DNA from: Catellatospora coxensis
GTDB taxonomy: Bacteria > Actinomycetota > Actinomycetes > Mycobacteriales > Micromonosporaceae
Direction of reading: 5' to 3'
Length of the DNA stretch: 64,000 nt
Assembly: GCF_016862635.1 (NCBI RefSeq)
Contig: NZ_BONI01000041.1
Location: forward strand, 1 to 64,000
Shown: piece after piece, positions 1 through 64,000 of the stretch
Layout: each line of letters starts with the position of its first letter
Numbering within the stretch: position 1 is the first letter of the stretch
The notes under the pieces: generated by a model
Database searches by the model: none
What the model saw: the letters and a program-made list of their open reading frames with translations, nothing else
Told to the model about the DNA's origin: nothing
Position numbers and translations under genes: made by a program

Positions 1-8
1 TTTCCAAG

Positions 9-35
9 AAGCTCACGAGCGATGCTCGTGAGCTT
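9..35. terminator. Perfect 12-bp hairpin at window edge
   Basis: Arms at 9-20 and 24-35 are exact reverse complements around a 3-nt loop. The following bases are pyrimidine-rich rather than a clean U-tract. It probably terminates a gene lying to the left of the window, which cannot be seen. Confidence 0.6.
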
Positions 36-98
36 CTCTCGTTGTGCGCAGGAGTGCGGGGCTGCGGTGATTGCGCTGGCCCGCTATCGTCCGCGGCC

Positions 99-281
99 AT
101 GGAGTTCTTGATCCTCGGCGGCGTGGCGCTCGCCGTCATCCTGGTGCTGGCGGTCATCGCCGACCGCCGTGGCAAACGGCACGGCCACATCAACCCGCCG
201 CAGGACTACTACGAGGGCAACCCGATGATCCACGTCGCTCGCGAGGTCGGCACGCCCACCTCGACCGGCGGCGGGGTCTAG
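99..281 (+). CDS. Small single-span membrane protein
   Basis: Encodes about 60 residues. Residues 2-22 (MEFLILGGVALAVILVLAVI) form one hydrophobic segment. It is followed by a basic stretch (DRRGKRHGH) and a hydrophilic tail containing NPPQDYYEGNP, so the C-terminus is probably cytoplasmic. I chose the ATG at 99 because the membrane segment begins immediately after it; an in-frame upstream start at 42 would add a Cys/Gly-rich leader that looks non-coding. I do not recognise a family and assign no function. The downstream neighbour is a decayed gene on the other strand. Confidence 0.6.
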   Translation: MEFLILGGVALAVILVLAVIADRRGKRHGHINPPQDYYEGNPMIHVAREVGTPTSTGGGV

Positions 282-306
282 CCGTCGCGGCAAGGTCGCC
301 GGTACG

Positions 307-1275
307 TCAGCCCATGACCAGGCTGAGTACGCCGGTCTGGTCGCCGCCGTCGACACCCTGCAGCAGCACCAGCGCCGTGAACGGCGTCGTGGCCCGCTCA
401 GCGGCCGGCAGCAGCTCCGCCAGGTTTCACCTAGACCGCGGCCCCGGCGTCCGCCGGTGCGTCCGCCACGGCGTGCTGGAAGGCCTCCTGACCGGCCAGC
501 GTGCCCGCGCCCGGGGCGTAGCCGGTGCTGGTGGCGGTGACGACGTTGCCCTCGGCGGTGGCGGTCAGCTCGGACCGGCCCATGCCGGTGAGCAGTTCCA
601 CGAGTTTTCCGGCCGACGCGGCGTCGAGCGCCTCCGCGACGATCCGGACCGCAGGGTCCTGCTGCGCCTTCGTCCGCACCGCGACGCTGAGCACGGCCCC
701 GTCCAGCGCGGCGAGCGAGCCGAACGGGTTCGCGCCGCCGAGCGGGCCGTCCCTCTCGCCGATCGCGATCAGGGCCACTCCGTCGCGGACCACGAAGCCC
801 AGGCTGGCGTTCTTGAGCCCGGCGCGGACCCGGCCCAGCCCGGCCTCGGCGTCGCCGGAGTCGGTGCTGCTCGCGGTGATCAGGGCGGACGGCTGCGTGC
901 CGTCGAACCAGAAGCTGACCGCGACCCGGCGGCCGAGCCAGCTCAGCAGGTCCCGGTCGACATCGACGCCGGGGTGAACTCCTCGGCCCGCCGGCCGTCG
1001 CCGAAGACGAACCGGTAGACGGCGTACCCGCCGACGCCGAGCAGCAGCGCCACCGCGACGGCGGCGGCGACTAGCACCCGCACGCTGCGCGGCCGGGCCG
1101 GAGGCTGCTCAGGGGCTGCGGTGTCTTCGCGGTCCAGGGTGATCACCGCGCCGGGCTCGCCCGTGCCCGCGTGGGCGGCGGCCGGCTCAGCGGCTGCGGC
1201 CGGGTCGGCAGGGGCCGGAGTGAAAGCTGAGGCGCCGGTGGACGAGTCGTCCACCGGCGCCTGGGGGTCTGCCAT
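307..1275 (-). pseudogene. Decayed DUF3352-family membrane protein gene
   Basis: The N-terminal part (1275 down to about 975) encodes a Pro/Ala/Asp-rich leader, one membrane span (VRVLVAAAVAVALLLGVGGY) and FVFGDGRRAEEFTPA. That frame then meets a stop at 943-945. The expected continuation (GVDVDRDLLSWLGRRVAV) lies in another frame and runs to an in-frame TAG at 431-433. The C-terminal end (AELLPAAERATTPF to GVLSLVMG, stop at 307-309) is back in the first frame. The region between membrane span and GVDVDRD is also much shorter than I expect for DUF3352 proteins, which suggests a deletion. Lesions are therefore a deletion/frameshift near 960-975, a Tyr-to-stop change at 431-433 and a one-base insertion near 420-430. 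Either this is a true pseudogene or the sequence is locally poor. Confidence 0.72.
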
Positions 1276-1355
1276 GAGGGTTCCTTTCCCCGTTGAAAAT
1301 CGCGCTCATGCTAGGGGGCACGAACAACGACGATCATCGGAGTGCGGATCCCCGA

Positions 1356-2042
1356 TCAGAGTCCGGAGAGCCGTTGACCGGCGCGTACGACGGCCATCGC
1401 GTGCCGGTCGCCGGGGCGGCGGCCGAGGCGCTCGATGGGGCCGGAGACGCTGATCGCGGCGATGACGCGGCCGGTGCGGTCGCGTACGGGGGCGCTGACC
1501 GACGCCACGCCGGCCTCGCGCTCGGCCACGGACTGCGCCCAGCCGCGGCGGCGTACCTCGGCCAGCGTGCGGCCGGTGAACTTGCAGCGGGGGAGCAGGG
1601 GCATGACCGCCTCGGGGGGTTCCCAGGCGAGCAGGATCTGGGCCGCCGAGCCCGCCGTCATCGGCAGGATCGCGCCGACCGGCACGGTGTCGCGCAGGCC
1701 GCTGGCCCGTTCCGCGGCGGCGACGCAGAGCCGCTCGTCGGCCCTGCGCAGGTAAAGTTGCGCGCTTTCGCCGGTGGCGTCCCGCAGTGCGGACAGCAGC
1801 GGCTCTGCGGCTGTCAGCAGGACGTCGGGGGCGGCGTTCGCGAGTTCGCCAAGGCGGGGACCGGGACGCCAGCGTCCCTGCGTGTCCCGTACCAGCATCC
1901 GATGAATCTCCAGCGCCTGCGCCAGCCGGTGCGCCGTTGCTCTCGGCAGCTTGGTGCGATCGACGAGTTCCGCGAGGCTGGCGCCGTCGACACACGCGGC
2001 AAGGATCACTACCGCCTTGTCAAGGACGCCCACGCCAGACAT
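1356..2042 (-). CDS. ndgR: IclR-family regulator, NdgR-like
   Basis: About 228 residues. It has an N-terminal winged helix-turn-helix ([20 protein letters not shown], then [20 protein letters not shown]) and a C-terminal IclR effector domain with the family patterns [14 protein letters not shown] and [20 protein letters not shown]. Length and sequence fit the Streptomyces NdgR/AreB type, which regulates leucine and other amino-acid biosynthesis. Divergence from leuC (66 nt between the two starts) is the usual arrangement and suggests it controls leuCD and itself. The start is uncertain: the ATG at 2042 fits the family alignment, while an upstream ATG at 2066 would add eight residues and has GGGAGG only one base before it. 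Confidence 0.93.
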
Positions 2043-2043
2043 A

Positions 2044-2056
2044 CTGTGTCCCACAG
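2044..2056. promoter_or_regulatory. Inverted repeat between ndgR and leuC (candidate operator)
   Basis: CTGTG-TCC-CACAG is a perfect 5-bp inverted repeat lying right at the ndgR start inside the divergent ndgR/leuC region. That is a sensible place for an IclR-family operator, but the assignment rests on position and symmetry only. Confidence 0.35.
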
Positions 2057-2108
2057 ACCGAAACATACCTCCCAAGATGCGGGATGTCCAGATGGTGGGA
2101 GCAACCCA

Positions 2109-3521
2109 GTGAGCAGGACCCTTGCCCAGAAGGTCTGGGACGCACACGTGGTACGCCGCGCTGACGGTGAACCGGACCTCCTCTATATCGATCTTCATCT
2201 GCTGCATGAGGTGACCAGCCCGCAGGCCTTCGACGGTCTCCGGCTGGCCGGGCGGAAGGTGCGCCGGACCGATCTGACGATCGCGACCGAGGACCACAAC
2301 ACGCCCACCGACAACCTCCTGACGATCGCCGACCCGGTGTCGCGTACGCAGATCGAGACGCTGCGCGCCAACTGCGCCGAGTTCGGCGTGAAGCTGCACC
2401 CGCTCGGCGACCCGCAGCAGGGCGTCGTCCACGTCATGGGCCCGCAGCAGGGCCTGACCCAGCCGGGCATGACGATCGTGTGCGGCGACTCGCACACCTC
2501 GACGCACGGCGCGTTCGGCGCGCTGGCGTTCGGCATCGGCACCTCCGAGGTGGAGCACGTGCTGGCCACCCAGACGCTGCCGCAGGCGCTGCCGAAGCAG
2601 ATGGCGGTCACCGTCACCGGCGAGCTGCCCCCGGGCGTCTCGGCCAAGGACCTGATCCTGGCCCTGATCACCCAGGAGGGCACCGGCGGCGGCCGGGGTT
2701 ACGTGGTGGAGTACCGCGGCCCCGCCATCGAGAAGCTGAGCATGGAGGGGCGGATGACCGTCTCCAACATGTCCATCGAGTGGGGCGCCAAGGCCGGCCT
2801 GATCGCGCCGGACGAGACCACGTTCGCCTGGCTCAAGGGCCGCAACTTCGCGCCCAAGGGCCAGGACTGGGACGACGCCGTCGAGTACTGGCGCAGCCTG
2901 CCCACCGACGAGGGTGCGACCTTCGACAAGGAGGTGTTCCTCGACGCGAGCACGCTGACGCCGTTCGTCACCTGGGGCACCAACCCGGGCCAGGGCGCCT
3001 CGCTGGACAGCCTGATCCCCGACCCGGAGTCGTTCGGGACGGACTCCGAGCGGGCCGCGGCCCGCCGGGCCGTGGAGTACATGGGTCTCACCCCGGGCAC
3101 GCCGCTGCGCGACCTGTCCGTGGACGTGGTGTTCGTGGGCTCCTGCACCAACGGGCGGCTGGAGGACCTGCGCACCGCGGCGGACGTGCTGCGCGGGCGC
3201 AAGGTCGCCGACGGTGTGCGCATGCTGGTGGTGCCGGGCTCGGCCGCGGTGCGGGCGCAGGCCGAGGAGGAGGGCCTGCACGAGGTCTTCACCGAGGCCG
3301 GGGCCGAGTGGCGGTTCGCCGGGTGCTCGATGTGCCTGGGCATGAACCCGGACACGCTCGCCCCGGGCCAGCGCTCGGCGTCCACGTCCAACCGCAACTT
3401 CGAGGGGCGGCAGGGCAAGGGCGGCCGTACCCACCTGGTGTCCCCGGCGGTGGCCGCGGCGACCGCCGTGACCGGCCACCTGTCCGCTCCCGCCGACCTG
3501 GACGCCGTCGGCGCCCGCTGA
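2109..3521 (+). CDS. leuC: 3-isopropylmalate dehydratase large subunit
   Basis: LeuC isomerises 2-isopropylmalate to 3-isopropylmalate in leucine biosynthesis as a heterodimer with LeuD. The product is 470 residues, normal for the bacterial enzyme. Iron-sulfur ligands are visible in [11 protein letters not shown] and [10 protein letters not shown], and the substrate/cofactor motif [20 protein letters not shown] is intact. The GTG start at 2109 is preceded by GGTGGGAGC at a suitable distance, and the downstream reading [15 protein letters not shown] matches the family N-terminus. A longer open frame extends back to 1293 but overlaps ndgR and is not coding. leuD follows after 16 nt, so the two are co-transcribed. 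Confidence 0.98.
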
Positions 3522-3537
3522 ACCGAGGTAGATCGAA

Positions 3538-4125
3538 ATGGAGAAGTTCACCGTTCACACCGGCACCGCGGTGCCGCTGCGGCGTTCCAACGTGGACACC
3601 GACCAGATCATCCCGGCGGTGTACCTCAAGCGGGTCACCCGCACGGGCTTCGAGGACGGCCTGTTCAGCGCCTGGCGGGAGGACCCGTCGTTCGTGCTGA
3701 ACAACCCGGCCTACGCCGGGGCCAGCGTGCTGGTCGCCGGGCCCGAGTTCGGCACCGGATCCTCGCGGGAGCACGCGGTCTGGGCCCTCAACGACTACGG
3801 CTACCGGGTGGTCATCTCCCCCCGGTACGGCGACATCTTCCGGGGCAACTCGCTCAAGCAGGGTCTGCTCACGGTCGAGCTGCCGCAGGCGGCCGTGGAG
3901 GCGTTGTGGGACCTGGTGGAGGCCGACCCGGCCACCCCGATCGAGGTCGACCTGGTCGCCCGGGAGGTCCGTGCCGGCGGGCAGAGCTGGGCTTTCTCGC
4001 TGGACGACTTCCTGCGCTGGCGGCTGATGGAAGGCTTGGACGACATCGGATTGACGCTGCGCCACGAAGAGGCGATCACCGCGTTCGAAGCCCATCGCCC
4101 GGCTTTCGGAGTACTTGTCGGATAG
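3538..4125 (+). CDS. leuD: 3-isopropylmalate dehydratase small subunit
   Basis: Small (swivelling-domain) subunit that pairs with LeuC; 195 residues, typical length. The family motifs [16 protein letters not shown] and [17 protein letters not shown] are present. The ATG at 3538 is preceded by GAGGTAGAT. It is the last gene of the leuCD unit: a strong intrinsic terminator (4150-4190) follows 24 nt after the stop codon. Confidence 0.98.
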
Positions 4126-4149
4126 GTGCTGAACCACGACAGCAACGTA

Positions 4150-4190
4150 ATTGCCCCCGTCCTGTTATCAGGATGGGGGCAATTTTCTTT
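4150..4190 (+). terminator. Intrinsic terminator after leuCD
   Basis: 15-bp stem (4150-4164 with 4169-4183, one G-U pair), loop TTAT, followed by TTTCTTT. A textbook rho-independent terminator. Confidence 0.92.
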
Positions 4191-4220
4191 GCGACACATA
4201 GGTGGTTTTTAACCCTCCTG

Positions 4221-4250
4221 TTGGCATATTGCTGACGTTGGGCCTACTGT
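4221..4250 (+). promoter_or_regulatory. Candidate hup promoter
   Basis: TTGGCA at 4221-4226 and TACTGT at 4245-4250 are separated by 18 nt, close to the actinobacterial housekeeping consensus. They lie about 50 nt upstream of the hup start. The short palindrome TGTGCGCACA overlaps the -10 end (4248-4257). Confidence 0.5.
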
Positions 4251-4300
4251 GCGCACAGAATGACTGTTATAAGTCCAGTAGCACCATACGGGAGGAATCC

Positions 4301-4912
4301 GTGAACAAGACTGAGCTGATCGACGCGATCGCCGCTCACCCGACCGTGGTCGACAAGAAGACCGCCGCGGCCGTGCTGGAGGCCACGCTCACCGAGATCC
4401 AGAACGCGGTCACCAAGGGCGACAAGGTTTCGCTGACCGGCTTCGGGGTCTTCGAGAAGCGGGCCCGGGCCGCTCGCATGGCGCGCAACCCGCGCACCGG
4501 CGAGGCGGTCAAGGTGAAGAAGACGTCGGTGCCGGCCTTCCGGCCCGGCGCGGGCTTCAAGGAGACGGTCTCCGTCGGCAAGGTCGCCGCCCCGGCGAAG
4601 AAGGCGGCGAAGGCCGCTGCCAAGAAGACCGCCGGCGCCGCGGGCACCCGCCCGGCCGCGACCAAGACCGCCGCGACGAAGACCGCTCCGGCCAAGAAGA
4701 CCGCGACCAAGAGCACCGCCAAGGCGACCACCGCCAAGGCCACCACGGCGAAGGCGACCGCGGCCAAGGCCACCGCCAAGAAGACCACGGCGGCGAAGAC
4801 GGCCCCGGCCAAGAAGACCGTGACCGCGAAGGCGACCACCGCGGCGAAGAAGACGACCGCCAAGGCGACCACGGCCAAGAAGGCCCCCGCCAAGAAGGCC
4901 GCCAAACGCTGA
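4301..4912 (+). CDS. hup: HU-type nucleoid protein with histone H1-like tail
   Basis: About 203 residues. Residues 1-90 form a canonical HU fold ([12 protein letters not shown], then [20 protein letters not shown], and the DNA-binding arm [14 protein letters not shown]). The rest is a low-complexity Lys/Ala/Thr tail built of repeats such as [10 protein letters not shown] and APAKKTA, as in mycobacterial HupB and Streptomyces HupS. HU bends and compacts DNA; such tails add non-specific DNA affinity and are often post-translationally modified. The GTG start at 4301 follows GGGAGG with good spacing. A longer upstream frame is not supported. It is a monocistronic unit bounded by terminators at 4150 and 4942. 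Confidence 0.96.
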
Positions 4913-4941
4913 CCGGTCCCGTTATCCCTTCCTGAATAAAT

Positions 4942-4982
4942 CGCACCCACGCCGCGATGAGACGGCGTGGGTGCGGCTTTGT
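4942..4982. terminator. Bidirectional terminator, hup / TetR gene
   Basis: 13-bp perfect stem (4942-4954 with 4963-4975) with a short T-containing run after it, placed between the convergent hup and TetR genes. Confidence 0.85.
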
Positions 4983-4991
4983 CCGGCCCTC

Positions 4992-5657
4992 TCAGTGCTG
5001 GGGCGGCTGGGAGCGGCCCTGGCAACCGGAGATGCGCAGCATGGAGCGCATCGTCTGGCGCGGGGTCGGCGGTGCGGGCAGGGGTTCGGGCTCGCCGCCG
5101 GTCCGGAACGCCTGCAGCAGGTAGCCCACCAGCCGCCGCCACGCGTTCGGCGCCGCCTGGGCGGTCCCGCGCAGCACCCCCGCATTGGCCATCAGCAGCA
5201 GCGGCAGGTCCTCGGGCACGTAGTCCTCGCGCAGCGAACCCTCGGCCTTGGCCCGCTCCACCAGGGCCACGAAACCGTGGTAGAGCGCGACGCGGCGGGC
5301 CTCGAACTCCCGCGCTCCCGGGAACGACATGGTGAGCACGTCGGCCAGCCCGCCGTCGGCCGCCTGCATCCGGCACACCTCCTGCACGTACCCGGCGAAG
5401 CCGGTCCAGCCGTCCGGGGCCTGCCGCGCCTCCCGCAGCGCCTGCTCGTACTGGTCGAACTTGCGGGAGGCGGCCGCGACCATCAGGTCGTCGCGGGCCG
5501 GGAAGCGCCGGTAGAGCGTGGCGATGCCGACCCCGGCCCGCGCGGCGATCTCCTCCAACGGCACGTCGAAGCCGCGTTCGGCGAATGCGTCACAGGCGGC
5601 GTCGACGATGCGCTCGCGGTTGCGGGCGGCGTCGGCGCGCAGCGGGGGTTCCACCAT
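4992..5657 (-). CDS. TetR-family transcriptional regulator
   Basis: About 221 residues. The N-terminal helix-turn-helix reads RERIVDAACDAFAERGFDVP, LEEIAARAGVGIATLYRRFP, which is typical TetR. The C-terminal ligand domain is helical and of the kind found in the many actinobacterial regulators of unknown ligand; its last 30 residues are Pro/Arg-rich. I chose the ATG at 5657 (MVEPPLRADAARNRER); upstream extensions would run into the divergent promoter. It is transcribed away from a DoxX-like gene 107 nt away, which is its most likely target, alongside itself. Confidence 0.93.
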   Translation of the reverse strand: MVEPPLRADAARNRERIVDAACDAFAERGFDVPLEEIAARAGVGIATLYRRFPARDDLMVAAASRKFDQYEQALREARQAPDGWTGFAGYVQEVCRMQAADGGLADVLTMSFPGAREFEARRVALYHGFVALVERAKAEGSLREDYVPEDLPLLLMANAGVLRGTAQAAPNAWRRLVGYLLQAFRTGGEPEPLPAPPTPRQTMRSMLRISGCQGRSQPPQH

Positions 5658-5678
5658 GATCACCAGCTTAGCAGGACT

Positions 5679-5692
5679 GGAGGCGAGCCTCC
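5679..5692. promoter_or_regulatory. Palindrome in TetR/DoxX divergent region (candidate operator)
   Basis: GGAGGC-GA-GCCTCC is a perfect 6-bp inverted repeat 22 nt from the TetR start, in the shared promoter region. Position and symmetry fit a TetR operator; there is no further evidence. Confidence 0.4.
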
Positions 5693-5764
5693 GGTTAGTG
5701 CTACCGTGCCGACACAAGCGGAGGAGATCCACCACTTAGCCTCCCGTTCGACAAGGAGAATCCC

Positions 5765-6121
5765 GTGAACATCGCCCTCTGGGTCGTGCAGATCCTGCTC
5801 GGCGCGGCCTTCCTCGGGGCCGGCGTGATGAAGTCCACCAAGAGCAAGGAGGACCTCGCCCCGAAGATGCCGTGGGTGAACGACTACTCGCTCGGCACGC
5901 TCCGGCTGATCGGCGTCACCGAGCTGCTGGCCGGCATCGGCCTGATCCTGCCGTGGGCGACCGGCATCGCGCCGATCCTCACCCCGCTGGCCGCGTCCGG
6001 CCTCGTGCTCATCATGGTGCTGGCGGCCGTGGTGCACGCGCGGCGCAAGGAGTACCCGGGCATCGTCGTCAACGTGATCCTCGGGGCGCTGGCGCTGTTC
6101 GTGGCGATCGGCCGCTTCTGA
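5765..6121 (+). CDS. DoxX-like integral membrane protein
   Basis: 118 residues with about four membrane spans: ALWVVQILLGAAFLGAGVMK, LRLIGVTELLAGIGLILPWA, ILTPLAASGLVLIMVLAAVV and IVVNVILGALALFVAIGRF. The pattern GAGVMKSTKSKEDL, then the second span with TELLAGIGLILP, is typical of the DoxX-like family, whose members are small membrane proteins tied to thiol/oxidative stress in some bacteria but are mostly uncharacterised. The GTG start at 5765 is preceded by AAGGAG. The divergent TetR gene is the likely regulator. A strong hairpin (6147-6195) follows. Confidence 0.9.
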   Translation: MNIALWVVQILLGAAFLGAGVMKSTKSKEDLAPKMPWVNDYSLGTLRLIGVTELLAGIGLILPWATGIAPILTPLAASGLVLIMVLAAVVHARRKEYPGIVVNVILGALALFVAIGRF

Positions 6122-6146
6122 CCGGCGGGTTCACGGGGTGAGGGTT

Positions 6147-6195
6147 AAGAAGGGCACCTTCTTATACGCGTAGCGATAAGAAGGTGCCCTTCCTT
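6147..6195. repeat. Nested inverted repeat at convergent gene ends
   Basis: Outer arms 6147-6165 and 6176-6195 pair over about 17-18 bp around a 10-nt loop. The left arm is itself a perfect palindrome (AAGAAGG-GCA-CCTTCTT), and the right arm is nearly so. On the minus strand it overlaps the 3' end of the CYTH-CHAD gene, whose stop codon is at 6162-6164. It may act as a bidirectional terminator. Confidence 0.85.
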
Positions 6196-7685
6196 TCGGC
6201 CTTGCGCCAGTGGGCGGGGTAGGTGGCGCGGGTGGTGGTGGCCAGGGTGCGTTCGTGTTCGGCCAGGCGGGTCAGGGTGGATGCCAGGGCGGGGTGGGAT
6301 TCGGCCAGGGCGAGCCAGGTGCGGGCGGCCAGGGCGGCGTCGGTGTGCTCGCCGAGGGAGTCCTGGAGGCGGGCCAGGGCCTTGGCCAGGCGGCGGGCGG
6401 GACGGTCGCCGGAGGTCGCGGCCGCGTCGGCGGCGTACCGGGCGCGCTTGACGTGGATGCGGACCTGGTGCCAGTCCACATCGGGCGCGGTCGGGGACAG
6501 GTCGGGCGCGCCGGGCACGCCCTTGGCGCCGCGGACCAGGCGGCGCCAGGGACGGGCGAGCAGGCCGGGCAGGGCCTGCGCGGCGGGTTCGGCGGCCGCG
6601 GGCGTCAGCGGGATCCGGCGGGTGGCGGCGGTGAGCCGGTCGATCAGCGCCAGGTAGCGGCGGGTGCGCAGGGCGGCCAGCAGGTCCGCGTACGCCTGCT
6701 CGCGCCGTGCCGCCAGGACCGTGTCCAGGGCGGCCAGATCACGGTCGTCGGTGGGGTGGGCCGGGTCGGCGGCGGCCGTGGCGCGCAGCCGGTCGCGCAG
6801 CACCTCCGCGTCGCGCGCCGCGCCCAGCAGATCGCCCAGCCAGCCGAGTTCCCTACGTAGCGGCTTGGCCCAGCGCCGGTCCACCAGCGGCTTGAAGGTG
6901 CGCAGGTCCGAGCGCAGCCGGCGGACGCCGACCCGCATCTGGTGCACGGCCGTGTCCCCGTCGGGCAGCGGCTCGTCCAGGCGTACCAGGGGATCGTGCG
7001 CCACGATGCGGGCCACCGCGCCGCGCACCGCGGCGAGGACCACGTCCGCGGCCCGGGCGCCCGCGGGCAGGGTCGCGGCCGGGGGCAGCAGATCCGGGGG
7101 GTACGCCGCCGCGGCCCCCAGCGCCCGCACCAGCTTCGGCGTGAAACCGCCCGTCCGGGCCCCCGCCGCCAGCAACCGCTCCTCCACAGCGGACAGCAGC
7201 TCGGCCGGCCCGCCCGTGCGCTCGACCTCGATCTCCCGGAACGTACGCGGCACCGCCGTGCCGGAGAGCACCTCGACGGTGTCGTCGGCGACCTCGGCCA
7301 GCCGTGTCCCCGCGGCGTCGCACAGGTCCACCCGCTGCCGCCGGGTCCGCAGCACCGCCACCGGCACCAGCGGCGACCCCCGGGTCAGCGCCGCTACCAG
7401 CCACGTCAGCGCCTCCGGCGGCTGCGTCGGGTCAGCACCGGCCAGCGAGATCTCCTGCCGTACGCCGGGCGCCGCGGTCGGCAGCTTCACCGTCCACGGC
7501 AGCGCGTCGCCGACCCGGTGCCGCAGCGACGCCCCCGCTCGGGCCAGCCTCAGGCCGGCCGTGTCGAAGTAGGTCGCGGTCAGCGTCACGGCCGCCCGAG
7601 CCGCCGGGCGGGCATCCGCCACGGCCAGCTCGGGCAGCACGAACGAGGGGGAGACGTCGTACTTGCGCTCTTCTTCCAAGGTCAC
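6162..7685 (-). CDS. CYTH and CHAD domain protein
   Basis: About 507 residues. Residues 1-200 are a CYTH (triphosphate tunnel) domain beginning [10 protein letters not shown], with the ExExK-type signature EEERK that binds triphosphate and metal. Residues about 215-500 are a CHAD domain, His/Arg/Lys-rich helices with [44 protein letters not shown] and [19 protein letters not shown] domains bind polyphosphate. The GTG start at 7685 overlaps the ppk stop codon (GTGA), so the two are translationally coupled and likely act together on polyphosphate. The last ten codons ([10 protein letters not shown]) are encoded inside the inverted repeat at 6147-6195, so the native C-terminus has probably been replaced. 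Confidence 0.94.
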
Positions 7686-10075
7686 CGCTTGAGCATCCGC
7701 TCCAGCAGCGAAGCCTGCAAATCCACCCTGGGCTGCTCCGAAGTGGAGATGAGGCGGGTCCAGGAGCCGTCCGGGTTCAGGTCGAACGCCTCGATGCGGT
7801 CCGACATCGACACGTTCAGCAGCTCGGCCAGCTCCACCCGGGAGGGCTGGTCGGTCACCTGGATCAGCGCCTCGACCCGGCGGTCCAGGTTGCGGTGCAT
7901 CATGTCGGCCGAGCCGATCCAGAACTCGGCCCGCCCCCGGCCCGCGGCCACGTCGCCGTTGCCGAACCGGAACAGCCGCGAGTGCTCCAGGAAGCGGCCC
8001 AGGATCGAGCGCACCCGGATGTTGTCCGACAGCCCCGGCACGCCGGGCTTCAGCGCGCACATGCCCCGGATCAGCAGGTCGATGTGCACACCCGCCTGCG
8101 AGGCGCGGTACAGGGCGTCGATGACCTGCTCGTCGACGAGCGAGTTCACCTTGATCTGCACCAGCGCCGGGCGGCCCTCGCGGGCGTAGCCGGCCTCCCG
8201 CTCGATGCGCTCGATGATGCCCGCCCGGATGCCGTGCGGCGCCACCATCAGCCGCCGGTACGCCGTCTGGCGGCTGTAGCCGGTGAGCGTGTTGAACAGG
8301 TCGGTCAGGTCCGCGCCGACCTCAGGATCGGCGGTGAGCAGGCCGAAGTCCTCGTACAACCGGGCGGTCTTGGGGTGGTAGTTGCCCGTGCCGACGTGGC
8401 AGTAGCGGCGGATCTGCCCGCCCTCCTCGCGCACCACCAGCGCCGTCTTGCAATGCGTCTTGAGCCCGATCAGGCCGTACACGACGTGGCAGCCCGCCCG
8501 CTCCAGCATGCGCGCCCAGCCGATGTTGGCCTTCTCGTCGAAGCGCGCCTTGACCTCGACCAGCACCACCACCTGCTTGCCCGCCTCGGCGGCGGCGATG
8601 AGCGCGTCGACGATCGGGGAGTCGCCCGAGGTCCGGTACAGCGTCTGCTTGATCGCCAGCACGTGCGGGTCGGCCGCGGCGTGCTCGATGAAGCGCTGCA
8701 CGCTCGTCGAGAACGAGTGGTACGGATGGTGCACCAGGATGTCGCCGTCGCGCAGGATGTTGAACATGCTGCGGGTCGACTCGCCCTCACGCAGCCGGGC
8801 GTGAGTGGCCGGGACGAAAGGGGGGTCCTTCAGATCCGGGCGGTCGCAGTCGTACAGCTGCATCAGCCCGGACAGGTCCAGCAGGCCGGGCACCCGCAGC
8901 ACGTCCCGTGAGTCCACCTCCAGCTCGGTGACCAGGGTCGCCAGCACGTGGTCGGAGATGTCCGCCGCGACCTCCAGGCGCACCGGCGGGCCGAACCGCC
9001 GCCGCATCAGCTCCCGCTCCATGGCCTGCAGCAGGTCCTCGTCGCGGTCCTCGTCGATCTCGACCTCGGCGTTGCGGGTCACCCGGAACACGTGCCGCTC
9101 CACCACCTCCATGCCGGAGAAGAGCTGGCCCAGCTCGTTGGCGATCAGCTCCTCGATCGGCAGGAAGCGGTAGGTGCTGCGGCCCTCGGCGGTGCGGCCC
9201 GCCTGTTCGATCCGGACGAAGCGCGGCACGTTGTTGGGCACCTTGACCCGGGCGAACAGCTCCTGGCCGGTCTCCGGCTCGCGCACCACCGCGGCCAGGT
9301 TGAGCGACAGGCCGGAGATGTACGGGAACGGGTGCGACGGGTCGAACGCCAGCGGGGTCAGCACCGGGAAGACGTGCTCGCGGAAGTACACCCGCATCTG
9401 CTCGCGCTCGCCGTGCTCCAGATCCGTCCAGCCCAGGATGTGGATCCCGGCCTTGGCCAGGGCGGGGCGGATCACCTTGGTGAACTCGGCGGCGTGGTCG
9501 GCGACCAGTTCCGCGGTGCGCTCGGAGACCATCTCCAGCTGCGCCCGGGGCGGCAGCCGGTCGGCGCCCCGGGTGGGCAGGCCGGTCTCCAGCCGGCGGC
9601 GCAGGCCGGCGATGCGGACCATGAAGAACTCGTCGAGGTTGCTGGCGAAGATCGCCATGAACTTCATCCGCTCCAGCAGCGGCAGGCGCGGGTCCTCGGC
9701 CAGCGCCAGCACCCGGGCGTTGAAGTCGAGCCAGGAGACCTCGCGGTTGAAGTAGCGGTCCTCGGGCAGCTCGGTCAGCGCGGTGCTGGCGAACTCCGGG
9801 ACCACCACGGTGACCGGAGGGGTGGCCGGGTGCGGCCGGGGCACCTGCTCGGGCGGGGCTTTGACGGCGAGCGGGGCGGCGGTCTGCTCGGGTGAGCCCT
9901 TGGCGACGGCGGTGCCGGCGGGCGGTGCCATGACGTCCGGCGCGACGGCGGCGTCGGGGGACGGGGGCACGGGGACGTCCGTGGCGGCCACGGAGGCCTC
10001 CACAGGAGTGGACGGGGCCGGTGTCGGGGCATTTCCGGCCTTCTTGCGGGGACGTCGCGGGGCTGCGCTCACCAC
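7682..10075 (-). CDS. ppk: Polyphosphate kinase 1
   Basis: Ppk1 reversibly polymerises the ATP gamma-phosphate into polyphosphate. The 797-residue product has a Pro/Ala-rich extension of about 100 residues, then the core: the N domain ([20 protein letters not shown]), the H domain ([20 protein letters not shown]) and C1/C2 phospholipase-D-like domains. The autophosphorylated histidine lies in [16 protein letters not shown], and [20 protein letters not shown] is intact. The start is GTG at 10075, or the adjacent GTG; the leader has no obvious strong ribosome site. The CYTH-CHAD gene overlaps its stop by 4 nt. The extension is of unknown role and typical of disordered actinobacterial N-termini. 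Confidence 0.97.
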
Positions 10076-10173
10076 CTCATTTTTGCCCTATCGGGGTGAA
10101 CAAGAGATGAACTCGGCTAAGCGTGCCGATGGCGGAACCCGGGCAACCGGACTCGGGTCGCAGTGAGCCCGGA

Positions 10174-10371
10174 TCAGGGCATGGTGGGTATGGCGATCCG
10201 GTGCAACCGGCCCTCGGCGTCGTGCTCCAGCCGCACCCGCTGGCCCAGGCGCAGCAGCCGCAGTCCGGAGGCGTCGAACGCGGCCCGGTCGAAGGCGACC
10301 GGGGTGCCGTCGTCGAGCAGCAGCGAGCCGCTCCGGGTCTCGGGGTCGAATGTCGCGACGGTGCCCTGCAT
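10174..10371 (-). CDS. Divergent cold-shock-domain-like small protein
   Basis: 65 residues reading MQGTVATFDPETRSGSLLLD and ending LHRIAIPTMP. Length and beta-strand pattern fit the cold-shock OB fold. However, the RNP1 and RNP2 motifs are altered: GSLLLDDG stands where KGFGFI is expected, and VAFDRAAF replaces the aromatic VFVH pattern, so nucleic-acid binding may be weak or different. An alternative GTG at 10380 would add three residues and lie one base after the cofC stop. It follows cofC on the same strand, so it is probably co-transcribed with it. Function is inferred from fold only. Confidence 0.8.
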   Translation of the reverse strand: MQGTVATFDPETRSGSLLLDDGTPVAFDRAAFDASGLRLLRLGQRVRLEHDAEGRLHRIAIPTMP

Positions 10372-10381
10372 GGCGTTCACG

Positions 10382-10981
10382 CTACGCGGTCGACTCCGCG
10401 CGGAGCACCCCCCAGGCCCGTACCACGGCGAGATCGTCGGCGGTGTCGACGTCGCGGCGCAGCGTGGGCCACGCCCCGGCCAGGCGTACCGCGCCGGAGC
10501 GCTCGTGCGCGGCGGCCGACCCGGGGCCGAAGCGCGGATCGAGCGGCTCGCCGGGCGCGGCCACCAGCAGCACGGTGCCGACACCGGCCGCGTCGGGCAC
10601 GAACGCGCGCCGCCGGCCCGCCCCGGCCAGTGCTTCGGCCAGCTCGGCGGGGCGCAGAGCGGGCACGTCCGCGGGCAGCGCGACCACGCGCGATCCCCGC
10701 CCGGTCACCGCGGACTCGGCTCGCCGGAGCGCGTCGTTCAGGTCCCGGCCTTCGTCGGGCAGCACGTCCGCACCGCAGTCGCGCAGCGCCGCCGTGGCGC
10801 GGGGATCCCGGGTGACCACCAGCACCCGGGCGACCCCGTCGGCGGCCAGCGCGGCGGACACGGTGGCGCGGGCGAGGTCCAGCACGAGGTCCTCGTGCCC
10901 GGCGGCGGCGCCGCGCAGCCGGCTCTTCGCCTCGGCCAGCGGCTTCAGCGGCACCAGCACGGTGACTCCGGGTGCGTACAC
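10382..10981 (-). CDS. cofC: 2-phospho-L-lactate / phosphoenolpyruvate guanylyltransferase
   Basis: 199 residues of the CofC/FbiD family, which activates phosphoenolpyruvate or 2-phospholactate with GTP for coenzyme F420 synthesis. Visible signatures are the N-terminal nucleotide loop VLVPLKPLAEAKSRL, VVTRDPRATAAL, ALPADVPALRPAEL and the end motif DVDTADDLAVV. F420 is widespread in Actinobacteria. The start is GTG at 10981 with CAGAAT 6 nt upstream, possibly a leaderless transcript. No other F420 genes are visible here. The next gene downstream is the small cold-shock-like protein, one or a few bases away. Confidence 0.94.
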   Translation of the reverse strand: MYAPGVTVLVPLKPLAEAKSRLRGAAAGHEDLVLDLARATVSAALAADGVARVLVVTRDPRATAALRDCGADVLPDEGRDLNDALRRAESAVTGRGSRVVALPADVPALRPAELAEALAGAGRRRAFVPDAAGVGTVLLVAAPGEPLDPRFGPGSAAAHERSGAVRLAGAWPTLRRDVDTADDLAVVRAWGVLRAESTA

Positions 10982-11237
10982 TCGGCCATTCTGGCAGCCC
11001 GCCCGGTCGGTCAGCGGGGTGGCAGCCTCCGGCGGCTGAGGCCGTCACCCGGACGGACATGGCATGATGCGCTGAACATGGAGGCATGACGGAGCGTCGC
11101 GGCAGCGGCGGGCCGGGCAGCCCGGTGCGTGGCGCAACGCCCGGGGGCGCACCATGATCCGTGAGGATTCACTCGCGGGCGGCGTTACGGACACCCTGAC
11201 GCGGGCATGTGAACGGGTGGAGGACAGGGAGGCTTCG

Positions 11238-11993
11238 TTGGCACGGCGCAGGCTGGGCTTCTGGTCGCGGTTCGCGGTGTGCTTGGTCAAGCCGCCGCTG
11301 ATCGCGCTGACCAAGCGGGACTGGCGCGGCTGGGAGCACATCCCCGCCGAGGGCGGCGTGATCCTCGCGGTCAACCACGTGTCGCACGCGGACCCGTTCA
11401 CCACCGCGCACTACGTCTACGACTCCGGCCGCTGGCCGCAGTTCCTGGGCAAGGAGAGCGTCTTCCGGATCCCGCTCGCCGGGAAGATCCTGTACTGGTG
11501 CCGGCAGATCCCGGTGCACCGGGGCACGTCCGACGCGGTCAAGGCGCTCGACGCCGCGGTCGAGGCGGTGCGGGCGGGCGGCGCGGTCGTGATCTACCCC
11601 GAGGGGACCACCACCAAGGAACCGGAGCTGTGGCCGATGCGGGGCAAGACCGGCGTGGCACGGCTGGCGCTGGCCACCGGCGCCCCGGTCATCCCGATCG
11701 CGACCTGGGGCCCGGAGAAGATCTTCGACCCGCGTACCAAGAAGGTCCGGCTCATGCCGAAGATCCCGGTGTCGCTGTGGGCCGGTCCGCCGGTCGACCT
11801 GTCGAAGTGGGCCGGCGCGGAGCCGAGCGCGGCGGTGCTCAACGAGATGACCGACGCCGTCATGATCCGGCTGCGGGACCTGCTCGCCGAGATCCGCGGC
11901 GGCCAGGCCCCGCCGATCTGGAGCCCCGCGGCCAGGAACGAGACCGCCGGCCCGGCCGGCGGCGACACGGCGACCGTGGAGGGCACCCGATGA
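11238..11993 (+). CDS. plsC: 1-acyl-sn-glycerol-3-phosphate acyltransferase (PlsC family)
   Basis: Acyltransferase of phospholipid synthesis, probably acylating lysophosphatidate at the membrane. The catalytic NHxxxxD motif is NHVSHADP, and the glycerophosphate-binding motif is [17 protein letters not shown] hydrophobic N-terminal stretch ([13 protein letters not shown]) fits membrane association. I chose the TTG at 11238 because it gives the family N-terminus [12 protein letters not shown] and follows GGGAGG with good spacing; an ATG at 11154 would add 28 residues. gpsA starts inside its stop codon (ATGA), so glycerol-3-phosphate production and use are coupled. Confidence 0.93.
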
Positions 11994-12982
11994 GAGCGGC
12001 CGTGCTCGGCGCAGGCTCCTGGGGCACCGCGTTCGCGAAGATCCTCGGCGACGCGGGCAACGACGTCGTGCTGTGGGCGCGCCGCCCGGAGATCGCCGCC
12101 GCCATCCGCGACACCGGCCGCAACCCCGAATACCTGGAGACCACCCCGCTCGGCGAGCGGGTGACCGCCACCGCGTCCGCGACCGAGGCGATCAAGGGCG
12201 CGGACCTGGTCGTGCTCGCGGTGCCGTCGCAGACGCTGCGGGTCAACCTGGGCGACTGGGCCGCCGACCTGACCGACGACTCCACGCTGGTGTCCCTGAT
12301 GAAGGGCATCGAGCTGGGCACCACCCAGCGGATGAGCCAGGTCATCGTCGAGGCCGCCCGGGTCGCGCCGGAACGCGTCGCCGTGGTCAGCGGCCCGAAC
12401 CTGGCCGGCGAGATCGCGCTGGAGCAGCCGGCCGCGACCGTCGTCGCCTGCACCGACATCGACCGGGCCACCCGGGTGCAGCACGCCATCACCACGCCCT
12501 ACTTCCGGCCGTACACCAACGACGACGTGGTGGGGTGCGAGCTGGGCGGGGCGGTGAAGAACGTGATCGCGCTGGCGTTCGGCATCGCGCACGCCATGGG
12601 GCTGGGCGACAACACGAAGGCGACACTGATCACCCGCGGGCTCGCCGAGACGGCGCGGCTGGGCGTCGCGCTCGGCGCGGACCCGCTGACCTTCTCCGGC
12701 CTGGCCGGGCTCGGCGACCTCGTCGGCACCTGCATGTCGCCGCTGTCGCGCAACCGCACCTTCGGCGAGCACCTCGGCCGGGGCAAGACCCTGGAGCAGG
12801 CCCAGGCCGCGACGAAGTACACCGCCGAAGGCGTCAAGAGCTGCCTGGCCGTCCGGGACCTGGCCCGCTCGCACGGGGTCGAGATGCCGATCACCGAGCA
12901 GGTGGAGCGGGTCTGCCACGAGGGCGTCGACCCCAAGGTCGCCGTCGCGGCCCTGATGTCCCGCTCGACCAAGGCGGAGTGA
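11990..12982 (+). CDS. gpsA: NAD(P)H-dependent glycerol-3-phosphate dehydrogenase
   Basis: GpsA makes sn-glycerol 3-phosphate from dihydroxyacetone phosphate for phospholipids. The 330-residue product has the nucleotide-binding motif [17 protein letters not shown], the substrate region [10 protein letters not shown], and the catalytic lysine motif [34 protein letters not shown] is also typical. The ATG at 11990 overlaps the plsC stop by 4 nt. The next gene begins 20 nt downstream. Confidence 0.98.
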
Positions 12983-12990
12983 CCAGGCGC

Positions 12991-12996
12991 TACGTT
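12991..12996 (+). promoter_or_regulatory. Leaderless -10 element of the PLP-enzyme gene
   Basis: TACGTT ends 6 nt before the ATG at 13003, and no ribosome site precedes that ATG. The same geometry recurs upstream of several genes in this window. Confidence 0.35.
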
Positions 12997-13002
12997 CTCT
13001 GC

Positions 13003-14106
13003 ATGACAACGCAGTACGGGGACAGCACCCGTTCCCTTCATGCAGGCATACCCGACCCCGTCCCGGGAGCACCGATGCTGCCCGGCCCCGTGTTCGCCGC
13101 GCCCTACCACCTCGACCCCGAGGGCTACACGCCCGGCGTCGACGGGTACGGGCGGGGAGACAACCCCACCCGGCGGCTGCTGGAGAGCGCGATCGGGGAG
13201 CTGGAGGGCGGCGACTGCCTGGCCTTCGCCAGCGGCCAGGCGGCCATCACCGCCCTGCTGCTGTCGGTGCTGCGCTCGGGCGACACCTTGATGATCCCCT
13301 CGGACGGGTACTACAACGTCCGCTCGTTCGCCGCGTCGACGCTGGACCGGCTCGGCGTGACCACGGTGGAGGCGCCCACCGCGGGGCCGTACCCCTCGTT
13401 CGAGGGCGTACGGCTGGTGCTGCTGGAGACCCCGGCCAACCCCGGTCTGGACCTGGTCGACATCGCCGAGGTCGCGCGGGCCGCACACGCCGCCGGGGCG
13501 CTGGTCGCCGTCGACAACACCACCGCCACCCCGCTCAGCCAGCGGCCCCTGGAGCTCGGCGCCGACGTGGTCGTCGCGTCCGGCACGAAGGCACTGGCCG
13601 GGCACTCCGACATGCTGCTCGGGTACGCGGCGACGAACTCGGCCGAACTGCTCGACGCCATGCGGCAGTTCCGCACCCTGGGCGGCGCGGTGCCCAGCCC
13701 GTTCGACTGCTGGCTGGCCCGCCGGTCCATGGGCACGCTCGCCCTGCGGCTGCGGCAGCAGTCCGCCAGCGGGGCCGCGGTCGCGCAGCTGCTGCGCGAG
13801 CACCCGCTGGCCGACAACGTGCGCTGGGCCGGCGACAGCGACCTGGCCCAGCGCCAGATGCGCATCATCCCCGGCCTGGTCTCCTTCGAGCTGCCCTCGG
13901 CCGAGCACGTCGCGGCCTTCCTGCGCGCGTCGGCCCTGGTCGCTGCGGCCACCAGCTTCGGTGGCCTGCACTCCAGCGCCGACCGCCGCCACCAGTGGGG
14001 CGACAGCGTGCCGCCGGGCTTCGTGCGCTTCTCCTGCGGCGTCGAGGACACCGAGGATCTGCTCGCCGACCTCACCCAGGCCCTGGACACGGCCGCGAAG
14101 CTCTGA
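13003..14106 (+). CDS. Trans-sulfuration family PLP enzyme (cystathionine gamma-lyase-like)
   Basis: 367 residues of the Cys/Met-metabolism PLP family. The PLP lysine lies in VVASGTKALAGHSDMLLG; SLHAGIPDP at the N-terminus, FASGQAAITALLLSVLRSGD and VAVDNTTATPLSQRPLELGA are family landmarks. Members cleave or form cystathionine, homocysteine or related thioethers; sequence alone does not separate gamma-lyase from gamma-synthase, and the actinobacterial gpsA-ddl neighbourhood copy is usually annotated as cystathionine gamma-lyase. The ATG at 13003 is used; a GTG at 12979 overlapping gpsA is an alternative. A large inverted repeat follows the stop codon. Confidence 0.9.
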   Translation: MTTQYGDSTRSLHAGIPDPVPGAPMLPGPVFAAPYHLDPEGYTPGVDGYGRGDNPTRRLLESAIGELEGGDCLAFASGQAAITALLLSVLRSGDTLMIPSDGYYNVRSFAASTLDRLGVTTVEAPTAGPYPSFEGVRLVLLETPANPGLDLVDIAEVARAAHAAGALVAVDNTTATPLSQRPLELGADVVVASGTKALAGHSDMLLGYAATNSAELLDAMRQFRTLGGAVPSPFDCWLARRSMGTLALRLRQQSASGAAVAQLLREHPLADNVRWAGDSDLAQRQMRIIPGLVSFELPSAEHVAAFLRASALVAAATSFGGLHSSADRRHQWGDSVPPGFVRFSCGVEDTEDLLADLTQALDTAAKL

Positions 14107-14110
14107 TCCG

Positions 14111-14131
14111 GTCCCCGCCGTCGGCGGGGAC
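14111..14131 (+). terminator. Short 9-bp hairpin after the PLP-enzyme gene
   Basis: GTCCCCGCC and GGCGGGGAC pair perfectly around a 3-nt loop, four bases after the stop codon. There is no U-tract. It is followed directly by the large inverted repeat at 14143-14242. Confidence 0.55.
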
Positions 14132-14142
14132 ATGTGCTACCG

Positions 14143-14242
14143 AACGCATTTGCTCTGCACCCAAAAGCTTGCTCTGCACCCGCCCACGCAACGTTGCGTC
14201 CATGGGTGCAGAGCAAGCGAATGGGTGCAGAGCAAATGCGTT
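14143..14242. repeat. 100-nt composite inverted repeat between convergent genes
   Basis: Outer arms 14143-14163 and 14222-14242 pair perfectly over 21 bp. Inner arms 14167-14181 and 14204-14218 pair perfectly over 15 bp. The tip, 14186-14199, is itself a perfect palindrome. The unit TTGCTCTGCACCC occurs twice directly on the left and twice inverted on the right. There is no U-tract. It lies between the convergent PLP-enzyme and membrane-protein genes. Confidence 0.93.
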
Positions 14243-14263
14243 GGAGGCGTAGGTCACGCCGGG

Positions 14264-14818
14264 TCAGGCCGAGGCCGAGGCGGGGGCCGAGGTGGGGGCC
14301 GGGGCCGGTTTCGGAGCCGGGGCGGGGTCGGCTTCGGCCGCGGCCAGGGCCAGGGTGTGGCGGCGGACGATCAGCAGCGGGATGATGCCGAACAGGCCGA
14401 ACGAGATGTCGATCGGGATCCACCACCACGGCAGGCCGCGGACGGGGGCCGCGATCAGCGCGAGCGGGATCACCGCGACGCAGCACAGCATGCCCCAGTG
14501 GATCACCCAGAGGTTGCGGACCGGGTCGCGCAGCGGGCCGTAGAACGCCATCGCGATCACCAGGTGGGCGAAGGCCAGCCAGTCCGTGCCGTACGCCAGG
14601 AACGGGAAGTCCCGGTCGGCGGTCTCCACCCCGGCGCGGACCGTGCCGATGAACTCGACCAGCGCGGCCGGGGCGGGCACCCAGTCCTCGTGCAGCAGGC
14701 CGTCGACCCAGCGCACCTCGGCGAGCAGGGGGAAGGCCGTCACGCCGCTGAGCACGAGGCCGATGATGAAGAAGACGAGCCAGTACCGGATGCGCCGCAG
14801 GCGCGCCTGAGGGGTCAC
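14264..14818 (-). CDS. Four-span membrane protein, unknown function
   Basis: About 184 residues. Hydrophobic spans are near residues 11-35 ([20 protein letters not shown]), 80-98 ([16 protein letters not shown]), 107-130 ([20 protein letters not shown]) and 133-152 ([18 protein letters not shown]). The C-terminus is an Ala/Pro tail. I chose the GTG at 14818 because TACCCT lies 8 nt upstream, giving a leaderless start; a GTG at 14839 would add seven residues. It is transcribed away from ddl. Homologues are conserved uncharacterised proteins; I assign no function. Confidence 0.8.
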
Positions 14819-14826
14819 GCTCCGAG

Positions 14827-14832
14827 AGGGTA
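14827..14832 (-). promoter_or_regulatory. Leaderless -10 element of the membrane-protein gene
   Basis: On the minus strand TACCCT ends 8 nt before the GTG at 14818. This supports the shorter start for that gene. Confidence 0.35.
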
Positions 14833-14888
14833 GTGCCACCCTCGGGTGCCGTGCGACGTGCTCTTCACCGGATCACCACAACGCACGG

Positions 14889-14894
14889 TAGGGT
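14889..14894 (+). promoter_or_regulatory. Leaderless -10 element of ddl
   Basis: TAGGGT ends 7 nt before the GTG at 14902, with TTCACC about 19 nt further upstream. There is no Shine-Dalgarno sequence before that GTG, so transcription probably starts at or next to the start codon. Confidence 0.5.
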
Positions 14895-14901
14895 CAGCCG
14901 C

Positions 14902-16011
14902 GTGAGTGAAAGCAGCCAGCGTAAGACCCGTGTCGCCGTCGTCTTCGGCGGCCGGAGCACCGAACACGCCATCTCCTGCGTCAGCGCCGGCAGCATCCTG
15001 GCCGCGCTCGACCCGGCGGAGTTCGAGGTCGTGCCGGTCGGCATCACGAAGGAGGGCCGCTGGGTGCTCACCTCGGGCGACCCGGCGCAGCTCGCCATCG
15101 AGGGGCGCAGCCTCCCCGAGATCACCGCCGCCTCCGGGCAGGCCATCGTGCTGCCCGCCGACCCGACCAGCCACGAGCTGGTCGTCCTGGAGCCGGCCGA
15201 GGGCGCCGCCGCGCTGGCCGGGGTCGACGTGGTCTTCCCCGCGCTGCACGGGGCGTACGGCGAGGACGGCACCATCCAGGGGCTGCTGGAGATGGCGGGC
15301 ATCCCGTACGTGGGGGCCAACGTGTTCGCCTCCGCGGCCGCCATGGACAAGGAGTTCACCAAGAAGCTCGCCGCCGCCGAGGGCATCCCGATCGGGCCGT
15401 ACGCGGTGCTGCGCAACGGCCAGGAGCTGTCCGAGGCCGACAAGGAGCGGCTGGGCCTGCCGGTGTTCGTGAAGCCGTCGCGGGCCGGGTCCTCGTTCGG
15501 CATCACCAAGGTCAGCAGCTGGGACCAGCTCGACGCGGCGCTGGCCAAGGCGCGTGCCGTCGACCCGAAGGTGCTCGTCGAGGCGGCCATCGTGGGCCGT
15601 GAGATCGAGTGCGGCGTGCTGGAGAGCGAGGCCGGCGGCGGCGCCGAGGCGTCCCTGCTGGCCGAGGTGCGGGTGGTCGCCGGGGGCCACGAGTTCTACG
15701 ACTTCGAGGCGAAGTACCTCGGTGAGGACTGCGAGTACGACCTGCCCGCGAACCTGCCCGCCGAGATCGCCGCCGAGGTGCAGGAGCTGGCCGTGCGCAC
15801 GTTCACCGCGCTGGACTGCGCGGGCCTGGGCCGGGTCGACTTCTTCGTGACCGAGGACCTGAAGGTCTACCTCAACGAGATCAACACGATGCCGGGCTTC
15901 ACCTCGACCAGCATGTTCCCCCGGATGTGGGCGGCCAGCGGCCTCGACTACCCGAAGCTCGTCTCGCGCCTGATCCGCACCGCCCAGCGCCGCGGCACCG
16001 GCCTGCACTAG
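14902..16011 (+). CDS. ddl: D-alanine--D-alanine ligase
   Basis: Ddl joins two D-alanines with ATP for peptidoglycan precursors in the cytoplasm. The 369-residue product has the N-terminal [23 protein letters not shown]-grasp core [19 protein letters not shown], and the C-terminal metal/substrate motif [18 protein letters not shown] with [14 protein letters not shown]. The region [20 protein letters not shown] is also diagnostic. The GTG at 14902 is leaderless by its promoter geometry; a longer open frame to 14833 overlaps the divergent gene. The convergent DUF3515 gene begins two bases after its stop codon. Confidence 0.98.
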
Positions 16012-16013
16012 CG

Positions 16014-16589
16014 TCAGGCGCGGGTGCCGCAGCCCACGGGGATGCGCTCGGCGTGGGGCACGGTGGCGAGCAGGGTCTTGGAGAAGTTGATGACCCACTG
16101 GCCGGGCGTGTCGTACGCGGCCGGCACGGTCACCCGGACGGGCACCTCGCGGTCGACCGTCGTCCACGCGCCGTCGCCCTTGTGCCAGCACACGCCGTCC
16201 AGCGTGTACACGTCGTCGGTGGGGGCGAAGCTCGGGGCCGGGCCGCCGCAGGCGACGGTCAGCGCCGGCTCGCCGTACGCGGCGTTCTGCTCGTGGCCCG
16301 CGCTGACGTCACGGCGCGGCAGGTCGCGCACCTGGTCGGGCAGCTGCGACAGCAGCGCGCGGCACACCGTGGCCTGCCGCTCGTTCAGGGCGGGCGCGGC
16401 CATCGTCACCGGCGTGGTGGGCATCACCTGCGGGCCGGCCGCGACGCTGGGCTGCGGTGCGGGCTCGGCCGGCGGGCGCATGGCCTGGAAGAAACCGAAC
16501 CCGGCCAGCAGTGCGAGCGGCAGCGCGACCAGGGTCGCGATCGTCTTGGCGGACGCTGGGCCCGACCGTGCCGTCTGGTCGTTACTCAT
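16014..16589 (-). CDS. DUF3515 family membrane-anchored protein
   Basis: About 191 residues. One N-terminal membrane segment (TIATLVALPLALLAGFGFF) is followed by a Pro-rich linker and an extracytoplasmic domain. Typical DUF3515 features are ATVCRALLSQLPDQVRDLPR, ALTVACGGPAP and a conserved Trp/Cys region VYTLDGVCWHKGDG, with a final Cys (VGCGTRA). The function of the family is unknown. The ATG at 16589 overlaps the stop of the upstream Lrp-like gene (ATGA), so the two are co-translated. Confidence 0.92.
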   Translation of the reverse strand: MSNDQTARSGPASAKTIATLVALPLALLAGFGFFQAMRPPAEPAPQPSVAAGPQVMPTTPVTMAAPALNERQATVCRALLSQLPDQVRDLPRRDVSAGHEQNAAYGEPALTVACGGPAPSFAPTDDVYTLDGVCWHKGDGAWTTVDREVPVRVTVPAAYDTPGQWVINFSKTLLATVPHAERIPVGCGTRA

Positions 16590-16819
16590 AGGTGGATGAT
16601 GGGGCACGTCAGGGTACGGGTGATGTTGGGTATCAACTGGATCTGTGACAGCACCAGTTTGCCCAGCTCGTCGACGGTGTTCGCCTCGACCATCGCGATC
16701 ACGTCGTACGGGCCGGTCACCGCGTCCACCCGGGTGACACCCTGGATCTCGCCGATGGCCGCGGAGACGTCGACGGACTTGCCGACCGACGTCTGAATCA
16801 GGATGTAAGCGTGGACCAC
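16586..16819 (-). CDS. Stand-alone Lrp/AsnC ligand-binding (RAM) domain protein
   Basis: 77 residues: VVHAYILIQTSVGK, ISAAIGEI-type alpha-beta units, VTRVDAVTGPYDVIAMVEAN and QLIPNITRTLTC. This is the effector domain of Lrp/AsnC regulators without the DNA-binding domain. Such proteins form ring oligomers and bind amino acids, and they may modulate full-length Lrp proteins. I chose the GTG at 16819 because AAGGAG sits 6 nt before it; a GTG at 16834 would lie upstream of that ribosome site. It is divergent from thiL and heads a two-gene unit with DUF3515. Confidence 0.93.
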   Translation of the reverse strand: MVHAYILIQTSVGKSVDVSAAIGEIQGVTRVDAVTGPYDVIAMVEANTVDELGKLVLSQIQLIPNITRTLTCPIIHL

Positions 16820-17000
16820 GGACGACTCCTTCACACGTGCCGCCTGTGAAAGTACCTCACTGAGGGTGCACAGGCTGCGGCAGGAGGCGCAAGGGTGAGT
16901 AAGGAAGCCAATGTGAGCGGGCGCAGCGAGGAAAACGGATGAGCGACCGGGTCATCTCGATGACGGCCCGTGCTGCCGGCGGGCGAAGCGGGGAGGCGGC

Positions 17001-17942
17001 ATGAGTATCGCGCGGACGGGGGAGTTCGGGCTGATCGAGCGCGTGGTGGCGCGGCTGGGGACCGGGCCGGCCACCATCGTCGGGCCGGGCGACGACGCGG
17101 CGCTGGTCACCGCCTCCGACGGGCGGGTCGTCGCCTCAACGGACGTGCTCGTCGAGGGCCGGCACTTCCGGCGGGACTGGGCCGAGGCCGAGGACATCGG
17201 CCGCCGCGCCGCCGCCGCCAACCTCGCCGACATCGCCGCGATGGGCGCCACCGCGACGGCGCTGCTGGTGGGCCTGTGCGCGCCGCCGGACCTGGACGTG
17301 GCCTGGGCCGAGCAGCTCTCCGACGGGCTGGCCACCGAGGCCGCGCTGGTCGGGGCGAGCGTCGTCGGCGGGGACATGACCGCCAGCCCCACGCTGACCA
17401 TCGCGGTGACCGCGCTCGGCGACCTGCACGGGCTGCCGCCGGTGCTGCGCTCGGGCGCGCGGGTCGGGGACGTGGTGGCGCTGGCGGGGCGGGTCGGCTT
17501 CGCGGCGGCCGGGTACACGGTGCTGTCGCGTGGCTTCCGCACCCCGAAGATCCTGGTCGAGGCGTACCGGCGGCCGGTGGTGCCGTACGCGCTCGGGCCG
17601 GCGGCGGGGCGGGCCGGGGCGACCTCGATGATCGACGTGTCGGACGGGCTGATCGCGGATCTCGGGCACATCGCGCAGGCCAGCAAGGTCGGCGTCAACC
17701 TGCATCGCAGCGCGTTCAAGGTGCCGGAGCAGATGCGCGACGCGGCGCTGGCGCTGGGCGTGGACCCGTACCAGTGGCTGCTGGCCGGGGGCGACGACCA
17801 CGCGCTGGCCGCGACGTTCCCCGCGGACGTGGCGCTGCCGGAGGGCTGGCACGTGATCGGCGAGGTGGTCGAGGGCGGCACGGTGACGCTCGACAACCGC
17901 CCGTGGTACGGCCCGAAGGGGTGGGACCACTTCCGGGCATAG
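17001..17942 (+). CDS. thiL: Thiamine-monophosphate kinase
   Basis: ThiL phosphorylates thiamine monophosphate to the active cofactor thiamine diphosphate. The 313-residue product has the AIRS-type ATP/Mg motifs TIVGPGDDAALV, VASTDVLVEGRHFRRDW, AAANLADIAAMGATATALLV and VVGGDMTAS, plus the C-terminal SMIDVSDGLIADLGHIAQAS and LAGGDDHALAATFP. The ATG at 17001 is preceded by GGGGAGGCGGC. The acetyltransferase gene follows 26 nt after the stop codon, with its own possible leaderless promoter. Confidence 0.97.
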   Translation: MSIARTGEFGLIERVVARLGTGPATIVGPGDDAALVTASDGRVVASTDVLVEGRHFRRDWAEAEDIGRRAAAANLADIAAMGATATALLVGLCAPPDLDVAWAEQLSDGLATEAALVGASVVGGDMTASPTLTIAVTALGDLHGLPPVLRSGARVGDVVALAGRVGFAAAGYTVLSRGFRTPKILVEAYRRPVVPYALGPAAGRAGATSMIDVSDGLIADLGHIAQASKVGVNLHRSAFKVPEQMRDAALALGVDPYQWLLAGGDDHALAATFPADVALPEGWHVIGEVVEGGTVTLDNRPWYGPKGWDHFRA

Positions 17943-17955
17943 CGGGCATGCGCAG

Positions 17956-17961
17956 TATCCT
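17956..17961 (+). promoter_or_regulatory. Leaderless -10 element of the GNAT gene
   Basis: TATCCT ends exactly 7 nt before the GTG at 17969; no ribosome site is visible. Confidence 0.4.
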
Positions 17962-17968
17962 CTGCGCC

Positions 17969-18433
17969 GTGACCGAGATTGAGATCAAACCGACCCGCTA
18001 CGGCGGGTCGGTCGCCCGAAAACTGATCGCCGAACTCATGGCCGACCTCACCGAACGGTACGGCGGCTCCGACGCGACCCCGATCGAGGCCGTCGAGTTC
18101 GACCCGCCCGACGGCGGCTTCTTCGTGGCATACCTCGACGGCTCGCCGGTCGGCTGCGGCGGCTGGCGCAGCTGGGCCGGCTCGGAGGAGATCGCGGAGA
18201 TCAAGCGCGTTTACGCCTCGGCCACGGTGCGCGGCAAGGGCGTCGGCAGGGCGATCATGACGGCGCTGGAAGCCGACGCGCGGTCGCACGGCCGGGTCCG
18301 TGCGATCCTGGAGACCGGCACCGCCCAGCCTGAGGCCATGGCCATGTACCAGGCCATCGGCTACCAGCTGATCGCCAACTTCGGCCACTACCGCGACGAG
18401 CCCGGCTGCCGCTCCTTCGGCCGCGACCTCTGA
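17969..18433 (+). CDS. GNAT-family N-acetyltransferase
   Basis: About 154 residues. The acetyl-CoA-binding region reads VYASATVRGKGVGRAIMTAL (R/Q-x-x-G-x-G/A pattern), followed by LETGTAQPEAMAMYQAIGYQ, the usual C-terminal strand-helix of the family, and FGHYRDEPGCRSFGRDL. The substrate cannot be deduced. The GTG at 17969 is preferred on promoter geometry over an ATG at 17948. A long inverted repeat (18471-18533) lies after its stop codon and a canonical terminator for rpmB lies beyond that. Confidence 0.92.
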   Translation: MTEIEIKPTRYGGSVARKLIAELMADLTERYGGSDATPIEAVEFDPPDGGFFVAYLDGSPVGCGGWRSWAGSEEIAEIKRVYASATVRGKGVGRAIMTALEADARSHGRVRAILETGTAQPEAMAMYQAIGYQLIANFGHYRDEPGCRSFGRDL

Positions 18434-18470
18434 CCCACCCGCCCAGCCTGCCCACCGCGCCCCCTCGGGC

Positions 18471-18533
18471 CGCAACTCTTAAACACTCGCGCCTTCACTC
18501 CGCTCGTGAAGGCGCAGGTCTTTAAGAGTTGCG
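18471..18533. repeat. Two-step intergenic hairpin, GCAACTCTTAAA family copy 1
   Basis: Outer arms 18471-18483 and 18521-18533 pair perfectly over 13 bp. After a 5-nt internal loop on each side, 18489-18498 and 18506-18515 pair perfectly over 10 bp. There is no U-tract. The outer arm core is shared with the repeat at 22889-22957. It lies between the convergent GNAT and rpmB genes. Confidence 0.92.
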
Positions 18534-18568
18534 CCAGGAGGGCGGGGCCGGGGTGGGGACAGGGACGG

Positions 18569-18601
18569 CAAAAGGCCGCCGAGCGCAGCTCGGCGGCCTT
18601 T
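18569..18601. terminator. Terminator for rpmB (convergent junction)
   Basis: 15-bp perfect stem (18569-18583 with 18587-18601) beginning AAAAGG and ending CCTTTT, so it carries short T-runs in both directions. Confidence 0.88.
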
Positions 18602-18615
18602 TGGGAAAGTTCGCG

Positions 18616-18807
18616 TCAGGCGCGGGCGACCTTGCCGGCCTTCAGGCAGGAGGTGCAGGCCTGGACCTTGCGGGAGGTGCCGCCACCGGCGGGGGTACGC
18701 ACCGTCTGGATGTTCGGGTTCCAGCGGCGGTTGGTCTTCTTCTTCGACCACGGCACGTTGTGACCGAAGCCCGGTCCCTTGCCACAGACGTCGCACACGC
18801 TAGCCAC
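18616..18807 (-). CDS. rpmB: 50S ribosomal protein L28
   Basis: 63 residues: ASVCDVCGKGPGFGHNVPWS, a basic middle with KKKTNRRWNPNIQTV, then KVQACTSCLKAGKV. The two CxxC pairs mark the zinc-binding (C+) form of bL28. Zinc-binding and zinc-free L28 paralogues are often exchanged under Zur control in Actinobacteria; whether a paralogue exists elsewhere cannot be seen. GTG start at 18807. It is monocistronic and divergent from the DAK2 gene. Confidence 0.98.
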   Translation of the reverse strand: MASVCDVCGKGPGFGHNVPWSKKKTNRRWNPNIQTVRTPAGGGTSRKVQACTSCLKAGKVARA

Positions 18808-18999
18808 GGAATACTCCTGAGTTCGTCTTGATCAACTACCCGACCAAGCGTCACTGTGCCGGGAACTTTGCCAGGGTACCTGACGCGCAGGGCACGTGCC
18901 CAATCGGGGCGGAGCCGCCCGGTCGTATCCGACCCGTGCGACGGCTGACATGACTGTACCGTCCACCACGCCCAACGCGAGAACCGGGTGCGGCACCGA

Positions 19000-19005
19000 T
19001 AGGCT
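19000..19005 (+). promoter_or_regulatory. Leaderless -10 element of the DAK2 gene
   Basis: TAGGCT ends 7 nt before the GTG at 19013, with no ribosome site between. Confidence 0.5.
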
Positions 19006-19012
19006 TGCGCCC

Positions 19013-20611
19013 GTGCTGGAGGTCCTGGACATCGCGGCGGTCAGGCGCTGGAGTTCGCTGGCCGTGGCCGGTTTGAGCAGGCATGAGCAGGCGCTGAACC
19101 AGCTGAACGTGTACCCGGTGCCCGATGGCGACACCGGCACCAATCTGCTGCTGACGCTGTCCGCGGCGGAGCAGGCGGTGGGCGGCGCGCTGACGGACGC
19201 GCCGTCGACGGGGGCGGTGCTGCGCACCATGGCCCGCGGCGCGCTGCTGGGCGCGCGCGGCAACTCCGGCGTCATCAGCGCGCAGTGGCTGGCCGGCCTG
19301 GCCGACGCCGTGGACGGCGACGGGCTGGCGGCGGCGCTCGACGCGGCGGCCAAGTCGGCGTACGCCGCGGTCGCCAGGCCGGTGGAGGGCACCATCCTCA
19401 CCGTGGCGCGGGCCGCCGCCGAGGCCGCGCACCAGGGCTCCGACGAGCCCGCGGCGGTACGCGCGGCGGTGCTGGGCGCTCGGGAGGCGCTGGCGCGTAC
19501 CCCGGAGCAGCTGCCGGTGCTGGCCGCGGCCGGGGTGGTCGACGCGGGCGGGCAGGGCCTGGTGCTGCTGCTGGAGGCGCTGCTGGAGGCGCTGACCGGC
19601 GAGCACGACGAGAGCGAGGTCGAGGGCGCGGTGCCGCGCGACGGCGAGCACGGGCACGGCCACGATCACGCCGGGCACGGGCACGGCTCGGCGGCGCTGA
19701 CCTACCGCGGGCCCGCGTACGAGGTGCAGTTCCTGATCGACACCGGCGCCGGGGAGATCGCACGGCTGCGCGCGGCGCTGGACCGGCTGGGGGACTCCCT
19801 GGTCATCGTCGGCGGCGCGCCGACATGGCGGGTGCACGTGCACGTGGACGACGCGGGCGCGGCGATGGAGGCGGGGCTCGCGGCCGGGCGGCCGTACCAG
19901 ATCCAGATCACCCACCTGACCAGCTCGACCGCCGAGGGCGCGCCGCGGCGGCCCGACCCGACGGCGCGCGCGGTGGTCGTCACCGCGGCCGGGGACGGCA
20001 TCGAGGAGCTGCTGATCGCCGAGGGCGCGGTGGCGATCGGCGGCAACCCGTCCACCGCGGAGGTGCTCGACGCGATCCTCGCCACCGGCGCGGGCCGGGT
20101 CGCGGTGCTGCCCACCGACTCCAACCTGCGCGCGGTGTGCCAGGCGGCGGCCGAGGAGGCGTTCGGCGAGGGCGTCAAGGTGCGCGTGGTGCCCACCCGC
20201 TCGCCGGTGCAGGCCCTGGCGGCGCTGGCGGTGCGCGACCACGCCCGCCGGTTCGAGGACGACGTGATCGCGATGGCCGAGGCGGCCGGCGCGTGCCGCT
20301 CGGCGGAGGTCACCACGGCCAGCCGGGAGGCGCTCACGGTGGCCGGGCGGTGCCGGCCCGGCGACGTCATCGCCCTGGTCGAGGGCGAGGTCAACCTGAT
20401 CGGCGACGACCTGACCGTCGTGTGCTGCGGGCTGCTGGACCGGATGCTGGCCAGCGGCGGCGAGCTGGTGACCCTGCTCACCGGCGCGCAGGCCCCGGAC
20501 GGCCTGGTCGAGGCGGTGACCGCGCACGTGGCCACCCGATGGCCGTTCGTCGAGGTGCACGCGTACCCGGGCGGCCAGCCGCACTACCCGCTGCTGGTGG
20601 GCGTCGAGTGA
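19013..20611 (+). CDS. DAK2 domain protein (FakA/YloV-like)
   Basis: About 532 residues. The N-terminal DhaL/DAK2 nucleotide domain has LNVYPVPDGDTGTNLLLTLS and MARGALLGARGNSGVISAQW. The middle and C-terminal regions match the FakA/YloV architecture of fatty-acid kinases, which phosphorylate fatty acids held by a FakB (DegV) carrier. A DegV partner is not in this window. A His-rich insertion (HGHGHDHAGHGHGS, near residue 215) separates the domains and could bind metal; I cannot say whether it matters. The GTG at 19013 is leaderless by promoter geometry. recG follows 36 nt downstream. Confidence 0.93.
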   Translation: MLEVLDIAAVRRWSSLAVAGLSRHEQALNQLNVYPVPDGDTGTNLLLTLSAAEQAVGGALTDAPSTGAVLRTMARGALLGARGNSGVISAQWLAGLADAVDGDGLAAALDAAAKSAYAAVARPVEGTILTVARAAAEAAHQGSDEPAAVRAAVLGAREALARTPEQLPVLAAAGVVDAGGQGLVLLLEALLEALTGEHDESEVEGAVPRDGEHGHGHDHAGHGHGSAALTYRGPAYEVQFLIDTGAGEIARLRAALDRLGDSLVIVGGAPTWRVHVHVDDAGAAMEAGLAAGRPYQIQITHLTSSTAEGAPRRPDPTARAVVVTAAGDGIEELLIAEGAVAIGGNPSTAEVLDAILATGAGRVAVLPTDSNLRAVCQAAAEEAFGEGVKVRVVPTRSPVQALAALAVRDHARRFEDDVIAMAEAAGACRSAEVTTASREALTVAGRCRPGDVIALVEGEVNLIGDDLTVVCCGLLDRMLASGGELVTLLTGAQAPDGLVEAVTAHVATRWPFVEVHAYPGGQPHYPLLVGVE

Positions 20612-20647
20612 GGGCCGGCCTGTCACAGGGCCGGGAGAGGATCGGGT

Positions 20648-22843
20648 ATGACCTCCGCTGACGTCGACACCCCGCTGACCAAGCTGGTCGGGGAGAAGAC
20701 CGCCAAGGCGCTGGCCGTGCACCTCGACCTGTACACCGCCGGTGACCTGCTCCACCACGTGCCCCGGCGCTACGACCAGCGCGGCGAGCACACCGACATG
20801 CGCACGCTGGAGATCGGCGAAGAGGTCACGGTCCTGGCCCAGGTGCTGCGCACCACGACCCGGCCGATGCGGCAGCGGCGCGGCAGCATGCTGGAGGTCG
20901 TCGTCGGCGACGGGGCGGGCGGGCAGCTCGTGCTGACGTACTTCCAGCAGGCCTGGCGCGAGCGCGACCTGCGCCCCGGGCGCTGGGGCCTGTTCGCGGG
21001 CAAGGTCAGCGACTTCCGCGGCCGCCGCCAGCTCAACAGCCCCGAGTACGTGCTGCTCGACCAGGGCGCCGCCGACGGCGAGGTGGCCGCCGAGGTGGAG
21101 GAGTTCGCCGGGGCGCTGATCCCGGTGTACCCGGCCGCCGCGGCCGTGCCGACCTGGGTGATCGCCCGCTGCGTGCGGGTCGTGCTGGACACGGTGACCA
21201 TGCCGCCGGACGCGACGCCGTCCCGCATCCGCGCCGAGCGCAAGCTGATCGACCTGGCCACGGCGCTGCACGAGATCCACCGCCCGTCGTCCAAGGAGCT
21301 GCTGTACATCGCCAAGCGCCGGCTGGCCTGGGACGAGGCCTTCGCCGTGCAGCTCACGCTGGTCCGCCGCAAGCGCGACGCGGCCGCCTGGCCCGCCAAG
21401 CCCCGGCCGCGGCGCGACGGCGGCCTGCTCGCCGGGTTCGACGCCGCGCTGCCGTTCACGCTCACCGACGGGCAGCTCGCCGTCGGCGAGGAGATCGCCG
21501 CCGACCTGGCCGTCGCGCACCCCATGCACCGGCTGCTGCAGGGCGAGGTCGGCGCGGGCAAGACGCTGGTCGCGCTGCGGGCCATGCTGCAGGTGGTGGA
21601 CGCGGGCGGGCAGGCCGCGCTGCTGGCCCCGACCGAGGTGCTGGCCACCCAGCACCACCGGGGCATCACCCGGATGCTCGGCCCCGCCGGGCGCGCCGAC
21701 GAACTCGACGGCGACCCGAACGGCACCCAGGTCGCCCTGGTCACCGGTTCGCAGGGCGCGGCGGCGCGGCGCAAGGTGCTGGCGAAGCTCGCCGACGGCA
21801 GCGCCGGGCTGGTCATCGGCACCCACGCGCTGCTGTACGAGGGCGTCGACTTCGCCGACCTCGGCCTCGTGGTCGTCGACGAGCAGCACCGCTTCGGCGT
21901 GGAGCAGCGCGACGCGCTGCGGGCCAAGGCCGAGCAGCCGCCGCACGTCCTGGTCATGACCGCGACCCCGATCCCGCGCACCGTCGCCATGACGGTGTAC
22001 GGCGACCTGGAGGTGTCGACGCTGTCGCAGCTGCCCGGCGGGCGCTCGCCGATCGCCTCGCACGTCGTCCCCGTCGCCGAGAAGCCCGCGTTCCTGGACC
22101 GGGCCTGGCGGCGCGTGGTCGAGGAGGTCCAGCAGGGCCACCAGGCGTACGTCGTGTGCCCGCGCATCGGCGACAGCGGCACCGACGACGACACCCCGCC
22201 GCCCGACGACGCCGTCGAGGACGAGCGCCGCCCGCCGGTCGCCGTGCTGGACGTCGCCCCGCTGCTGGCCGAGGGCCCGCTGCGCGGGCTGCGGATCGGG
22301 GTGCTGCACGGCAAGCTGCCCGCCGACGAGAAGGACGCGATCATGCGTACGTTCTCGGCCGGTCAGCTCGACGTGCTGGTCGCCACGACCGTGATCGAGG
22401 TCGGGGTGGACGTGCCCAACGCGACCGCGATGGTCATCCTCGACGCCGACCGGTTCGGCGTCTCGCAGCTGCACCAGCTGCGCGGCCGGGTCGGCCGGGG
22501 CAGCGCCGCGGGCCTGTGCCTGCTGGTCACCGAGGCCGTTGCGGGCACCCCAGCCCGCGAGCGGCTGGACGCGGTCGCCTCCACCCTGGACGGCTTCCGC
22601 CTGGCCGAACTGGACCTGGAACAGCGCCGCGAGGGCGACGTGCTGGGCGCCGCCCAGTCCGGCCGGCGCTCCCACCTGCGCCTGCTCTCCCTGCTGCGCG
22701 ATCGCGACCTGATCGGCGAGGCCCGCGCCGAGGCCGAGTCCCTGCTCGCCGAGGACCCCGACCTCTCCGCCCACCCGCTCCTGGCCGCCCAGATCACCCG
22801 CCTCGTCGACGACGACCGCGCCGAATACCTCCAGAAGGGCTGA
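20648..22843 (+). CDS. recG: ATP-dependent DNA helicase RecG
   Basis: RecG reverses stalled replication forks and drives Holliday-junction branch migration. The 731-residue product has an N-terminal wedge/OB domain (residues about 1-200), helicase motif I GEVGAGKTLVAL, the DExH box VVVDEQHRFGVEQRDAL, motif III VMTATPIPRTVAMTVYG, and C-terminal motifs VATTVIEVGVDVPNATAMVI and QLRGRVGRG. It is linked to the DAK2 gene, the conserved actinobacterial order. A long inverted repeat (22889-22957) follows the stop codon. Confidence 0.98.
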   Translation: MTSADVDTPLTKLVGEKTAKALAVHLDLYTAGDLLHHVPRRYDQRGEHTDMRTLEIGEEVTVLAQVLRTTTRPMRQRRGSMLEVVVGDGAGGQLVLTYFQQAWRERDLRPGRWGLFAGKVSDFRGRRQLNSPEYVLLDQGAADGEVAAEVEEFAGALIPVYPAAAAVPTWVIARCVRVVLDTVTMPPDATPSRIRAERKLIDLATALHEIHRPSSKELLYIAKRRLAWDEAFAVQLTLVRRKRDAAAWPAKPRPRRDGGLLAGFDAALPFTLTDGQLAVGEEIAADLAVAHPMHRLLQGEVGAGKTLVALRAMLQVVDAGGQAALLAPTEVLATQHHRGITRMLGPAGRADELDGDPNGTQVALVTGSQGAAARRKVLAKLADGSAGLVIGTHALLYEGVDFADLGLVVVDEQHRFGVEQRDALRAKAEQPPHVLVMTATPIPRTVAMTVYGDLEVSTLSQLPGGRSPIASHVVPVAEKPAFLDRAWRRVVEEVQQGHQAYVVCPRIGDSGTDDDTPPPDDAVEDERRPPVAVLDVAPLLAEGPLRGLRIGVLHGKLPADEKDAIMRTFSAGQLDVLVATTVIEVGVDVPNATAMVILDADRFGVSQLHQLRGRVGRGSAAGLCLLVTEAVAGTPARERLDAVASTLDGFRLAELDLEQRREGDVLGAAQSGRRSHLRLLSLLRDRDLIGEARAEAESLLAEDPDLSAHPLLAAQITRLVDDDRAEYLQKG

Positions 22844-22888
22844 CCGCCCGAGGTCCGGCCTTCGGCCCCGCCGCGCCCCGCCCCCCAC

Positions 22889-22957
22889 TGCCGCAACTCT
22901 TAAAGAGTCGGGGCATTCGGGCGTCTTCCAGGCCACAAGTCTTTAAGAGTTGCGGCA
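22889..22957. repeat. Intergenic hairpin, GCAACTCTTAAA family copy 2
   Basis: Arms 22889-22905 and 22941-22957 pair perfectly over 17 bp around a 35-nt loop. C-runs and G-runs outside the arms can extend the stem. The right arm shares GTCTTTAAGAGTTGCG with the copy at 18471-18533, while the loops are unrelated. It lies between convergent recG and the LPXTG gene, 45 nt after recG. Confidence 0.92.
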
Positions 22958-22975
22958 GGGGGCCGGGGTGGGACG

Positions 22976-23014
22976 AAGAAGGGGCGGGTCCGAATCGGAC
23001 CCGCCCCTTCTTTC
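22976..23014. terminator. Terminator for the LPXTG protein gene
   Basis: 17-bp perfect stem (22976-22992 with 22996-23012), loop AAT, flanked by A-rich and T-rich ends. It serves the minus-strand gene that ends at 23030, while the repeat at 22889 serves the recG side. Confidence 0.88.
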
Positions 23015-23029
23015 AGGTGATCAGAGTGA

Positions 23030-24238
23030 TCAGACCTCGGTCATGTTCAGCCGGCGGCGGCGCGCCAGCATGAAGACGGCGAAGCCGAGCGCGACCAGCA
23101 GCAGGCCGGACACCACGACGATGGTGACGTTCGCGCCGGTGCGGGGCAGCGTCGGCGGAGCCGAGGGGGAGGCCGACGGGGTGGGCGTCGGGCAGTCCTT
23201 GGCCTCGGCCTGGTACTCGTCGATCTTGACGCCGTTCTCGAAGACCTCGATCGCCTTCGCGGCGGCCTTCGGCACGGTCACCTTGACCGGGTCCTCACCG
23301 GGCTGGATGGTGATCTTCTCGGTGGTGAAGCCGCCCGCGCCCTTGACCTCGAACACGGCCGCCTTGGTGGCGTCCTTGGCGTTCATCAGGGTGACGGTGG
23401 CGACGCCGGTGCAGTCCGAGGCGAACACGGCCGAGGGCTTCGGCGCGTTCTTCACGCAGGTGCCCTCGAAGGCGACGACGCGCGACTGGGTGTCGGCGGA
23501 GCCGGTCCAGTTCAGGCGGATCTTCAGGCGCACCGCGGTGGCGTTGCCGGGCACCGACTGGGTGGCCTGGACCGTGCCGCCGCCCGGGATGCTGACGTCG
23601 CCGTGCAGGCCGACCACGCTGGCCAGGTCGGTCAGCGGCTCCCAGTTGTCGGCGCCGTGCTCGATCGCCGAGAACTTCGGGTCGTTCGGGTTGTCGGCCT
23701 TGTTGATGATCGTGACCTTGGCGGCGTCGGTGTAGTGCTTGTTGATCGCCGACCAGGAGACCTTCCAGTTGCCGGTCTCGGTGTCACAGGCGGCCTGACC
23801 GGTGAGGTCGGCCTTGTAGTTGCCGCACTCGGACTTGTCGAGCGCGATGTGGCCCGCGTTGGTCTGGGTGACGCCGTTGGACCACTTGCCGAAGATGGTC
23901 AGGTCGGCGGTGGCCGTGTCGAGGCTGGCGCGCTGCTCACCGACGATCTTGCCGAGCTTGCCGTTGGCCTTGCCCGGCAGGGTGGCGCCGTCGACGATGT
24001 TCGTGATCGCACTGTCGGGGGACGACTTGTCGTCCACGACGTCGATCACCGCGGTCAGCTTGGTGTCCCAGTTCTCGACCGTCCAAGTGATGATCCACTC
24101 GCTCGGCGTGCACTTCGCCTTGGCGGTGACGGTGGTGTGGTGCGCCTGAGCGGGGCTGGCCAGAACGGCGACGCCCGCGAGGCCGAGCAGCACACTGCCG
24201 GAGTATGCCGCGAGGCGGCGCAGGAAGGGGGTCTTCAC
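23030..24238 (-). CDS. LPXTG-anchored cell-surface protein
   Basis: 402 residues. An N-terminal signal peptide (LRRLAAYSGSVLLGLAGVAV, cleavage near AQAHH) is followed by a secreted region with paired cysteines, about 330 residues of Thr/Ser/Asp-rich beta-type sequence, a Pro/Ser/Thr linker (CPTPTPSASPSAPP), the sortase motif LPRTG near residue 364, a hydrophobic segment and a RRRR tail. It should therefore be covalently attached to peptidoglycan by a sortase. The binding partner is unknown. The GTG start at 24238 has GGAG upstream. No sortase gene lies in the window. Confidence 0.93.
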   Translation of the reverse strand: MKTPFLRRLAAYSGSVLLGLAGVAVLASPAQAHHTTVTAKAKCTPSEWIITWTVENWDTKLTAVIDVVDDKSSPDSAITNIVDGATLPGKANGKLGKIVGEQRASLDTATADLTIFGKWSNGVTQTNAGHIALDKSECGNYKADLTGQAACDTETGNWKVSWSAINKHYTDAAKVTIINKADNPNDPKFSAIEHGADNWEPLTDLASVVGLHGDVSIPGGGTVQATQSVPGNATAVRLKIRLNWTGSADTQSRVVAFEGTCVKNAPKPSAVFASDCTGVATVTLMNAKDATKAAVFEVKGAGGFTTEKITIQPGEDPVKVTVPKAAAKAIEVFENGVKIDEYQAEAKDCPTPTPSASPSAPPTLPRTGANVTIVVVSGLLLVALGFAVFMLARRRRLNMTEV

Positions 24239-24466
24239 ACGTGCTCCAGTTCGGGGTGTGTGGGACGAGGGTGAAGCTGTGAAGCGACCGCCTGACCCTA
24301 GTGAAGCTCCTTCGGGGGCACTAAGTGCTCAGCGAGCAGTTAAAGGAACCGTTGCCGAATCGTTATCGCATTTGCGTGACGAGTTCGATCTCGGTGGCGC
24401 TGCGCGCATGAACAGGTGAACCAGCGTCACCGAGCAGACGACGACCGGGGGTCGGCGGCCATGCCG

Positions 24467-24472
24467 TAGCGT
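24467..24472 (+). promoter_or_regulatory. Leaderless -10 element of rsmD
   Basis: TAGCGT ends 7 nt before the GTG at 24480, which supports that start over the GTG at 24474. Confidence 0.4.
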
Positions 24473-24479
24473 CGTGATC

Positions 24480-25076
24480 GTGACCAGGATTGTGGCCGGC
24501 CGGTACGGCGGGCGACGGCTCCATGCCCCGACCGGCCGCGACACCCGGCCCACCTCCGACCGCGTACGCGAGGCGCTGTTCTCGGCTCTGGAGGCCATGA
24601 CGGACCTGTCCGGCGCGCGGGTGCTGGACCTGTTCGCGGGCTCCGGCGCGGTGGGCCTGGAGGCGCTGTCGCGCGGGGCGGCGCACGTGCTGCTGGTGGA
24701 GTCCGACGCGAAGGCCGTCCGGGTGATCCGGGAGAACATCGCCACGCTCGGCGCGGGAGCCGCGGCCCGGGTGGCGGCCGGCAAGGCGTCGACGGTGCTG
24801 GCCGGCGGGCCGGCCGACGGGGCCTACGACATCGTGTTCGCCGATCCGCCGTACGCGATGAGCGAGCCGGACGTCGCCGCGGTGCTGGCCGGGCTGGCCG
24901 GCCACGGCTGGCTCGCCGAGGACGCGGTGCTGGTCGTGGAGCGCTCCAGCCGCTCCCCGGAACCCGCCTGGGTGCAGGGTGTCACTGGGGAACGCAGCCG
25001 CCGTTACGGGGAGACCGCCCTTTGGTACGGTCGCGCCGTTGCGCAGAGTGGCGGAGCGGTCTTACCGGAAGGGTGA
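24480..25076 (+). CDS. rsmD: 16S rRNA (guanine(966)-N2)-methyltransferase
   Basis: RsmD methylates G966 of 16S rRNA using S-adenosylmethionine. The 198-residue product starts TRIVAGRYGGRRLHAP and has the SAM loop VLDLFAGSGAVGLEALSRG and the catalytic motif VFADPPYAM. RPTSDRVREALFSAL is a further family signature. The C-terminal 30 residues are less conserved. coaD begins 7 nt after its stop codon, a conserved pairing. Confidence 0.96.
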   Translation: MTRIVAGRYGGRRLHAPTGRDTRPTSDRVREALFSALEAMTDLSGARVLDLFAGSGAVGLEALSRGAAHVLLVESDAKAVRVIRENIATLGAGAAARVAAGKASTVLAGGPADGAYDIVFADPPYAMSEPDVAAVLAGLAGHGWLAEDAVLVVERSSRSPEPAWVQGVTGERSRRYGETALWYGRAVAQSGGAVLPEG

Positions 25077-25083
25077 GCAGCTA

Positions 25084-25572
25084 GTGAGGCGTGCGGTCTG
25101 TCCCGGATCCTTCGATCCGGTCACCCGGGGACATCTGGACATCATCGATCGGTCGTCGCGCCTGTTCGACGAGGTGATCGTCGCGGTCCTGGTGAACCAG
25201 ACGAAGCAGGGGCTGTTCTCCATCGAGGAGCGCATCGAGATCCTGCGCGAGGTCACCAAGAACCTGCCCAACGTGCGGATCGAGTCGTTCCGCGGGCTGC
25301 TGGTCGACTACTGCCGGGACAACGACGCCCAGGTCGTGGTCAAGGGCATCCGCGCGGTCAGCGACTTCGACTACGAGCTGCAGATGGCGCAGATGAACAT
25401 CGGCCTGTCCGGGGTCGAGACCCTGTTCATGCCGACGAACCCGCTGTACTCGTTCGTGGCGTCCAGCCTCGTCAAGGAGATCGCCAAGTGGGGCGGCGAG
25501 GTCTCCTCCTTCGTTCCGGAGCTCGTGGAACGCCGTCTGCTGGAGAAGTACCGGGACGCCGGAACCGACTGA
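25084..25572 (+). CDS. coaD: Phosphopantetheine adenylyltransferase
   Basis: CoaD transfers AMP to 4'-phosphopantetheine, the penultimate step of coenzyme A synthesis. The 162-residue product has the nucleotidyltransferase motif CPGSFDPVTRGHLDIIDRSS and the region MPTNPLYSFVASSLVKEIAK that replaces ISSTxxR. GTG at 25084 gives the conserved start RRAVCPGSFDP; a larger overlapping frame from 24979 is not supported. It is co-transcribed with rsmD. Confidence 0.98.
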   Translation: MRRAVCPGSFDPVTRGHLDIIDRSSRLFDEVIVAVLVNQTKQGLFSIEERIEILREVTKNLPNVRIESFRGLLVDYCRDNDAQVVVKGIRAVSDFDYELQMAQMNIGLSGVETLFMPTNPLYSFVASSLVKEIAKWGGEVSSFVPELVERRLLEKYRDAGTD

Positions 25573-25682
25573 GCCGCAGGTCCGTCGCGGCGACGCGCCG
25601 CAGGGGTCCCCGGTCTGCCACACGGGTGGACGGGGGACGCATCATGGTGTGGACAACAACGCTGGACAAGGAGTGACCGTCG

Positions 25683-26177
25683 GTGGACCCACTCGACCGG
25701 ATTGACGACATCATCGCGCTGGTGGAAGCCGCGCGATCGGTGCCGATGTCGCGTAACTGCATGGTCGACCGCGGTGAGCTGATCGGCGCGCTGGACCAGC
25801 TCCGGGCAGAGTTGCCCGGGGAGCTGCGGCGATCCGCCGCGCTGCTGGAGGAGCGGGACAAGATCCTCGACTCCGGGCGGCGCGAGGCGGACCGGATCAT
25901 CCACGAGGGTGAGCAGGAACACGCCCGGCTCGTCTCGGTGAACGAGATCACTGTCTCCTCCGAGCACGAGGGCTCGCGCATCGTCGGCGAGGCCCGTGCC
26001 GAGGCGCAGCGCCTGCGCGAGGAGGTCGACGAGTACGTCGACACCGCGCTGGGCAACTTCGAGCAGTTCCTGACGCGTGCGCTGGCCTCCATCGAGCGCG
26101 GCCGGGACAAGATGCACGCGCTGCGGGAGATCGGCTCGTTCGTCCCGGGGGACGACGACCGCCCACTGCCGTTCTGA
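25683..26177 (+). CDS. Coiled-coil protein, cell-division-initiation-like
   Basis: 164 residues, almost entirely helical. The N-terminus (DPLDRIDDIIALVEAARSVP, SRNCMVDRGELIGALDQL) is conserved in actinobacterial homologues near coaD. It is followed by a long coiled coil (ALLEERDKILDSGRREADRI, AEAQRLREEVDEYVDTALGN) resembling DivIVA or ATP-synthase b-subunit helices. The start is GTG at 25683 after AAGGAG. Homologues are sometimes annotated as cell division initiation proteins, but I know of no direct evidence for that. It overlaps the first copy of a 19-bp direct repeat at its stop codon. Confidence 0.85.
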   Translation: MDPLDRIDDIIALVEAARSVPMSRNCMVDRGELIGALDQLRAELPGELRRSAALLEERDKILDSGRREADRIIHEGEQEHARLVSVNEITVSSEHEGSRIVGEARAEAQRLREEVDEYVDTALGNFEQFLTRALASIERGRDKMHALREIGSFVPGDDDRPLPF

Positions 26178-26216
26178 GTCATGCGGATCCCGCTGCCGAG
26201 TCATGCGGATCCCGCT
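26176..26216. repeat. 19-bp tandem direct repeat
   Basis: GAGTCATGCGGATCCCGCT occurs at 26176-26194 and again at 26198-26216, separated by three bases. The first copy includes part of the stop codon of the preceding gene. Confidence 0.9.
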
Positions 26217-26229
26217 ACGCGGCCTTGAT

Positions 26230-26264
26230 CGGTGTCATCCTGCGCTGCGCTCCGGATGACACCG
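26230..26264 (+). terminator. 11-bp hairpin before yceD
   Basis: CGGTGTCATCC at 26230-26240 pairs perfectly with 26254-26264 around a 13-nt loop. There is no U-tract. It may separate the coaD group from the yceD-rpmF-rnc group. Confidence 0.5.
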
Positions 26265-26402
26265 AGCGGCCGCTGCGACGGGCTCCTGTGGCGCGTGACC
26301 GCGCGAACCGGTGGTGGCGGTTCGACGGGGGCCTGTCGCTTCAGGTAATCTTCTACGTCGGCCTGCGATGACGGCCTCCATCTACCTGCCCAGTGAAAGC
26401 TC

Positions 26403-26993
26403 ATGTCTGCACACTCGACGAAGCACCTCGACCCGCGCGCTCCGCTCGTCCTCGACACTCGGGACCTGCCGCGAGGAGCGGGTTCGATGCGTGCCGTCCA
26501 ACGGGTGGTGCCGGCTCCGGCCGAGCTGGGTCTTCAGCTGATCGGCGTGCCCGAGGGCGCGGACCTGACGCTGGATCTGCGGCTGGAGTCGGTGTCGGAG
26601 GGCGTGCTCGTCTCCGGGACGGTCTCCGGTGAGGTGACGGGCGAGTGCGCCCGCTGCCTCGCCGACATCGGCGAGTCGTTGACCGTGAACATCCAGGAGC
26701 TTTTCGCGTACGCGGACAGCGCCACGGACGAGACCACGGACGAGGACGAGGTGGGCCGGCTCCAGGACGACATGATCGACCTTGAGCCGACGCTGCGGGA
26801 CGCGGTGGTGCTGGCGTTGCCGGTCAACCCGCTGTGCCGAGAGGACTGCCCAGGGCTGTGCTCCGAATGCGGAGCGCGCTGGGACGACCTGCCCGAGGAT
26901 CACTCCCACGAGCAGATCGACCCGCGCTGGGCGAAGTTGGGCAAGCTGACCGGCTCTTCAGGGCCGGACGAGCCGGCCGAGCCGGCGCCCTAG
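26403..26993 (+). CDS. YceD family protein (DUF177)
   Basis: 196 residues. The family motifs are present: LVLDTRDLPRGAGSM, GTVSGEVTGECARCLADIGE, and the C-terminal zinc-type cluster NPLCREDCPGLCSECGARWD. YceD/DUF177 proteins are encoded next to rpmF in most bacteria and are linked to 23S rRNA maturation. rpmF lies 116 nt downstream. The ATG at 26403 starts the conserved region; the short leader carries no strong ribosome site. Confidence 0.94.
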   Translation: MSAHSTKHLDPRAPLVLDTRDLPRGAGSMRAVQRVVPAPAELGLQLIGVPEGADLTLDLRLESVSEGVLVSGTVSGEVTGECARCLADIGESLTVNIQELFAYADSATDETTDEDEVGRLQDDMIDLEPTLRDAVVLALPVNPLCREDCPGLCSECGARWDDLPEDHSHEQIDPRWAKLGKLTGSSGPDEPAEPAP

Positions 26994-27109
26994 ATCGGTG
27001 ATTCGCCCGCCGCGTTCGCCGCGGTGGGGGCCGAGACCCGGGTACGACGGCTGCGGCCGTACCGAGATAATGGTCGGCGACCAGCCGACTACTACTGAGG
27101 AGTAAGACA

Positions 27110-27283
27110 GTGGCAGTCCCGAAGCGCAAGATGTCGCGCAGCAACACCCGTCACCGCCGGGCGCAGTGGAAGGTGAGCGCGGTCGCGACCGTCGCCTGCC
27201 CGCAGTGCAAGTCGGCCAAGCTGCCGCACGCCGCGTGCAGCGTGTGCGGCACCTACAACGGCCGCCAGGTTCTCGAGGTCTGA
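27110..27283 (+). CDS. rpmF: 50S ribosomal protein L32
   Basis: 57 residues, AVPKRKMSRSNTRHRRAQWK and CPQCKSAKLPHAACSVCGTY, ending NGRQVLEV. The four cysteines form the zinc site of bL32. The GTG start at 27110 follows GAGGAGTAAG. It sits between yceD and rnc, the normal order. A perfect hairpin follows 42 nt after its stop codon. Confidence 0.98.
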   Translation: MAVPKRKMSRSNTRHRRAQWKVSAVATVACPQCKSAKLPHAACSVCGTYNGRQVLEV

Positions 27284-27325
27284 GTCTCAGGCGATCCCGG
27301 TGCACCCGGGAAGCTGTGAAACGTC

Positions 27326-27359
27326 ACGTCGCCGGCTGGTTCTCACCAGCCGGCGACGT
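27326..27359 (+). promoter_or_regulatory. Hairpin upstream of rnc, candidate RNase III site
   Basis: ACGTCGCCGGCTGGT at 27326-27340 pairs perfectly over 15 bp with 27345-27359, loop TCTC. There is no U-tract. It lies 45 nt before the rnc start codon. It could terminate rpmF, or be a double-stranded substrate through which RNase III controls its own mRNA. Confidence 0.6.
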
Positions 27360-27404
27360 CGCCGTACCTGTGCTGCCCCTCAGCCGCCGGGAGGGGAGTG
27401 ACTG

Positions 27405-28178
27405 ATGGCCTCGAAGCCGTCCCAGGATCCGCGTGCCGCCGAGCGGTCCGCGGAGGCCGCCGCGGCCGATCTCGCCGCGGCGTTCGGTGTGACGCTGGAG
27501 CCCGAGCTGCTGGAGCGGGCGCTGACCCACCGCTCGTACGCGTACGAGCACGGCGGGCTGCCCACCAACGAGCGCCTGGAGTTCCTCGGCGACGCCGTGC
27601 TGGGCGTCGTCATCACCGCCTCGCTCTACGAGGCGCATCCCGACCTGCCCGAAGGCCGCCTGGCGAAGCTGCGGGCCAGTGTGGTGAACTCGCGCGCCCT
27701 GGCCGGGGTGGCCCGCTCCCTCGGCGGCGGCGGCATCGGCCGGCACCTGCTGCTCGGCAAGGGCGAGGAGACCACCGGCGGGCGCGACAAGGAGTCGATC
27801 CTCGCCGACACGCTCGAGGCGCTGCTGGGCGCGATCTACCTCGAGCACGGCATGGAGAAGGCCGCCGAGGTGGTCCGCGCGCTGTTCGACCCGCTGATGG
27901 CGGAGTCCGCGCGCCGGGGCGCGTCGCTGGACTGGAAGACGAGCCTGCAGGAGCTGACCTCCGCGCACGGCTGGGGCGTGCCCGAGTACGCCATCGAGGA
28001 GCAGGGCCCCGACCACGCCAAGATGTTCACCGCCTGGGCGGTCGTCGGCGGCGAGCGCTTCGGCGGCGTCACCGGCCGCACCAAGAAGGACGCCGAGCAG
28101 CGTGCGGCGGAGGACGCCTGGAAGCTGCTGTCGCACCGGGCCGTGGACATCTCGCACCCCGAGGCCCGGGAGGCCTGA
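27405..28178 (+). CDS. rnc: Ribonuclease III
   Basis: RNase III cuts double-stranded RNA in rRNA and mRNA maturation. The 257-residue product has the signature [16 protein letters not shown] (catalytic Glu/Asp), [20 protein letters not shown] with the second acidic set, and a C-terminal dsRNA-binding domain ([20 protein letters not shown] to [16 protein letters not shown]). The N-terminal 25 residues are Ala/Asp-rich. ATG at 27405 follows GGGAGGGGAG. mutM lies downstream, the conserved actinobacterial order. Confidence 0.98.
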
Positions 28179-28343
28179 GGCCGCCACCGGCCCACGCCGC
28201 TGTGCCGGCCGCCCGTGGCGGGTGTCGGCGGGAACGTCGGTGGTGTTGTTCATGATGTGCGAGACGCCCGGGCCACGGCCCGGCCATCGGCGTCGTCACT
28301 GCTCCGCCGCCACGCGCGGCGGCCCGCGAGGGAGGCTGGAGTC

Positions 28344-29201
28344 ATGCCCGAGTTGCCCGAGGTCGAGACGGTCCGCAGCGGGCTGGCCCGCTGGGTGGTC
28401 GGCCGCACCATCGCCACCGTGGAGGTCCGGCACCCGCGTGCCGTACGCCGCCACCCGGCCGGGGCGCAGGACTTCGCCGACGTGCTGGCCGGGCGGACGA
28501 TCACCGAGGCCCGGCGCCGGGGCAAGTACCTGTGGCTGCCGCTGGACAGCGGGGACGCGGTCGTCGGCCACCTCGGCATGTCGGGCCAGCTGCTGGTGCA
28601 GCCCGCCACCGCGGCGGAGGAGAAGCACCTGCACATCCGGTTCGACTTCACCGACGACGGCCCGCAGCTGCGCTTCGTCGACCAGCGCACCTTCGGCGGG
28701 CTGGCGGTCTCGCCGGGCGGCGCGACCCTGCCGGCGGAGATCGCGCACATCGCGCTGGACCCGATGGACCCCGCGTTCGTCGAGGCGGACTTCGTGGCGG
28801 CGCTGCTGCGCAGGCGCACCGCGGTCAAACGGGCCCTGCTCGACCAGACGCTGATCTCCGGGGTCGGCAACATCTACGCCGACGAGGCGCTGTGGCGGGC
28901 GAAGCTGCACGGCGAGCGGCCCAGCGACGAGCTGACCAAGCCGGCCGCGTCGCGGCTGCTCGGGCACGTGCGCGACGTGCTCGGCGAGGCCATCGCGGTG
29001 GGCGGCACGACCTTCGACGCGCTGTACGTCAACGTCAACGGCGAGTCGGGCTACTTCGACCGCTCGCTCAACGCGTACGGGCGCGAGGGCGAGCCGTGCT
29101 CGCGGTGCGGGTCGCCGATCCGGCGCGAGCAGTTCATGAACCGCTCGTCGTTCTCCTGCCCGCGCTGCCAGCCCAGGCCGCGCACGGTGGGCCGGGCCTG
29201 A
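28344..29201 (+). CDS. mutM: Formamidopyrimidine-DNA glycosylase
   Basis: MutM removes 8-oxoguanine and ring-opened purines and nicks the abasic site. The 285-residue product begins [13 protein letters not shown] (catalytic Pro1/Glu2). The helix-two-turn-helix region [20 protein letters not shown] is present, as is the C-terminal zinc finger [13 protein letters not shown] to [11 protein letters not shown] at 28344 follows AGGGAGGCTGGA. The neighbouring minus-strand gene converges on it with only 23 nt between stop codons. Confidence 0.97.
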
Positions 29202-29224
29202 CGGCCGCCCGGTCGGGCTGACGG

Positions 29225-29812
29225 TCAGCCCGGCGGGCGGTCGGGGGAGTCCGGGACGGTCAGGTCCGCGTCGGCGTGATCGGCGTCGAGCAGGCCGACC
29301 GGCAGCGACATCCGGTGCGCCTGCTGGACCAGCTCGTCGACGACGCTGGACGGCGCGCCCGCGAGCTGGTCCAGCACCGCGGCGTCGAAGCCCTTGTCGC
29401 GGCACAGCCGCAGCCGGTCGGTGAGGATGGGCGTGATCCGGGTGCGCAGCTCGCCCTCCGGGGCGTCCCAGCGCACCCGCCCGGCGTCGCTGGTCATCTC
29501 GGCGGGGAAGCGCGCCGCGTCGGGCCGGTCGCGCTCGACCTCGGCCAGCGGCAGGTAGCAGACCGCCCGGCGGCGGGCGTGGTGCAGGTCCTCGACCGTG
29601 GCCGCCGCGGTGGTGAACCCGTCCAGCACGAACACGTCGGCCACGGCGGCCTGCGGCGGCGCGGCCAGCGACCACTGCCAGCGCAGCCGATCGGGTACGG
29701 CGGCCGGCGGCGGGGCGTCGTACCAGTGCGTCGGCCGGGCCGGGGTGGCACAGGCGACGCAGCCCAGCACGACCACCGCGCTGACCGGCACGCGTACCCC
29801 CGCGATCCGCAC
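29225..29812 (-). CDS. GH114-like (endo-alpha-1,4-polygalactosaminidase-like) lipoprotein
   Basis: 195 residues. The signal VSAVVVLGC is a lipobox with Cys18. The mature part follows the GH114 pattern: RLRWQWSLAAPP, VADVFVLDGFTTAAATVEDL, RRRAVCYLPLAEVERDRPDA, and CRDKGFDAAVLDQLAG. In GH114 the last motif normally reads GFDGVEPDNVD; the Glu is absent here, so catalysis is uncertain. It lies two bases after the spherulin-4-like gene, on the same strand. Fungal GH114 (Ega3) cleaves alpha-1,4-galactosamine polymers; the substrate in this organism is unknown. Confidence 0.78.
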   Translation of the reverse strand: MRIAGVRVPVSAVVVLGCVACATPARPTHWYDAPPPAAVPDRLRWQWSLAAPPQAAVADVFVLDGFTTAAATVEDLHHARRRAVCYLPLAEVERDRPDAARFPAEMTSDAGRVRWDAPEGELRTRITPILTDRLRLCRDKGFDAAVLDQLAGAPSSVVDELVQQAHRMSLPVGLLDADHADADLTVPDSPDRPPG

Positions 29813-29814
29813 GG

Positions 29815-30441
29815 CTACACCGGCACCGGCACGACCGCGGACGCCCCGTGGATGGACGCCTCGTGGGTGGCCAGGCCGAACCGTGCGCCGCGGCCGCGCA
29901 TCAGCTCGTGGCAGGCCGCGATCTGGTCCAGCGGCACCGAGTGCACCAGGTGCGCGTCACCGGGCCGGACGCCCTCCTCGGTGCCGTGCCGGTAGCGGTC
30001 CCAGGGGCCCTCGAAGGTGCACAGCACCGCGCCCAGGCCCCGGTAGATGGAGTCGGTGGGGCGGCCCGGGTTCACCAGCAGCGTGTCGAAGCCGATCCGG
30101 CGGGCCGCGCGGACCGCGACGGCGACCGGGCCGATCGAGTACGGGCTGGTCGGGGCCTGGTCGAAGAAGACGCCCCGGACCGGGTAGCCGGCCCAGCGGC
30201 CGAGCTCGGCCCGCACCTGCTCGGCCGGGCGCGCGCCGAAGGCCAGGTCGACGTAGCCGAGCAGCCCGGCACCGGCGCGGACGAGCCGGGTGGTCGCCGC
30301 GGTCCAGGTCGGGTCGAGCCCGCTGCCGGGTCCGGCGTCGATGTTGAGCAGGACGGTCGCGCCGACGCCGGCGGCCTCGATCGTCGCCCACAGCTCCGGG
30401 TTCAGCTGGGGATGTGCGGGAAGTGGCAGCAGGGGGGTCAC
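29815..30441 (-). CDS. Spherulation-specific family 4 (GH135-like) protein
   Basis: 208 residues matching the spherulin-4 TIM barrel: LLPLPAHPQLNPELWATIEA, TVLLNIDAGPGSGLDPTW, GAGLLGYVDLAFGARPAEQV, YPVRGVFFDQAPTSPYSIGP, DTLLVNPGRPTDSIY and VLCTFEGPWDRY. The FFDQ acid and the FE pair match the catalytic positions of the GH135 enzyme Sph3. There is no signal peptide from the GTG at 30441, so it may be cytoplasmic or the start may be misplaced. It is co-transcribed with the GH114-like lipoprotein gene. Confidence 0.88.
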   Translation of the reverse strand: MTPLLPLPAHPQLNPELWATIEAAGVGATVLLNIDAGPGSGLDPTWTAATTRLVRAGAGLLGYVDLAFGARPAEQVRAELGRWAGYPVRGVFFDQAPTSPYSIGPVAVAVRAARRIGFDTLLVNPGRPTDSIYRGLGAVLCTFEGPWDRYRHGTEEGVRPGDAHLVHSVPLDQIAACHELMRGRGARFGLATHEASIHGASAVVPVPV

Positions 30442-30519
30442 GCCCGTACAACGACCGATATCGCGGTGCCGCGACTGCCCGGAAGTGACTGTCGGCTAGC
30501 CGACTGGTCACGCCCGCCA

Positions 30520-31257
30520 CTACTCGCGGCCGAACTCCTGCGTCCAGTACGCCCGGCGATCCTGGTAGGCCAGGCCCACGCCGGTCGCCCGCGCGTCGCA
30601 ATTCAGGATGTTGTTGCGGTGCCCGGTGCTGGCCATCCACGCGTCCACGACGGCCTGGGCGGTCGAGTAGCCGTAGGCGATGTTCTCCCCGGCCGCGTGG
30701 CGGCGCGGGTAGCCGGCGTCCTCCAGCCGGTCGACGAAGCTGCTGCCGTTGCGGCCGGTGTGGCTGAAGTAGTCGTACCGGGCCATGTCGGTGCTGTGCC
30801 GGCGGGCCGCGTCGGCCATCTGCTGGTCGGTGTGCAGGCGGCCGCAGCCGGCCCGTTCGCGCTCCCGGTTGATCAGGCTGGCGACCAGCCCTTCCAGGGC
30901 GGTGATCCGGTCGCTTTCGGGACTGGTCCGCGGGGCGGGGGTGCCGCCGCGCGCGGCGGCGGGCCGGTTCGCGGTGGAGGCGCCCGGGGTGGCGGCGGAC
31001 GGGGCGCGGGACGGGTACGACGACCCCTGCGGGGTGATCCGCGATGACGGAGTGTCACCGGAAAGGGAGGCCGCGGTGTCACCCGTACCGGTGACAGGCG
31101 CGGGGCCGGCCGCGGGCGATCCTCCGGTCGAGGTGGGTCCGCTCAGTGCCAGCACGCCGCCGACCAGGGCGGCGAGCAGTGCGCCCGAGCCGACCAGCGC
31201 GGGCAACCACCGCAGAGGCGCACGATGCCGGCCGGCGTAACGGCCACGAGGTGCCAC
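30520..31257 (-). CDS. CAP (SCP/PR-1) domain secreted protein
   Basis: 245 residues. A basic N-terminus precedes a membrane/signal segment (residues about 17-38), then a Pro/Ser/Ala/Thr-rich linker, then a C-terminal CAP domain (from about residue 118): LVASLINRERERAGCGRLHT, ADAARRHSTDMARYDYFSHT, AGENIAYGYSTAQAVVDAWM and STGHRNNILN. The CAP signature residues (His, Glu, His) are all present. In bacteria these secreted domains are of largely unknown function. The start is GTG at 31257, with a TAGCGT hexamer 6 nt upstream. Confidence 0.95.
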   Translation of the reverse strand: MAPRGRYAGRHRAPLRWLPALVGSGALLAALVGGVLALSGPTSTGGSPAAGPAPVTGTGDTAASLSGDTPSSRITPQGSSYPSRAPSAATPGASTANRPAAARGGTPAPRTSPESDRITALEGLVASLINRERERAGCGRLHTDQQMADAARRHSTDMARYDYFSHTGRNGSSFVDRLEDAGYPRRHAAGENIAYGYSTAQAVVDAWMASTGHRNNILNCDARATGVGLAYQDRRAYWTQEFGRE

Positions 31258-31263
31258 CGTCTG

Positions 31264-31269
31264 ACGCTA
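31264..31269 (-). promoter_or_regulatory. Leaderless -10 element of the CAP gene
   Basis: On the minus strand TAGCGT ends 6 nt before the GTG at 31257; no ribosome site is visible. Confidence 0.4.
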
Positions 31270-31328
31270 GCAAGCCGGGGCGGTTTGTCGCCTCTCGACA
31301 CCTTCCGTGACGTGTGGCGCAGGGCAAC

Positions 31329-31357
31329 TTGACGTTACGGGCGTATCGGCGGAGTAT
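31329..31357 (+). promoter_or_regulatory. Candidate promoter of the small coiled-coil gene
   Basis: TTGACG at 31329-31334 and GAGTAT at 31352-31357 have a 17-nt spacer. They lie about 140 nt upstream of the gene at 31495. Confidence 0.4.
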
Positions 31358-31494
31358 GGATACGTCGCCAGTCGCGCCCGACCGCGCTCGCCAGCCATAT
31401 CCGGAGAAACATTCCGGATGGCACGGGCCGGGAGTCGCGAATAACTGGGCGCGCGTTTGGCCGGCGAACCGGCAGCGCTTCACAAGGAGACGAT

Positions 31495-31689
31495 ATGGCG
31501 AAGGCCCTCTATGGCCACGTCGCCGCTGCGCCAGATCGGCGTATGCTCGACGAGGTCACCCGGTTGCGTGCCACGGTGCGGGCACTGGAGTTCGAGGTAA
31601 CCCGGTTGCGTGCGGAGAACGATCGGCTGGCGGCTGCTGCTGCCGAGGCTGACGACTTCTTCCGCATTGCCGAGCCGGCTCTGACCTGA
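31495..31689 (+). CDS. Small coiled-coil protein, unknown function
   Basis: 64 residues with a leucine/valine heptad region: LDEVTRLRATVRALEFEVTR, LRAENDRLAAAAAEADDF. The ATG at 31495 follows AAGGAG with good spacing, and an intrinsic terminator (31763-31796) closes the gene, so it is a real, separately transcribed gene. It probably dimerises. I do not recognise a named family. Confidence 0.82.
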   Translation: MAKALYGHVAAAPDRRMLDEVTRLRATVRALEFEVTRLRAENDRLAAAAAEADDFFRIAEPALT

Positions 31690-31762
31690 ACAAATCCCGC
31701 GTGAGCGGGACCGTGGCCGACCGCCGCTTCTGCCGGCGTCGCCACAGTGCACCAGTCCTTAT

Positions 31763-31796
31763 GCGCGCCTCCACTCCTGTGGCGGCGCGCTTTTTC
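31763..31796 (+). terminator. Intrinsic terminator before smc
   Basis: GCGCGCC (31763-31769), one mismatch, CCAC, loop TCCT, GTGG, then GGCGCGC (31784-31790), followed by TTTTTC. This is a canonical terminator. Confidence 0.92.
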
Positions 31797-31979
31797 ATGT
31801 GCCGGGCCGAACGGGCGGCGGCGGCGGTTTAACCGTCGGGCAGGGTTGGGCATACGACAGCGGCGGCAACGGCGGCGCGTCCGGTGGCCGATCTCCTGTT
31901 GGGTACCCTGCAGCTTTGACCAGATAGCATGTGCCACCCGCCGACCGGCGGGATCGCTGATGATCATTTTCGGAGCGCC

Positions 31980-34900
31980 GTGCACCTCAAGAGCCTGACG
32001 GTGAAGGGCTTCAAGTCCTTCGCCTCCGCGACCACGCTGCGGCTGGAGCCGGGCATCACCTGTGTGGTGGGCCCGAACGGCTCCGGCAAGTCCAACGTGG
32101 TGGACGCGATCTCCTGGGTGCTCGGCGAGCAGGGCGCCAAGGCGCTGCGCGGCGGCAAGATGGAAGACGTGATCTTCGCCGGCACGTCCGGCCGGCAGCC
32201 GCTGGGGCGCGCCGAGGTCACCCTCACCATCGACAACGCCGACGGCGCGCTGCCGATCGACTACACCGAGGTCTCGATCACCCGCCGGATGTTCCGCTCC
32301 GGCGAGAGCGAGTACGAGATCAACGGCGACGCCTGCCGCCTGATGGACATCCAGGAGCTGCTGTCGGACTCCGGCATCGGCCGGGAGATGCACGTCATCG
32401 TCGGCCAGGGCCGGCTCGACAGCGTGCTGCACGCCCGGCCCGAGGACCGCCGCTCGTTCATCGAGGAGGCCGCGGGCGTCCTCAAGCACCGCAAGCGCAA
32501 AGAGAAGGCGCTGCGCAAGCTCGACGCGATGCAGGCCAACCTGAACCGCGTCACCGACCTCACCGACGAGCTGCGCCGCCAGCTCAAGCCGCTGGGCCGG
32601 CAGGCCGAGGTGGCCCGCCGCGCCGCGACGATCCAGGCCGACCTGCGCGACGCCCGGCTGCGGCTGCTCGCCGACGACCTGTTCACGCTGCGCACGACCC
32701 TGGACAAGGAGGTCGCCGACGAGGCGGCCCTGCGCACCAGGCGGGAGCTGGTCGAGGAGGAGTACGAGCAGGTCCAGCAGCGGCTGTCGGTGCTGGAGGC
32801 GGCGCACGCCGCCGACGCGCCCGCGCTGACCCAGGCCCAGGACGTCTGGTACCAGCTGTCCGCGCTGCAGGAGCGCTTCCGCTCCACCGCCCAGCTGGCC
32901 GCCGAGCGCCACCGGCACCTGGCCGCGCCGACCGAGGAGGAGCGGTCCGGCCGCGACCCGGAGCGGCTGGAGGCCGAGGCCGAGGCGGTACGCGAGCAGG
33001 AGGAGGCGCTGCGCGAGGCGCTCACCGAGGACCAGGTGCGCCTGGCCGAGGCCGTCGAGCGCCGCCAGGAGCTGGAGCGCCAGCTCGCCGGCGCCGAACG
33101 CGCGCTGGTCGCCGCCGTGAAGGCGATCGCGGACCGTCGCGAGGGCATGGCGAAGCTGTCCGGCCAGGTCAACGCCGCGCGTACGCGGACCGCGACCGCG
33201 TCGGAGGAGATCGAGCGCCTGTCCACGGCGTACGGCGACGCCGCGATGCGGGCCGAGGCGGCACAGGAGCAGGTCGACGCCGTCGCCGAGCAGACCTCCG
33301 ACGCCGACCGCGACAACGCCGACCTGGACACCGCGCACGCGCTCGCGGTCGCCGCGTACGAGGAGGCCAACGCGGCGGTCAAGCGCGCCTCCGACGCCGA
33401 GCGCGCCGCCGAGAAGGAGGCCACCGGCTGGAAGGCCCGCGAGGAGGCGCTCGCGCTCGGCCTCAACCGCAAGGACGGCGCGGGTGCGCTGCTGGCCCGC
33501 GGCGGTGAGGTGCCCGGCCTGCTGGGCAGCGTCGCGTCGCTGCTGGCCGTCGAGCCCGGCTGTGAGGCGGCGCTCGCCGCGGCGCTGGGCGCGCTGGCCG
33601 ACGCGGTCGCGGTGTCCGGCGTCGACGAGGCGGCCGAGGCGATGCGGCTGCTCAAGATCCAGGATGCGGGCCGCGCCGCGCTGCTGATCGGCACGCCGAC
33701 CCCGCAGTCGCGCCCCGACGTGGCGCTGCCGCCCGGCGCCCGCTGGGTGCTCGACGTGGTGCGCTGCGCCGACACCATCCGCCCCGCGATCACCAGCGCG
33801 CTGCGCGACGTCGTGCTGGTCGCCGACCTGCGGGCCGCGTCGGCGCTGGTCGCCGCGCACCCGTCGCTGCGCGCGGTGACCGCCGAGGGCGACCTGGTCG
33901 GCGCGTTCGCCGGGGCCGGCGGCTCGGCCAAGGCCCCCAGCTACATCGAGGTGCAGGCGGCCGTCGACGAGGCCCGCGCCAAGCGCGCCGCGGCCGAGGA
34001 GTCGATCGCCGTCCTGCGCGAGGAGATCGCCGAGGCCCGCGAGCTCGCCACCGAGCGCAAGCGCGACGTGGACGAGGCCGCCGCCGCCAAGCGCGCCGCC
34101 GAGGGCGAGCGCAACGCCGCCGCCCGCCGCCTGGCCGAGGTCAGCGCCGCCGCCCGCTCCGCGCAGGCCGAGGCGCAGCGCCTGGCCGCCTCCCGGGACA
34201 AGGCCGTCGCCGCCCGCGAGCAGGACCTGACGCACCTGGCCGAGCTGGAGGAGCGGCTGGCGGCCGCCGAGGCGGTGCCCGTCGACGAGGACCCGTCCAC
34301 CGCCGAGCGCGACCAGCTCGCCGCGCTGGTGCCGCAGGCCCGGCAGAACGAGGTCGAGGTGCGCCTCGCGGTGCGTACCGCTGAGGAGCGGGTCTCGCAG
34401 ATCGCCGGCCGGGCCGACTCGCTGCTGCGCCAGGCCGCCGCCGAGCGCGCCGCCCGGGAGCGGGCCGCCGCCCGCCGGGCCGCCCGCGAGCGCGGGGCCG
34501 CCGTGGCCAAGGCCGTCGAGTCCGGCACCCGTGAGGTGCTGACCAGGCTGAACGTGGCGCTGGAGGAGGCCGCCGAGCGGCGGGACACCATCGCCGCGGC
34601 GCGTACGGCCCGGGAGGCCGAGCTGGCGCAGGTGCGCAACGGCGCGAAGCGGCTCGGCGACGACCTGAACCGGCTCACCTCCGAGGTGCACCGCGACGAG
34701 GTGGCCCGCGCCGAGCAGCGCATGCGCATCGAGCAGCTGGAGACCCGCGCCGCCGAGGAGTTCTCGCTGGACGTGGAGACCCTGCTCGGCGAGTACGGCC
34801 CCCAGGTCCCGGTGCCGGTGATCATGCTCGGCTCCGCGGACCTCGCCGAGCCGGAGCCCTACGACCGGGCCATCCAGGAGAAGCGCGCCGCCAAGGCCGA

Positions 34901-35519
34901 GCGCGACCTGGGCCTGCTCGGCAAGGTCAACCCGCTGGCGCTGGAGGAGTTCGCGGCGCTGGAGGAGCGCTACAAGTTCCTCTCCGACCAGCTCGAAGAC
35001 CTCAAGGCGACGCGCAAGGACCTGCTCACCGTGGTCAAGGACGTGGACGACCGCATCCTTGAGGTGTTCACCACCGCGTTCGAGGACACCGCGCGCGAGT
35101 TCCAGGTGGTCTTCCCGATCCTGTTCCCGGGCGGCGAGGGCCGGCTCGTGCTGACCGACCCGGACAACATGCTCACCACCGGCGTCGAGGTCGAGGCACG
35201 CCCGCCGGGCAAGAAGATCAAGCGGCTGTCGCTGCTGTCCGGTGGCGAGCGCTCGCTGACCGCGGTGGCGATGCTGTGCGCGATCTTCCGCGCCCGCCCC
35301 AGTCCCTTCTACATCATGGACGAGGTGGAGGCGGCGCTCGACGACGTCAACCTCGGCCGCCTGATCACCCTGTTCCAGGAGCTGCGCTCGCGCAGCCAGC
35401 TGATCATCATCACGCACCAGAAGCGCACCATGGAGGTCGCCGACGCCCTGTACGGCGTGACCATGCGCAACGGTGTGACCGAGGTGATCAGCCAGCGTCT
35501 GAAAGGCGAGTCCGAATGA
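31980..35519 (+). CDS. smc: Chromosome segregation protein SMC
   Basis: SMC forms the condensin ring with ScpA/ScpB and compacts the chromosome. The 1179-residue product has Walker A (VVGPNGSGKSNVVDAISWVL), long coiled coils (about 165-500 and 660-1010), a hinge (residues about 505-660, around VPGLLGSVASLLAVEPGCEA), and the C-terminal signature LSGGERSLTAVAMLCAIFRA with Walker B FYIMDEVEAALDDVN. The GTG at 31980 gives HLKSLTVKGFKSFA and follows CGGAGC. The HAD gene overlaps its stop codon by 4 nt. Confidence 0.98.
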   Translation: MHLKSLTVKGFKSFASATTLRLEPGITCVVGPNGSGKSNVVDAISWVLGEQGAKALRGGKMEDVIFAGTSGRQPLGRAEVTLTIDNADGALPIDYTEVSITRRMFRSGESEYEINGDACRLMDIQELLSDSGIGREMHVIVGQGRLDSVLHARPEDRRSFIEEAAGVLKHRKRKEKALRKLDAMQANLNRVTDLTDELRRQLKPLGRQAEVARRAATIQADLRDARLRLLADDLFTLRTTLDKEVADEAALRTRRELVEEEYEQVQQRLSVLEAAHAADAPALTQAQDVWYQLSALQERFRSTAQLAAERHRHLAAPTEEERSGRDPERLEAEAEAVREQEEALREALTEDQVRLAEAVERRQELERQLAGAERALVAAVKAIADRREGMAKLSGQVNAARTRTATASEEIERLSTAYGDAAMRAEAAQEQVDAVAEQTSDADRDNADLDTAHALAVAAYEEANAAVKRASDAERAAEKEATGWKAREEALALGLNRKDGAGALLARGGEVPGLLGSVASLLAVEPGCEAALAAALGALADAVAVSGVDEAAEAMRLLKIQDAGRAALLIGTPTPQSRPDVALPPGARWVLDVVRCADTIRPAITSALRDVVLVADLRAASALVAAHPSLRAVTAEGDLVGAFAGAGGSAKAPSYIEVQAAVDEARAKRAAAEESIAVLREEIAEARELATERKRDVDEAAAAKRAAEGERNAAARRLAEVSAAARSAQAEAQRLAASRDKAVAAREQDLTHLAELEERLAAAEAVPVDEDPSTAERDQLAALVPQARQNEVEVRLAVRTAEERVSQIAGRADSLLRQAAAERAARERAAARRAARERGAAVAKAVESGTREVLTRLNVALEEAAERRDTIAAARTAREAELAQVRNGAKRLGDDLNRLTSEVHRDEVARAEQRMRIEQLETRAAEEFSLDVETLLGEYGPQVPVPVIMLGSADLAEPEPYDRAIQEKRAAKAERDLGLLGKVNPLALEEFAALEERYKFLSDQLEDLKATRKDLLTVVKDVDDRILEVFTTAFEDTAREFQVVFPILFPGGEGRLVLTDPDNMLTTGVEVEARPPGKKIKRLSLLSGGERSLTAVAMLCAIFRARPSPFYIMDEVEAALDDVNLGRLITLFQELRSRSQLIIITHQKRTMEVADALYGVTMRNGVTEVISQRLKGESE

Positions 35520-36115
35520 GGCGCCGGCCGGCCGAGGCCCTGCTGATCGACTTCGACGGCGTGCTGCGGCACTTCGACCCGTCCGCGTACGGCGACTTCG
35601 AGGCCAGGCACGGCATCGCCCCGGCCCGCCTGCTGGAGTCCGGGCTGGAGTGGGCCCGCCAGCTGCCGGCGATCACCGGGCACTGGACCCGGCAGCAGTG
35701 GCTGGACGCGATCGCGGCGCACACCGGGGCGCCCGCCGCGGCGCTGACCGAATGGGACGCCTACCCCGGGTACGTCGACGCGACCGTGCTCGCGTTCGTC
35801 CGCGAGGTGCGCGCGGCCGGGCGCAAGGTCGGCCTGGCCACCAACGCCACCGACGACCTGCACGACGACCTGGCGGTGCTGGGCCTCAAGGACGACTTCG
35901 ACGCGATCGTCTCCTCGGCGGAGCTGGGCGTGCACAAGCCGACGAAGGAGTTCTTCAGGGCCGCCTGCCTGGCTCTGGAGACGCCCGCCGACCGGTGCCT
36001 CTTCGTCGACGACACGGACCGCAACATCCGTGGCGCCCGCGTCGCGGGCCTGTCCGCCCTGCGCTGGGGCGGCCCGGCCGACCTGCGGTACGCCCGCGCC
36101 GCGCTCGGCCTCTGA
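35516..36115 (+). CDS. HAD-family hydrolase
   Basis: 199 residues. HAD motif I is LLIDFDGVLRHF, motif II KVGLATNATDDL, the lysine region VHKPTKEFF, and motif III CLFVDDTDRNIRGARVAGLS. This is a subfamily IA-type phosphatase; the substrate is unknown. The ATG at 35516 overlaps the smc stop (ATGA), so translation is coupled to smc. The next gene is 426 nt away. Confidence 0.93.
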   Translation: MRRRPAEALLIDFDGVLRHFDPSAYGDFEARHGIAPARLLESGLEWARQLPAITGHWTRQQWLDAIAAHTGAPAAALTEWDAYPGYVDATVLAFVREVRAAGRKVGLATNATDDLHDDLAVLGLKDDFDAIVSSAELGVHKPTKEFFRAACLALETPADRCLFVDDTDRNIRGARVAGLSALRWGGPADLRYARAALGL

Positions 36116-36541
36116 TCCCGCACTACTGCCCGCCCGTTCCCTGCGTGCGTCGGCTGCTCGCCGAGGCGAGGCGGGATCCGGGTCGGGCCGTGACGGTGGG
36201 TGACGTCAGACCAGTGGACCTCTCGTCGGCGGCTCACACCTTCGGAGATGTGCCCACATCAGAAACGATGTGGGCGCAGGCGAGAGCATCAACAACGCGA
36301 GCGCTACGGAGCGCTGATCCGATCAACACGCTGTGCGTGGATCGGGGCTCGGCGCGGACGGACCTCCTGAAACTTTCTCTCGAATCGTGGAACCGGTAAG
36401 GGGCGGTGACAACCGGATCTCCATGCTGCGCGTGACTACTACCGGACTCTTGACGATCTCCAGGGCCGCCTCTCGCTGAGAGAGCGATCTCCGGTGGCCG
36501 CGAGGGTGCGCACGACCCGATTCGGCGAGGGGAGCGCGGCG
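36116..36541. other. 426-nt intergenic region with two hairpins, no gene
   Basis: I see no convincing gene here. A 9-bp stem (GCCCACATC, 36252-36260, with 36267-36275) and a two-part hairpin at 36319-36345 (CCGATC, CACGC, GCGTG, GATCGG) could terminate the HAD gene. The remainder up to 36541 looks like the upstream region of the ABC operon, and GAGGGGAGCG before 36542 is a plausible ribosome site. Confidence 0.5.
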
Positions 36542-37198
36542 ATGATGTCGTCGCTGGTAGTGGACCGCGTGACGGTGGAGTACACCGCCGGAGCGCCGGT
36601 GCTGCGTGACGTGTCCGTGGCGGCCCAGGCCGGCCGCATGCTCGCGGTGACCGGCCCGTCCGGCGCGGGCAAGACGACGCTGCTGCGGGCCATGGCGGGG
36701 GTGCTGCGCCCGGTCAGCGGCGCGGTGGCCGTGGACGGCAAGCCGCTGCGCGACCGCGACGACGCGGTGTCGCGCCGGGTGGTGCTCATCCCGCAGGACA
36801 ACGGCCTCGCCACCATCCTCACCGCGGGCGAGAACGTGCAGGTCGTGCTCGTGGCCAACGGGTTCTCCCCGGAGGACGCCCGCCGCGCCACGGCCGAGTC
36901 GCTGGAGCACGTCGGCCTGTCCGCGCAGGCGGGGCAGCTCGTCGAGGAGCTGTCCGGTGGCCAGCAGCAGCGTACGGCGATCGCCCGCGGCCTGGCCCTG
37001 TCCGGCGCGGTGCTGCTGGCCGACGAGGTCACCAGCGAGCTGGACGCCGCCAACCGGGCCCGGGTGCTCGACCTGCTGCGCGCCGAGGCGGACCGGGGCG
37101 CCTGCGTCGTGCTGGCCACCCACGACCTGGAGGCCGCCGCGGCCTGCGACGCCGAACTGCACCTGCTCGACGGCGCTGCCGAGCTGGTCCGGGCCTGA
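36542..37198 (+). CDS. ABC transporter ATP-binding protein (first ATPase)
   Basis: About 218 residues. Walker A is VTGPSGAGKTTLLRAM, the signature is VEELSGGQQQRTAIARGLAL, and Walker B is AVLLADEVTSELD, with the switch His in VVLATHDLEAA. It is of the LolD/MacB-type subfamily that partners FtsX-like permeases. I chose ATG at 36542 after GAGGGGAGCG; a longer frame from 36494 adds an unconserved leader. It heads a four-gene set; the first permease starts 164 nt downstream. The substrate is unknown. Confidence 0.93.
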   Translation: MMSSLVVDRVTVEYTAGAPVLRDVSVAAQAGRMLAVTGPSGAGKTTLLRAMAGVLRPVSGAVAVDGKPLRDRDDAVSRRVVLIPQDNGLATILTAGENVQVVLVANGFSPEDARRATAESLEHVGLSAQAGQLVEELSGGQQQRTAIARGLALSGAVLLADEVTSELDAANRARVLDLLRAEADRGACVVLATHDLEAAAACDAELHLLDGAAELVRA

Positions 37199-37362
37199 CC
37201 CGGCCCCCGCCCTGGCGCGATCACGCCCGACCCCACCCCTGGTCCGGACCCGATCGCGCCCGGCCTCACCCCCGGTCCGTGACCGCGCCGGGCTCCACCC
37301 CTGATCCGCCGCCCGTGGAAGCGCTTCCCGCGCCCCGACGGGTATCCCCGAAGAGGTAGCGC

Positions 37363-40300
37363 ATGCTTCGCTTGGTGCTCGGCGTGCTGGCGAGCCGCCG
37401 CAGCCAGGCCGTCACCCTGGCCGTGCTCGCCGTGCTGGCGGTCGCCGCCGGCACCGCCGCGCCGCTCTACGCCTCCGCCGCCGACCGCGCCGTGGTGGCC
37501 GCCGAGCTGCGCGCCGCCACCGCGGCCGAGCGGGCCATCACGTTCACCGCGGAGATCGCCGCGGCGAACGGGTACACCTCCCAGCTCGACAGCCTGCGCG
37601 GCCAGATCGCCGAACGCACCGACGGCAGCGGGCTCACCGAGATCGTCGGGGTGCACGCCGACGGGCGGGTGCCCGGCGCCGACCCGGTCGACGCGCCGCT
37701 GTCCATGCGCGCGGACGTGTGCGACCACCTCGTGTTCACCGCCGGGAGCTGCCCCGCCGCCGCGGGCGAGGTGGCGATCAGCGAGCCCACCGCGCAGCGG
37801 CTCGGGGTCGGCACCGGCGGCGAGTTCGTCTACGAGGCGCACCGGGCTCCGGAGCGGGTGACGCTGCGCGTGGTCGGCGTGTACGACCCGGCGGGCCCGC
37901 TGGCCACCGGCGACCCGTACTGGGCCGGCCGGGCCGGCTACACGCCGCGGCCGCAGCGGGTGGGCAACCCGCTGTTCGTGGCCGCGCCGACGGTGGCGGA
38001 GCTCCAGGCCACCACGCTGATCGCGACCGTGGACATGATCGCCGGGGACGAGGCGTTCACCGCCGGCAACCTCGACGGGCTGACCGAGGTGGTCAAGCCC
38101 GGCATGGGGCTGGTCGGCGTACGGATCGACAACGGCCTGCCCCGGCTGCTGCAGCGCATCGAGGACACCCGTGCGGTGCTGAGCCTGGCCGCCCCGCTCG
38201 GCGCGGTGCAGCTGCTGGTCGTGTGCTGGTTCGTGCTACTGATGGCGATCGGCTACACCGCCTCCGAGCGGCGCAGCGAGCTGGCGCTGGGCCTGCTGCG
38301 GGGTGTGCCGCCGCGGCACCGGGCGCTGCTCGCGCTCGGCCCGACCGCGCTCGTGCTGCTGGTCGCCGCCCCGTTCGGGGTGCTGCTGGGCTGGCTCCTG
38401 GTGCGGCTGCTGACCTGGGCGACGTTCGCGCGGGCGCAGGACGTCGTGCTCGGCCAGGGAGCGCTGCTGGCGGCCGGCGGCACGCTGCTCGTCGTCATGA
38501 TCAGCGCCGCGGTCGCCGAGCGCCGGGTGTTCTCCGGCTCGCTCATGGAGGGGCTGCGGCAGGTGCCGACCCGGCGACGGCGGCGCGTCGGTCTGGTCGA
38601 GCTGGGGGTGGCGGTGGTCGCCCTGGCCGCGATCGGGCAGTCGTACGCCTCGGACAGCCAGGAGGGCGGGCTGCCCCTGCTCGCGCCGCTGCTGCTGGCG
38701 ATCGTGGTCGGCCTGCTCACCGCCCGGGTGGTGCGCTCCGCGGCGACCCGGTTCGGCGCGTCCCGGCTGCACCGGGGCAGGCTCGCGCACGGGCTCGCCG
38801 CGCTCCAGGTGGCCCGCCGCCCCGGCGCGGACCGCCTGGTCGCGCTGACCGTCGTCGCGGTGGCCCTGGTCGGGTACACCGTGAGCGCGTGGGACGTGGC
38901 CGCGAACGCGGCCCGGGAACGTGCCGAACTGACGCTGGGCGCGCCGCGGGCGCTGACCGTGTACGCCCCGTCGCGTACCGCGCTGCTGACCGCGGTCGCC
39001 AAGGCCGACCCGGCGGGCGCCTGGGCCATGGCGGTGACCCGCCAGGACGATCCGGACATGACCCTGCTCGGTGTGGACAGCGCCCGGCTTGCCGCCGTCG
39101 CCTTGTGGCCGGCCGGCTCGACCGTGTCCGCGGCGGATACCGCCCGCTTGCTGCGCGCCCCGGCGGGCGAGCCGGTGATCGTGGCAGGTGGCGGCCTGGA
39201 GTTCGACGTGAGCACCACCGCTGACTTCGACGGGCCCATGCGGCTGACCGCCGCCCTGGTCGGGCCGGACGGGGCGCCGGTCACCGGCGCGGTCGAGATC
39301 GCCGACGGGGCGGGGCGCACGCAGTACCGGCTGGATCTGCCCGCGTGCGCCGTCGCGCCCGGCTGCCGGCTGTTCTGGCTCAGCTTCCCCGTGTCACCCG
39401 ACGGCTTCCGGCTGAGCGGGCTGCGCCAGCTCGGCCCGGACCGCACCCTGCTGGAGGGACGGGCCGCCGGCGCGGCCTCGCGGTGGCGGGCCGAGCTGGG
39501 CGCCGAGCGCGAGGTCACCGTGCTCAACTTCGACGACGGGGTGAGCCTGAACTACGTGCCCAGCGACCCGCGCCAGATCAGCACCGACATCAGGCTGTAC
39601 GTGTCCGACGCGCCCTTGCCGCTGCCGGTGGTCGCGGCCGGGCCGCCGTGGCTGGCGCACACCGGCGAGCTGGCCGAGATCGAGCCGCTGCAGGCGCTGC
39701 CCCGGCCGGTGGACCTGCGCTGGGTGTCGCCGGTGCTGCCGGGCGCGGGCACCGAAGGGGCGCTGTTCGACCTGCAGGCCGCCGACCGGCTCAGCGGCAG
39801 CCGGGACAACGCGATCCAGTTGCAGGTGTGGCTGAACGCCGCCGCTCCGGCCGACGCGGTGGACCGGTTGCGCGCGGCGGGCCTGGTGCCGGTGCGCGAC
39901 GAGGTGGTGGCCCAGCGCGTCGACCGCTACCGCGAGCAGGGCGCGGGACTGGCGCTGCGGCTGCACCTGGCCGCGGCGGTGCTGAGCGTGCTGCTGGTGG
40001 CACTGGCCGTGCTCGTGCTGGCGGCGACGGACCGGCGTAACCGGTCGGCCGAGCTGGCGGCCCTGCGTACGCAGGGACTGCCCGCCGGTGCGGCCGCCCG
40101 CGCGGGCCGCCTCGGCAACCTCGCCATGATCGGGATCGCCGCGCCGGTGGGCGCGCTGACGGCCGCCGTGGCGTGGGCAGTCAGTGGTCCGGCCCGGCAG
40201 ATGCTCACCGCCAGCGGTGGGCTCGCACCACCGGGACCCGGTCTGGCGCCGGTCGCGGCGGCAATCGCCGCGGCCACGGCGGTGCTGCTGGTGGCCGCGC

Positions 40301-40368
40301 TGACGGCCGGACGTTCCCTGGTCAGGGCCACCACCGGCCGCCCCGGCAATGCGGAGGGACAGCGATGA
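37363..40368 (+). CDS. Large FtsX-type ABC permease (1001 residues)
   Basis: The N-terminus has one membrane span (VTLAVLAVLAVAAGTAAPLY), then an extracytoplasmic domain of about 200 residues, a central membrane block (residues about 275-470), a second extracytoplasmic domain and a C-terminal membrane block (about 865-990, including LAAAVLSVLLVALAVLVLAA). This duplicated FtsX layout is seen in large MacB/lipoprotein-type exporters. Only this protein and its paralogue form the membrane part; no MacA-like periplasmic partner is visible. The next permease overlaps its stop by 4 nt (ATGA). Confidence 0.9.
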   Translation: MLRLVLGVLASRRSQAVTLAVLAVLAVAAGTAAPLYASAADRAVVAAELRAATAAERAITFTAEIAAANGYTSQLDSLRGQIAERTDGSGLTEIVGVHADGRVPGADPVDAPLSMRADVCDHLVFTAGSCPAAAGEVAISEPTAQRLGVGTGGEFVYEAHRAPERVTLRVVGVYDPAGPLATGDPYWAGRAGYTPRPQRVGNPLFVAAPTVAELQATTLIATVDMIAGDEAFTAGNLDGLTEVVKPGMGLVGVRIDNGLPRLLQRIEDTRAVLSLAAPLGAVQLLVVCWFVLLMAIGYTASERRSELALGLLRGVPPRHRALLALGPTALVLLVAAPFGVLLGWLLVRLLTWATFARAQDVVLGQGALLAAGGTLLVVMISAAVAERRVFSGSLMEGLRQVPTRRRRRVGLVELGVAVVALAAIGQSYASDSQEGGLPLLAPLLLAIVVGLLTARVVRSAATRFGASRLHRGRLAHGLAALQVARRPGADRLVALTVVAVALVGYTVSAWDVAANAARERAELTLGAPRALTVYAPSRTALLTAVAKADPAGAWAMAVTRQDDPDMTLLGVDSARLAAVALWPAGSTVSAADTARLLRAPAGEPVIVAGGGLEFDVSTTADFDGPMRLTAALVGPDGAPVTGAVEIADGAGRTQYRLDLPACAVAPGCRLFWLSFPVSPDGFRLSGLRQLGPDRTLLEGRAAGAASRWRAELGAEREVTVLNFDDGVSLNYVPSDPRQISTDIRLYVSDAPLPLPVVAAGPPWLAHTGELAEIEPLQALPRPVDLRWVSPVLPGAGTEGALFDLQAADRLSGSRDNAIQLQVWLNAAAPADAVDRLRAAGLVPVRDEVVAQRVDRYREQGAGLALRLHLAAAVLSVLLVALAVLVLAATDRRNRSAELAALRTQGLPAGAAARAGRLGNLAMIGIAAPVGALTAAVAWAVSGPARQMLTASGGLAPPGPGLAPVAAAIAAATAVLLVAALTAGRSLVRATTGRPGNAEGQR

Positions 40369-43331
40369 CGGCGCTGCTGTGGGCGATGGTGCGGGCCCGG
40401 CGCGGGCTGGCCGTGATCACGCTGCTGCTGACGGCGCTGGCCGCGGCCGCCGCCGCGGCGGGACCGCTCTACCAGGACGCGGCAGCCGTGTCGCTGCGCG
40501 GCGTCGAGGTGGCCGCGGCCACCGTCGGCGAACGGGTGGTCACCGCGCAGACCTCGGACGACCAGCGGGGCGGCGACCAGCCGCTGCGCCCGTACGTGCC
40601 CGGCATGATCACGCTCAGCGGCACCTCGGCCCAGGTCGTCGTCACCGGCGAGCAGGGCGAGGACAACGAGCGGGGCATGTTCCTGGCCACCCGGACCGGG
40701 ATCTGCGAGCACCTCGTGATCGTCCGGGGACGCTGCGCCACCGGCGAGCGCGAGGTCGTGCTGCGCGAGGACGCCGGCGCCGAACTCGGCGCAGTGCTCG
40801 GCCAGGACCTGGAGTTCCGCACGCCGCCGACCGGTTCGTGGGAGCCCGACCCGCCCTTGCCGGTGCGCCTCACCGTCGTCGGCTTCTATGAGCCGGTCCG
40901 GCTCGCCGACCCGTACTGGGGCGACCGCCAGGTCCTCACCGGCCTCGATCAGCCCGCCGCGTTCGCCACCGAGCGCTCCGTGGCGGCCGTCGACGGCAGC
41001 CGGATGCGCATGGTGGACCTCCTGGTCACCCCCGCGGCGTTCGACGACATCGACCGGCTGCGCGACGACCTCGGCGACGCCGAGTCCGAGCTGGACGCGG
41101 GCGGCTTCGGCACCGACTCCGAGCTGGACAACCTCATCGCGCGGATCAGGGCCGGCGAGGAGCAGCTCGCGTCGAGCCTGCTGCTGGCGGCCGTGCCGCT
41201 GGTGATGCTGTGCTGGCTGGTCCTGTTCATCGCGGTGGCCGGCGGCGTCGAGCAGCGGCGCGGCGAGCTGGGCCTGACCGCGCTGCGCGGCGTGCCCGCC
41301 CGCACCCGGTGGTGGCTGGCCACCGCCGAGACGTCCGTGCCGGTGCTGGTCGCGGTGATCCCCGGCTACCTGCTCGGGTACGCGGCGACCGCGCTGCTCG
41401 CGACGATCGCGCTGCCGGGTTCGCCGCCGGTGTACCTGAACCCGGCGTCGGCGCTGTACACGGCCGTGGCGGTGCTCGGCGCGCTGCTGGCCGGGATGCT
41501 CGCGCAGGTGCGTGCCCTCACCACGCCGGTGCTCGGCCTGCTGCGCCGGGCCCGGGTGCGCCGCCGCGGCGGCCTCGTCGGCGGCGTCGAGGCGGTGGTC
41601 GGCGCGCTCGCGCTGGTCGCCGGATACCAGGTCGCGGCGGGCGGGGACACCGGCTCGGGCGGCATCGGGCTGCTCGCGCCGCTGTGCATCGCGCTGGGCC
41701 TGGGCCTGGTCGCGGCGCGTGCGATCGGCGTGCCCGCCGAGCGGCTGGGCCGCCGGGCGCTGCGCCGCGGGCGGCTGCGCACCGGGCTGGCCGCGCTGAC
41801 GCTGGCCCGGGGCGGCGGCACGCACTGGGTCGTGGTGCTGCTGACCGTCGTGTTCGGGCTGCTCGGCTTCGCGCTGTCGGCCCGGGACGTCGCCGCGCGG
41901 GCCTGGTACGAGCGGGCCGAGGTGCAGGTCGGCGCGGCCCGGGTGCTGCAGGTAGAGGCGCTGCCCGCGGCCGGCCTGCTGCACGCGGTGCACACCGCGG
42001 ACCCGGCCGGGCGGTACGCGATGGCGGCCATGCGGGTCAACGTGAACACCGAGACGAAACTGCTGGCGGTGGACAGCTCCCGGCTCGCGGCGGTGGCGCT
42101 GTGGCCGGACGCGTACGGGACCACCGCCCCGGCCGAGGTGGCCCGGCAGTTGCGGCCCGCCGAGGTCACGCCGCTCTCGCTGACCGCGGCCGAGGTCGAG
42201 GTCACCGTCACGCTGGACCGGATCGAGCCGGGCGCCACGGCGGGCCTCACCCTGCGCCTGGTCGGCGTCGGCGGCGCGCAGTCCAGCGTCCGGCTGGAGA
42301 AGCTGAAGCCGGGCACGCACGCGTACCGGATCGCCACGCCCACCTGCGCGGCCGGTCCCTGCCAGCTCAGGCAGCTGTCGGTGGACCTGTTCACGCCCAA
42401 GCGCTACCTGGTCGACCTGACCGTCGGCGACCTGCGCGACCCCGCCGGCAAGACGGTGCTCAGCGGCGCGGACCTGGCGAGCCACCGCTGGCGGCTGCCG
42501 CAGACCAGCGCCGCGCGGCCCGTGCCGGATCTGGCCCCCGCCGCCGGCGGCCTGCGGGTGTCGGTGGACAGCGTGCTCACCCCCGACATGCGCGCCGCCG
42601 CCGACCCCGCGCCCGACCCGCTGCCCCTGGTCGCCGCCGGTGACCTGCCGCCCGAGCTGCTCGGCGCGGGCGGCACGGTGCGGGTCCCGATCGTCCGGAC
42701 GGGCACCCTGCCCCTGGTCCCGCGGTACGGGGCGCACGGCGCGCTGGTCGACCTGCAGTACGCCGACCTGCGGGTGGGCGGCGAATCGGACGCCCAGGAG
42801 CCCGAGGTGTGGCTGTCCGCCGACGCGCCCGCCGACCTGGTCCAGCGCCTGGAGGCGAGCGGGCTGAAGGTGCTCGGCGAGCGCGACGCGGCCGGGCAGC
42901 TGCGCCTCTACGAGGAGCAGGCCCCCGCGCTCGCGATGCTGTTCCTGGCCGCGGCCGCGCTGGTCGGCGTGCTCTTCGCCGCGGGCGGCCTGCTGGTCAC
43001 CGCGGTGCTCGAACGCGGCCGCGCCGACGCGAGCACGGCGTCGCTGCGTACGCAGGGGGTGCGCGAGGCGGTGCTGCGCGGTGCGGACCTGGGCGGGCGG
43101 TTCGCCCTGGTGCTCGCGGGCACCGTGATAGGCCTGCTGGCCGCGGCGCTGTCGTGGGCGCTGGCCCGCGGCGTGCTGCCGGTGTTCGGCGACGGGGGCA
43201 CCGCCGTGCCCCCGCCCGACCTGCCGGGTCCGCTGGTCGCCGCCCCGATCGCGGTGGCCCTGCTGGTGCTGTTGACAACGTGCCTGCTCGCCACGAGGGT
43301 GGCGCGCGGGAGCGAGGGAGCGACGTCGTGA
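40365..43331 (+). CDS. Large FtsX-type ABC permease (988 residues)
   Basis: Paralogue of the preceding permease with the same layout: MTALLWAMVRARRGLAVITL, an N-terminal span, a long extracytoplasmic domain with IRAGEEQLASSLLLAAVPLV entering the central membrane block (about residues 275-460), a second extracytoplasmic domain and a C-terminal block (about 850-980). Two unequal permeases suggest a heterodimeric membrane complex. ATG at 40365 overlaps the first permease, and the second ATPase gene overlaps this one (GTGA), so the last three genes are translationally coupled. Confidence 0.9.
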   Translation: MTALLWAMVRARRGLAVITLLLTALAAAAAAAGPLYQDAAAVSLRGVEVAAATVGERVVTAQTSDDQRGGDQPLRPYVPGMITLSGTSAQVVVTGEQGEDNERGMFLATRTGICEHLVIVRGRCATGEREVVLREDAGAELGAVLGQDLEFRTPPTGSWEPDPPLPVRLTVVGFYEPVRLADPYWGDRQVLTGLDQPAAFATERSVAAVDGSRMRMVDLLVTPAAFDDIDRLRDDLGDAESELDAGGFGTDSELDNLIARIRAGEEQLASSLLLAAVPLVMLCWLVLFIAVAGGVEQRRGELGLTALRGVPARTRWWLATAETSVPVLVAVIPGYLLGYAATALLATIALPGSPPVYLNPASALYTAVAVLGALLAGMLAQVRALTTPVLGLLRRARVRRRGGLVGGVEAVVGALALVAGYQVAAGGDTGSGGIGLLAPLCIALGLGLVAARAIGVPAERLGRRALRRGRLRTGLAALTLARGGGTHWVVVLLTVVFGLLGFALSARDVAARAWYERAEVQVGAARVLQVEALPAAGLLHAVHTADPAGRYAMAAMRVNVNTETKLLAVDSSRLAAVALWPDAYGTTAPAEVARQLRPAEVTPLSLTAAEVEVTVTLDRIEPGATAGLTLRLVGVGGAQSSVRLEKLKPGTHAYRIATPTCAAGPCQLRQLSVDLFTPKRYLVDLTVGDLRDPAGKTVLSGADLASHRWRLPQTSAARPVPDLAPAAGGLRVSVDSVLTPDMRAAADPAPDPLPLVAAGDLPPELLGAGGTVRVPIVRTGTLPLVPRYGAHGALVDLQYADLRVGGESDAQEPEVWLSADAPADLVQRLEASGLKVLGERDAAGQLRLYEEQAPALAMLFLAAAALVGVLFAAGGLLVTAVLERGRADASTASLRTQGVREAVLRGADLGGRFALVLAGTVIGLLAAALSWALARGVLPVFGDGGTAVPPPDLPGPLVAAPIAVALLVLLTTCLLATRVARGSEGATS

Positions 43332-44206
43332 AGAACTCCAGCCTGACCGGTCTGGCCGTGGTGTGCCGCCGGGTCGTGCACATCTACCGCGCCGAGGGCG
43401 GCGACGTGGTGGCGCTGGCCGGCGTCGACCTGGACATCGCGCCGGGGGAGCGGGTGGCCCTGGTCGGGCCGTCCGGCTCCGGCAAGTCGACGCTGATCGC
43501 GCTGCTCGCCGGGCTGATGCGGCCCAGCGCGGGGCGGGTGCAGATCGGCCTGGTCGACATCGGCCGGATCAGCGAGGCCGAGCTGGCCCGGCTGCGGGGC
43601 ACCGACCTGGGCGTGGTGCTGCAGGGGGCGCGGCGCAACCTGCTGCCGTACGCCACCGTGCTCAGCAACGTGTGGCTGGCCCAGCGCCGGGCGGCGCACG
43701 TACGCCCCGCCGATCTGGAGCCGCCGGAGCGCATCCTGTCGCTGCTCGGGCTGACCGGGCTGGGCCACCGCAAGGTGCAGGACCTGCCGCCGGGTGCGGC
43801 GCAGCGGGCCGCGATCGCGGTCGGCATGGCCGCCTCGCCGGGGTTGCTGCTCGTCGACGAGCCGACGAGCCAGCTCGACCGGACGGCGCGGGACGAGGTG
43901 CTGGCGGCGCTGGAGGCGGTCAACACCGAGCGCGGCACCACGATCGTGGCCGTGACGCATGACCCGGATGTGGGCGCGCGGCTGGGGCGGGCGGTGACCA
44001 TCCGGGACGGCCGGGTCGGCTCGGAGGGGCGCGACGGGCGGGAGTTCGCGGTCATCGCCGGGGACGGCACCGTGCAGCTGCCGCCGGACGTGCTGGATGT
44101 GCTGCCGCCCGGCACGCTGCTGTCGGTCGAGCACGCCAACGGCAAGGTCACCCTGGTCACGGACGACCACTCGGTGTCGGTGCCGGTCGCGTCAGAGGCC
44201 GCCTGA
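43328..44206 (+). CDS. ABC transporter ATP-binding protein with altered signature
   Basis: About 292 residues. Walker A is intact (ALVGPSGSGKSTLIALLAG), as are Walker B (GLLLVDEPTSQLDRTARDEV) and the switch His (VAVTHDPDV). The expected LSGGQ signature is replaced by LPPGAAQRAAIAVGMA. About 70 residues follow the core domain (ending in VEHANGKVTLVTDDHSVSVP), an extension with no family I recognise. The paired ATPase at 36542 has a normal signature. In heterodimeric ABC pairs one degenerate site is common, so this may be the non-hydrolysing partner. GTG at 43328 overlaps the permease stop. Confidence 0.9.
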   Translation: MKNSSLTGLAVVCRRVVHIYRAEGGDVVALAGVDLDIAPGERVALVGPSGSGKSTLIALLAGLMRPSAGRVQIGLVDIGRISEAELARLRGTDLGVVLQGARRNLLPYATVLSNVWLAQRRAAHVRPADLEPPERILSLLGLTGLGHRKVQDLPPGAAQRAAIAVGMAASPGLLLVDEPTSQLDRTARDEVLAALEAVNTERGTTIVAVTHDPDVGARLGRAVTIRDGRVGSEGRDGREFAVIAGDGTVQLPPDVLDVLPPGTLLSVEHANGKVTLVTDDHSVSVPVASEAA

Positions 44207-44236
44207 CGGCCGGCGCGCCCGCTGCCCCGGTTTTCG

Positions 44237-44301
44237 ATCGACGTTGGCCTATTACATCGACTTCGATCGCGTGACAGTCGATGTCATAGGCCAACGTCGA
44301 T
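44237..44301. repeat. Intergenic hairpin, GGCCTAT family copy 1
   Basis: Arms 44237-44252 and 44286-44301 pair perfectly over 16 bp. After one mismatch a further 9 bp pair (44254-44262 with 44276-44284), leaving a 13-nt loop. There is no U-tract. It lies between convergent ABC and PhoD-like genes. The arms are shared with 52525-52589. Confidence 0.92.
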
Positions 44302-44382
44302 GGCGAGTCGGAGCCGGCGACCCGGCGCGGCGGTTATCCGGTGGGGTCCGGTGTCGGAATGGCGACACGGGGCTCGGCGAGG

Positions 44383-45969
44383 TCAGGTGGTGAGGTCGTG
44401 GCGGAGGACGGGGGACAGGCCGGTGGCGTCGGTGGTGCCCTCGATGACGACCGAGGCGGCGCGGCCGTGGTGGGTCAGCGTGGCGACGGCGCTGCCGAAG
44501 TACGGCGGGTCGTACGCCTGCCAGCGCACACCCGGACGGGGCACGCCGAACAGGCGGGCGACCAGGGCCGCCGGGCCGGACAGCGCCCGCCACCAGCCCA
44601 CCCGCAGCAGCGTGCGCATGACGCCCTGGATGCTCTGATGCAGCGGCGAGCAGGTGATCTGGTGCACGGTCGCGGTCGCGCCGGGGATCGCGGCCCGGGC
44701 GACGTACGAGTGGTGCACGTCCCCGCCGAGCACGCTCACCGTCGCCGGACCGCGCACCCCGGCGATCAGCGCGGTCAGCTCGTCGAAGGAGTGCCCGACG
44801 GCCGCCCAGTGCTCCAGGTCGTACTTCTGGCGCAGCCGCTCCATGCCGGGCCGTTTCGCGGCCAGCACCTCGATCACGGCTTCCCCGTGATGGATCGTGG
44901 GCGCGAGCAGCCAGGGCAGCGAGCAGGCCAGCACGAGGTGGTCGCAGTCGGCGCGGGCCTGCGCGGCGAGGTCGTCCCAGTGCTCCTGGGGCCACATGCG
45001 CCGCTCGGGCCCGTCGATCACCCGGTTGCCGCGGCAGTCGAGCATGATCAGCCGGGTCCGCCCGACGTCGACGGTGTATCCCCACGGGTAGGGGTCCGGC
45101 CCGGCCGGAGTGGCGACCCGGGCCGCGAACTCGGTCAGCACCGCGGTGGCGTCCTCGCCGGCCCGGATGCGCGTCCACACCGGGTCGCGGTCGAGCTGGT
45201 CGGGGGTGAGGTTGCCGAGGTGCTGGAACAGCCAGTACGAGGCGATGCCGGTGGTGCTGCGCTCGTCCCACCAGGGCTCGCGGCGCACCTCGGCGAGCCA
45301 GGCGGCCGAGGAGTTCCAGTCGTCCATGATCTCGTGGTCGTCGAAGATCATCACGCTGGGCACGGTGGACAGCAGCCAGCGGACCGGCAGCTCGGTCCAC
45401 GACTCGTGGTAGAGGTGCACGTACTCGGCGAAGGTGACGACGTGGCCCTCGGGTGCGGAGTCCGGCCTCGCCTGCCCGGCCAGCCAGCTGCGGGTGGGGG
45501 CGGACAGGCCGTCGGCGTAGATCTGGTCGCCGATCAGCGCCAGCAGGTCGGGCAGGTCGGCGCGCCCGTGCCGGGCCTGCGCGAGCAGCCGGTGCCCGAG
45601 CGCCTCCAGCGCGTCCGGGTCGTGCCCGGCCTCGGCGTGGGTCTGCGCGCTCGCCTCGCGGCACGAGCCGAACGCGATCACCGCGTCCGCGTGTCCCGGA
45701 TCGCGGATGGTGATCACCGAAGCGGGGTATCCCGGCAGCGGCCACACGGCCGCGCCGTCGAGTTCGACGGTGTACGAGCTCGCGCCGGCGGGCAGCCCGG
45801 CCAGCACCACCAGTCCCACGTGCACCCCGAACGCCTCGAACGTGTCCGACGTCACGCTCGCCGCACCGGCCCGCACGCGCACCCGCGCGGGCTGGTCGGT
45901 CTGTACCCAGATGACCGCCTGGTCACCGTCGACGCGCCGGAGCAGGGGCCCGAGGAGGAGGTTCGCCAC
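44383..45969 (-). CDS. PhoD-like alkaline phosphatase / metallophosphatase
   Basis: About 528 residues. The N-terminal beta-sandwich domain starts ANLLLGPLLRRVDGDQAVIW. The metallophosphatase core has VIAFGSCREAS, LLALIGDQIYADG, VMIFDDHEIMDDWNSS and SVLGGDVHHSYVARA, which carry the metal-binding residues of the PhoD family. There is no signal peptide or Tat motif, so it may act in the cytoplasm or the cell wall. The GTG at 45969 has GGAGGATG upstream. It is divergent from ftsY. Confidence 0.93.
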   Translation of the reverse strand: MANLLLGPLLRRVDGDQAVIWVQTDQPARVRVRAGAASVTSDTFEAFGVHVGLVVLAGLPAGASSYTVELDGAAVWPLPGYPASVITIRDPGHADAVIAFGSCREASAQTHAEAGHDPDALEALGHRLLAQARHGRADLPDLLALIGDQIYADGLSAPTRSWLAGQARPDSAPEGHVVTFAEYVHLYHESWTELPVRWLLSTVPSVMIFDDHEIMDDWNSSAAWLAEVRREPWWDERSTTGIASYWLFQHLGNLTPDQLDRDPVWTRIRAGEDATAVLTEFAARVATPAGPDPYPWGYTVDVGRTRLIMLDCRGNRVIDGPERRMWPQEHWDDLAAQARADCDHLVLACSLPWLLAPTIHHGEAVIEVLAAKRPGMERLRQKYDLEHWAAVGHSFDELTALIAGVRGPATVSVLGGDVHHSYVARAAIPGATATVHQITCSPLHQSIQGVMRTLLRVGWWRALSGPAALVARLFGVPRPGVRWQAYDPPYFGSAVATLTHHGRAASVVIEGTTDATGLSPVLRHDLTT

Positions 45970-46080
45970 GCGGACATCCTCCGTGATCGGGACGGTGGGA
46001 GCCAGGGCCGGGGCTGTCGTATCGGCGCGCGCGGCCTCCGGTGTGCGCCGGACGCCCCGAGGTTTGAGAGGATGCCCAGC

Positions 46081-47343
46081 ATGAAAGACGCGCTCGTCCC
46101 CGTACTCGTCGTCATCGGCCTGCTGCTGCTGGCCGGGCTGACGCTGTTCCTGGTCCGCCGGCCGGGCCGCGGCACGCTGCCGCAGGCGCCGGAGGGCGAG
46201 CGCCCGGGGATCGAGCGCGGCGAGAAGATCCCGCCGAGCGTGATCGCCCCGCCCGCGCCGGAGAAGGCCGCACCCGAGAAGGCGGCGCCGGAGAAGGCCA
46301 AGGAGCAGCCCGCGCCGGGCAAGCCGGCCGTCGTGCCCGCCCCGGCCCCGCCCGCCCCGGTGGAGACGGCGCCGCCGGTCGCGCCGCCGAAGGCCGAGCC
46401 GGAGATCGAGAAGCCGGAGCCGACCGCGGGCCGCCTGGTGCGGCTGCGCGCCCGGCTGTCGCGCTCGCAGAACGTCTTCGGCAAGGGCCTGCTCGGCCTG
46501 CTGTCCCGCGACCACCTCGACGACGACGCGTGGGACGAGGTCGAGGAGAGCCTGATCAGCGCCGACGTGGGCGTGCAGGCGACCACCGAGATCGTGGCGA
46601 AGCTGCGCGAGCGCACCCGGGTGCTGGGCACCCGGACCACCACCGACCTGCGCTCGCTGCTCGCCGAGGAGCTGACCGAGGCGCTGGACCCGAAGCTGGA
46701 CCGCTCGCTGCACACCGGGGTGGTGGACGGCAAGCCGTCGGTGATCCTGGTCGTCGGCGTGAACGGCGCCGGCAAGACCACCAGCTGCGGCAAGATCGCC
46801 CGGGTGCTGGTGGCCGACGGCCACACCGTGGTGCTGGGCGCGGCCGACACCTTCCGCGCGGCCGCCGCCGAGCAGCTGGCCACCTGGGCGAGCCGGGTCG
46901 GGGCGCAGGTCGTACGCGGTCCCGAGGGCGGTGACCCGGCCGCCGTCGCCTTCGACGCGGTCAAGAAGGGCATCGACGCGGGCGTGGACACCGTGCTCAT
47001 CGACACCGCCGGCCGGCTGCAGAACAAGGTCGGCCTGATGGACGAGCTGGGCAAGATCAAGCGCGTGGTGGAGAAGCACGGCCCGGTCTCGGAGACCCTG
47101 CTGGTGCTCGACGCGACCGCGGGACAGAATGGGCTGAGCCAGGCTCGGGTCTTCACCGAGGTCGCCGATGTCACCGGCGTGGTGCTCACTAAATTGGACG
47201 GCACGGCGAAGGGCGGTATCGTGATCGCGGTGCAGCGTGCTCTCGGCATTCCGGTGAAGCTGGTCGGCCTCGGCGAGGGTCCCGACGATCTGGCACCCTT
47301 CGACCCCGCTCAGTTCGTCTCCGCCCTGCTGGGCGACGAGTGA
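46081..47343 (+). CDS. ftsY: Signal recognition particle receptor FtsY
   Basis: 420 residues. An N-terminal membrane segment (ALVPVLVVIGLLLLAGLTLF) anchors the protein. It is followed by a Pro/Glu/Lys-rich linker with EKAAPEKAAPEKA repeats and the NG domain: GVNGAGKTTSCGKIARVL, AADTFRAAAAEQLATW, LIDTAGRLQNKVGLMDEL and VVLTKLDGTAKGG. FtsY pairs with Ffh (at 52786) and the SRP RNA to deliver ribosomes to the translocon. I chose the ATG at 46081; an ATG at 46072 would add three residues. GAGGAT 7 nt before 46081 could be a leaderless -10. Confidence 0.97.
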   Translation: MKDALVPVLVVIGLLLLAGLTLFLVRRPGRGTLPQAPEGERPGIERGEKIPPSVIAPPAPEKAAPEKAAPEKAKEQPAPGKPAVVPAPAPPAPVETAPPVAPPKAEPEIEKPEPTAGRLVRLRARLSRSQNVFGKGLLGLLSRDHLDDDAWDEVEESLISADVGVQATTEIVAKLRERTRVLGTRTTTDLRSLLAEELTEALDPKLDRSLHTGVVDGKPSVILVVGVNGAGKTTSCGKIARVLVADGHTVVLGAADTFRAAAAEQLATWASRVGAQVVRGPEGGDPAAVAFDAVKKGIDAGVDTVLIDTAGRLQNKVGLMDELGKIKRVVEKHGPVSETLLVLDATAGQNGLSQARVFTEVADVTGVVLTKLDGTAKGGIVIAVQRALGIPVKLVGLGEGPDDLAPFDPAQFVSALLGDE

Positions 47344-47376
47344 CGAGCCGACGAGCGACGAGCAGCTGACGAGTCC

Positions 47377-48183
47377 ATGGTGACAGCCCCTTTCCAGGAT
47401 CCCACCGAGATCCCGCTGCGTGGCGGGAACGTCAGCACGGTGGTGCGGGTAGGCGAGACGGTCCGGCGCAACGCCGGGCCGTGGACGCCGACCGTGCACG
47501 CCCTGCTGCGCCATCTCGAGTACGCCGGTTTCACCGGTTCCCCCCGTGCCCTGGGCATGGACGAGCACGGCCGCGAGGTGCTGTCGTACCTGCCGGGCGA
47601 GTGCGGGGAGTACCCGCTGGCCCCGCACTGGGTCACCGACGAGGCGCTGGTCACCGTCGCCACCATGCTGCGGATGTTCCACGACGCACAGGCCGGTTTC
47701 CGGACCCCGCCGGGTGGGGTCTGGCGCTCGTTCGGGCCGCCCCCGCCGGACGCGGAGATCATCTGCCACCACGACGCCGCCCCGCACAACGTCATCTGGC
47801 GGCCGGACGGCACCCTCGCGATGATCGACTTCGACCTGGCCTCGCCCGGGTCGCGCATCTACGACGTGGCGTACGCCGCGTGGACCTGGGTGCCGATCTT
47901 CAGTGACCGGGACTCGATCACGCTCGGCTGGCACCGGCCGGACCGCCCGCGCCGGCTGCGCCTGTTCGCCGACGCGTACGGGCTGATCCCGCGCGACCGG
48001 CACCGTCTCGTGCGGACCATCCGCAAGCGCATCGTGGACCACGTCGAGGGCATCCGCCGCCTCGCCACAGCGGGGGAGCCGGCGTTCGTACGGATCGTGC
48101 AGAAGGGCCACCTTCGGCGGCCGCTTCGCGACCTTCGGCTGATTGACTACGAGCGGTACACGCTGGAGCACGCGCTGCGCTGA
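47377..48183 (+). CDS. Aminoglycoside-phosphotransferase-like kinase
   Basis: 268 residues of the APH/choline-kinase fold. The catalytic motif is IICHHDAAPHNVIWRPDG and the metal motif is LAMIDFDLASPGSRI. The N-terminal ATP lobe is short and the product has a basic C-terminus. Substrates in this family range from aminoglycosides to sugars, and this gene cannot be assigned further; there is no resistance gene context. It follows ftsY by 33 nt. Confidence 0.9.
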   Translation: MVTAPFQDPTEIPLRGGNVSTVVRVGETVRRNAGPWTPTVHALLRHLEYAGFTGSPRALGMDEHGREVLSYLPGECGEYPLAPHWVTDEALVTVATMLRMFHDAQAGFRTPPGGVWRSFGPPPPDAEIICHHDAAPHNVIWRPDGTLAMIDFDLASPGSRIYDVAYAAWTWVPIFSDRDSITLGWHRPDRPRRLRLFADAYGLIPRDRHRLVRTIRKRIVDHVEGIRRLATAGEPAFVRIVQKGHLRRPLRDLRLIDYERYTLEHALR

Positions 48184-48221
48184 AACGCGCCATGAATGGT
48201 CTCCTCACGTGTGAACATTTC

Positions 48222-48258
48222 TTCACACGTACGAAACAGATCGTGACGTGCCGGAAAC
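48222..48258 (+). promoter_or_regulatory. GlnR-box-like operator upstream of amtB
   Basis: TTCAC-n6-GAAAC-n5-GTGAC-n6-GAAAC (48222, 48233, 48243, 48254) closely resembles the actinobacterial GlnR box of alternating GTnAC and GAAAC half-sites with n6 spacing. It lies 175 nt upstream of amtB, and a 9-bp inverted repeat (48207-48215 with 48222-48230) overlaps its left end. Expected role: activation of amtB-glnK-glnD under nitrogen limitation. Confidence 0.7.
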
Positions 48259-48432
48259 CGAGCCGCGTCATTGCGTGAAACGTGGGTTGGCAATGCTGCC
48301 CCCCAACCAGCACCGATGGCACTGCGGCGATCGGTCCGGGATGACACGAACGGCACTCCGCCGACACGGCGGAGCCACGGCGGTCGACCTCGGGGGCTGG
48401 CTGGGAGGAACCCACTCACTTAGGAGGGCAGC

Positions 48433-50202
<1,770 letters not shown>

Positions 50203-50235
50203 GGCAGTAGCCGTAACAACCTGAAAGAGGACCAC

Positions 50236-52503
50236 ATGGGCCCGGGGAACGTCGTAGCTTCCGCATCGGACAGCGCGGCGGGCCCCGGGCCCGACTATGC
50301 GCGCCTAGCGCTGCGCGAGCCGGGCTCCATCGGCGCGGTCGCCCGGCTCGCGCGGGCCGGCGCACTCGACGGCTGGCTGGGCCGCCTGCTGCCGGACATC
50401 CCCGGGGTCGCCCTCGTGGCCGTCGGCGGCCTGGGCCGCCGGGAGTGCACCCCGCACGGCGACCTGGACCTGATCCTGGTGCACACCGGGGTGCCGGGGA
50501 TCGACGAGCTGGCCGCCTCCCTCTGGTATCCCATCTGGGACGCCCGGATGGGCCTGGACCACTCCACCCGCACCGTCGCCGAGTCGCTCGACGCGGCCCA
50601 CGACGACGTCAAGGTGGCCCTCGGACTGCTGGACGCCCGCCACATCGCCGGCGACCCGGCCCTGTCCGGGCAGCTCAGCCGAGCCGCGGTGGACCAGTGG
50701 CGGCGCACCGCCCGCCGCCAGCTGCTGCGGCTGCGCGAACTCGTCGAGGAGCGCCACGCCGCCCACGGCGAGCTGGCGTACCTGCTCGAAGGCGACCTCA
50801 AGGAGGCCGCCGGGGGTCTGCGCGACGTCGGCGTGCTGCGCGGCATCGGTGTCGCCGGAGTCGCCGACGCGCTGCCGCCCCAGGTGCGCGCCGCCGCGAC
50901 CCGGCTGCTCGACGTACGCGACGCGCTGCACGTCAGCATCGGCCGCCGCAACGACCGGCTGCGGGCCCAGGAGCGCCTGCAGGTGGCGGAGCTGCTCGGG
51001 CTCGCCGACGGCGACGCGCTGCTGCGCCGGATCGGGCTCGACGCGCGTACCGTCTCCTGGTCGCTGACCGACGCCTGGCGCTCGGTGCAGCGCTGGAACG
51101 CCGCCGCCACCCGCGGCGGCGACACGCGCGCCCGCGAGGCGGTGGCCGTGCGCCGCCCGATCGCCCGGGACGTGGTCGCCGCGGACGGCGAGATCGTGCT
51201 GGCCCGCGCCGCGGTCGGCCCGCACCCCGACCCGTCGCTGTCGCTGCGCGTGGCGGCCGCCGCCGCGCAGCACCAGATGCCCATCGCGCGGGCCACGCTG
51301 GAGTGGCTGGCCCGGTTCTGCCCGCCGCTGCCGACTCCGTGGCCCGCCTCGGCCCGTACCGCCCTGCTGACCCTGCTCGGGGCCGGCACCGGGCTGGTCA
51401 CCGCGTGGGAGGCGTGCGACCGGTTCGGGCTCACCTCGGCCTGGCTGCCGCAGTGGACCCGGCTGCGCGGCACCCCGCAGCACCACCCCGTGCACCGCTT
51501 CACCCTCGACCGGCACCTGGTGCAGGCCGCCGCCAACGCCTCCACCTGGTCACGCGAGGTGGCCCGGCCGGACCTGCTGGTGCTCGGCGCCCTGCTGCAC
51601 GACGTCGGCAAGGGCCTGCCCGGCGACCACAGCGAGGTCGGCGCGGAGCTGGCCCGCGAGATCGCCACCGAGATCGGCCTGCCGCCCGCCGACGTCGACA
51701 CCATCGCCGCGCTGGTCCGATACCACCTGGTGCTGCCCGACACCGCGACCCGGCGCGACCTCGACGACCCGGCGACGATCAACCACGTCGCCAAGCTCGT
51801 CGGGGACACCGGCACCCTGGAACTGCTGCAGATGCTCGCCCGGTCCGACGCCCAGGCCACCGGCCCGGCCGCCTGGTCGGGGTGGAAGTCCAAGCTCATC
51901 GACGACCTGTGTACGCGGGTGCGCAAGGTGCTCGGCGGCGGGCAGCTGCCCGAGCCCACCCTGCCCGACCCGGCGCTGCTGGCCGGGCCGCTGCCGGTGG
52001 TGCAGGTCGCCGACGACTGGGTGGCGCTCGCCGCGCACGACCGCGTCGGGCTGCTCGCCGCCGTCGCCGGCTGCCTGGCCACGCACAAGCTGGAGATCGT
52101 CGCCGCGGGCACGTCCACGATCGGCGAGCGGGCCATCATCGAATGCGCCGTCAACAACCGGTACGGCACGGCGCCCGACCGGGAGCTGCTCGCCGCTGAC
52201 CTGCGCCGGGTGGGGCTGGACCAGCTCGGGCTGCCCCGCCGCCTGGGCAGCGGCCGCAAGCCGGTCACCGGGGCCGAGCCGCGCGTCATCTGGGGCGAGG
52301 CCACCGGCGCGACGCTGCTGGAACTGCGCGCCACGGACTCACCCGGCCTGCTCTTCCGGGTCACCTCCGCGCTGGCCGAGCTCGGCGTCGACGTGCGCAC
52401 CGCCCGCGTCTCCACCCTCGGCGCCGACGTCGTCGACGCCTTCTACCTGGTCGGCGACATCGACCGCCCCGCCGTCGAAACCGCCGTCCTCGCCGCCGTC
52501 TGA
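50236..52503 (+). CDS. glnD: PII nucleotidyltransferase GlnD
   Basis: GlnD modifies and demodifies PII; in Actinobacteria it works as an adenylyltransferase. The 755-residue product has the nucleotidyltransferase motif AVGGLGRRECTPHGDLDLIL, the HD domain LGALLHDVGKGLPGDHSEVG, and two C-terminal ACT domains (from about residues 590 and 690: LAAHDRVGLLAAVAGCL, RATDSPGLLFRVTSALAELG). The N-terminal 30 residues are non-conserved. ATG at 50236 follows GAAAGAGG. The gene ends at the hairpin 52525-52589, with ffh downstream. Confidence 0.97.
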   Translation: MGPGNVVASASDSAAGPGPDYARLALREPGSIGAVARLARAGALDGWLGRLLPDIPGVALVAVGGLGRRECTPHGDLDLILVHTGVPGIDELAASLWYPIWDARMGLDHSTRTVAESLDAAHDDVKVALGLLDARHIAGDPALSGQLSRAAVDQWRRTARRQLLRLRELVEERHAAHGELAYLLEGDLKEAAGGLRDVGVLRGIGVAGVADALPPQVRAAATRLLDVRDALHVSIGRRNDRLRAQERLQVAELLGLADGDALLRRIGLDARTVSWSLTDAWRSVQRWNAAATRGGDTRAREAVAVRRPIARDVVAADGEIVLARAAVGPHPDPSLSLRVAAAAAQHQMPIARATLEWLARFCPPLPTPWPASARTALLTLLGAGTGLVTAWEACDRFGLTSAWLPQWTRLRGTPQHHPVHRFTLDRHLVQAAANASTWSREVARPDLLVLGALLHDVGKGLPGDHSEVGAELAREIATEIGLPPADVDTIAALVRYHLVLPDTATRRDLDDPATINHVAKLVGDTGTLELLQMLARSDAQATGPAAWSGWKSKLIDDLCTRVRKVLGGGQLPEPTLPDPALLAGPLPVVQVADDWVALAAHDRVGLLAAVAGCLATHKLEIVAAGTSTIGERAIIECAVNNRYGTAPDRELLAADLRRVGLDQLGLPRRLGSGRKPVTGAEPRVIWGEATGATLLELRATDSPGLLFRVTSALAELGVDVRTARVSTLGADVVDAFYLVGDIDRPAVETAVLAAV

Positions 52504-52524
52504 CCCCGGCCCATCCCCGATTTT

Positions 52525-52589
52525 ATCGACGCTGGCCTATCGCATCGAAAATGATCTACGGTCAGTCGACGTGATAGGCCAGCGTCGAT
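52525..52589. repeat. Intergenic hairpin, GGCCTAT family copy 2
   Basis: Arms 52525-52541 and 52573-52589 pair perfectly over 17 bp and the stem continues inward with one G-U pair and one mismatch. It shares TCGACG and GGCCTAT in both arms with 44237-44301, but its loop differs. It lies between co-directional glnD and ffh. There is no U-tract. Confidence 0.9.
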
Positions 52590-52785
52590 GGGGGACGGGG
52601 CGGGGCGGGGCCTGGTGGCCGTGGGAGGGTGCGGCGGTGGGGTGGGCGGTTGTGGCACGTGGTGGCTTGGGTATGGGATGACCCTGGCGGCAGTGGGACC
52701 GGGCCGTGAGGGCAGCGGCTACCCTTACCAAGGCTGCCTGTAGCCGCTCATTCAGACGAACTCGAACAATTGGGGATGTTGCGCT

Positions 52786-54348
52786 GTGTTTGACACCCTG
52801 AGCGACCGGCTCTCCGGCATCTTCTCCAAGCTGCGGAGCAAGGGCCGGCTCACCGACGCCGACGTGGACGCCACCGCCCGGGAGATCCGGCTGGCGCTGC
52901 TGGAGGCGGATGTCGCCCTGCCGGTGGTGAAGGCCTTCATCTTCCGGCTCAAGGAGCGGGCGCGCGGCGCGCAGGTCTCGCAGGCGCTCAACCCGGCCCA
53001 GCAGATCATCAAGATCGTGCACGAGGAGCTGGTCGCGGTCCTCGGCGGGCAGGCGCGGCGGCTCCAGTTCGCCAAGCAGCCGCCCACCGTGATCATGCTG
53101 GCCGGTCTGCAGGGTTCCGGTAAGACCACGCTCGCGGGCAAGCTCGCCCGGTGGCTCAAGGCCCAGGGCAACCAGCCGCTGCTGGTCGCCTGCGACCTCC
53201 AGCGCCCCAACGCCGTCAACCAGCTGCAGGTGCTCGGCCAGCGCGCGGGCGTCGAGGTGTACGCGCCGGAGCCCGGCAACGGCACCGGTGACCCCGTACA
53301 GGTCGCCAAGGACTCGATCGAGCACGCGCGCCGCCACATGCGCGACATCGTGATCGTCGACACCGCCGGCCGCCTCGGCATCGACACCGAGATGATGGCG
53401 CAGGCCGCCGCGATCCGCGACGCCGTCAACCCCGACGAGGTCATCTTCGTCATCGACGCGATGGTCGGCCAGGACGCGGTGGCGACCGCGGAGGCGTTCC
53501 GCGACGGCGTCGGCATCAGCGGTGTCGTGCTCTCCAAGCTCGACGGCGACGCCCGCGGTGGCGCCGCGCTGTCCGTGCGCGAGGTCACCGGCCAGCCGAT
53601 CCTGTTCGCGTCCACCGGCGAGAAGCTGGAGGACTTCGACGTCTTCCACCCCGACCGGATGGCCAGCCGCATCCTCGGCATGGGCGACGTGCTGACCCTC
53701 ATCGAGCAGGCCGAGCAGGCCTTCGACGAGGAGCAGAAGGAGAAGATGGCGGCGAAGCTGCTCGGGGGCGAGCAGTTCACGCTGGAGGACTTCCTCGACC
53801 AGCTCATCGCGGTACGCCGGATGGGTCCCATCGCGAACCTGCTGGGCATGATGCCGGGCATGGGCCAGATGAAGGACCAGCTGGCCGAGCTGGACGACAG
53901 CCACTTCGACAAGGTCACCGCGATCATCCGCTCGATGACCCCGGGCGAGCGCAGCACGCCGAAGATCCTCAACGGTTCCCGCCGGGCCCGCATCGCCCGT
54001 GGTTCGGGTGTCACCGTCACCGACGTGAACCAGCTGCTCAACCGCTTCGAGCAGGCGCAGAAGATGATGAAGCAGATGGGCGGCATGATGGGCCTGCCCG
54101 GCGGCGGCCGCCGCAAGGCGACGAAGTCGCCGAAGAACAAGCGCAAGGGCACCAAGGGCGGCGGTGGCGGCGGCGGTCGCTTCCCGGCCGGCCTGCCCGG
54201 CATGGGCGGCATGCCGCAGCTTCCGCCGGGTATGGACCCGGCCGCCCTGGAGCAGCAGATGGGTATGGGCGGCGGCAGCCCGTTCAAGGCCCCGAAGCTC
54301 GACTTCGGCAAGCTGATGAAGGGCGACGACAAGGACAAGGACAAGTAG
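52786..54348 (+). CDS. ffh: Signal recognition particle protein Ffh
   Basis: 520 residues. The NG GTPase has MLAGLQGSGKTTLAGKLARW, VACDLQRPNAVNQLQ, VIVDTAGRLGIDTEMMAQ and VVLSKLDGDARGG. The Met-rich M domain (from about residue 300) carries MMPGMGQMKDQLAEL and the RNA-binding region SRRARIARGSGVTVTDVNQL. The tail is Gly/Lys-rich with repeated GG and KDK, longer than in E. coli. It partners FtsY (46081). The GTG start at 52786 has no obvious upstream ribosome site. The closing hairpin is at 54373-54440. Confidence 0.98.
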   Translation: MFDTLSDRLSGIFSKLRSKGRLTDADVDATAREIRLALLEADVALPVVKAFIFRLKERARGAQVSQALNPAQQIIKIVHEELVAVLGGQARRLQFAKQPPTVIMLAGLQGSGKTTLAGKLARWLKAQGNQPLLVACDLQRPNAVNQLQVLGQRAGVEVYAPEPGNGTGDPVQVAKDSIEHARRHMRDIVIVDTAGRLGIDTEMMAQAAAIRDAVNPDEVIFVIDAMVGQDAVATAEAFRDGVGISGVVLSKLDGDARGGAALSVREVTGQPILFASTGEKLEDFDVFHPDRMASRILGMGDVLTLIEQAEQAFDEEQKEKMAAKLLGGEQFTLEDFLDQLIAVRRMGPIANLLGMMPGMGQMKDQLAELDDSHFDKVTAIIRSMTPGERSTPKILNGSRRARIARGSGVTVTDVNQLLNRFEQAQKMMKQMGGMMGLPGGGRRKATKSPKNKRKGTKGGGGGGGRFPAGLPGMGGMPQLPPGMDPAALEQQMGMGGGSPFKAPKLDFGKLMKGDDKDKDK

Positions 54349-54372
54349 GTCCCGTCCGCCGCACGGAGTTTT

Positions 54373-54440
54373 CGAAGATCGCCACCTCAGGGTCCGCTAC
54401 CGGTCACCCCCCGACGCCGGGCCTGAGGTGGCGATCTTCG
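54373..54440. repeat. 19-bp intergenic hairpin after ffh
   Basis: Arms 54373-54391 and 54422-54440 pair perfectly over 19 bp around a 30-nt loop; the arm core is GATCGCCACCTCAG. There is no U-tract. It lies 24 nt after ffh, between ffh and the decayed minus-strand gene at 54590. Confidence 0.9.
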
Positions 54441-54589
54441 TCTGCATGGGATCGATGCATGCAGTCGGGGAGGCGCCGGCACAGATGCTGACTGCCATCA
54501 ACTCAGCTGTGCCGACGCCCCGCGCCTGCATCCATTATCGAACATGTGTTCGAACAAGCGCAAGGGATCACCCTCGATCCACTGTCGCG

Positions 54590-55135
54590 TCAGCCTCCCG
54601 GGTGACCCGTCATCGTGAGCCAGGCTTCGGATTCGTGCAGCCGGGCGGAACTGCGCGGAAGCACTGGGCCGCCTACGGGCAGCACCGCGCGTAGTCGCGC
54701 CAGCTCGACCTCGGTGCCGATGGCAGCGCGGTGCTCGGCGTAGTGCCCGCAAGCCCACGTCAGGAAGGTCTCGTCGACGTGCGCGAACGCAGCCGGGCGA
54801 GACTGCTGCTCCCGCCCGCGCCGGTCCATGCCAGCACGACGAACAACCCGGTCACGGGGGAGGCGGGCGCGACGAACCTGCCTCCCGTCACGACGAAGCG
54901 GGCCGGGACCGGCCGCCCACGTATGACAGCCAGCAGGTATCCGCCGATCGGCGCGAAGTTGCCGAGCAATGTCAGCCCGAGGACGGCGATCGTGAACACG
55001 CCGCCGGGGAAGGCGTTCGACCGTGACGAGCTGGTTCACCGCCACATTGCGGCCGAGCTGCAAGGCGAACCCGGCCGGCGCGAAACCCACGATGGTGATC
55101 CGGAGCCGGGCGCACACGGTAAACGCGGTGATCAA
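54590..55135 (-). pseudogene. Decayed paralogue of the adjacent membrane-protein gene
   Basis: Three stretches resemble the gene at 55181-55939 but in different frames. A stretch read from 54999 in a second frame has RPVPARFVVTGGRFVAPASP, matching SRPASFLVRDGGFDAPVSAL. The first frame resumes near 54790 with AFAHVDETFLTWACGHYAEH and VELARLRAVL, matching HVDTAFLVAAVHHYTFHPEH and ESELRRLRQV. The central half of the protein is missing, and no single frame spans the region. I read it as a duplicated copy that has lost about 100 codons and gained at least two frameshifts. Confidence 0.6.
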
Positions 55136-55180
55136 CGTGAGCCTGGCGGGTCCGCCGAGACAGCGCGCCCATCGCGGCCG

Positions 55181-55939
55181 TTATGTGGCGACCTGGCTCT
55201 TGTCCGCCGTCGCGCAGACCTGCCGCAGGCGCCGCAACTCGGACTCGGTGCCCACAGCCGGCCGGTGCTCCGGATGGAACGTGTAATGGTGCACGGCCGC
55301 GACCAGGAACGCCGTGTCGACGTGCGATAGGTCCACCGGCAGGTTGTGCCAGCGCACCCGGCCCGGCTGGATCTCGCGCACGTAGAAGGTCGTGTCGCCG
55401 GGCGCGGGCGGCAGCGCGTCGCCCCGGGCGACCGCGTCCCACGGCACCCGCGTGCGCCGCCATCCGCCCAGGATCAGGTGATCCGGGGTCAGCCGGACGA
55501 TCGGCCCGGGGCGCAGCGCGTCGGTGACCATCGTGCCGCCAACCAGCAGCAGCATCACGCCGAGCGGCAGCATGAGGCGGTCGGTGAGCAGCTGCCGCCC
55601 GTGGTCGCCCGACTCGGTCACCGGCACCGCGAAGGCCAGCAGGCCGAACATGATGATCCGGCGGCCCGCGAGCGCGGACACCGGAGCGTCGAAGCCGCCG
55701 TCGCGGACCAGAAACGAGGCGGGCCGGGACCGGTGGCGATGAGCGAACCACTCGTACGCGGCGTACGGCAGCACCAGCGCGGCCAGCAGCGGCAGCAGGA
55801 AGGCGGCGAACAGGGCGTCCGGGTAGCCGAGCCGCTCGGGTCCGTACGCCTCCCAGAGGAACGGCTGGGCCTGCCGCAGCAGCACCCCTACCGCGAGCAG
55901 GCAGAGCGCGACCTGGCGGAACGGGGGCAGGGGCGACAT
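55181..55939 (-). CDS. Membrane protein with PH-like C-terminal part, unknown function
   Basis: About 252 residues. It has four hydrophobic segments in the first 135 residues (VALCLLAVGVLLRQAQPF, ALFAAFLLPLLAALVLPYAA, RRIIMFGLLAFAVPV, LMLPLGVMLLLVGGTMV). The rest is soluble, with RPGPIVRLTPDHLILGGWRR and PWDAVARGD, which resembles the bacterial PH-like pattern of membrane-bound proteins. I do not recognise a named family. The ATG at 55939 is the start, divergent from the amidohydrolase gene by 47 nt. A broken paralogue lies downstream at 54590-55135. Confidence 0.75.
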   Translation of the reverse strand: MSPLPPFRQVALCLLAVGVLLRQAQPFLWEAYGPERLGYPDALFAAFLLPLLAALVLPYAAYEWFAHRHRSRPASFLVRDGGFDAPVSALAGRRIIMFGLLAFAVPVTESGDHGRQLLTDRLMLPLGVMLLLVGGTMVTDALRPGPIVRLTPDHLILGGWRRTRVPWDAVARGDALPPAPGDTTFYVREIQPGRVRWHNLPVDLSHVDTAFLVAAVHHYTFHPEHRPAVGTESELRRLRQVCATADKSQVAT

Positions 55940-55974
55940 GGCGCACACCCTAACCACCGTGATCAACCGTGTGG

Positions 55975-55980
55975 CACAGT
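55975..55980 (+). promoter_or_regulatory. Weak leaderless -10 element of the amidohydrolase gene
   Basis: CACAGT ends 6 nt before the ATG at 55987; the match to TAnnnT is weaker than at other sites. No ribosome site is seen. Confidence 0.25.
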
Positions 55981-55986
55981 GCCAGC

Positions 55987-57069
55987 ATGGCGACGGCGCT
56001 GCATGTGCGGGGCGTGGTGCTCCCCGACGACGAGGTCCGCGATCTGTGGCTGGTCGGCGACCGGGTGTCCCTGACCCCGGTGGCCGGGGCGCGGACGATC
56101 AGCGACGGCGGCTGGGTGCTGCCGGGCCTGGTCGACGCGCACTGCCACATCGGCATCGCGCCCGGCGGGGCCCCGGTGACCAGCCTGGAGCAGGCGCGGG
56201 AGCTGGCGTACGCCGACCGGGACGCCGGGGTGCTGGCGATCCGGGACGCGGGTTCGCCGTTCCCGTACGCCCAGCTCGACGACGACCACGACGTGCCGCG
56301 ACTGGCCCGCGCGGGCCGGCACGTCGCGCCGCCGCGGCGGTATCTGCCCGAGATCGGCGTCGAGGTGCCCGCCGACCAGGTGGTCGCCGAAGTGACCCGG
56401 CAGGCGGCCGCGGGCACGGGCTGGGTGAAGCTGGTCGGCGACTGGATCGACCGCGACCGCGGCGACCTCGCCCCGGCCTGGGACGAGGCGACGCTCACCG
56501 CGGCCGTGGCCGCGGCCCACGCGGCGGGGGCGCGCATCACCGCGCACTGCTTCGAGGAGTCGAGCGTCGCGACGCTGGTCCGCGCGGGCATCGACTGCGT
56601 CGAGCACGGGACGGGCCTGTCCCTCGACTTGATCGACGAGATGGCGCGCCGGGGCACCGCCCTGGTGCCCACAATGATCAACATCGAGACGTTCGGGCAC
56701 ATCGCGGAGCGGGCCGAGGCGAAGTTCCCCGGGTACGCCAAACACATGCTCGCCCTGCGCGACCGCTTCCCGGGTGTCGTGTCCGCGGCGGCCGAGGCCG
56801 GGGTCCCGATCTACGTCGGCTCCGACGCGGGCGGCGGCATCGCGCACGGCCTGGCCGCGCAGGAGATGCTGCGCCTGCACGCCGCGGGCATGTCCGCGCT
56901 CGACGTGCTCGCGGCCGGCTCCTGGCGCGCCCGCGACTGGCTGGGCTTCCCCGGCCTCACCGAAGGCGGCCTGGCCGACCTCACCGTCTACGCCGAAGAC
57001 CCCCGGCAGGACCTGCGCACCCTCCTCGCCCCGCAACGCATCGTCCTGCGCGGCCGCGTCGTCCGCTGA
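55987..57069 (+). CDS. Amidohydrolase-family metal-dependent hydrolase
   Basis: 360 residues of the amidohydrolase superfamily. Metal-binding motifs are LPGLVDAHCHIGIAPGG (HxH), the Lys in GWVKLVGDWIDRDRGD, AHCFEESS, CVEHGTGL and YVGSDAGGGIAHG. The N- and C-terminal beta-sandwich strands are also present (ISDGGWVLPGLV, GLADLTVYAEDPRQDLRTLL). The substrate, a cyclic amide, dipeptide or similar, cannot be inferred. It stands alone, with an imperfect 21-bp hairpin (57089-57163) after it. ATG at 55987; an upstream ATG at 55969 adds six residues. Confidence 0.92.
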   Translation: MATALHVRGVVLPDDEVRDLWLVGDRVSLTPVAGARTISDGGWVLPGLVDAHCHIGIAPGGAPVTSLEQARELAYADRDAGVLAIRDAGSPFPYAQLDDDHDVPRLARAGRHVAPPRRYLPEIGVEVPADQVVAEVTRQAAAGTGWVKLVGDWIDRDRGDLAPAWDEATLTAAVAAAHAAGARITAHCFEESSVATLVRAGIDCVEHGTGLSLDLIDEMARRGTALVPTMINIETFGHIAERAEAKFPGYAKHMLALRDRFPGVVSAAAEAGVPIYVGSDAGGGIAHGLAAQEMLRLHAAGMSALDVLAAGSWRARDWLGFPGLTEGGLADLTVYAEDPRQDLRTLLAPQRIVLRGRVVR

Positions 57070-57088
57070 CTCGGCCCACGCGGCCCGT

Positions 57089-57163
57089 GATCGTTCGAGT
57101 TGCCGGGCAGGTGTGCGTATCTTGGGTGCGCTTTCGCCCCTGTGCCTGGCAAGTCGGGCGATC
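57089..57163 (+). repeat. Intergenic hairpin after the amidohydrolase gene
   Basis: Arms 57089-57109 and 57143-57163 pair over 21 positions with one mismatch and three G-U wobbles, leaving a 33-nt loop. G-U pairs suggest it acts as RNA in the plus orientation. There is no U-tract. Confidence 0.75.
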
Positions 57164-57233
57164 TTGAGCACTTCGGGCGGCGGGCGGGGTGGGACACGGG
57201 CGGGCTGGGGGGAGCGCGGGCCGGGCGGGTCAG

Positions 57234-57239
57234 TAGGAT
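57234..57239 (+). promoter_or_regulatory. Leaderless -10 element of proS
   Basis: TAGGAT ends 8 nt before the ATG at 57248; no ribosome site is seen. Confidence 0.45.
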
Positions 57240-57247
57240 GACCCGCT

Positions 57248-58657
57248 ATGGCGCGTGTGCTCACTCCCCGGGCGGAAGACTTCCCCCGCTGGTACCAGGA
57301 CCTGATCTCCAAGGCTGAGCTGGCCGACAACGGCCCGGTCCGGGGCACCATGGTCATCCGACCGACGGCGTATGCCATCTGGGAGCGGATGCAGGCCGAC
57401 ATGGACACCCGGATCAAGGCGGCGGGCGCGGAGAACGCGTACTTCCCGCTGTTCATCCCGGAGAGCTACCTCAAGCGCGAGGCCGAGCACGTCGAGGGCT
57501 TCTCGCCCGAGCTCGCGGTGGTCACCCACGGCGGCGGCAAGCAGCTCGCCGAGCCGGTCGTGGTGCGCCCCACCAGCGAGACCGTCATCGGCGAGTTCAT
57601 GGCCAAGTGGGTCGACTCCTACCGTGACCTGCCGCTGCTGCTCAACCAGTGGGCCAACGTGGTCCGCTGGGAGATGCGCCCGCGGGTCTTCCTGCGCACG
57701 TCGGAGTTTCTGTGGCAGGAGGGGCACACCGCCCACGCCACCGAGGCCGACGCCAAGGACTACACGCTGAAGATCCACCACGAGGTGTACGAGCGCCACA
57801 TGCGTGACCTGCTCGCCATCCCGGTCGTGCTGGGCCGCAAGACCAACCGCGAGCGCTTCGCGGGCGCCACCAGCACGTACACGCTGGAGGCGATGATGGG
57901 CGACGGCAAGGCGCTGCAGATGGGCACCTCGCACGAGCTCGGCCAGAACTTCGCCAAGGCGTTCGACATCGGCTACTCCTCGCAGGCCGGCACCCGCGAG
58001 TACGCGTGGACGACCTCGTGGGGCACGTCCACCCGCATGCTCGGCGGCCTGATCATGTGCCATGGCGACGACAACGGCATGCGCATCCCGCCGGCGCTCG
58101 CGCCGGTCCAGGCGCTGGTGACCGTGGTCAAGGAGACCGACGGCTCGATCACCTCCGCCGCCCGCACGCTGGTCGAGGACCTGGCCGCGGCCGGGGTCCG
58201 GGTGAAGCTCGACGACCGGGTCGACACCCCGTTCGGCCGCCGCGCCGTCGACGCCGAGCTGAAGGGCTACCCGATCCGGGTCGAGGTCGGCCCGCGCGAC
58301 CTGGCCGAGGGCCGCGTCGTGCTGGTGCGCCGGTTCGACGGCTCGAAGACGCCGCTGCAGCTCGGCGAGGCCGTGGGCGCGGTCACCGCGGCGCTGGAGG
58401 CCGACCAGAAGGCGCTGTACGACGAGGCCCTGGCCCGTCGCGAGGCGCACACCGTCGAGGTGTCCACCCTGGACGAGGCCCTGGAAGCGGCCGGCACCGG
58501 CTGGGCCCGGGTGCCGTGGTCCGCGGTCGGCGTCGACGGCGAGGCGCTGGCCAACGAGCGCGCCGTCACGGTGCGCTGCCTGTTCCGGGCCGACGGCTCG
58601 ATCCCGGCCTCGCAGGACGAGCCTGACCTGACCGCGATCCTGGCCCGCTCGTACTGA
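57248..58657 (+). CDS. proS: Prolyl-tRNA synthetase, archaeal/eukaryotic type (ProS type 3)
   Basis: 469 residues. Class II aminoacyl-tRNA synthetase motifs are PVRGTMVIRPTAYAIWERMQ (motif 1), RPTSETVIGEFMAKW and RVFLRTSEFLWQEGHTAHAT (motif 2), and GGLIMCHGDDNGMRIPPALA (motif 3). The short, insertion-free architecture with SEFLWQEGHTAH marks the type 3 enzyme found in archaea, eukaryotes and many Actinobacteria. The C-terminal domain is short. ATG at 57248 is likely leaderless (TAGGAT). A canonical terminator follows at 58669-58707. Confidence 0.97.
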   Translation: MARVLTPRAEDFPRWYQDLISKAELADNGPVRGTMVIRPTAYAIWERMQADMDTRIKAAGAENAYFPLFIPESYLKREAEHVEGFSPELAVVTHGGGKQLAEPVVVRPTSETVIGEFMAKWVDSYRDLPLLLNQWANVVRWEMRPRVFLRTSEFLWQEGHTAHATEADAKDYTLKIHHEVYERHMRDLLAIPVVLGRKTNRERFAGATSTYTLEAMMGDGKALQMGTSHELGQNFAKAFDIGYSSQAGTREYAWTTSWGTSTRMLGGLIMCHGDDNGMRIPPALAPVQALVTVVKETDGSITSAARTLVEDLAAAGVRVKLDDRVDTPFGRRAVDAELKGYPIRVEVGPRDLAEGRVVLVRRFDGSKTPLQLGEAVGAVTAALEADQKALYDEALARREAHTVEVSTLDEALEAAGTGWARVPWSAVGVDGEALANERAVTVRCLFRADGSIPASQDEPDLTAILARSY

Positions 58658-58668
58658 CCCGGACGACA

Positions 58669-58707
58669 CGAAAGCGGCCCCCGGTCAGGCTCCGGGGGCC
58701 GCTTTCG
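58669..58707. terminator. Bidirectional terminator, proS / coiled-coil gene
   Basis: 16-bp perfect stem (58669-58684 with 58692-58707), loop TCAGGCT, with CTTTC on one side and its complement on the other. It lies between convergent genes. Confidence 0.88.
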
Positions 58708-58712
58708 CCGTC

Positions 58713-59090
58713 TCACGCGGCCGGTCGCTCCGGCAGGCGCGACAGGATCACGCCAAGGGTGTCCTTGACCTGCGCCATGTCGGTCTTCAGCTCGGCGACG
58801 TCGGTTTTCAGGCCGGCGACGTCGGTCTTCAGGCCGGCGACGTCGTCGTCCAGTGTCGAGAAGCGGGCGTTCATCTCGGCGCGGGTGTCGTCCAGGTCGC
58901 GCCGCAGCCCGGTCAGGTCCGACCGGTGCTGCTGGTGGTAGACGGTGTGCCGTTCCAGCATCGCGGTGTGCTTGAGCTGCGTCTCGGCGATCTCGCCGAC
59001 CTGCACGATCACCGTGGTCACATCCTCCTCGATCTTCGGGATGCGCTTGTTCTCGACGGGCCGCTGGTGCTGTTCGATGGGAATCGACAT
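58713..59090 (-). CDS. Coiled-coil protein with 7-residue repeats
   Basis: 125 residues. The N-terminal half is polar (SIPIEQHQRPVENKRIPKIE). The C-terminal half has three tandem heptads LKTDVAG, LKTDVAE, LKTDMAQ, encoded by three 21-bp direct repeats (58793-58852 region), and then ends with VILSRLPERPAA. It should form a coiled coil. ATG at 59090 is preceded by AGGACAGGGAA on the minus strand. I do not recognise a named family. It is divergent from the first DUF402 gene. Confidence 0.85.
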   Translation of the reverse strand: MSIPIEQHQRPVENKRIPKIEEDVTTVIVQVGEIAETQLKHTAMLERHTVYHQQHRSDLTGLRRDLDDTRAEMNARFSTLDDDVAGLKTDVAGLKTDVAELKTDMAQVKDTLGVILSRLPERPAA

Positions 59091-59253
59091 TCCCTGTCCT
59101 CCTGAGCGTGTTGCGGAACGGGACTACTCAGGAGCGGCCCCCACTCCCATCCGGTCCGGTAGTCCGGTGGTGAGCCGCCCATTTCCGCCCTCCCATGGCG
59201 GCCGGGGGTCTTGCGGTGGTGCTGTGGCGTCGGGACGACTCTAGTGTCATACG

Positions 59254-59269
59254 ACTTGGTCAATCAAGT
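59254..59269. promoter_or_regulatory. Palindrome before the DUF402 gene
   Basis: ACTTG-GTCAAT-CAAGT is a perfect 5-bp inverted repeat immediately upstream of the -10 element at 59277. It could be an operator; nothing else supports it. Confidence 0.3.
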
Positions 59270-59276
59270 TCTTCGC

Positions 59277-59282
59277 TAGGGT
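59277..59282 (+). promoter_or_regulatory. Leaderless -10 element of first DUF402 gene
   Basis: TAGGGT ends 6 nt before the ATG at 59289; no ribosome site is seen. Confidence 0.45.
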
Positions 59283-59288
59283 TGGCAC

Positions 59289-59942
59289 ATGCGTTTCGAA
59301 CCCGGACGGGTGATCCTGCACCGCCACTTCCACGGCCACCGGATCGGCCTGCTCAAGACCGCCGTGGTCGCCGCCGACGACGAGCAGGGCCTGCTGCTGT
59401 GGGTGCCCCGCGGGGCTCCGATGCTGGACCGCCTCGCCGTCGACCGGCGCGGCCTGCGGGCCATGCCGTTCTCGGAGTGGATCGAGACGGAGACGAAGCT
59501 CTGGGAGGTCACCTGGTCGGGGCCGAGCCTGCTCAAGTGGCTGCCCCGCGACGAGGACCACTCGGTGTGGTTCTTCCGTGACGAGGATGGCCGCTTCACC
59601 CGGTGGTACGTCAACCTGGAGGAGTCCGGGCAGCGCTGGGACGACGGCGATGTGGCCGGGGTCGACATCGTGGACCAGGACCTCGACATCGTGGTGACCC
59701 CGGACCGGTCCTGGCGCTGGAAGGACGAGGAGGAGTTCACCGAGCGCCTGGCGTACCCGCAGCACTACTGGGTGGCCGACGGCGAGGCGGTGCGGGCCGA
59801 GGGCGAGCGGGTGGTCAAGCTGATCGAGGCGGGCACGTTCCCGTTCGACGGCACCTGGTGCGACTTCCAGCCCGACCCGGCCTGGACGGTGCCCGCCGAG
59901 GTCCCGGCCGGCTGGGACCGCCCCCGCGTCCACCGCCCCTGA
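59289..59942 (+). CDS. DUF402 (FomD/nucleoside-phosphatase-like) protein, copy 1
   Basis: 217 residues. DUF402 markers are FEPGRVILHRHFHGHRIGLL, RWYVNLEESGQRWDDGDVAG, VDIVDQDLDIVVTPDRSWRW, KDEEEF and the end pattern [14 protein letters not shown]. Characterised DUF402 proteins (FomD, Ntdp) are Mn2+-dependent phosphatases acting on CMP-conjugates or nucleoside di/triphosphates, using the acidic and lysine residues of the WKDEEE-type motif. The start ATG is 6 nt after TAGGGT. A tandem paralogue follows 89 nt downstream; the two are about the same length with the same closing motif. Confidence 0.9.
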   Translation: MRFEPGRVILHRHFHGHRIGLLKTAVVAADDEQGLLLWVPRGAPMLDRLAVDRRGLRAMPFSEWIETETKLWEVTWSGPSLLKWLPRDEDHSVWFFRDEDGRFTRWYVNLEESGQRWDDGDVAGVDIVDQDLDIVVTPDRSWRWKDEEEFTERLAYPQHYWVADGEAVRAEGERVVKLIEAGTFPFDGTWCDFQPDPAWTVPAEVPAGWDRPRVHRP

Positions 59943-60017
59943 CCGCCCCGGCTGACCGCCCCGCCTGACCGCCCTGCCCGGACCGTCCGTGGGGCGGCAG
60001 GGGAGTGGGCGGGTCGG

Positions 60018-60023
60018 TAGGGT
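60018..60023 (+). promoter_or_regulatory. Leaderless -10 element of second DUF402 gene
   Basis: TAGGGT ends 8 nt before the ATG at 60032, the same geometry as the first copy. Confidence 0.4.
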
Positions 60024-60031
60024 CGCGGGGC

Positions 60032-60700
60032 ATGTACTTCGAGACGGGGCAGACCGTGCTGCGGCGGTGCTGGCGCGGCGGGCGGATCACGTTTCTGCAG
60101 GCCACCACGGTCGTCGAGGACCGGCCGGGCGGGCTGCTGCTGTGGCTGCCGGCGGGCACGACGTACTGGCGGATCCTGACCGAGGACGGCCGCAGCCACC
60201 ACGACGGCACGCTCGACGAGCTGGGGCCGGACGCCGTCCTGCGGCCGCTGACCTGGGCCGGCAACGATCTGCTGATGTGGCAGCGGCCGGGGGAGCCATG
60301 GTCGGTGTGGTGGTTCTTCCCGGGCGGTGAGTTCAGCAGCTGGTACGGCAACCTCGAGGAGCCCTTCGTCCGCTGGCGCGACGGCGGCGTGTGCGGCGTC
60401 GACTTCGCCGACAACGCGCTCGACGTGCTGGTGGAGCCGGACCTGAGCTGGCGCTGGAAGGACGAGGGAGAGCTGGCCGCCAAGACCGGCCATGCGGAGT
60501 ACTGGGACGAGGCGGGCGCGGCGCGCATCCGGGCTGACGGGGCGCGGCTGATCGAGCTGGCCGAGGCGGGGGCGTTCCCGTTCGACGGGACCTGGTGTGA
60601 TTTCCGTCCCGATCCGGCCTGGCCCGTGCCGCGACGCACAGCGGGTTGGGACCGCCCGCGCGCGATCCGTCCGGTTCCGTCTGGCACAATGGCTAGCTGA
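60032..60700 (+). CDS. DUF402 (FomD/nucleoside-phosphatase-like) protein, copy 2
   Basis: 222 residues. It matches copy 1 at the N-terminus ([20 protein letters not shown]), in the core ([38 protein letters not shown]) and at the C-terminus ([20 protein letters not shown]), so it is a diverged tandem duplicate with about the same active-site acids. The ATG at 60032 is preferred over an upstream start that has no signal. The rpsP promoter region probably begins at its stop codon. Its substrate is unknown. Confidence 0.9.
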
Positions 60701-60821
60701 TATTCGGTGCGTTTCCGGCTGCCCTCTAACTTCCGGGGCGCGGCGATGTCTCGAGCAACGGAGCCCGGCAACCCCACGCAGGGCGATGGCGCTCACCTCA
60801 ATCCCACAGGAGTGTAAAACC

Positions 60822-61286
60822 GTGGCCGTTCGTATCCGGCTTCTGCGGATGGGCAAGATCCGCAACCCGCAGTACCGCATCGTCGTCGCCGACTCGCGCA
60901 CCAAGCGCGACGGCAAGGCGATCGAGTACATCGGTATCTACCAGCCGAAGGAAGACCCTTCGGTCATCGAGGTCAAGTCGGACCGGGTGCAGCACTGGCT
61001 GTCGGTCGGCGCGCAGCCGAGCGAGTCCGTGATCGCCATCCTCTCCAAGACCGGCGACTGGCAGAAGTTCAAGGGCCTGCCGGCCCCGCCGCCGCTGCTG
61101 GTGGCCGCGCCGAAGGCCGACCGCAAGTCGACCTACGAGGCCGCCGCCCAGGCTGCCGCGGGCCTCGAGCCCGCCAAGGCCGCCCCGGCGAAGAAGGCCG
61201 CGAAGGCGGAGAAGGCTGCCGAGCCGGCAGCCGAGGCCAAGGTTGAGGAGCAGGCTGTTGCGGCCGGCGACGAGCAGCAGAGCTGA
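60822..61286 (+). CDS. rpsP: 30S ribosomal protein S16
   Basis: 154 residues. The first 80 residues are the S16 core ([46 protein letters not shown]). An Ala/Lys/Glu-rich C-terminal extension of about 65 residues ([20 protein letters not shown]) follows, as in Actinobacteria. The GTG start at 60822 follows ACAGGAG. It heads the rpsP-khpA-rimM-trmD unit; its 121-nt leader shows no clear structure to me. The khpA gene overlaps its end. Confidence 0.97.
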
Positions 61287-61521
61287 CGCAGCCCTCCGGC
61301 CCGCGCTGGAGCACCTCGTCAAGGGCATCGTGGACCACCCGGACGACGTCCGGGTGCGTCTGGTCGACAACCGCCGCGGGCCGCGGCTGGAGGTCCGGGT
61401 TCACCCCGAGGACCTCGGCACGGTCATCGGCCGTGGTGGTCGCACCGCACGGGCCCTGCGCCAGGTGGTCGGCTCGGTCGGCGGCAAGGGCATCCGTGTC
61501 GACATCGTCGACGCGTTCTGA
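61258..61521 (+). CDS. khpA: KH-domain RNA-binding protein KhpA
   Basis: The conserved core runs [20 protein letters not shown], then [20 protein letters not shown] and the KH loop [18 protein letters not shown]. KhpA is a small RNA-binding protein linked to cell envelope and sRNA regulation. Relatives start directly at ALRPALEH, but here no ATG or GTG stands there (the codons read GAC GCA GCC CTC). I use the in-frame TTG at 61258, 7 nt after GAGGAG, which overlaps rpsP by 29 nt; a TTG at 61243 is also open. It is about 87 residues from that start. Confidence 0.9.
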
Positions 61522-61539
61522 CGGCGGATCAGCAGTCAC

Positions 61540-62058
61540 ATGCTTCTGATCGTCGGACACGTCATGCGCGCGCACGGCATCCGGGGCGAGGTCCTGGTGC
61601 ATCCGCGTACTGACGAGCCCGCGTTGCGCTTCGCGGTGGGCTCGACGTTGATCGTCGAGCCCGCCGTGGCGGGACTGCCGGGCAAGCTGACCGTGGAGGA
61701 GGCGCGCCCGCACTCGGGCGAGCTGATCGTGACCTTCGCGGAGATCCCCGACCGCAACATGGCCGAGCTGGCCAAGAGCGCGGTCCTCAACGTCGACTCC
61801 GCCGACGTCCCCATGCCGGAGGACCCGGACGAGTATCTCGATCACCAGCTGGTCGGGCTCGACGTGGTCACCGTCGCCGGGGAGCCGCTGGGCAAGGTCC
61901 TCCGCATCGACCACGCGCCGGCGTCGGACCTGCTGGTGGTACGCATGCCCGACGGCCGGACCGGCCTCATCCCGTTCGTCAGCGCCATCGTGCCCGAGGT
62001 GGACGTGGCCGGCGGCCGGATCACCGTCGACCCGCCCGGCGGGCTGTTCGACCTGTGA
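61540..62058 (+). CDS. rimM: Ribosome maturation factor RimM
   Basis: 172 residues. RimM binds S19 and helps 16S rRNA 3'-domain maturation. The N-terminal domain starts [20 protein letters not shown] and the PRC-type C-terminal domain includes [20 protein letters not shown] and [20 protein letters not shown]. The gene lies between khpA and trmD as usual. TrmD begins with a GTG that overlaps its stop codon. Confidence 0.97.
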
Positions 62059-62834
62059 CGGGCATCCGCGTCGACGTCGTCAGCATCTTCCCCGAGTACT
62101 TCGCCCCGCTGGAGCTGTCGCTCATCGGCAGGGCGCGCACCACCGGGGTCCTCGACCTGCGCCTGCACGATCTGCGCGGGTGGACGCACGACGTGCACCG
62201 CACCGTCGACGACACCCCGTACGGCGGCGGGCCGGGCATGGTGATGCGGCCCGAGCCGTGGGGCCAGGCCTTGGACGAGCTGGTGCCGCAGGGCGCCCCG
62301 GCGCGGCTGGTGGTGCCGACCCCGGCCGGCGCCCCGTTCACCCAGGCCACCGCGTACGAGCTGGCCGCCGAGCCGCACCTGGTGTTCGCGTGCGGCCGGT
62401 ACGAGGGGATCGACCAGCGGGTGCTGGACCACGCCGCGGAACGCATGCCGGTCAGCGAGGTCTCGCTGGGCGACTACGTGCTGTTCGGCGGCGAGGTCGC
62501 GGTGCTGGTGATGCTGGAGGCGATCACCCGGCTGATCCCGGGTGTGCTCGGCAACGCCGACTCGCTGGCCGACGAGTCGCACGCGCACGGGCTGCTGGAG
62601 ACGCCGGTGTACACCAAGCCGCAGTCGTGGCGCGGGCACGACGTGCCCGACATCCTGCGCTCCGGCGACCACGGGAGAATCGCCCGCTGGCGGCGCGACC
62701 AGGCGCTGCTGCGTACCGCATCCCGGCGGCCCGACCTGCTGGCCGCGCTCGACCCGGCCACGCTGGACAAACGTGACCTTGCCCTGCTCGACGAGGCTGG
62801 ATTTCCGGCCCGCCGGGTCGATGTGGCAGAGTAG
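62055..62834 (+). CDS. trmD: tRNA (guanine(37)-N1)-methyltransferase
   Basis: TrmD methylates G37 of tRNAs to prevent frameshifting. The 259-residue SPOUT knot protein has [60 protein letters not shown] and [20 protein letters not shown]. The GTG at 62055 overlaps the rimM stop (GTGA). rplS lies 162 nt downstream behind its own leader. Confidence 0.98.
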
Positions 62835-62996
62835 AGAGGTTGCCGTCCGCGGACGGTGACAGCTGCCGTCTGTCGGGCACGCCGTGGCCGACGACGAGGA
62901 CCCAAGCGGACCGCCGCCCTCGTGCGGCACCAGCCTGGGTCAGTATCGCCCACACGCGTATCGGCAACCGATGCGCTGAGATTCAAGGATGCAGCG
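62835..62996 (+). promoter_or_regulatory. Possible rplS leader and promoter
   Basis: GTAGAG (62831-62836) may be a -10 element at the trmD stop codon. The leader contains the 14-nt palindrome CCGTCCGCGGACGG (62843-62856) and other GC-rich repeats that could fold. No known leader motif is recognised. Confidence 0.35.
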
Positions 62997-63353
62997 ATGC
63001 AAACGCTGGACGTACTTGACGCCGCCTCCCTGCGGACCGACCTTCCCATGTTCCGGGCCGGTGACACCGTGAAGGTGCACGCCCGGGTCGTCGAGGGCAA
63101 CCGGTCCCGTGTGCAGGTCTTCCAGGGCGTCGTGATCCGTCGCCAGGGCTCGGGCCTGCGCGAGACCTTCACGGTCCGCAAGCTGAGCTTCGGCGTGGGT
63201 GTCGAGCGCACCTACCCGCTCCACGGTCCCGCCATCGACCGCGTCGAGGTCGTGACCCGTGGTGACGTGCGCCGCGCCAAGCTCTACTACCTGCGCGACC
63301 TTCGCGGCAAGAAGGCGAAGATCAAGGAGCTGCGCGAGGCCAAGGTCGCCTGA
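62997..63353 (+). CDS. rplS: 50S ribosomal protein L19
   Basis: 118 residues: [39 protein letters not shown] and [20 protein letters not shown], with a basic C-terminus ([20 protein letters not shown]). It lies at the 30S-50S interface. ATG at 62997 follows AAGGA. A strong terminator-like hairpin (63373-63408) follows, and lepB comes next. Confidence 0.98.
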
Positions 63354-63370
63354 GACCTCGTCCTCGACGA

Positions 63371-63412
63371 TCACGGGCGGTGACACCCCTTCGGGTGTCA
63401 CCGCCCGTTCGT
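63371..63412 (+). terminator. Terminator after rplS
   Basis: 16-bp perfect stem (63373-63388 with 63393-63408), loop CTTC. The run after it is only weakly T-rich, so termination may be partial. Confidence 0.8.
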
Positions 63413-63528
63413 GTAGGCGCCCTTTGTTAAAGCTCGTATCAGTACCGGAACGGGACTCCCGAAAAGTTCTCCGTTCTTCTAGGCTTGCGGCCGACATCCA
63501 GTGGCGAACTTCACGAGCGGCGGCAGCT

Positions 63529-64000
63529 GTGGCACTTCTCCCCACCAGTAGGTCCTCCCACGACGACGGGTTCACGGGCGAGCAGTGGAAGAAGCGCCGG
63601 CGCCGGCGGGGCCGCGGCCGTAAGGGCATGCCGCTGTGGCAGGAGCTTCCGTTGCTGCTGGTGGTGGCGTTCTGCCTGGCGGTGCTCATCCGCACGTTCC
63701 TGATGCAGGCGTTCTACATCCCGTCCGGCTCGATGGAGGACACCCTCCTCGTCGGCGACCGCGTCCTGGTCAACAAGGTGGTGTACGAGTTCCGCGACCC
63801 CGAGCGCGGCGAGGTCATCGTCTTCAAAGGGCCCGACAACTGGGCTCCGGAGAACGGCGCGGACCCGGATGCGGGCTTCTTCTCCAAGCTCGGCCGCACC
63901 GTCGGCGACCTCGTCGGCATCAGCCAGCCGGGGGAGAAGGACTTCATCAAGCGCGTCATCGGGCTGCCGGGTGACCGGGTGTCCTGCTGCGACGTCGACG
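63529..64000 (+). CDS. lepB: Signal peptidase I (3' end cut by the window)
   Basis: 157 residues are visible. A basic N-terminus (KKRRRRRGRGRKG) precedes one membrane span (ELPLLLVVAFCLAVLIRTFL). Box B carries the catalytic serine in YIPSGSMEDTLLVGDRVLVN, and the lysine region is FIKRVIGLPGDRVSC. The enzyme removes signal peptides from exported proteins. The GTG at 63529 is my start choice; the true start could lie upstream because the frame stays open. The end is outside the window. TAGGCT at 63479-63484 may be its -10 element. Confidence 0.95.
   Translation, partial: MALLPTSRSSHDDGFTGEQWKKRRRRRGRGRKGMPLWQELPLLLVVAFCLAVLIRTFLMQAFYIPSGSMEDTLLVGDRVLVNKVVYEFRDPERGEVIVFKGPDNWAPENGADPDAGFFSKLGRTVGDLVGISQPGEKDFIKRVIGLPGDRVSCCDVD

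Follow-up and report, generated by a model that had tools for sequence, protein, structure and literature searches.

Long U-less hairpins at gene 3' ends of Catellatospora coxensis and their relation to dispersed, REP-like palindromic repeat families

Catellatospora coxensis is a soil bacterium, and the window analysed here is a 64-kb stretch of its genome, in which a first-pass annotation had placed seven long hairpins just 3' of genes, five of them between convergent genes (Table 1). All seven were confirmed by an inverted-repeat scan and by RNA folding: the scan found 61 inverted repeats, with six of the seven among the 25 longest, and the hairpin at 57089, whose stem is mismatched and which was not among these 25, was confirmed by folding. 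Predicted energies ranged from -42.9 to -80.2 kcal/mol, with z scores between -6.9 and -15.2, and for each hairpin 0 of 200 shuffles folded as well. A scan of the window against Rfam at the gathering score gave 0 matches. By our own codon-model gene calls, used in place of a published gene caller for all gene contexts, the hairpins at 14143, 18471, 22889, 44237 and 54373 lie between convergent genes and those at 52525 and 57089 between genes on the same strand, as had been described; the predicted minimum of four sequence families was also borne out, with five families represented. The hairpin at 14143, 3' of a Cys/Met PLP-enzyme gene in its convergent gap, has arms of 50 nt each with 86% complementarity. 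A further family hairpin, at 6149, was found between a plus-strand and a minus-strand gene and extends into the 3' end of the minus-strand gene.

Table 1. Hairpins located in the 64-kb window, with their family, build and setting.
Positions	Strand	Feature	Setting or evidence
6149..6192	.	FAM3 hairpin, GAAGGGCACCTTCTTAT..., additional to the seven first described	
14143..14242	.	FAM19 hairpin, each arm made of two TTTGCTCTGCACCC-type units	repeat search and folding
18462..18542	.	FAM4 hairpin, arms GCAACTCTTAAA...	between a GNAT gene and rpmB, convergent
18569..18603	.	ordinary hairpin with A/T ends, CAAAAGGCC...GGCCTTTTG	adjoins rpmB
22884..22962	.	FAM4 hairpin	convergent gap, 3' side of recG
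22976..23012	.	ordinary hairpin with T-rich end and perfect 18-bp arms	beside the FAM4 copy at the recG junction
44237..44301	.	FAM2 hairpin, ATCGACGTTGGCCTAT...	between an ABC-transporter gene and a PhoD-like gene, convergent
52525..52589	.	FAM2 hairpin	glnD > ffh, same strand
54373..54440	.	FAM10 hairpin, perfect 19-bp stem, conserved loop	convergent gap, downstream side of ffh
57089..57163	.	mismatched FAM1 hairpin, GATCGTTCGAGTTGCC...GGCAAGTCGGGCGATC	same-strand gap

None of the seven hairpins carries a T-run after its stem, in agreement with the earlier description of them as free of U-tracts, and the closest approach is at 54373, where 3 T within the next 8 nt would satisfy the loose U-rich cut of PMC8269248. 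Of the three canonical hairpins that had been listed for the same window, those at 4150 and 31763 do have T-runs, and the one at 58669 has at most three consecutive Ts, which lie within its stem. T-run terminators that had been missed from that list adjoin two of the seven hairpins, at 18569-18603 and 22976-23012. The former type of hairpin is also present in genomes G002, G004, G008 and G009, whether or not a family hairpin lies next to it, and the cluster of the latter was found at the same recG junction in G000, G002, G004 and G006.

By sequence similarity, six of the seven hairpins are members of dispersed Catellatospora repeat families, REP/REPIN-like in build. The 1.6 Mb of the C. coxensis genome sampled held 122 copies from 12 families, and in the same genome FAM4 and FAM2 were each found at at least 40 distinct places (40 of 78 and 40 of 69 candidates scored, respectively), FAM19 at 12 distinct loci including 14143 (E ≤ 1e-5, neighbouring matches merged), and the FAM3 hairpin at 6149 had a 52-nt match of 100% identity at another place. 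De novo clustering (BLAST followed by Louvain clustering) was applied to 443 intergenic hairpins taken from 11 congeneric genomes, 2.8 Mb in all, and yielded eight families, each with 17-41 members; for the analyses below, 12 clusters picked by the analyst for their presence at unrelated loci (256 of the 443 hairpins) were treated as families and the remaining 187 hairpins served as the comparison set. Copy numbers of FAM2 ranged from 3 to 124 first-look candidates per genome and from 1 to 75 scored matches, scoring being capped at 40 candidates for any one genome. FAM1, for which no genome had more than 7 candidates scored, was matched in 8 of 121 genomes, every one a Catellatospora, and FAM3, whose copies are almost identical to one another, was matched in 7 of 44 genera; the FAM1 copy at 57089 was 91% identical to its counterpart in the same gap of C. 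paridis. The hairpin at 54373 is different: searching its own genome returned self-matches and otherwise nothing better than E 0.17, and FAM10 had a single scored copy per genome in 7 of 11 species, being visible in L128 too. Single-copy and with a conserved loop, the conserved structure that follows ffh at 54373 stands outside the dispersed class.

The family members have two inverted conserved arms around a variable spacer and occur in many copies, as REPINs do. When ten arm queries were searched, 112 of 115 neighbouring inverted pairs pointed at each other, the three non-facing pairs all belonging to FAM7, which has a palindromic arm. At the cut-off used, 183 of 411 arm matches had no detected partner. 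Arms were more conserved than spacers, the FAM2 spacer being unconserved and those of FAM1, FAM5 and FAM6 partly conserved, and loop length varied among the copies of some families. The nearly fixed arm sequence at unrelated loci, together with the random FAM2 spacer, argues against a pure requirement for structure. A GATC shared at the outer arm ends, conspicuous on inspection, was rejected as a common feature, since overall it was not significant: among clusters of score ≥16 it occurred in 7 of 48 (5.2 expected, p = 0.26), and raising the threshold to ≥20 gave 5 of 16 (1.7 expected, p = 0.023).

Pairing is conserved. Across 14 C. coxensis copies of FAM2, taken as the best-scoring ones, the stem comprised 24 pairs, 16 invariant and 6 changed on both sides, with 96.4% of cells paired. 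On four measures none of 500 shuffles did as well, and on a fifth 8 of 500 did. Orthologous copies had 0.142 substitutions in stems versus 0.321 in unpaired positions, and 133 double changes versus 48.1 expected, 102 of which restored a Watson-Crick pair, these counts coming from species pairs that are not independent. Close species gave 32 double changes versus 10.6 expected (24 Watson-Crick) and the three closest species pairs 9 versus 3.0. This compensation test takes hairpins scoring ≥12 in both species and so is biased toward paired states, and template switching, in which one arm is copied onto the other, would mimic compensating changes. Mismatches in family stems of same-strand gaps were divided about equally between G-U (132) and A-C (120), and likewise in C. 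coxensis alone (54 and 60), with 49 and 24 in non-family hairpins of same-strand gaps (family versus other hairpins, Fisher p = 0.032). With no excess of G-U over A-C in family stems, selection at the transcript level was thus not seen.

The first-pass annotation had proposed that gene-end enrichment be checked genome-wide, and a strong enrichment was found. Across 1.604 Mb of the 9.35-Mb genome, 239 hairpins scored ≥14, of which 101 lay in convergent gaps (4.0 expected by length), 94 in same-strand gaps (13.3), 15 in divergent gaps (10.1), 3 at segment ends (0.5) and 26 within genes (211.1); Markov-resampled sequence gave 5 hairpins in total. With a gapped finder, applied to gaps of 24-1200 nt with shorter and longer ones left out, a hairpin scoring ≥15 was present in 57 of 186 convergent, 51 of 573 same-strand and 5 of 256 divergent gaps, against 1, 0 and 0 in the resampled control. 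Family hairpins alone reached 2.60 per kb in convergent, 0.66 in same-strand and 0.13 in divergent gaps. In other Micromonosporaceae, for which one region was compared, a hairpin scoring ≥15 was found in 6 of 85 convergent gaps.

Proximity to the stop codon depended on gap length. In same-strand gaps of 300-1200 nt, the 39 family copies lay closer to the upstream stop than avoidance of promoters predicts, with mean relative positions between stop and promoter zone of 0.29, 0.35 and 0.39 for assumed zones of 60, 100 and 120 nt (p < 0.0001, 0.0007 and 0.012, respectively), and the effect was strongest in gaps of ≥500 nt (8 copies, median distance to the stop 38.5 nt). No proximity beyond promoter avoidance was seen in same-strand gaps of 150-300 nt (mean relative position ≥0.64, 42-61 copies depending on the zone), and positions in convergent gaps showed no departure from a uniform distribution (KS p = 0.35, 0.11 and 0.07); strict stop-codon proximity at all gap lengths was rejected, holding just for same-strand gaps of ≥300 nt. 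The 12 families lacked the U-tract 3' of the stem by which canonical intrinsic terminators are recognised: the 8 nt past the stem held on average 1.29 T, compared with 1.32 in random intergenic sequence and 2.20 in other hairpins, and ≥5 T were present in 2% of 342 directions. Mutual exclusion with U-tract terminators was considered: these were present in 1 of 60 convergent gaps that hold family hairpins and in 9 of 111 that do not, counts that are small. Since T content past the stem is at background, terminator finders that require a U-tract would be expected to miss most family hairpins.

Family hairpins are flanked by C-rich sequence before and G-rich sequence after the stem (skew +0.16/-0.25 in convergent and +0.22/-0.25 in same-strand gaps), with non-family hairpins within 0.07 of zero. 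Measured against hairpin-free orthologous gaps, the skew was 0.71 versus 0.55 at the best split (p = 0.0008) and 0.18 versus 0.15 at the midpoint split (p = 0.47), a comparison of unequal splits having given p = 1e-6 and a control biased in the opposite direction p = 0.42; the skew is not clearly carried in by the element. Pairing between the two flanks was considered and rejected (-33.1 kcal/mol for flanks of the same copy versus -31.9 for those of different copies, 124 copies, p = 0.06).

Comparisons between species were made over one chromosomal region, across which some of the species are 93-96% identical. Orthologous junctions in sister species may bear unrelated families: glnD > ffh carries a scored hairpin in 10 of 11 species, from four families, with FAM2, FAM1, FAM0 and FAM7 among the occupants in different species, and in the eleventh (G004, also L124) a FAM1-type hairpin was recognised by eye. 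FAM2 occupies the junction at 44237 in 3 of 8 species. Among 17 convergent junctions, 8 carried at least two families, compared with 6.9 expected (p = 0.31), which gave no sign of family hot spots; among 99 same-strand junctions two carried at least three families, compared with 0.1 expected (p = 0.0014), or with 0.4 when weighted by gap length (p = 0.037). Sister species were searched for a precise empty site. The clearest case, at the recG junction of G002 compared with G004, looks like a partial deletion in which one end of a FAM1 hairpin remains, and was rejected as a clean insertion.

The search for a driver considered transposases, terminal tags and target duplications. The Y1 transposase domain (PF01797) was detected in 6 of 11 genomes, its presence not tracking FAM2 numbers, and at E ≤ 0.001 it had no match in the FAM2-rich G007 and G008. 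The 3.4-kb loci of four of the nine Y1 matches held no dispersed-family hairpin and one weak FAM27 match. Drive by a RAYT, a Y1 transposase gene with the repeats on its flanks, is unsupported by the distribution of Y1 domains or their surroundings. GTAG/CGTC tags at the feet of the hairpins were found in <30% of copies in every family with more than three members (12 families), and in FAM2 CGTC occurs solely within the paired stem. Direct repeats of 4-7 nt at element ends, the true positions of which are uncertain, were scored as the target-site duplications that mark MITEs and were at chance level over 166 copies, and FAM3 gave the one clear excess among families (k = 4, 9 of 13 versus 38% expected, with the same uncertainty of ends).

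Both U-less structured 3' ends and REPs located 3' of genes are already published, and the available text of these accounts allows several likenesses to be drawn. REPINs of Pseudomonas fluorescens (PMC3116915) similarly have inverted conserved arms, a less conserved spacer, a hairpin in ssDNA or RNA, and many intergenic copies in several groups per genome; as described there, they are tied to RAYT genes and randomly distributed across extragenic space, whereas the Catellatospora families gave no RAYT link and strongly favour convergent gaps. The account of GTAG/CGTC REPs (PMC3733652), in whose main text the words Actinobacteria, Streptomyces and Micromonospora are absent, also describes palindromic families, several in some organisms, lying mainly on the 3' side of genes, in convergent or same-strand gaps, and CGTC families likewise have no dedicated transposase; the Catellatospora families differ in lacking the tag and in often having longer stems. 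E. coli has U-less GC-rich hairpins at its transcript ends, where REPs are said to stabilise 3' ends without mediating termination (PMC13289151), but the RNA downstream of its Rho-trimmed ends is C-rich and G-poor, whereas in Catellatospora DNA C-rich sequence precedes and G-rich sequence follows the hairpin. In Streptomyces clavuligerus, 353 U-less, highly structured 3' ends stand against 182 U-rich ones (PMC8269248), and the U-less ends are likewise actinobacterial, long-stemmed and in some cases bidirectional; that account, in its available part, does not describe them as repeat families. A survey of stem-loops in 40 bacteria (PMC1590033) reports 3'-side enrichment and a preference for convergent gaps in all species, with repeat families near 3' ends (for example Ype and Efa), its high-GC Gram-positives being, in the text available, one Corynebacterium and two Mycobacterium species.

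We lean, with moderate confidence, towards the reading that these are REP-like palindromes, their driver not found, that are tolerated where they lie and probably serve, alongside Rho, as 3'-end structures for both directions. Unrelated palindromic families have multiplied within the genus Catellatospora and are gained, lost and swapped at gene junctions among sister species; their mobility, present or past, is inferred. With copies mostly past stop codons, chiefly between convergent genes, transcription from either side would yield a very stable U-less hairpin, and the family hairpins most likely act in the transcript as two-way 3'-end structures; Rho, which is encoded in the genome, would release RNA polymerase on C-rich RNA around the hairpins, and 3' exonucleases may halt at the stem. 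By analogy with E. coli REPs, termination or 3'-end protection by the family hairpins is plausible.

It is possible, though we doubt it, that the palindromes are selfish or inert, tolerated where they spare genes and promoters and without function in the transcript, their palindromy being maintained by a copying mechanism or by arm-to-arm template switching. The absence from family stems of the mismatch bias present in other hairpins, the conservation among unlinked copies of arm sequence beyond pairing, the wide variation of FAM2 numbers and the scatter of FAM3 among genera all fit such inertness, as does the placement in convergent gaps and in same-strand gaps of <300 nt; the stop proximity in the 300-1200-nt same-strand gaps goes against it, unless unseen genes or promoters in the long gaps, or targeted insertion, account for it. 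The first-pass annotation had proposed a second, structure-based termination or 3'-end-protection system acting beside ordinary intrinsic terminators. A U-tract-free class apart from such terminators and tied to gene 3' ends does exist, but it consists of many dispersed repeat families rather than one system, 54373 falls outside it, no RNA-level selection was seen, and two of the five convergent gaps also carry an ordinary T-bearing hairpin. Dedicated I-shaped, U-less intrinsic terminators, built and maintained at each junction, would agree with the convergent-gap enrichment, the compensating stem changes and the prevalence of U-less ends in S. clavuligerus, but seem improbable given conserved arm sequences shared across repeat families, the swapping of families between species, the scarcity of such hairpins in the other Micromonosporaceae region and the missing RNA-strand mismatch bias. 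Sites acting in DNA, with several families for several sequence-specific proteins (in nucleoid organisation, replication or supercoiling), would likewise have conserved arms and mismatches with no strand bias; we consider these very improbable, as the hairpins track gene ends and loop length varies among copies in some families.

We tentatively suggest that Catellatospora has an open pool of at least eight competing palindromic families that might spread RAYT-free through machinery recognising the arms of each family, land or survive preferentially at transcript 3' ends, and continually re-supply transcription boundaries with interchangeable hairpins whose sequence changes. The glnD > ffh, recG, rpmB and PLP-enzyme junctions, which carry different families or none across species, offer natural experiments. 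If the favoured reading is right, many gene 3' ends across an entire actinomycete genus would be supplied by fast-exchanged repeats and not by conserved terminators, and a RAYT-free spreading route for palindromes would await discovery.

By inverted-repeat search and RNA folding, all seven of the long hairpins reported by the first-pass annotation were confirmed to be present in the window, and the gene calls placed five of the seven in convergent gaps, as it had stated. The adjoining genes were identified by Pfam as rpmB, recG, an ABC-transporter gene, a PhoD-like gene and ffh. The window lies within contig C41 of a 9.35 Mb genome of 222 contigs. Its GlnD shares 92-95% identity with the proteins of five named Catellatospora species and 84% with those of two further Catellatospora, which places the genome in Catellatospora (Micromonosporaceae). 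The proposed genome-wide check of gene-end enrichment was run on 1.604 Mb of this genome (nine contig segments), where 239 ungapped hairpins with a score of at least 14 were found, compared with 5 in resampled sequence. Convergent gaps held 101 of these, far above the 4.0 expected by length, with 94 in same-strand gaps (13.3 expected), 15 in divergent gaps (10.1), 3 at segment ends (0.5) and 26 within genes (211.1). Using a gapped finder (score at least 15), a hairpin was found in 57/186 convergent, 51/573 same-strand and 5/256 divergent gaps of this genome, and in 60/163, 56/479 and 4/162, respectively, of those in ten congeneric genomes. Among other Micromonosporaceae, 6/85 convergent gaps carried a hairpin (72 loci of the glnD region only, one of the original 73 being left out as shorter than 10 kb).

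Many of these hairpins are repeated. When 443 hairpins taken from 11 Catellatospora genomes were clustered, families with 41, 41, 39, 30, 30, 23, 18 and 17 members emerged, and 12 families total 122 copies across the 1.604 Mb, or about 700 per genome by plain extrapolation. Used as queries against their own genome, the 14143 hairpin matched 12 loci and the 22884 and 52525 hairpins at least 40 places each, and the 54373 hairpin matched itself only (remaining matches at best E 0.17). When at most the best 7 candidates per genome were scored in 121 sampled Micromonosporaceae genomes, family FAM1 (that of the 57089 hairpin) was matched in 8, every one Catellatospora, and FAM3 in 24, from 7/44 genera. 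FAM3 copies are near-identical; a first look gave as many as 305 candidates in a single genome (best 7 scored), and the best match within the own genome has 100% identity across 52 nt. The claimed lack of a U-tract also held for the family hairpins, with 1.29 T per 8 nt after the stem against a background of 1.32; the remaining hairpins have 2.20. The flanks of the family hairpins are C-rich ahead and G-rich behind across at least 60 nt.

At orthologous junctions, family members were found to be exchanged. The gap between glnD and ffh holds a scored hairpin in 10 of 11 species, with four families represented, and in the 11th a hairpin is present that the finder missed. The 14143 gap is occupied by FAM19 in C. 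coxensis and G002, by FAM1 in four congeners (G001, G006, G007 and G010) and by FAM0 in G009, with a FAM1-like hairpin recognised by eye in G004, which is 95.7% identical to G002. In the rpmB and recG gaps an ordinary hairpin is constant in the species compared and the adjoining family hairpin varies or is absent. The two window gaps with both kinds are arranged as if with one hairpin per direction. Of 142 junctions common to G002 and G010, 9 had the same family, 3 were swapped, 10 were occupied in one species only and 120 in neither; swapping at convergent junctions was at the level given by random arrival at equally suitable gaps.

Pairing is maintained. Orthologous copies (31 sets, 73 species pairs) showed 133 double stem changes, 102 of them Watson-Crick, compared with 48.1 doubles expected, and close species showed 32 compared with 10.6 (24 Watson-Crick); paralogs of FAM2 (the 44237 and 52525 family) covaried beyond 500 shuffles on 4/5 measures. 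Stem columns were more conserved than loop columns in 8/8 families aligned from own-genome copies (FAM2 0.78 vs 0.54, FAM3 0.87 vs 0.65, FAM5 0.83 vs 0.79, FAM0 0.76 vs 0.62), in alignments with few flank columns for some families. FAM2 arms are nearly invariant around a random spacer, which differs in length by one base in 1/14 copies; in FAM1, FAM5 and FAM6 the loop is partly conserved as well. Read in transcript sense, same-strand family stems contain 120 A-C and 132 G-U mismatches, near-equal counts that speak against RNA-level selection, whereas hairpins outside the families favour G-U over A-C (49 vs 24, p 0.005). Because A-C is nearly as frequent as G-U, we read the pairing in family stems as maintained at least partly at the DNA level, through copying or repair.

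Placement bears on whether these are inert palindromes, surviving wherever genes and promoters are spared. Family hairpins occur at 2.60, 0.66 and 0.13 per kb of convergent, same-strand and divergent gap, respectively, and their positions within convergent gaps fit uniform placement. In same-strand gaps of at least 150 nt, 77/101 family hairpins are centred no more than 100 nt from the stop codon upstream. If an assumed promoter zone is excluded and placement elsewhere is taken as uniform, gaps of 150-300 nt showed no stop-proximal excess, but in those of at least 300 nt the excess is real (p <0.0001 to 0.012 for 39 copies, depending on the zone assumed). Median stop distances were 33.5 nt in 200-300-nt gaps and 63 nt in 300-500-nt gaps, where such tolerance predicts about 22 and 82, and 38.5 nt in 500-1200-nt gaps, where it predicts about 201.

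Other structures were also observed in the window (see table). The 54373 hairpin and the FAM15 structure hold the same position in several related species, had no Rfam match, and are possibly a 3'UTR element or small RNA; TCGAACATGTGTTCGA resembles an actinobacterial LexA box. The FAM20 cluster recurs at the same junction in G001 and G006, and looks operator-like rather than a 3'-end element.

Coordinates of hairpins, repeats and associated features
Feature	Position	Observation
FAM3 palindrome, GAAGGGCACCTTC...	window 6149-6192	overlaps a called gene's 3' end
Gap with ordinary and family hairpins	window 18462-18603	ordinary hairpin adjoins one gene, family hairpin the other
Gap with ordinary and family hairpins	window 22884-23012	ordinary hairpin adjoins one gene, family hairpin the other
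Short inverted repeat FAM20, TCACGTCGCCGGCTGG	window 27326-27359	ahead of a + strand gene
Presumed glnD	window 50236-52503	named from gene order
Single-copy hairpin with conserved loop, then second conserved structure FAM15, then TCGAACATGTGTTCGA	window 54373-54560	3' of ffh
Tandem array of TTTGCTCTGCACCC-type unit, the unit building the 14143 hairpin	C. tritici locus L129, about 12286-12620	gap between glnD and ffh
Sole Y1 (PF01797) match of own genome	G000:C10:62235-62555	contains in-frame stop; 14143-family copy on C10 about 10 kb away

Y1 transposases are few in Catellatospora genomes, with none linked to the families in the four Y1 loci examined, and searches at family copies revealed no REP tags and, at the presumed element ends, no general target duplications. 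Earlier reports already describe 3'-end enrichment of stem-loops (PMC1590033) and REP families downstream of genes (PMC3733652). Among the titles listed, such families were not found described for Micromonosporaceae, Catellatospora or actinobacteria, which is weak evidence of absence as most subscription journals lay outside the search; we have not seen it described for this group how many families coexist, that they are exchanged at orthologous junctions, or that a REP-associated Y1 transposase (RAYT) is lacking. The best fit for the family hairpins is that they are REP-like repeats residing after stop codons. Models are offered by the descriptions of E. coli REPs and Rho-trimmed ends (PMC13289151) and of the U-lacking structured ends of S. 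clavuligerus (PMC8269248). The C. coxensis genome encodes Rho, and by analogy with these its family hairpins may fix or protect the 3' ends of transcripts once Rho has acted.
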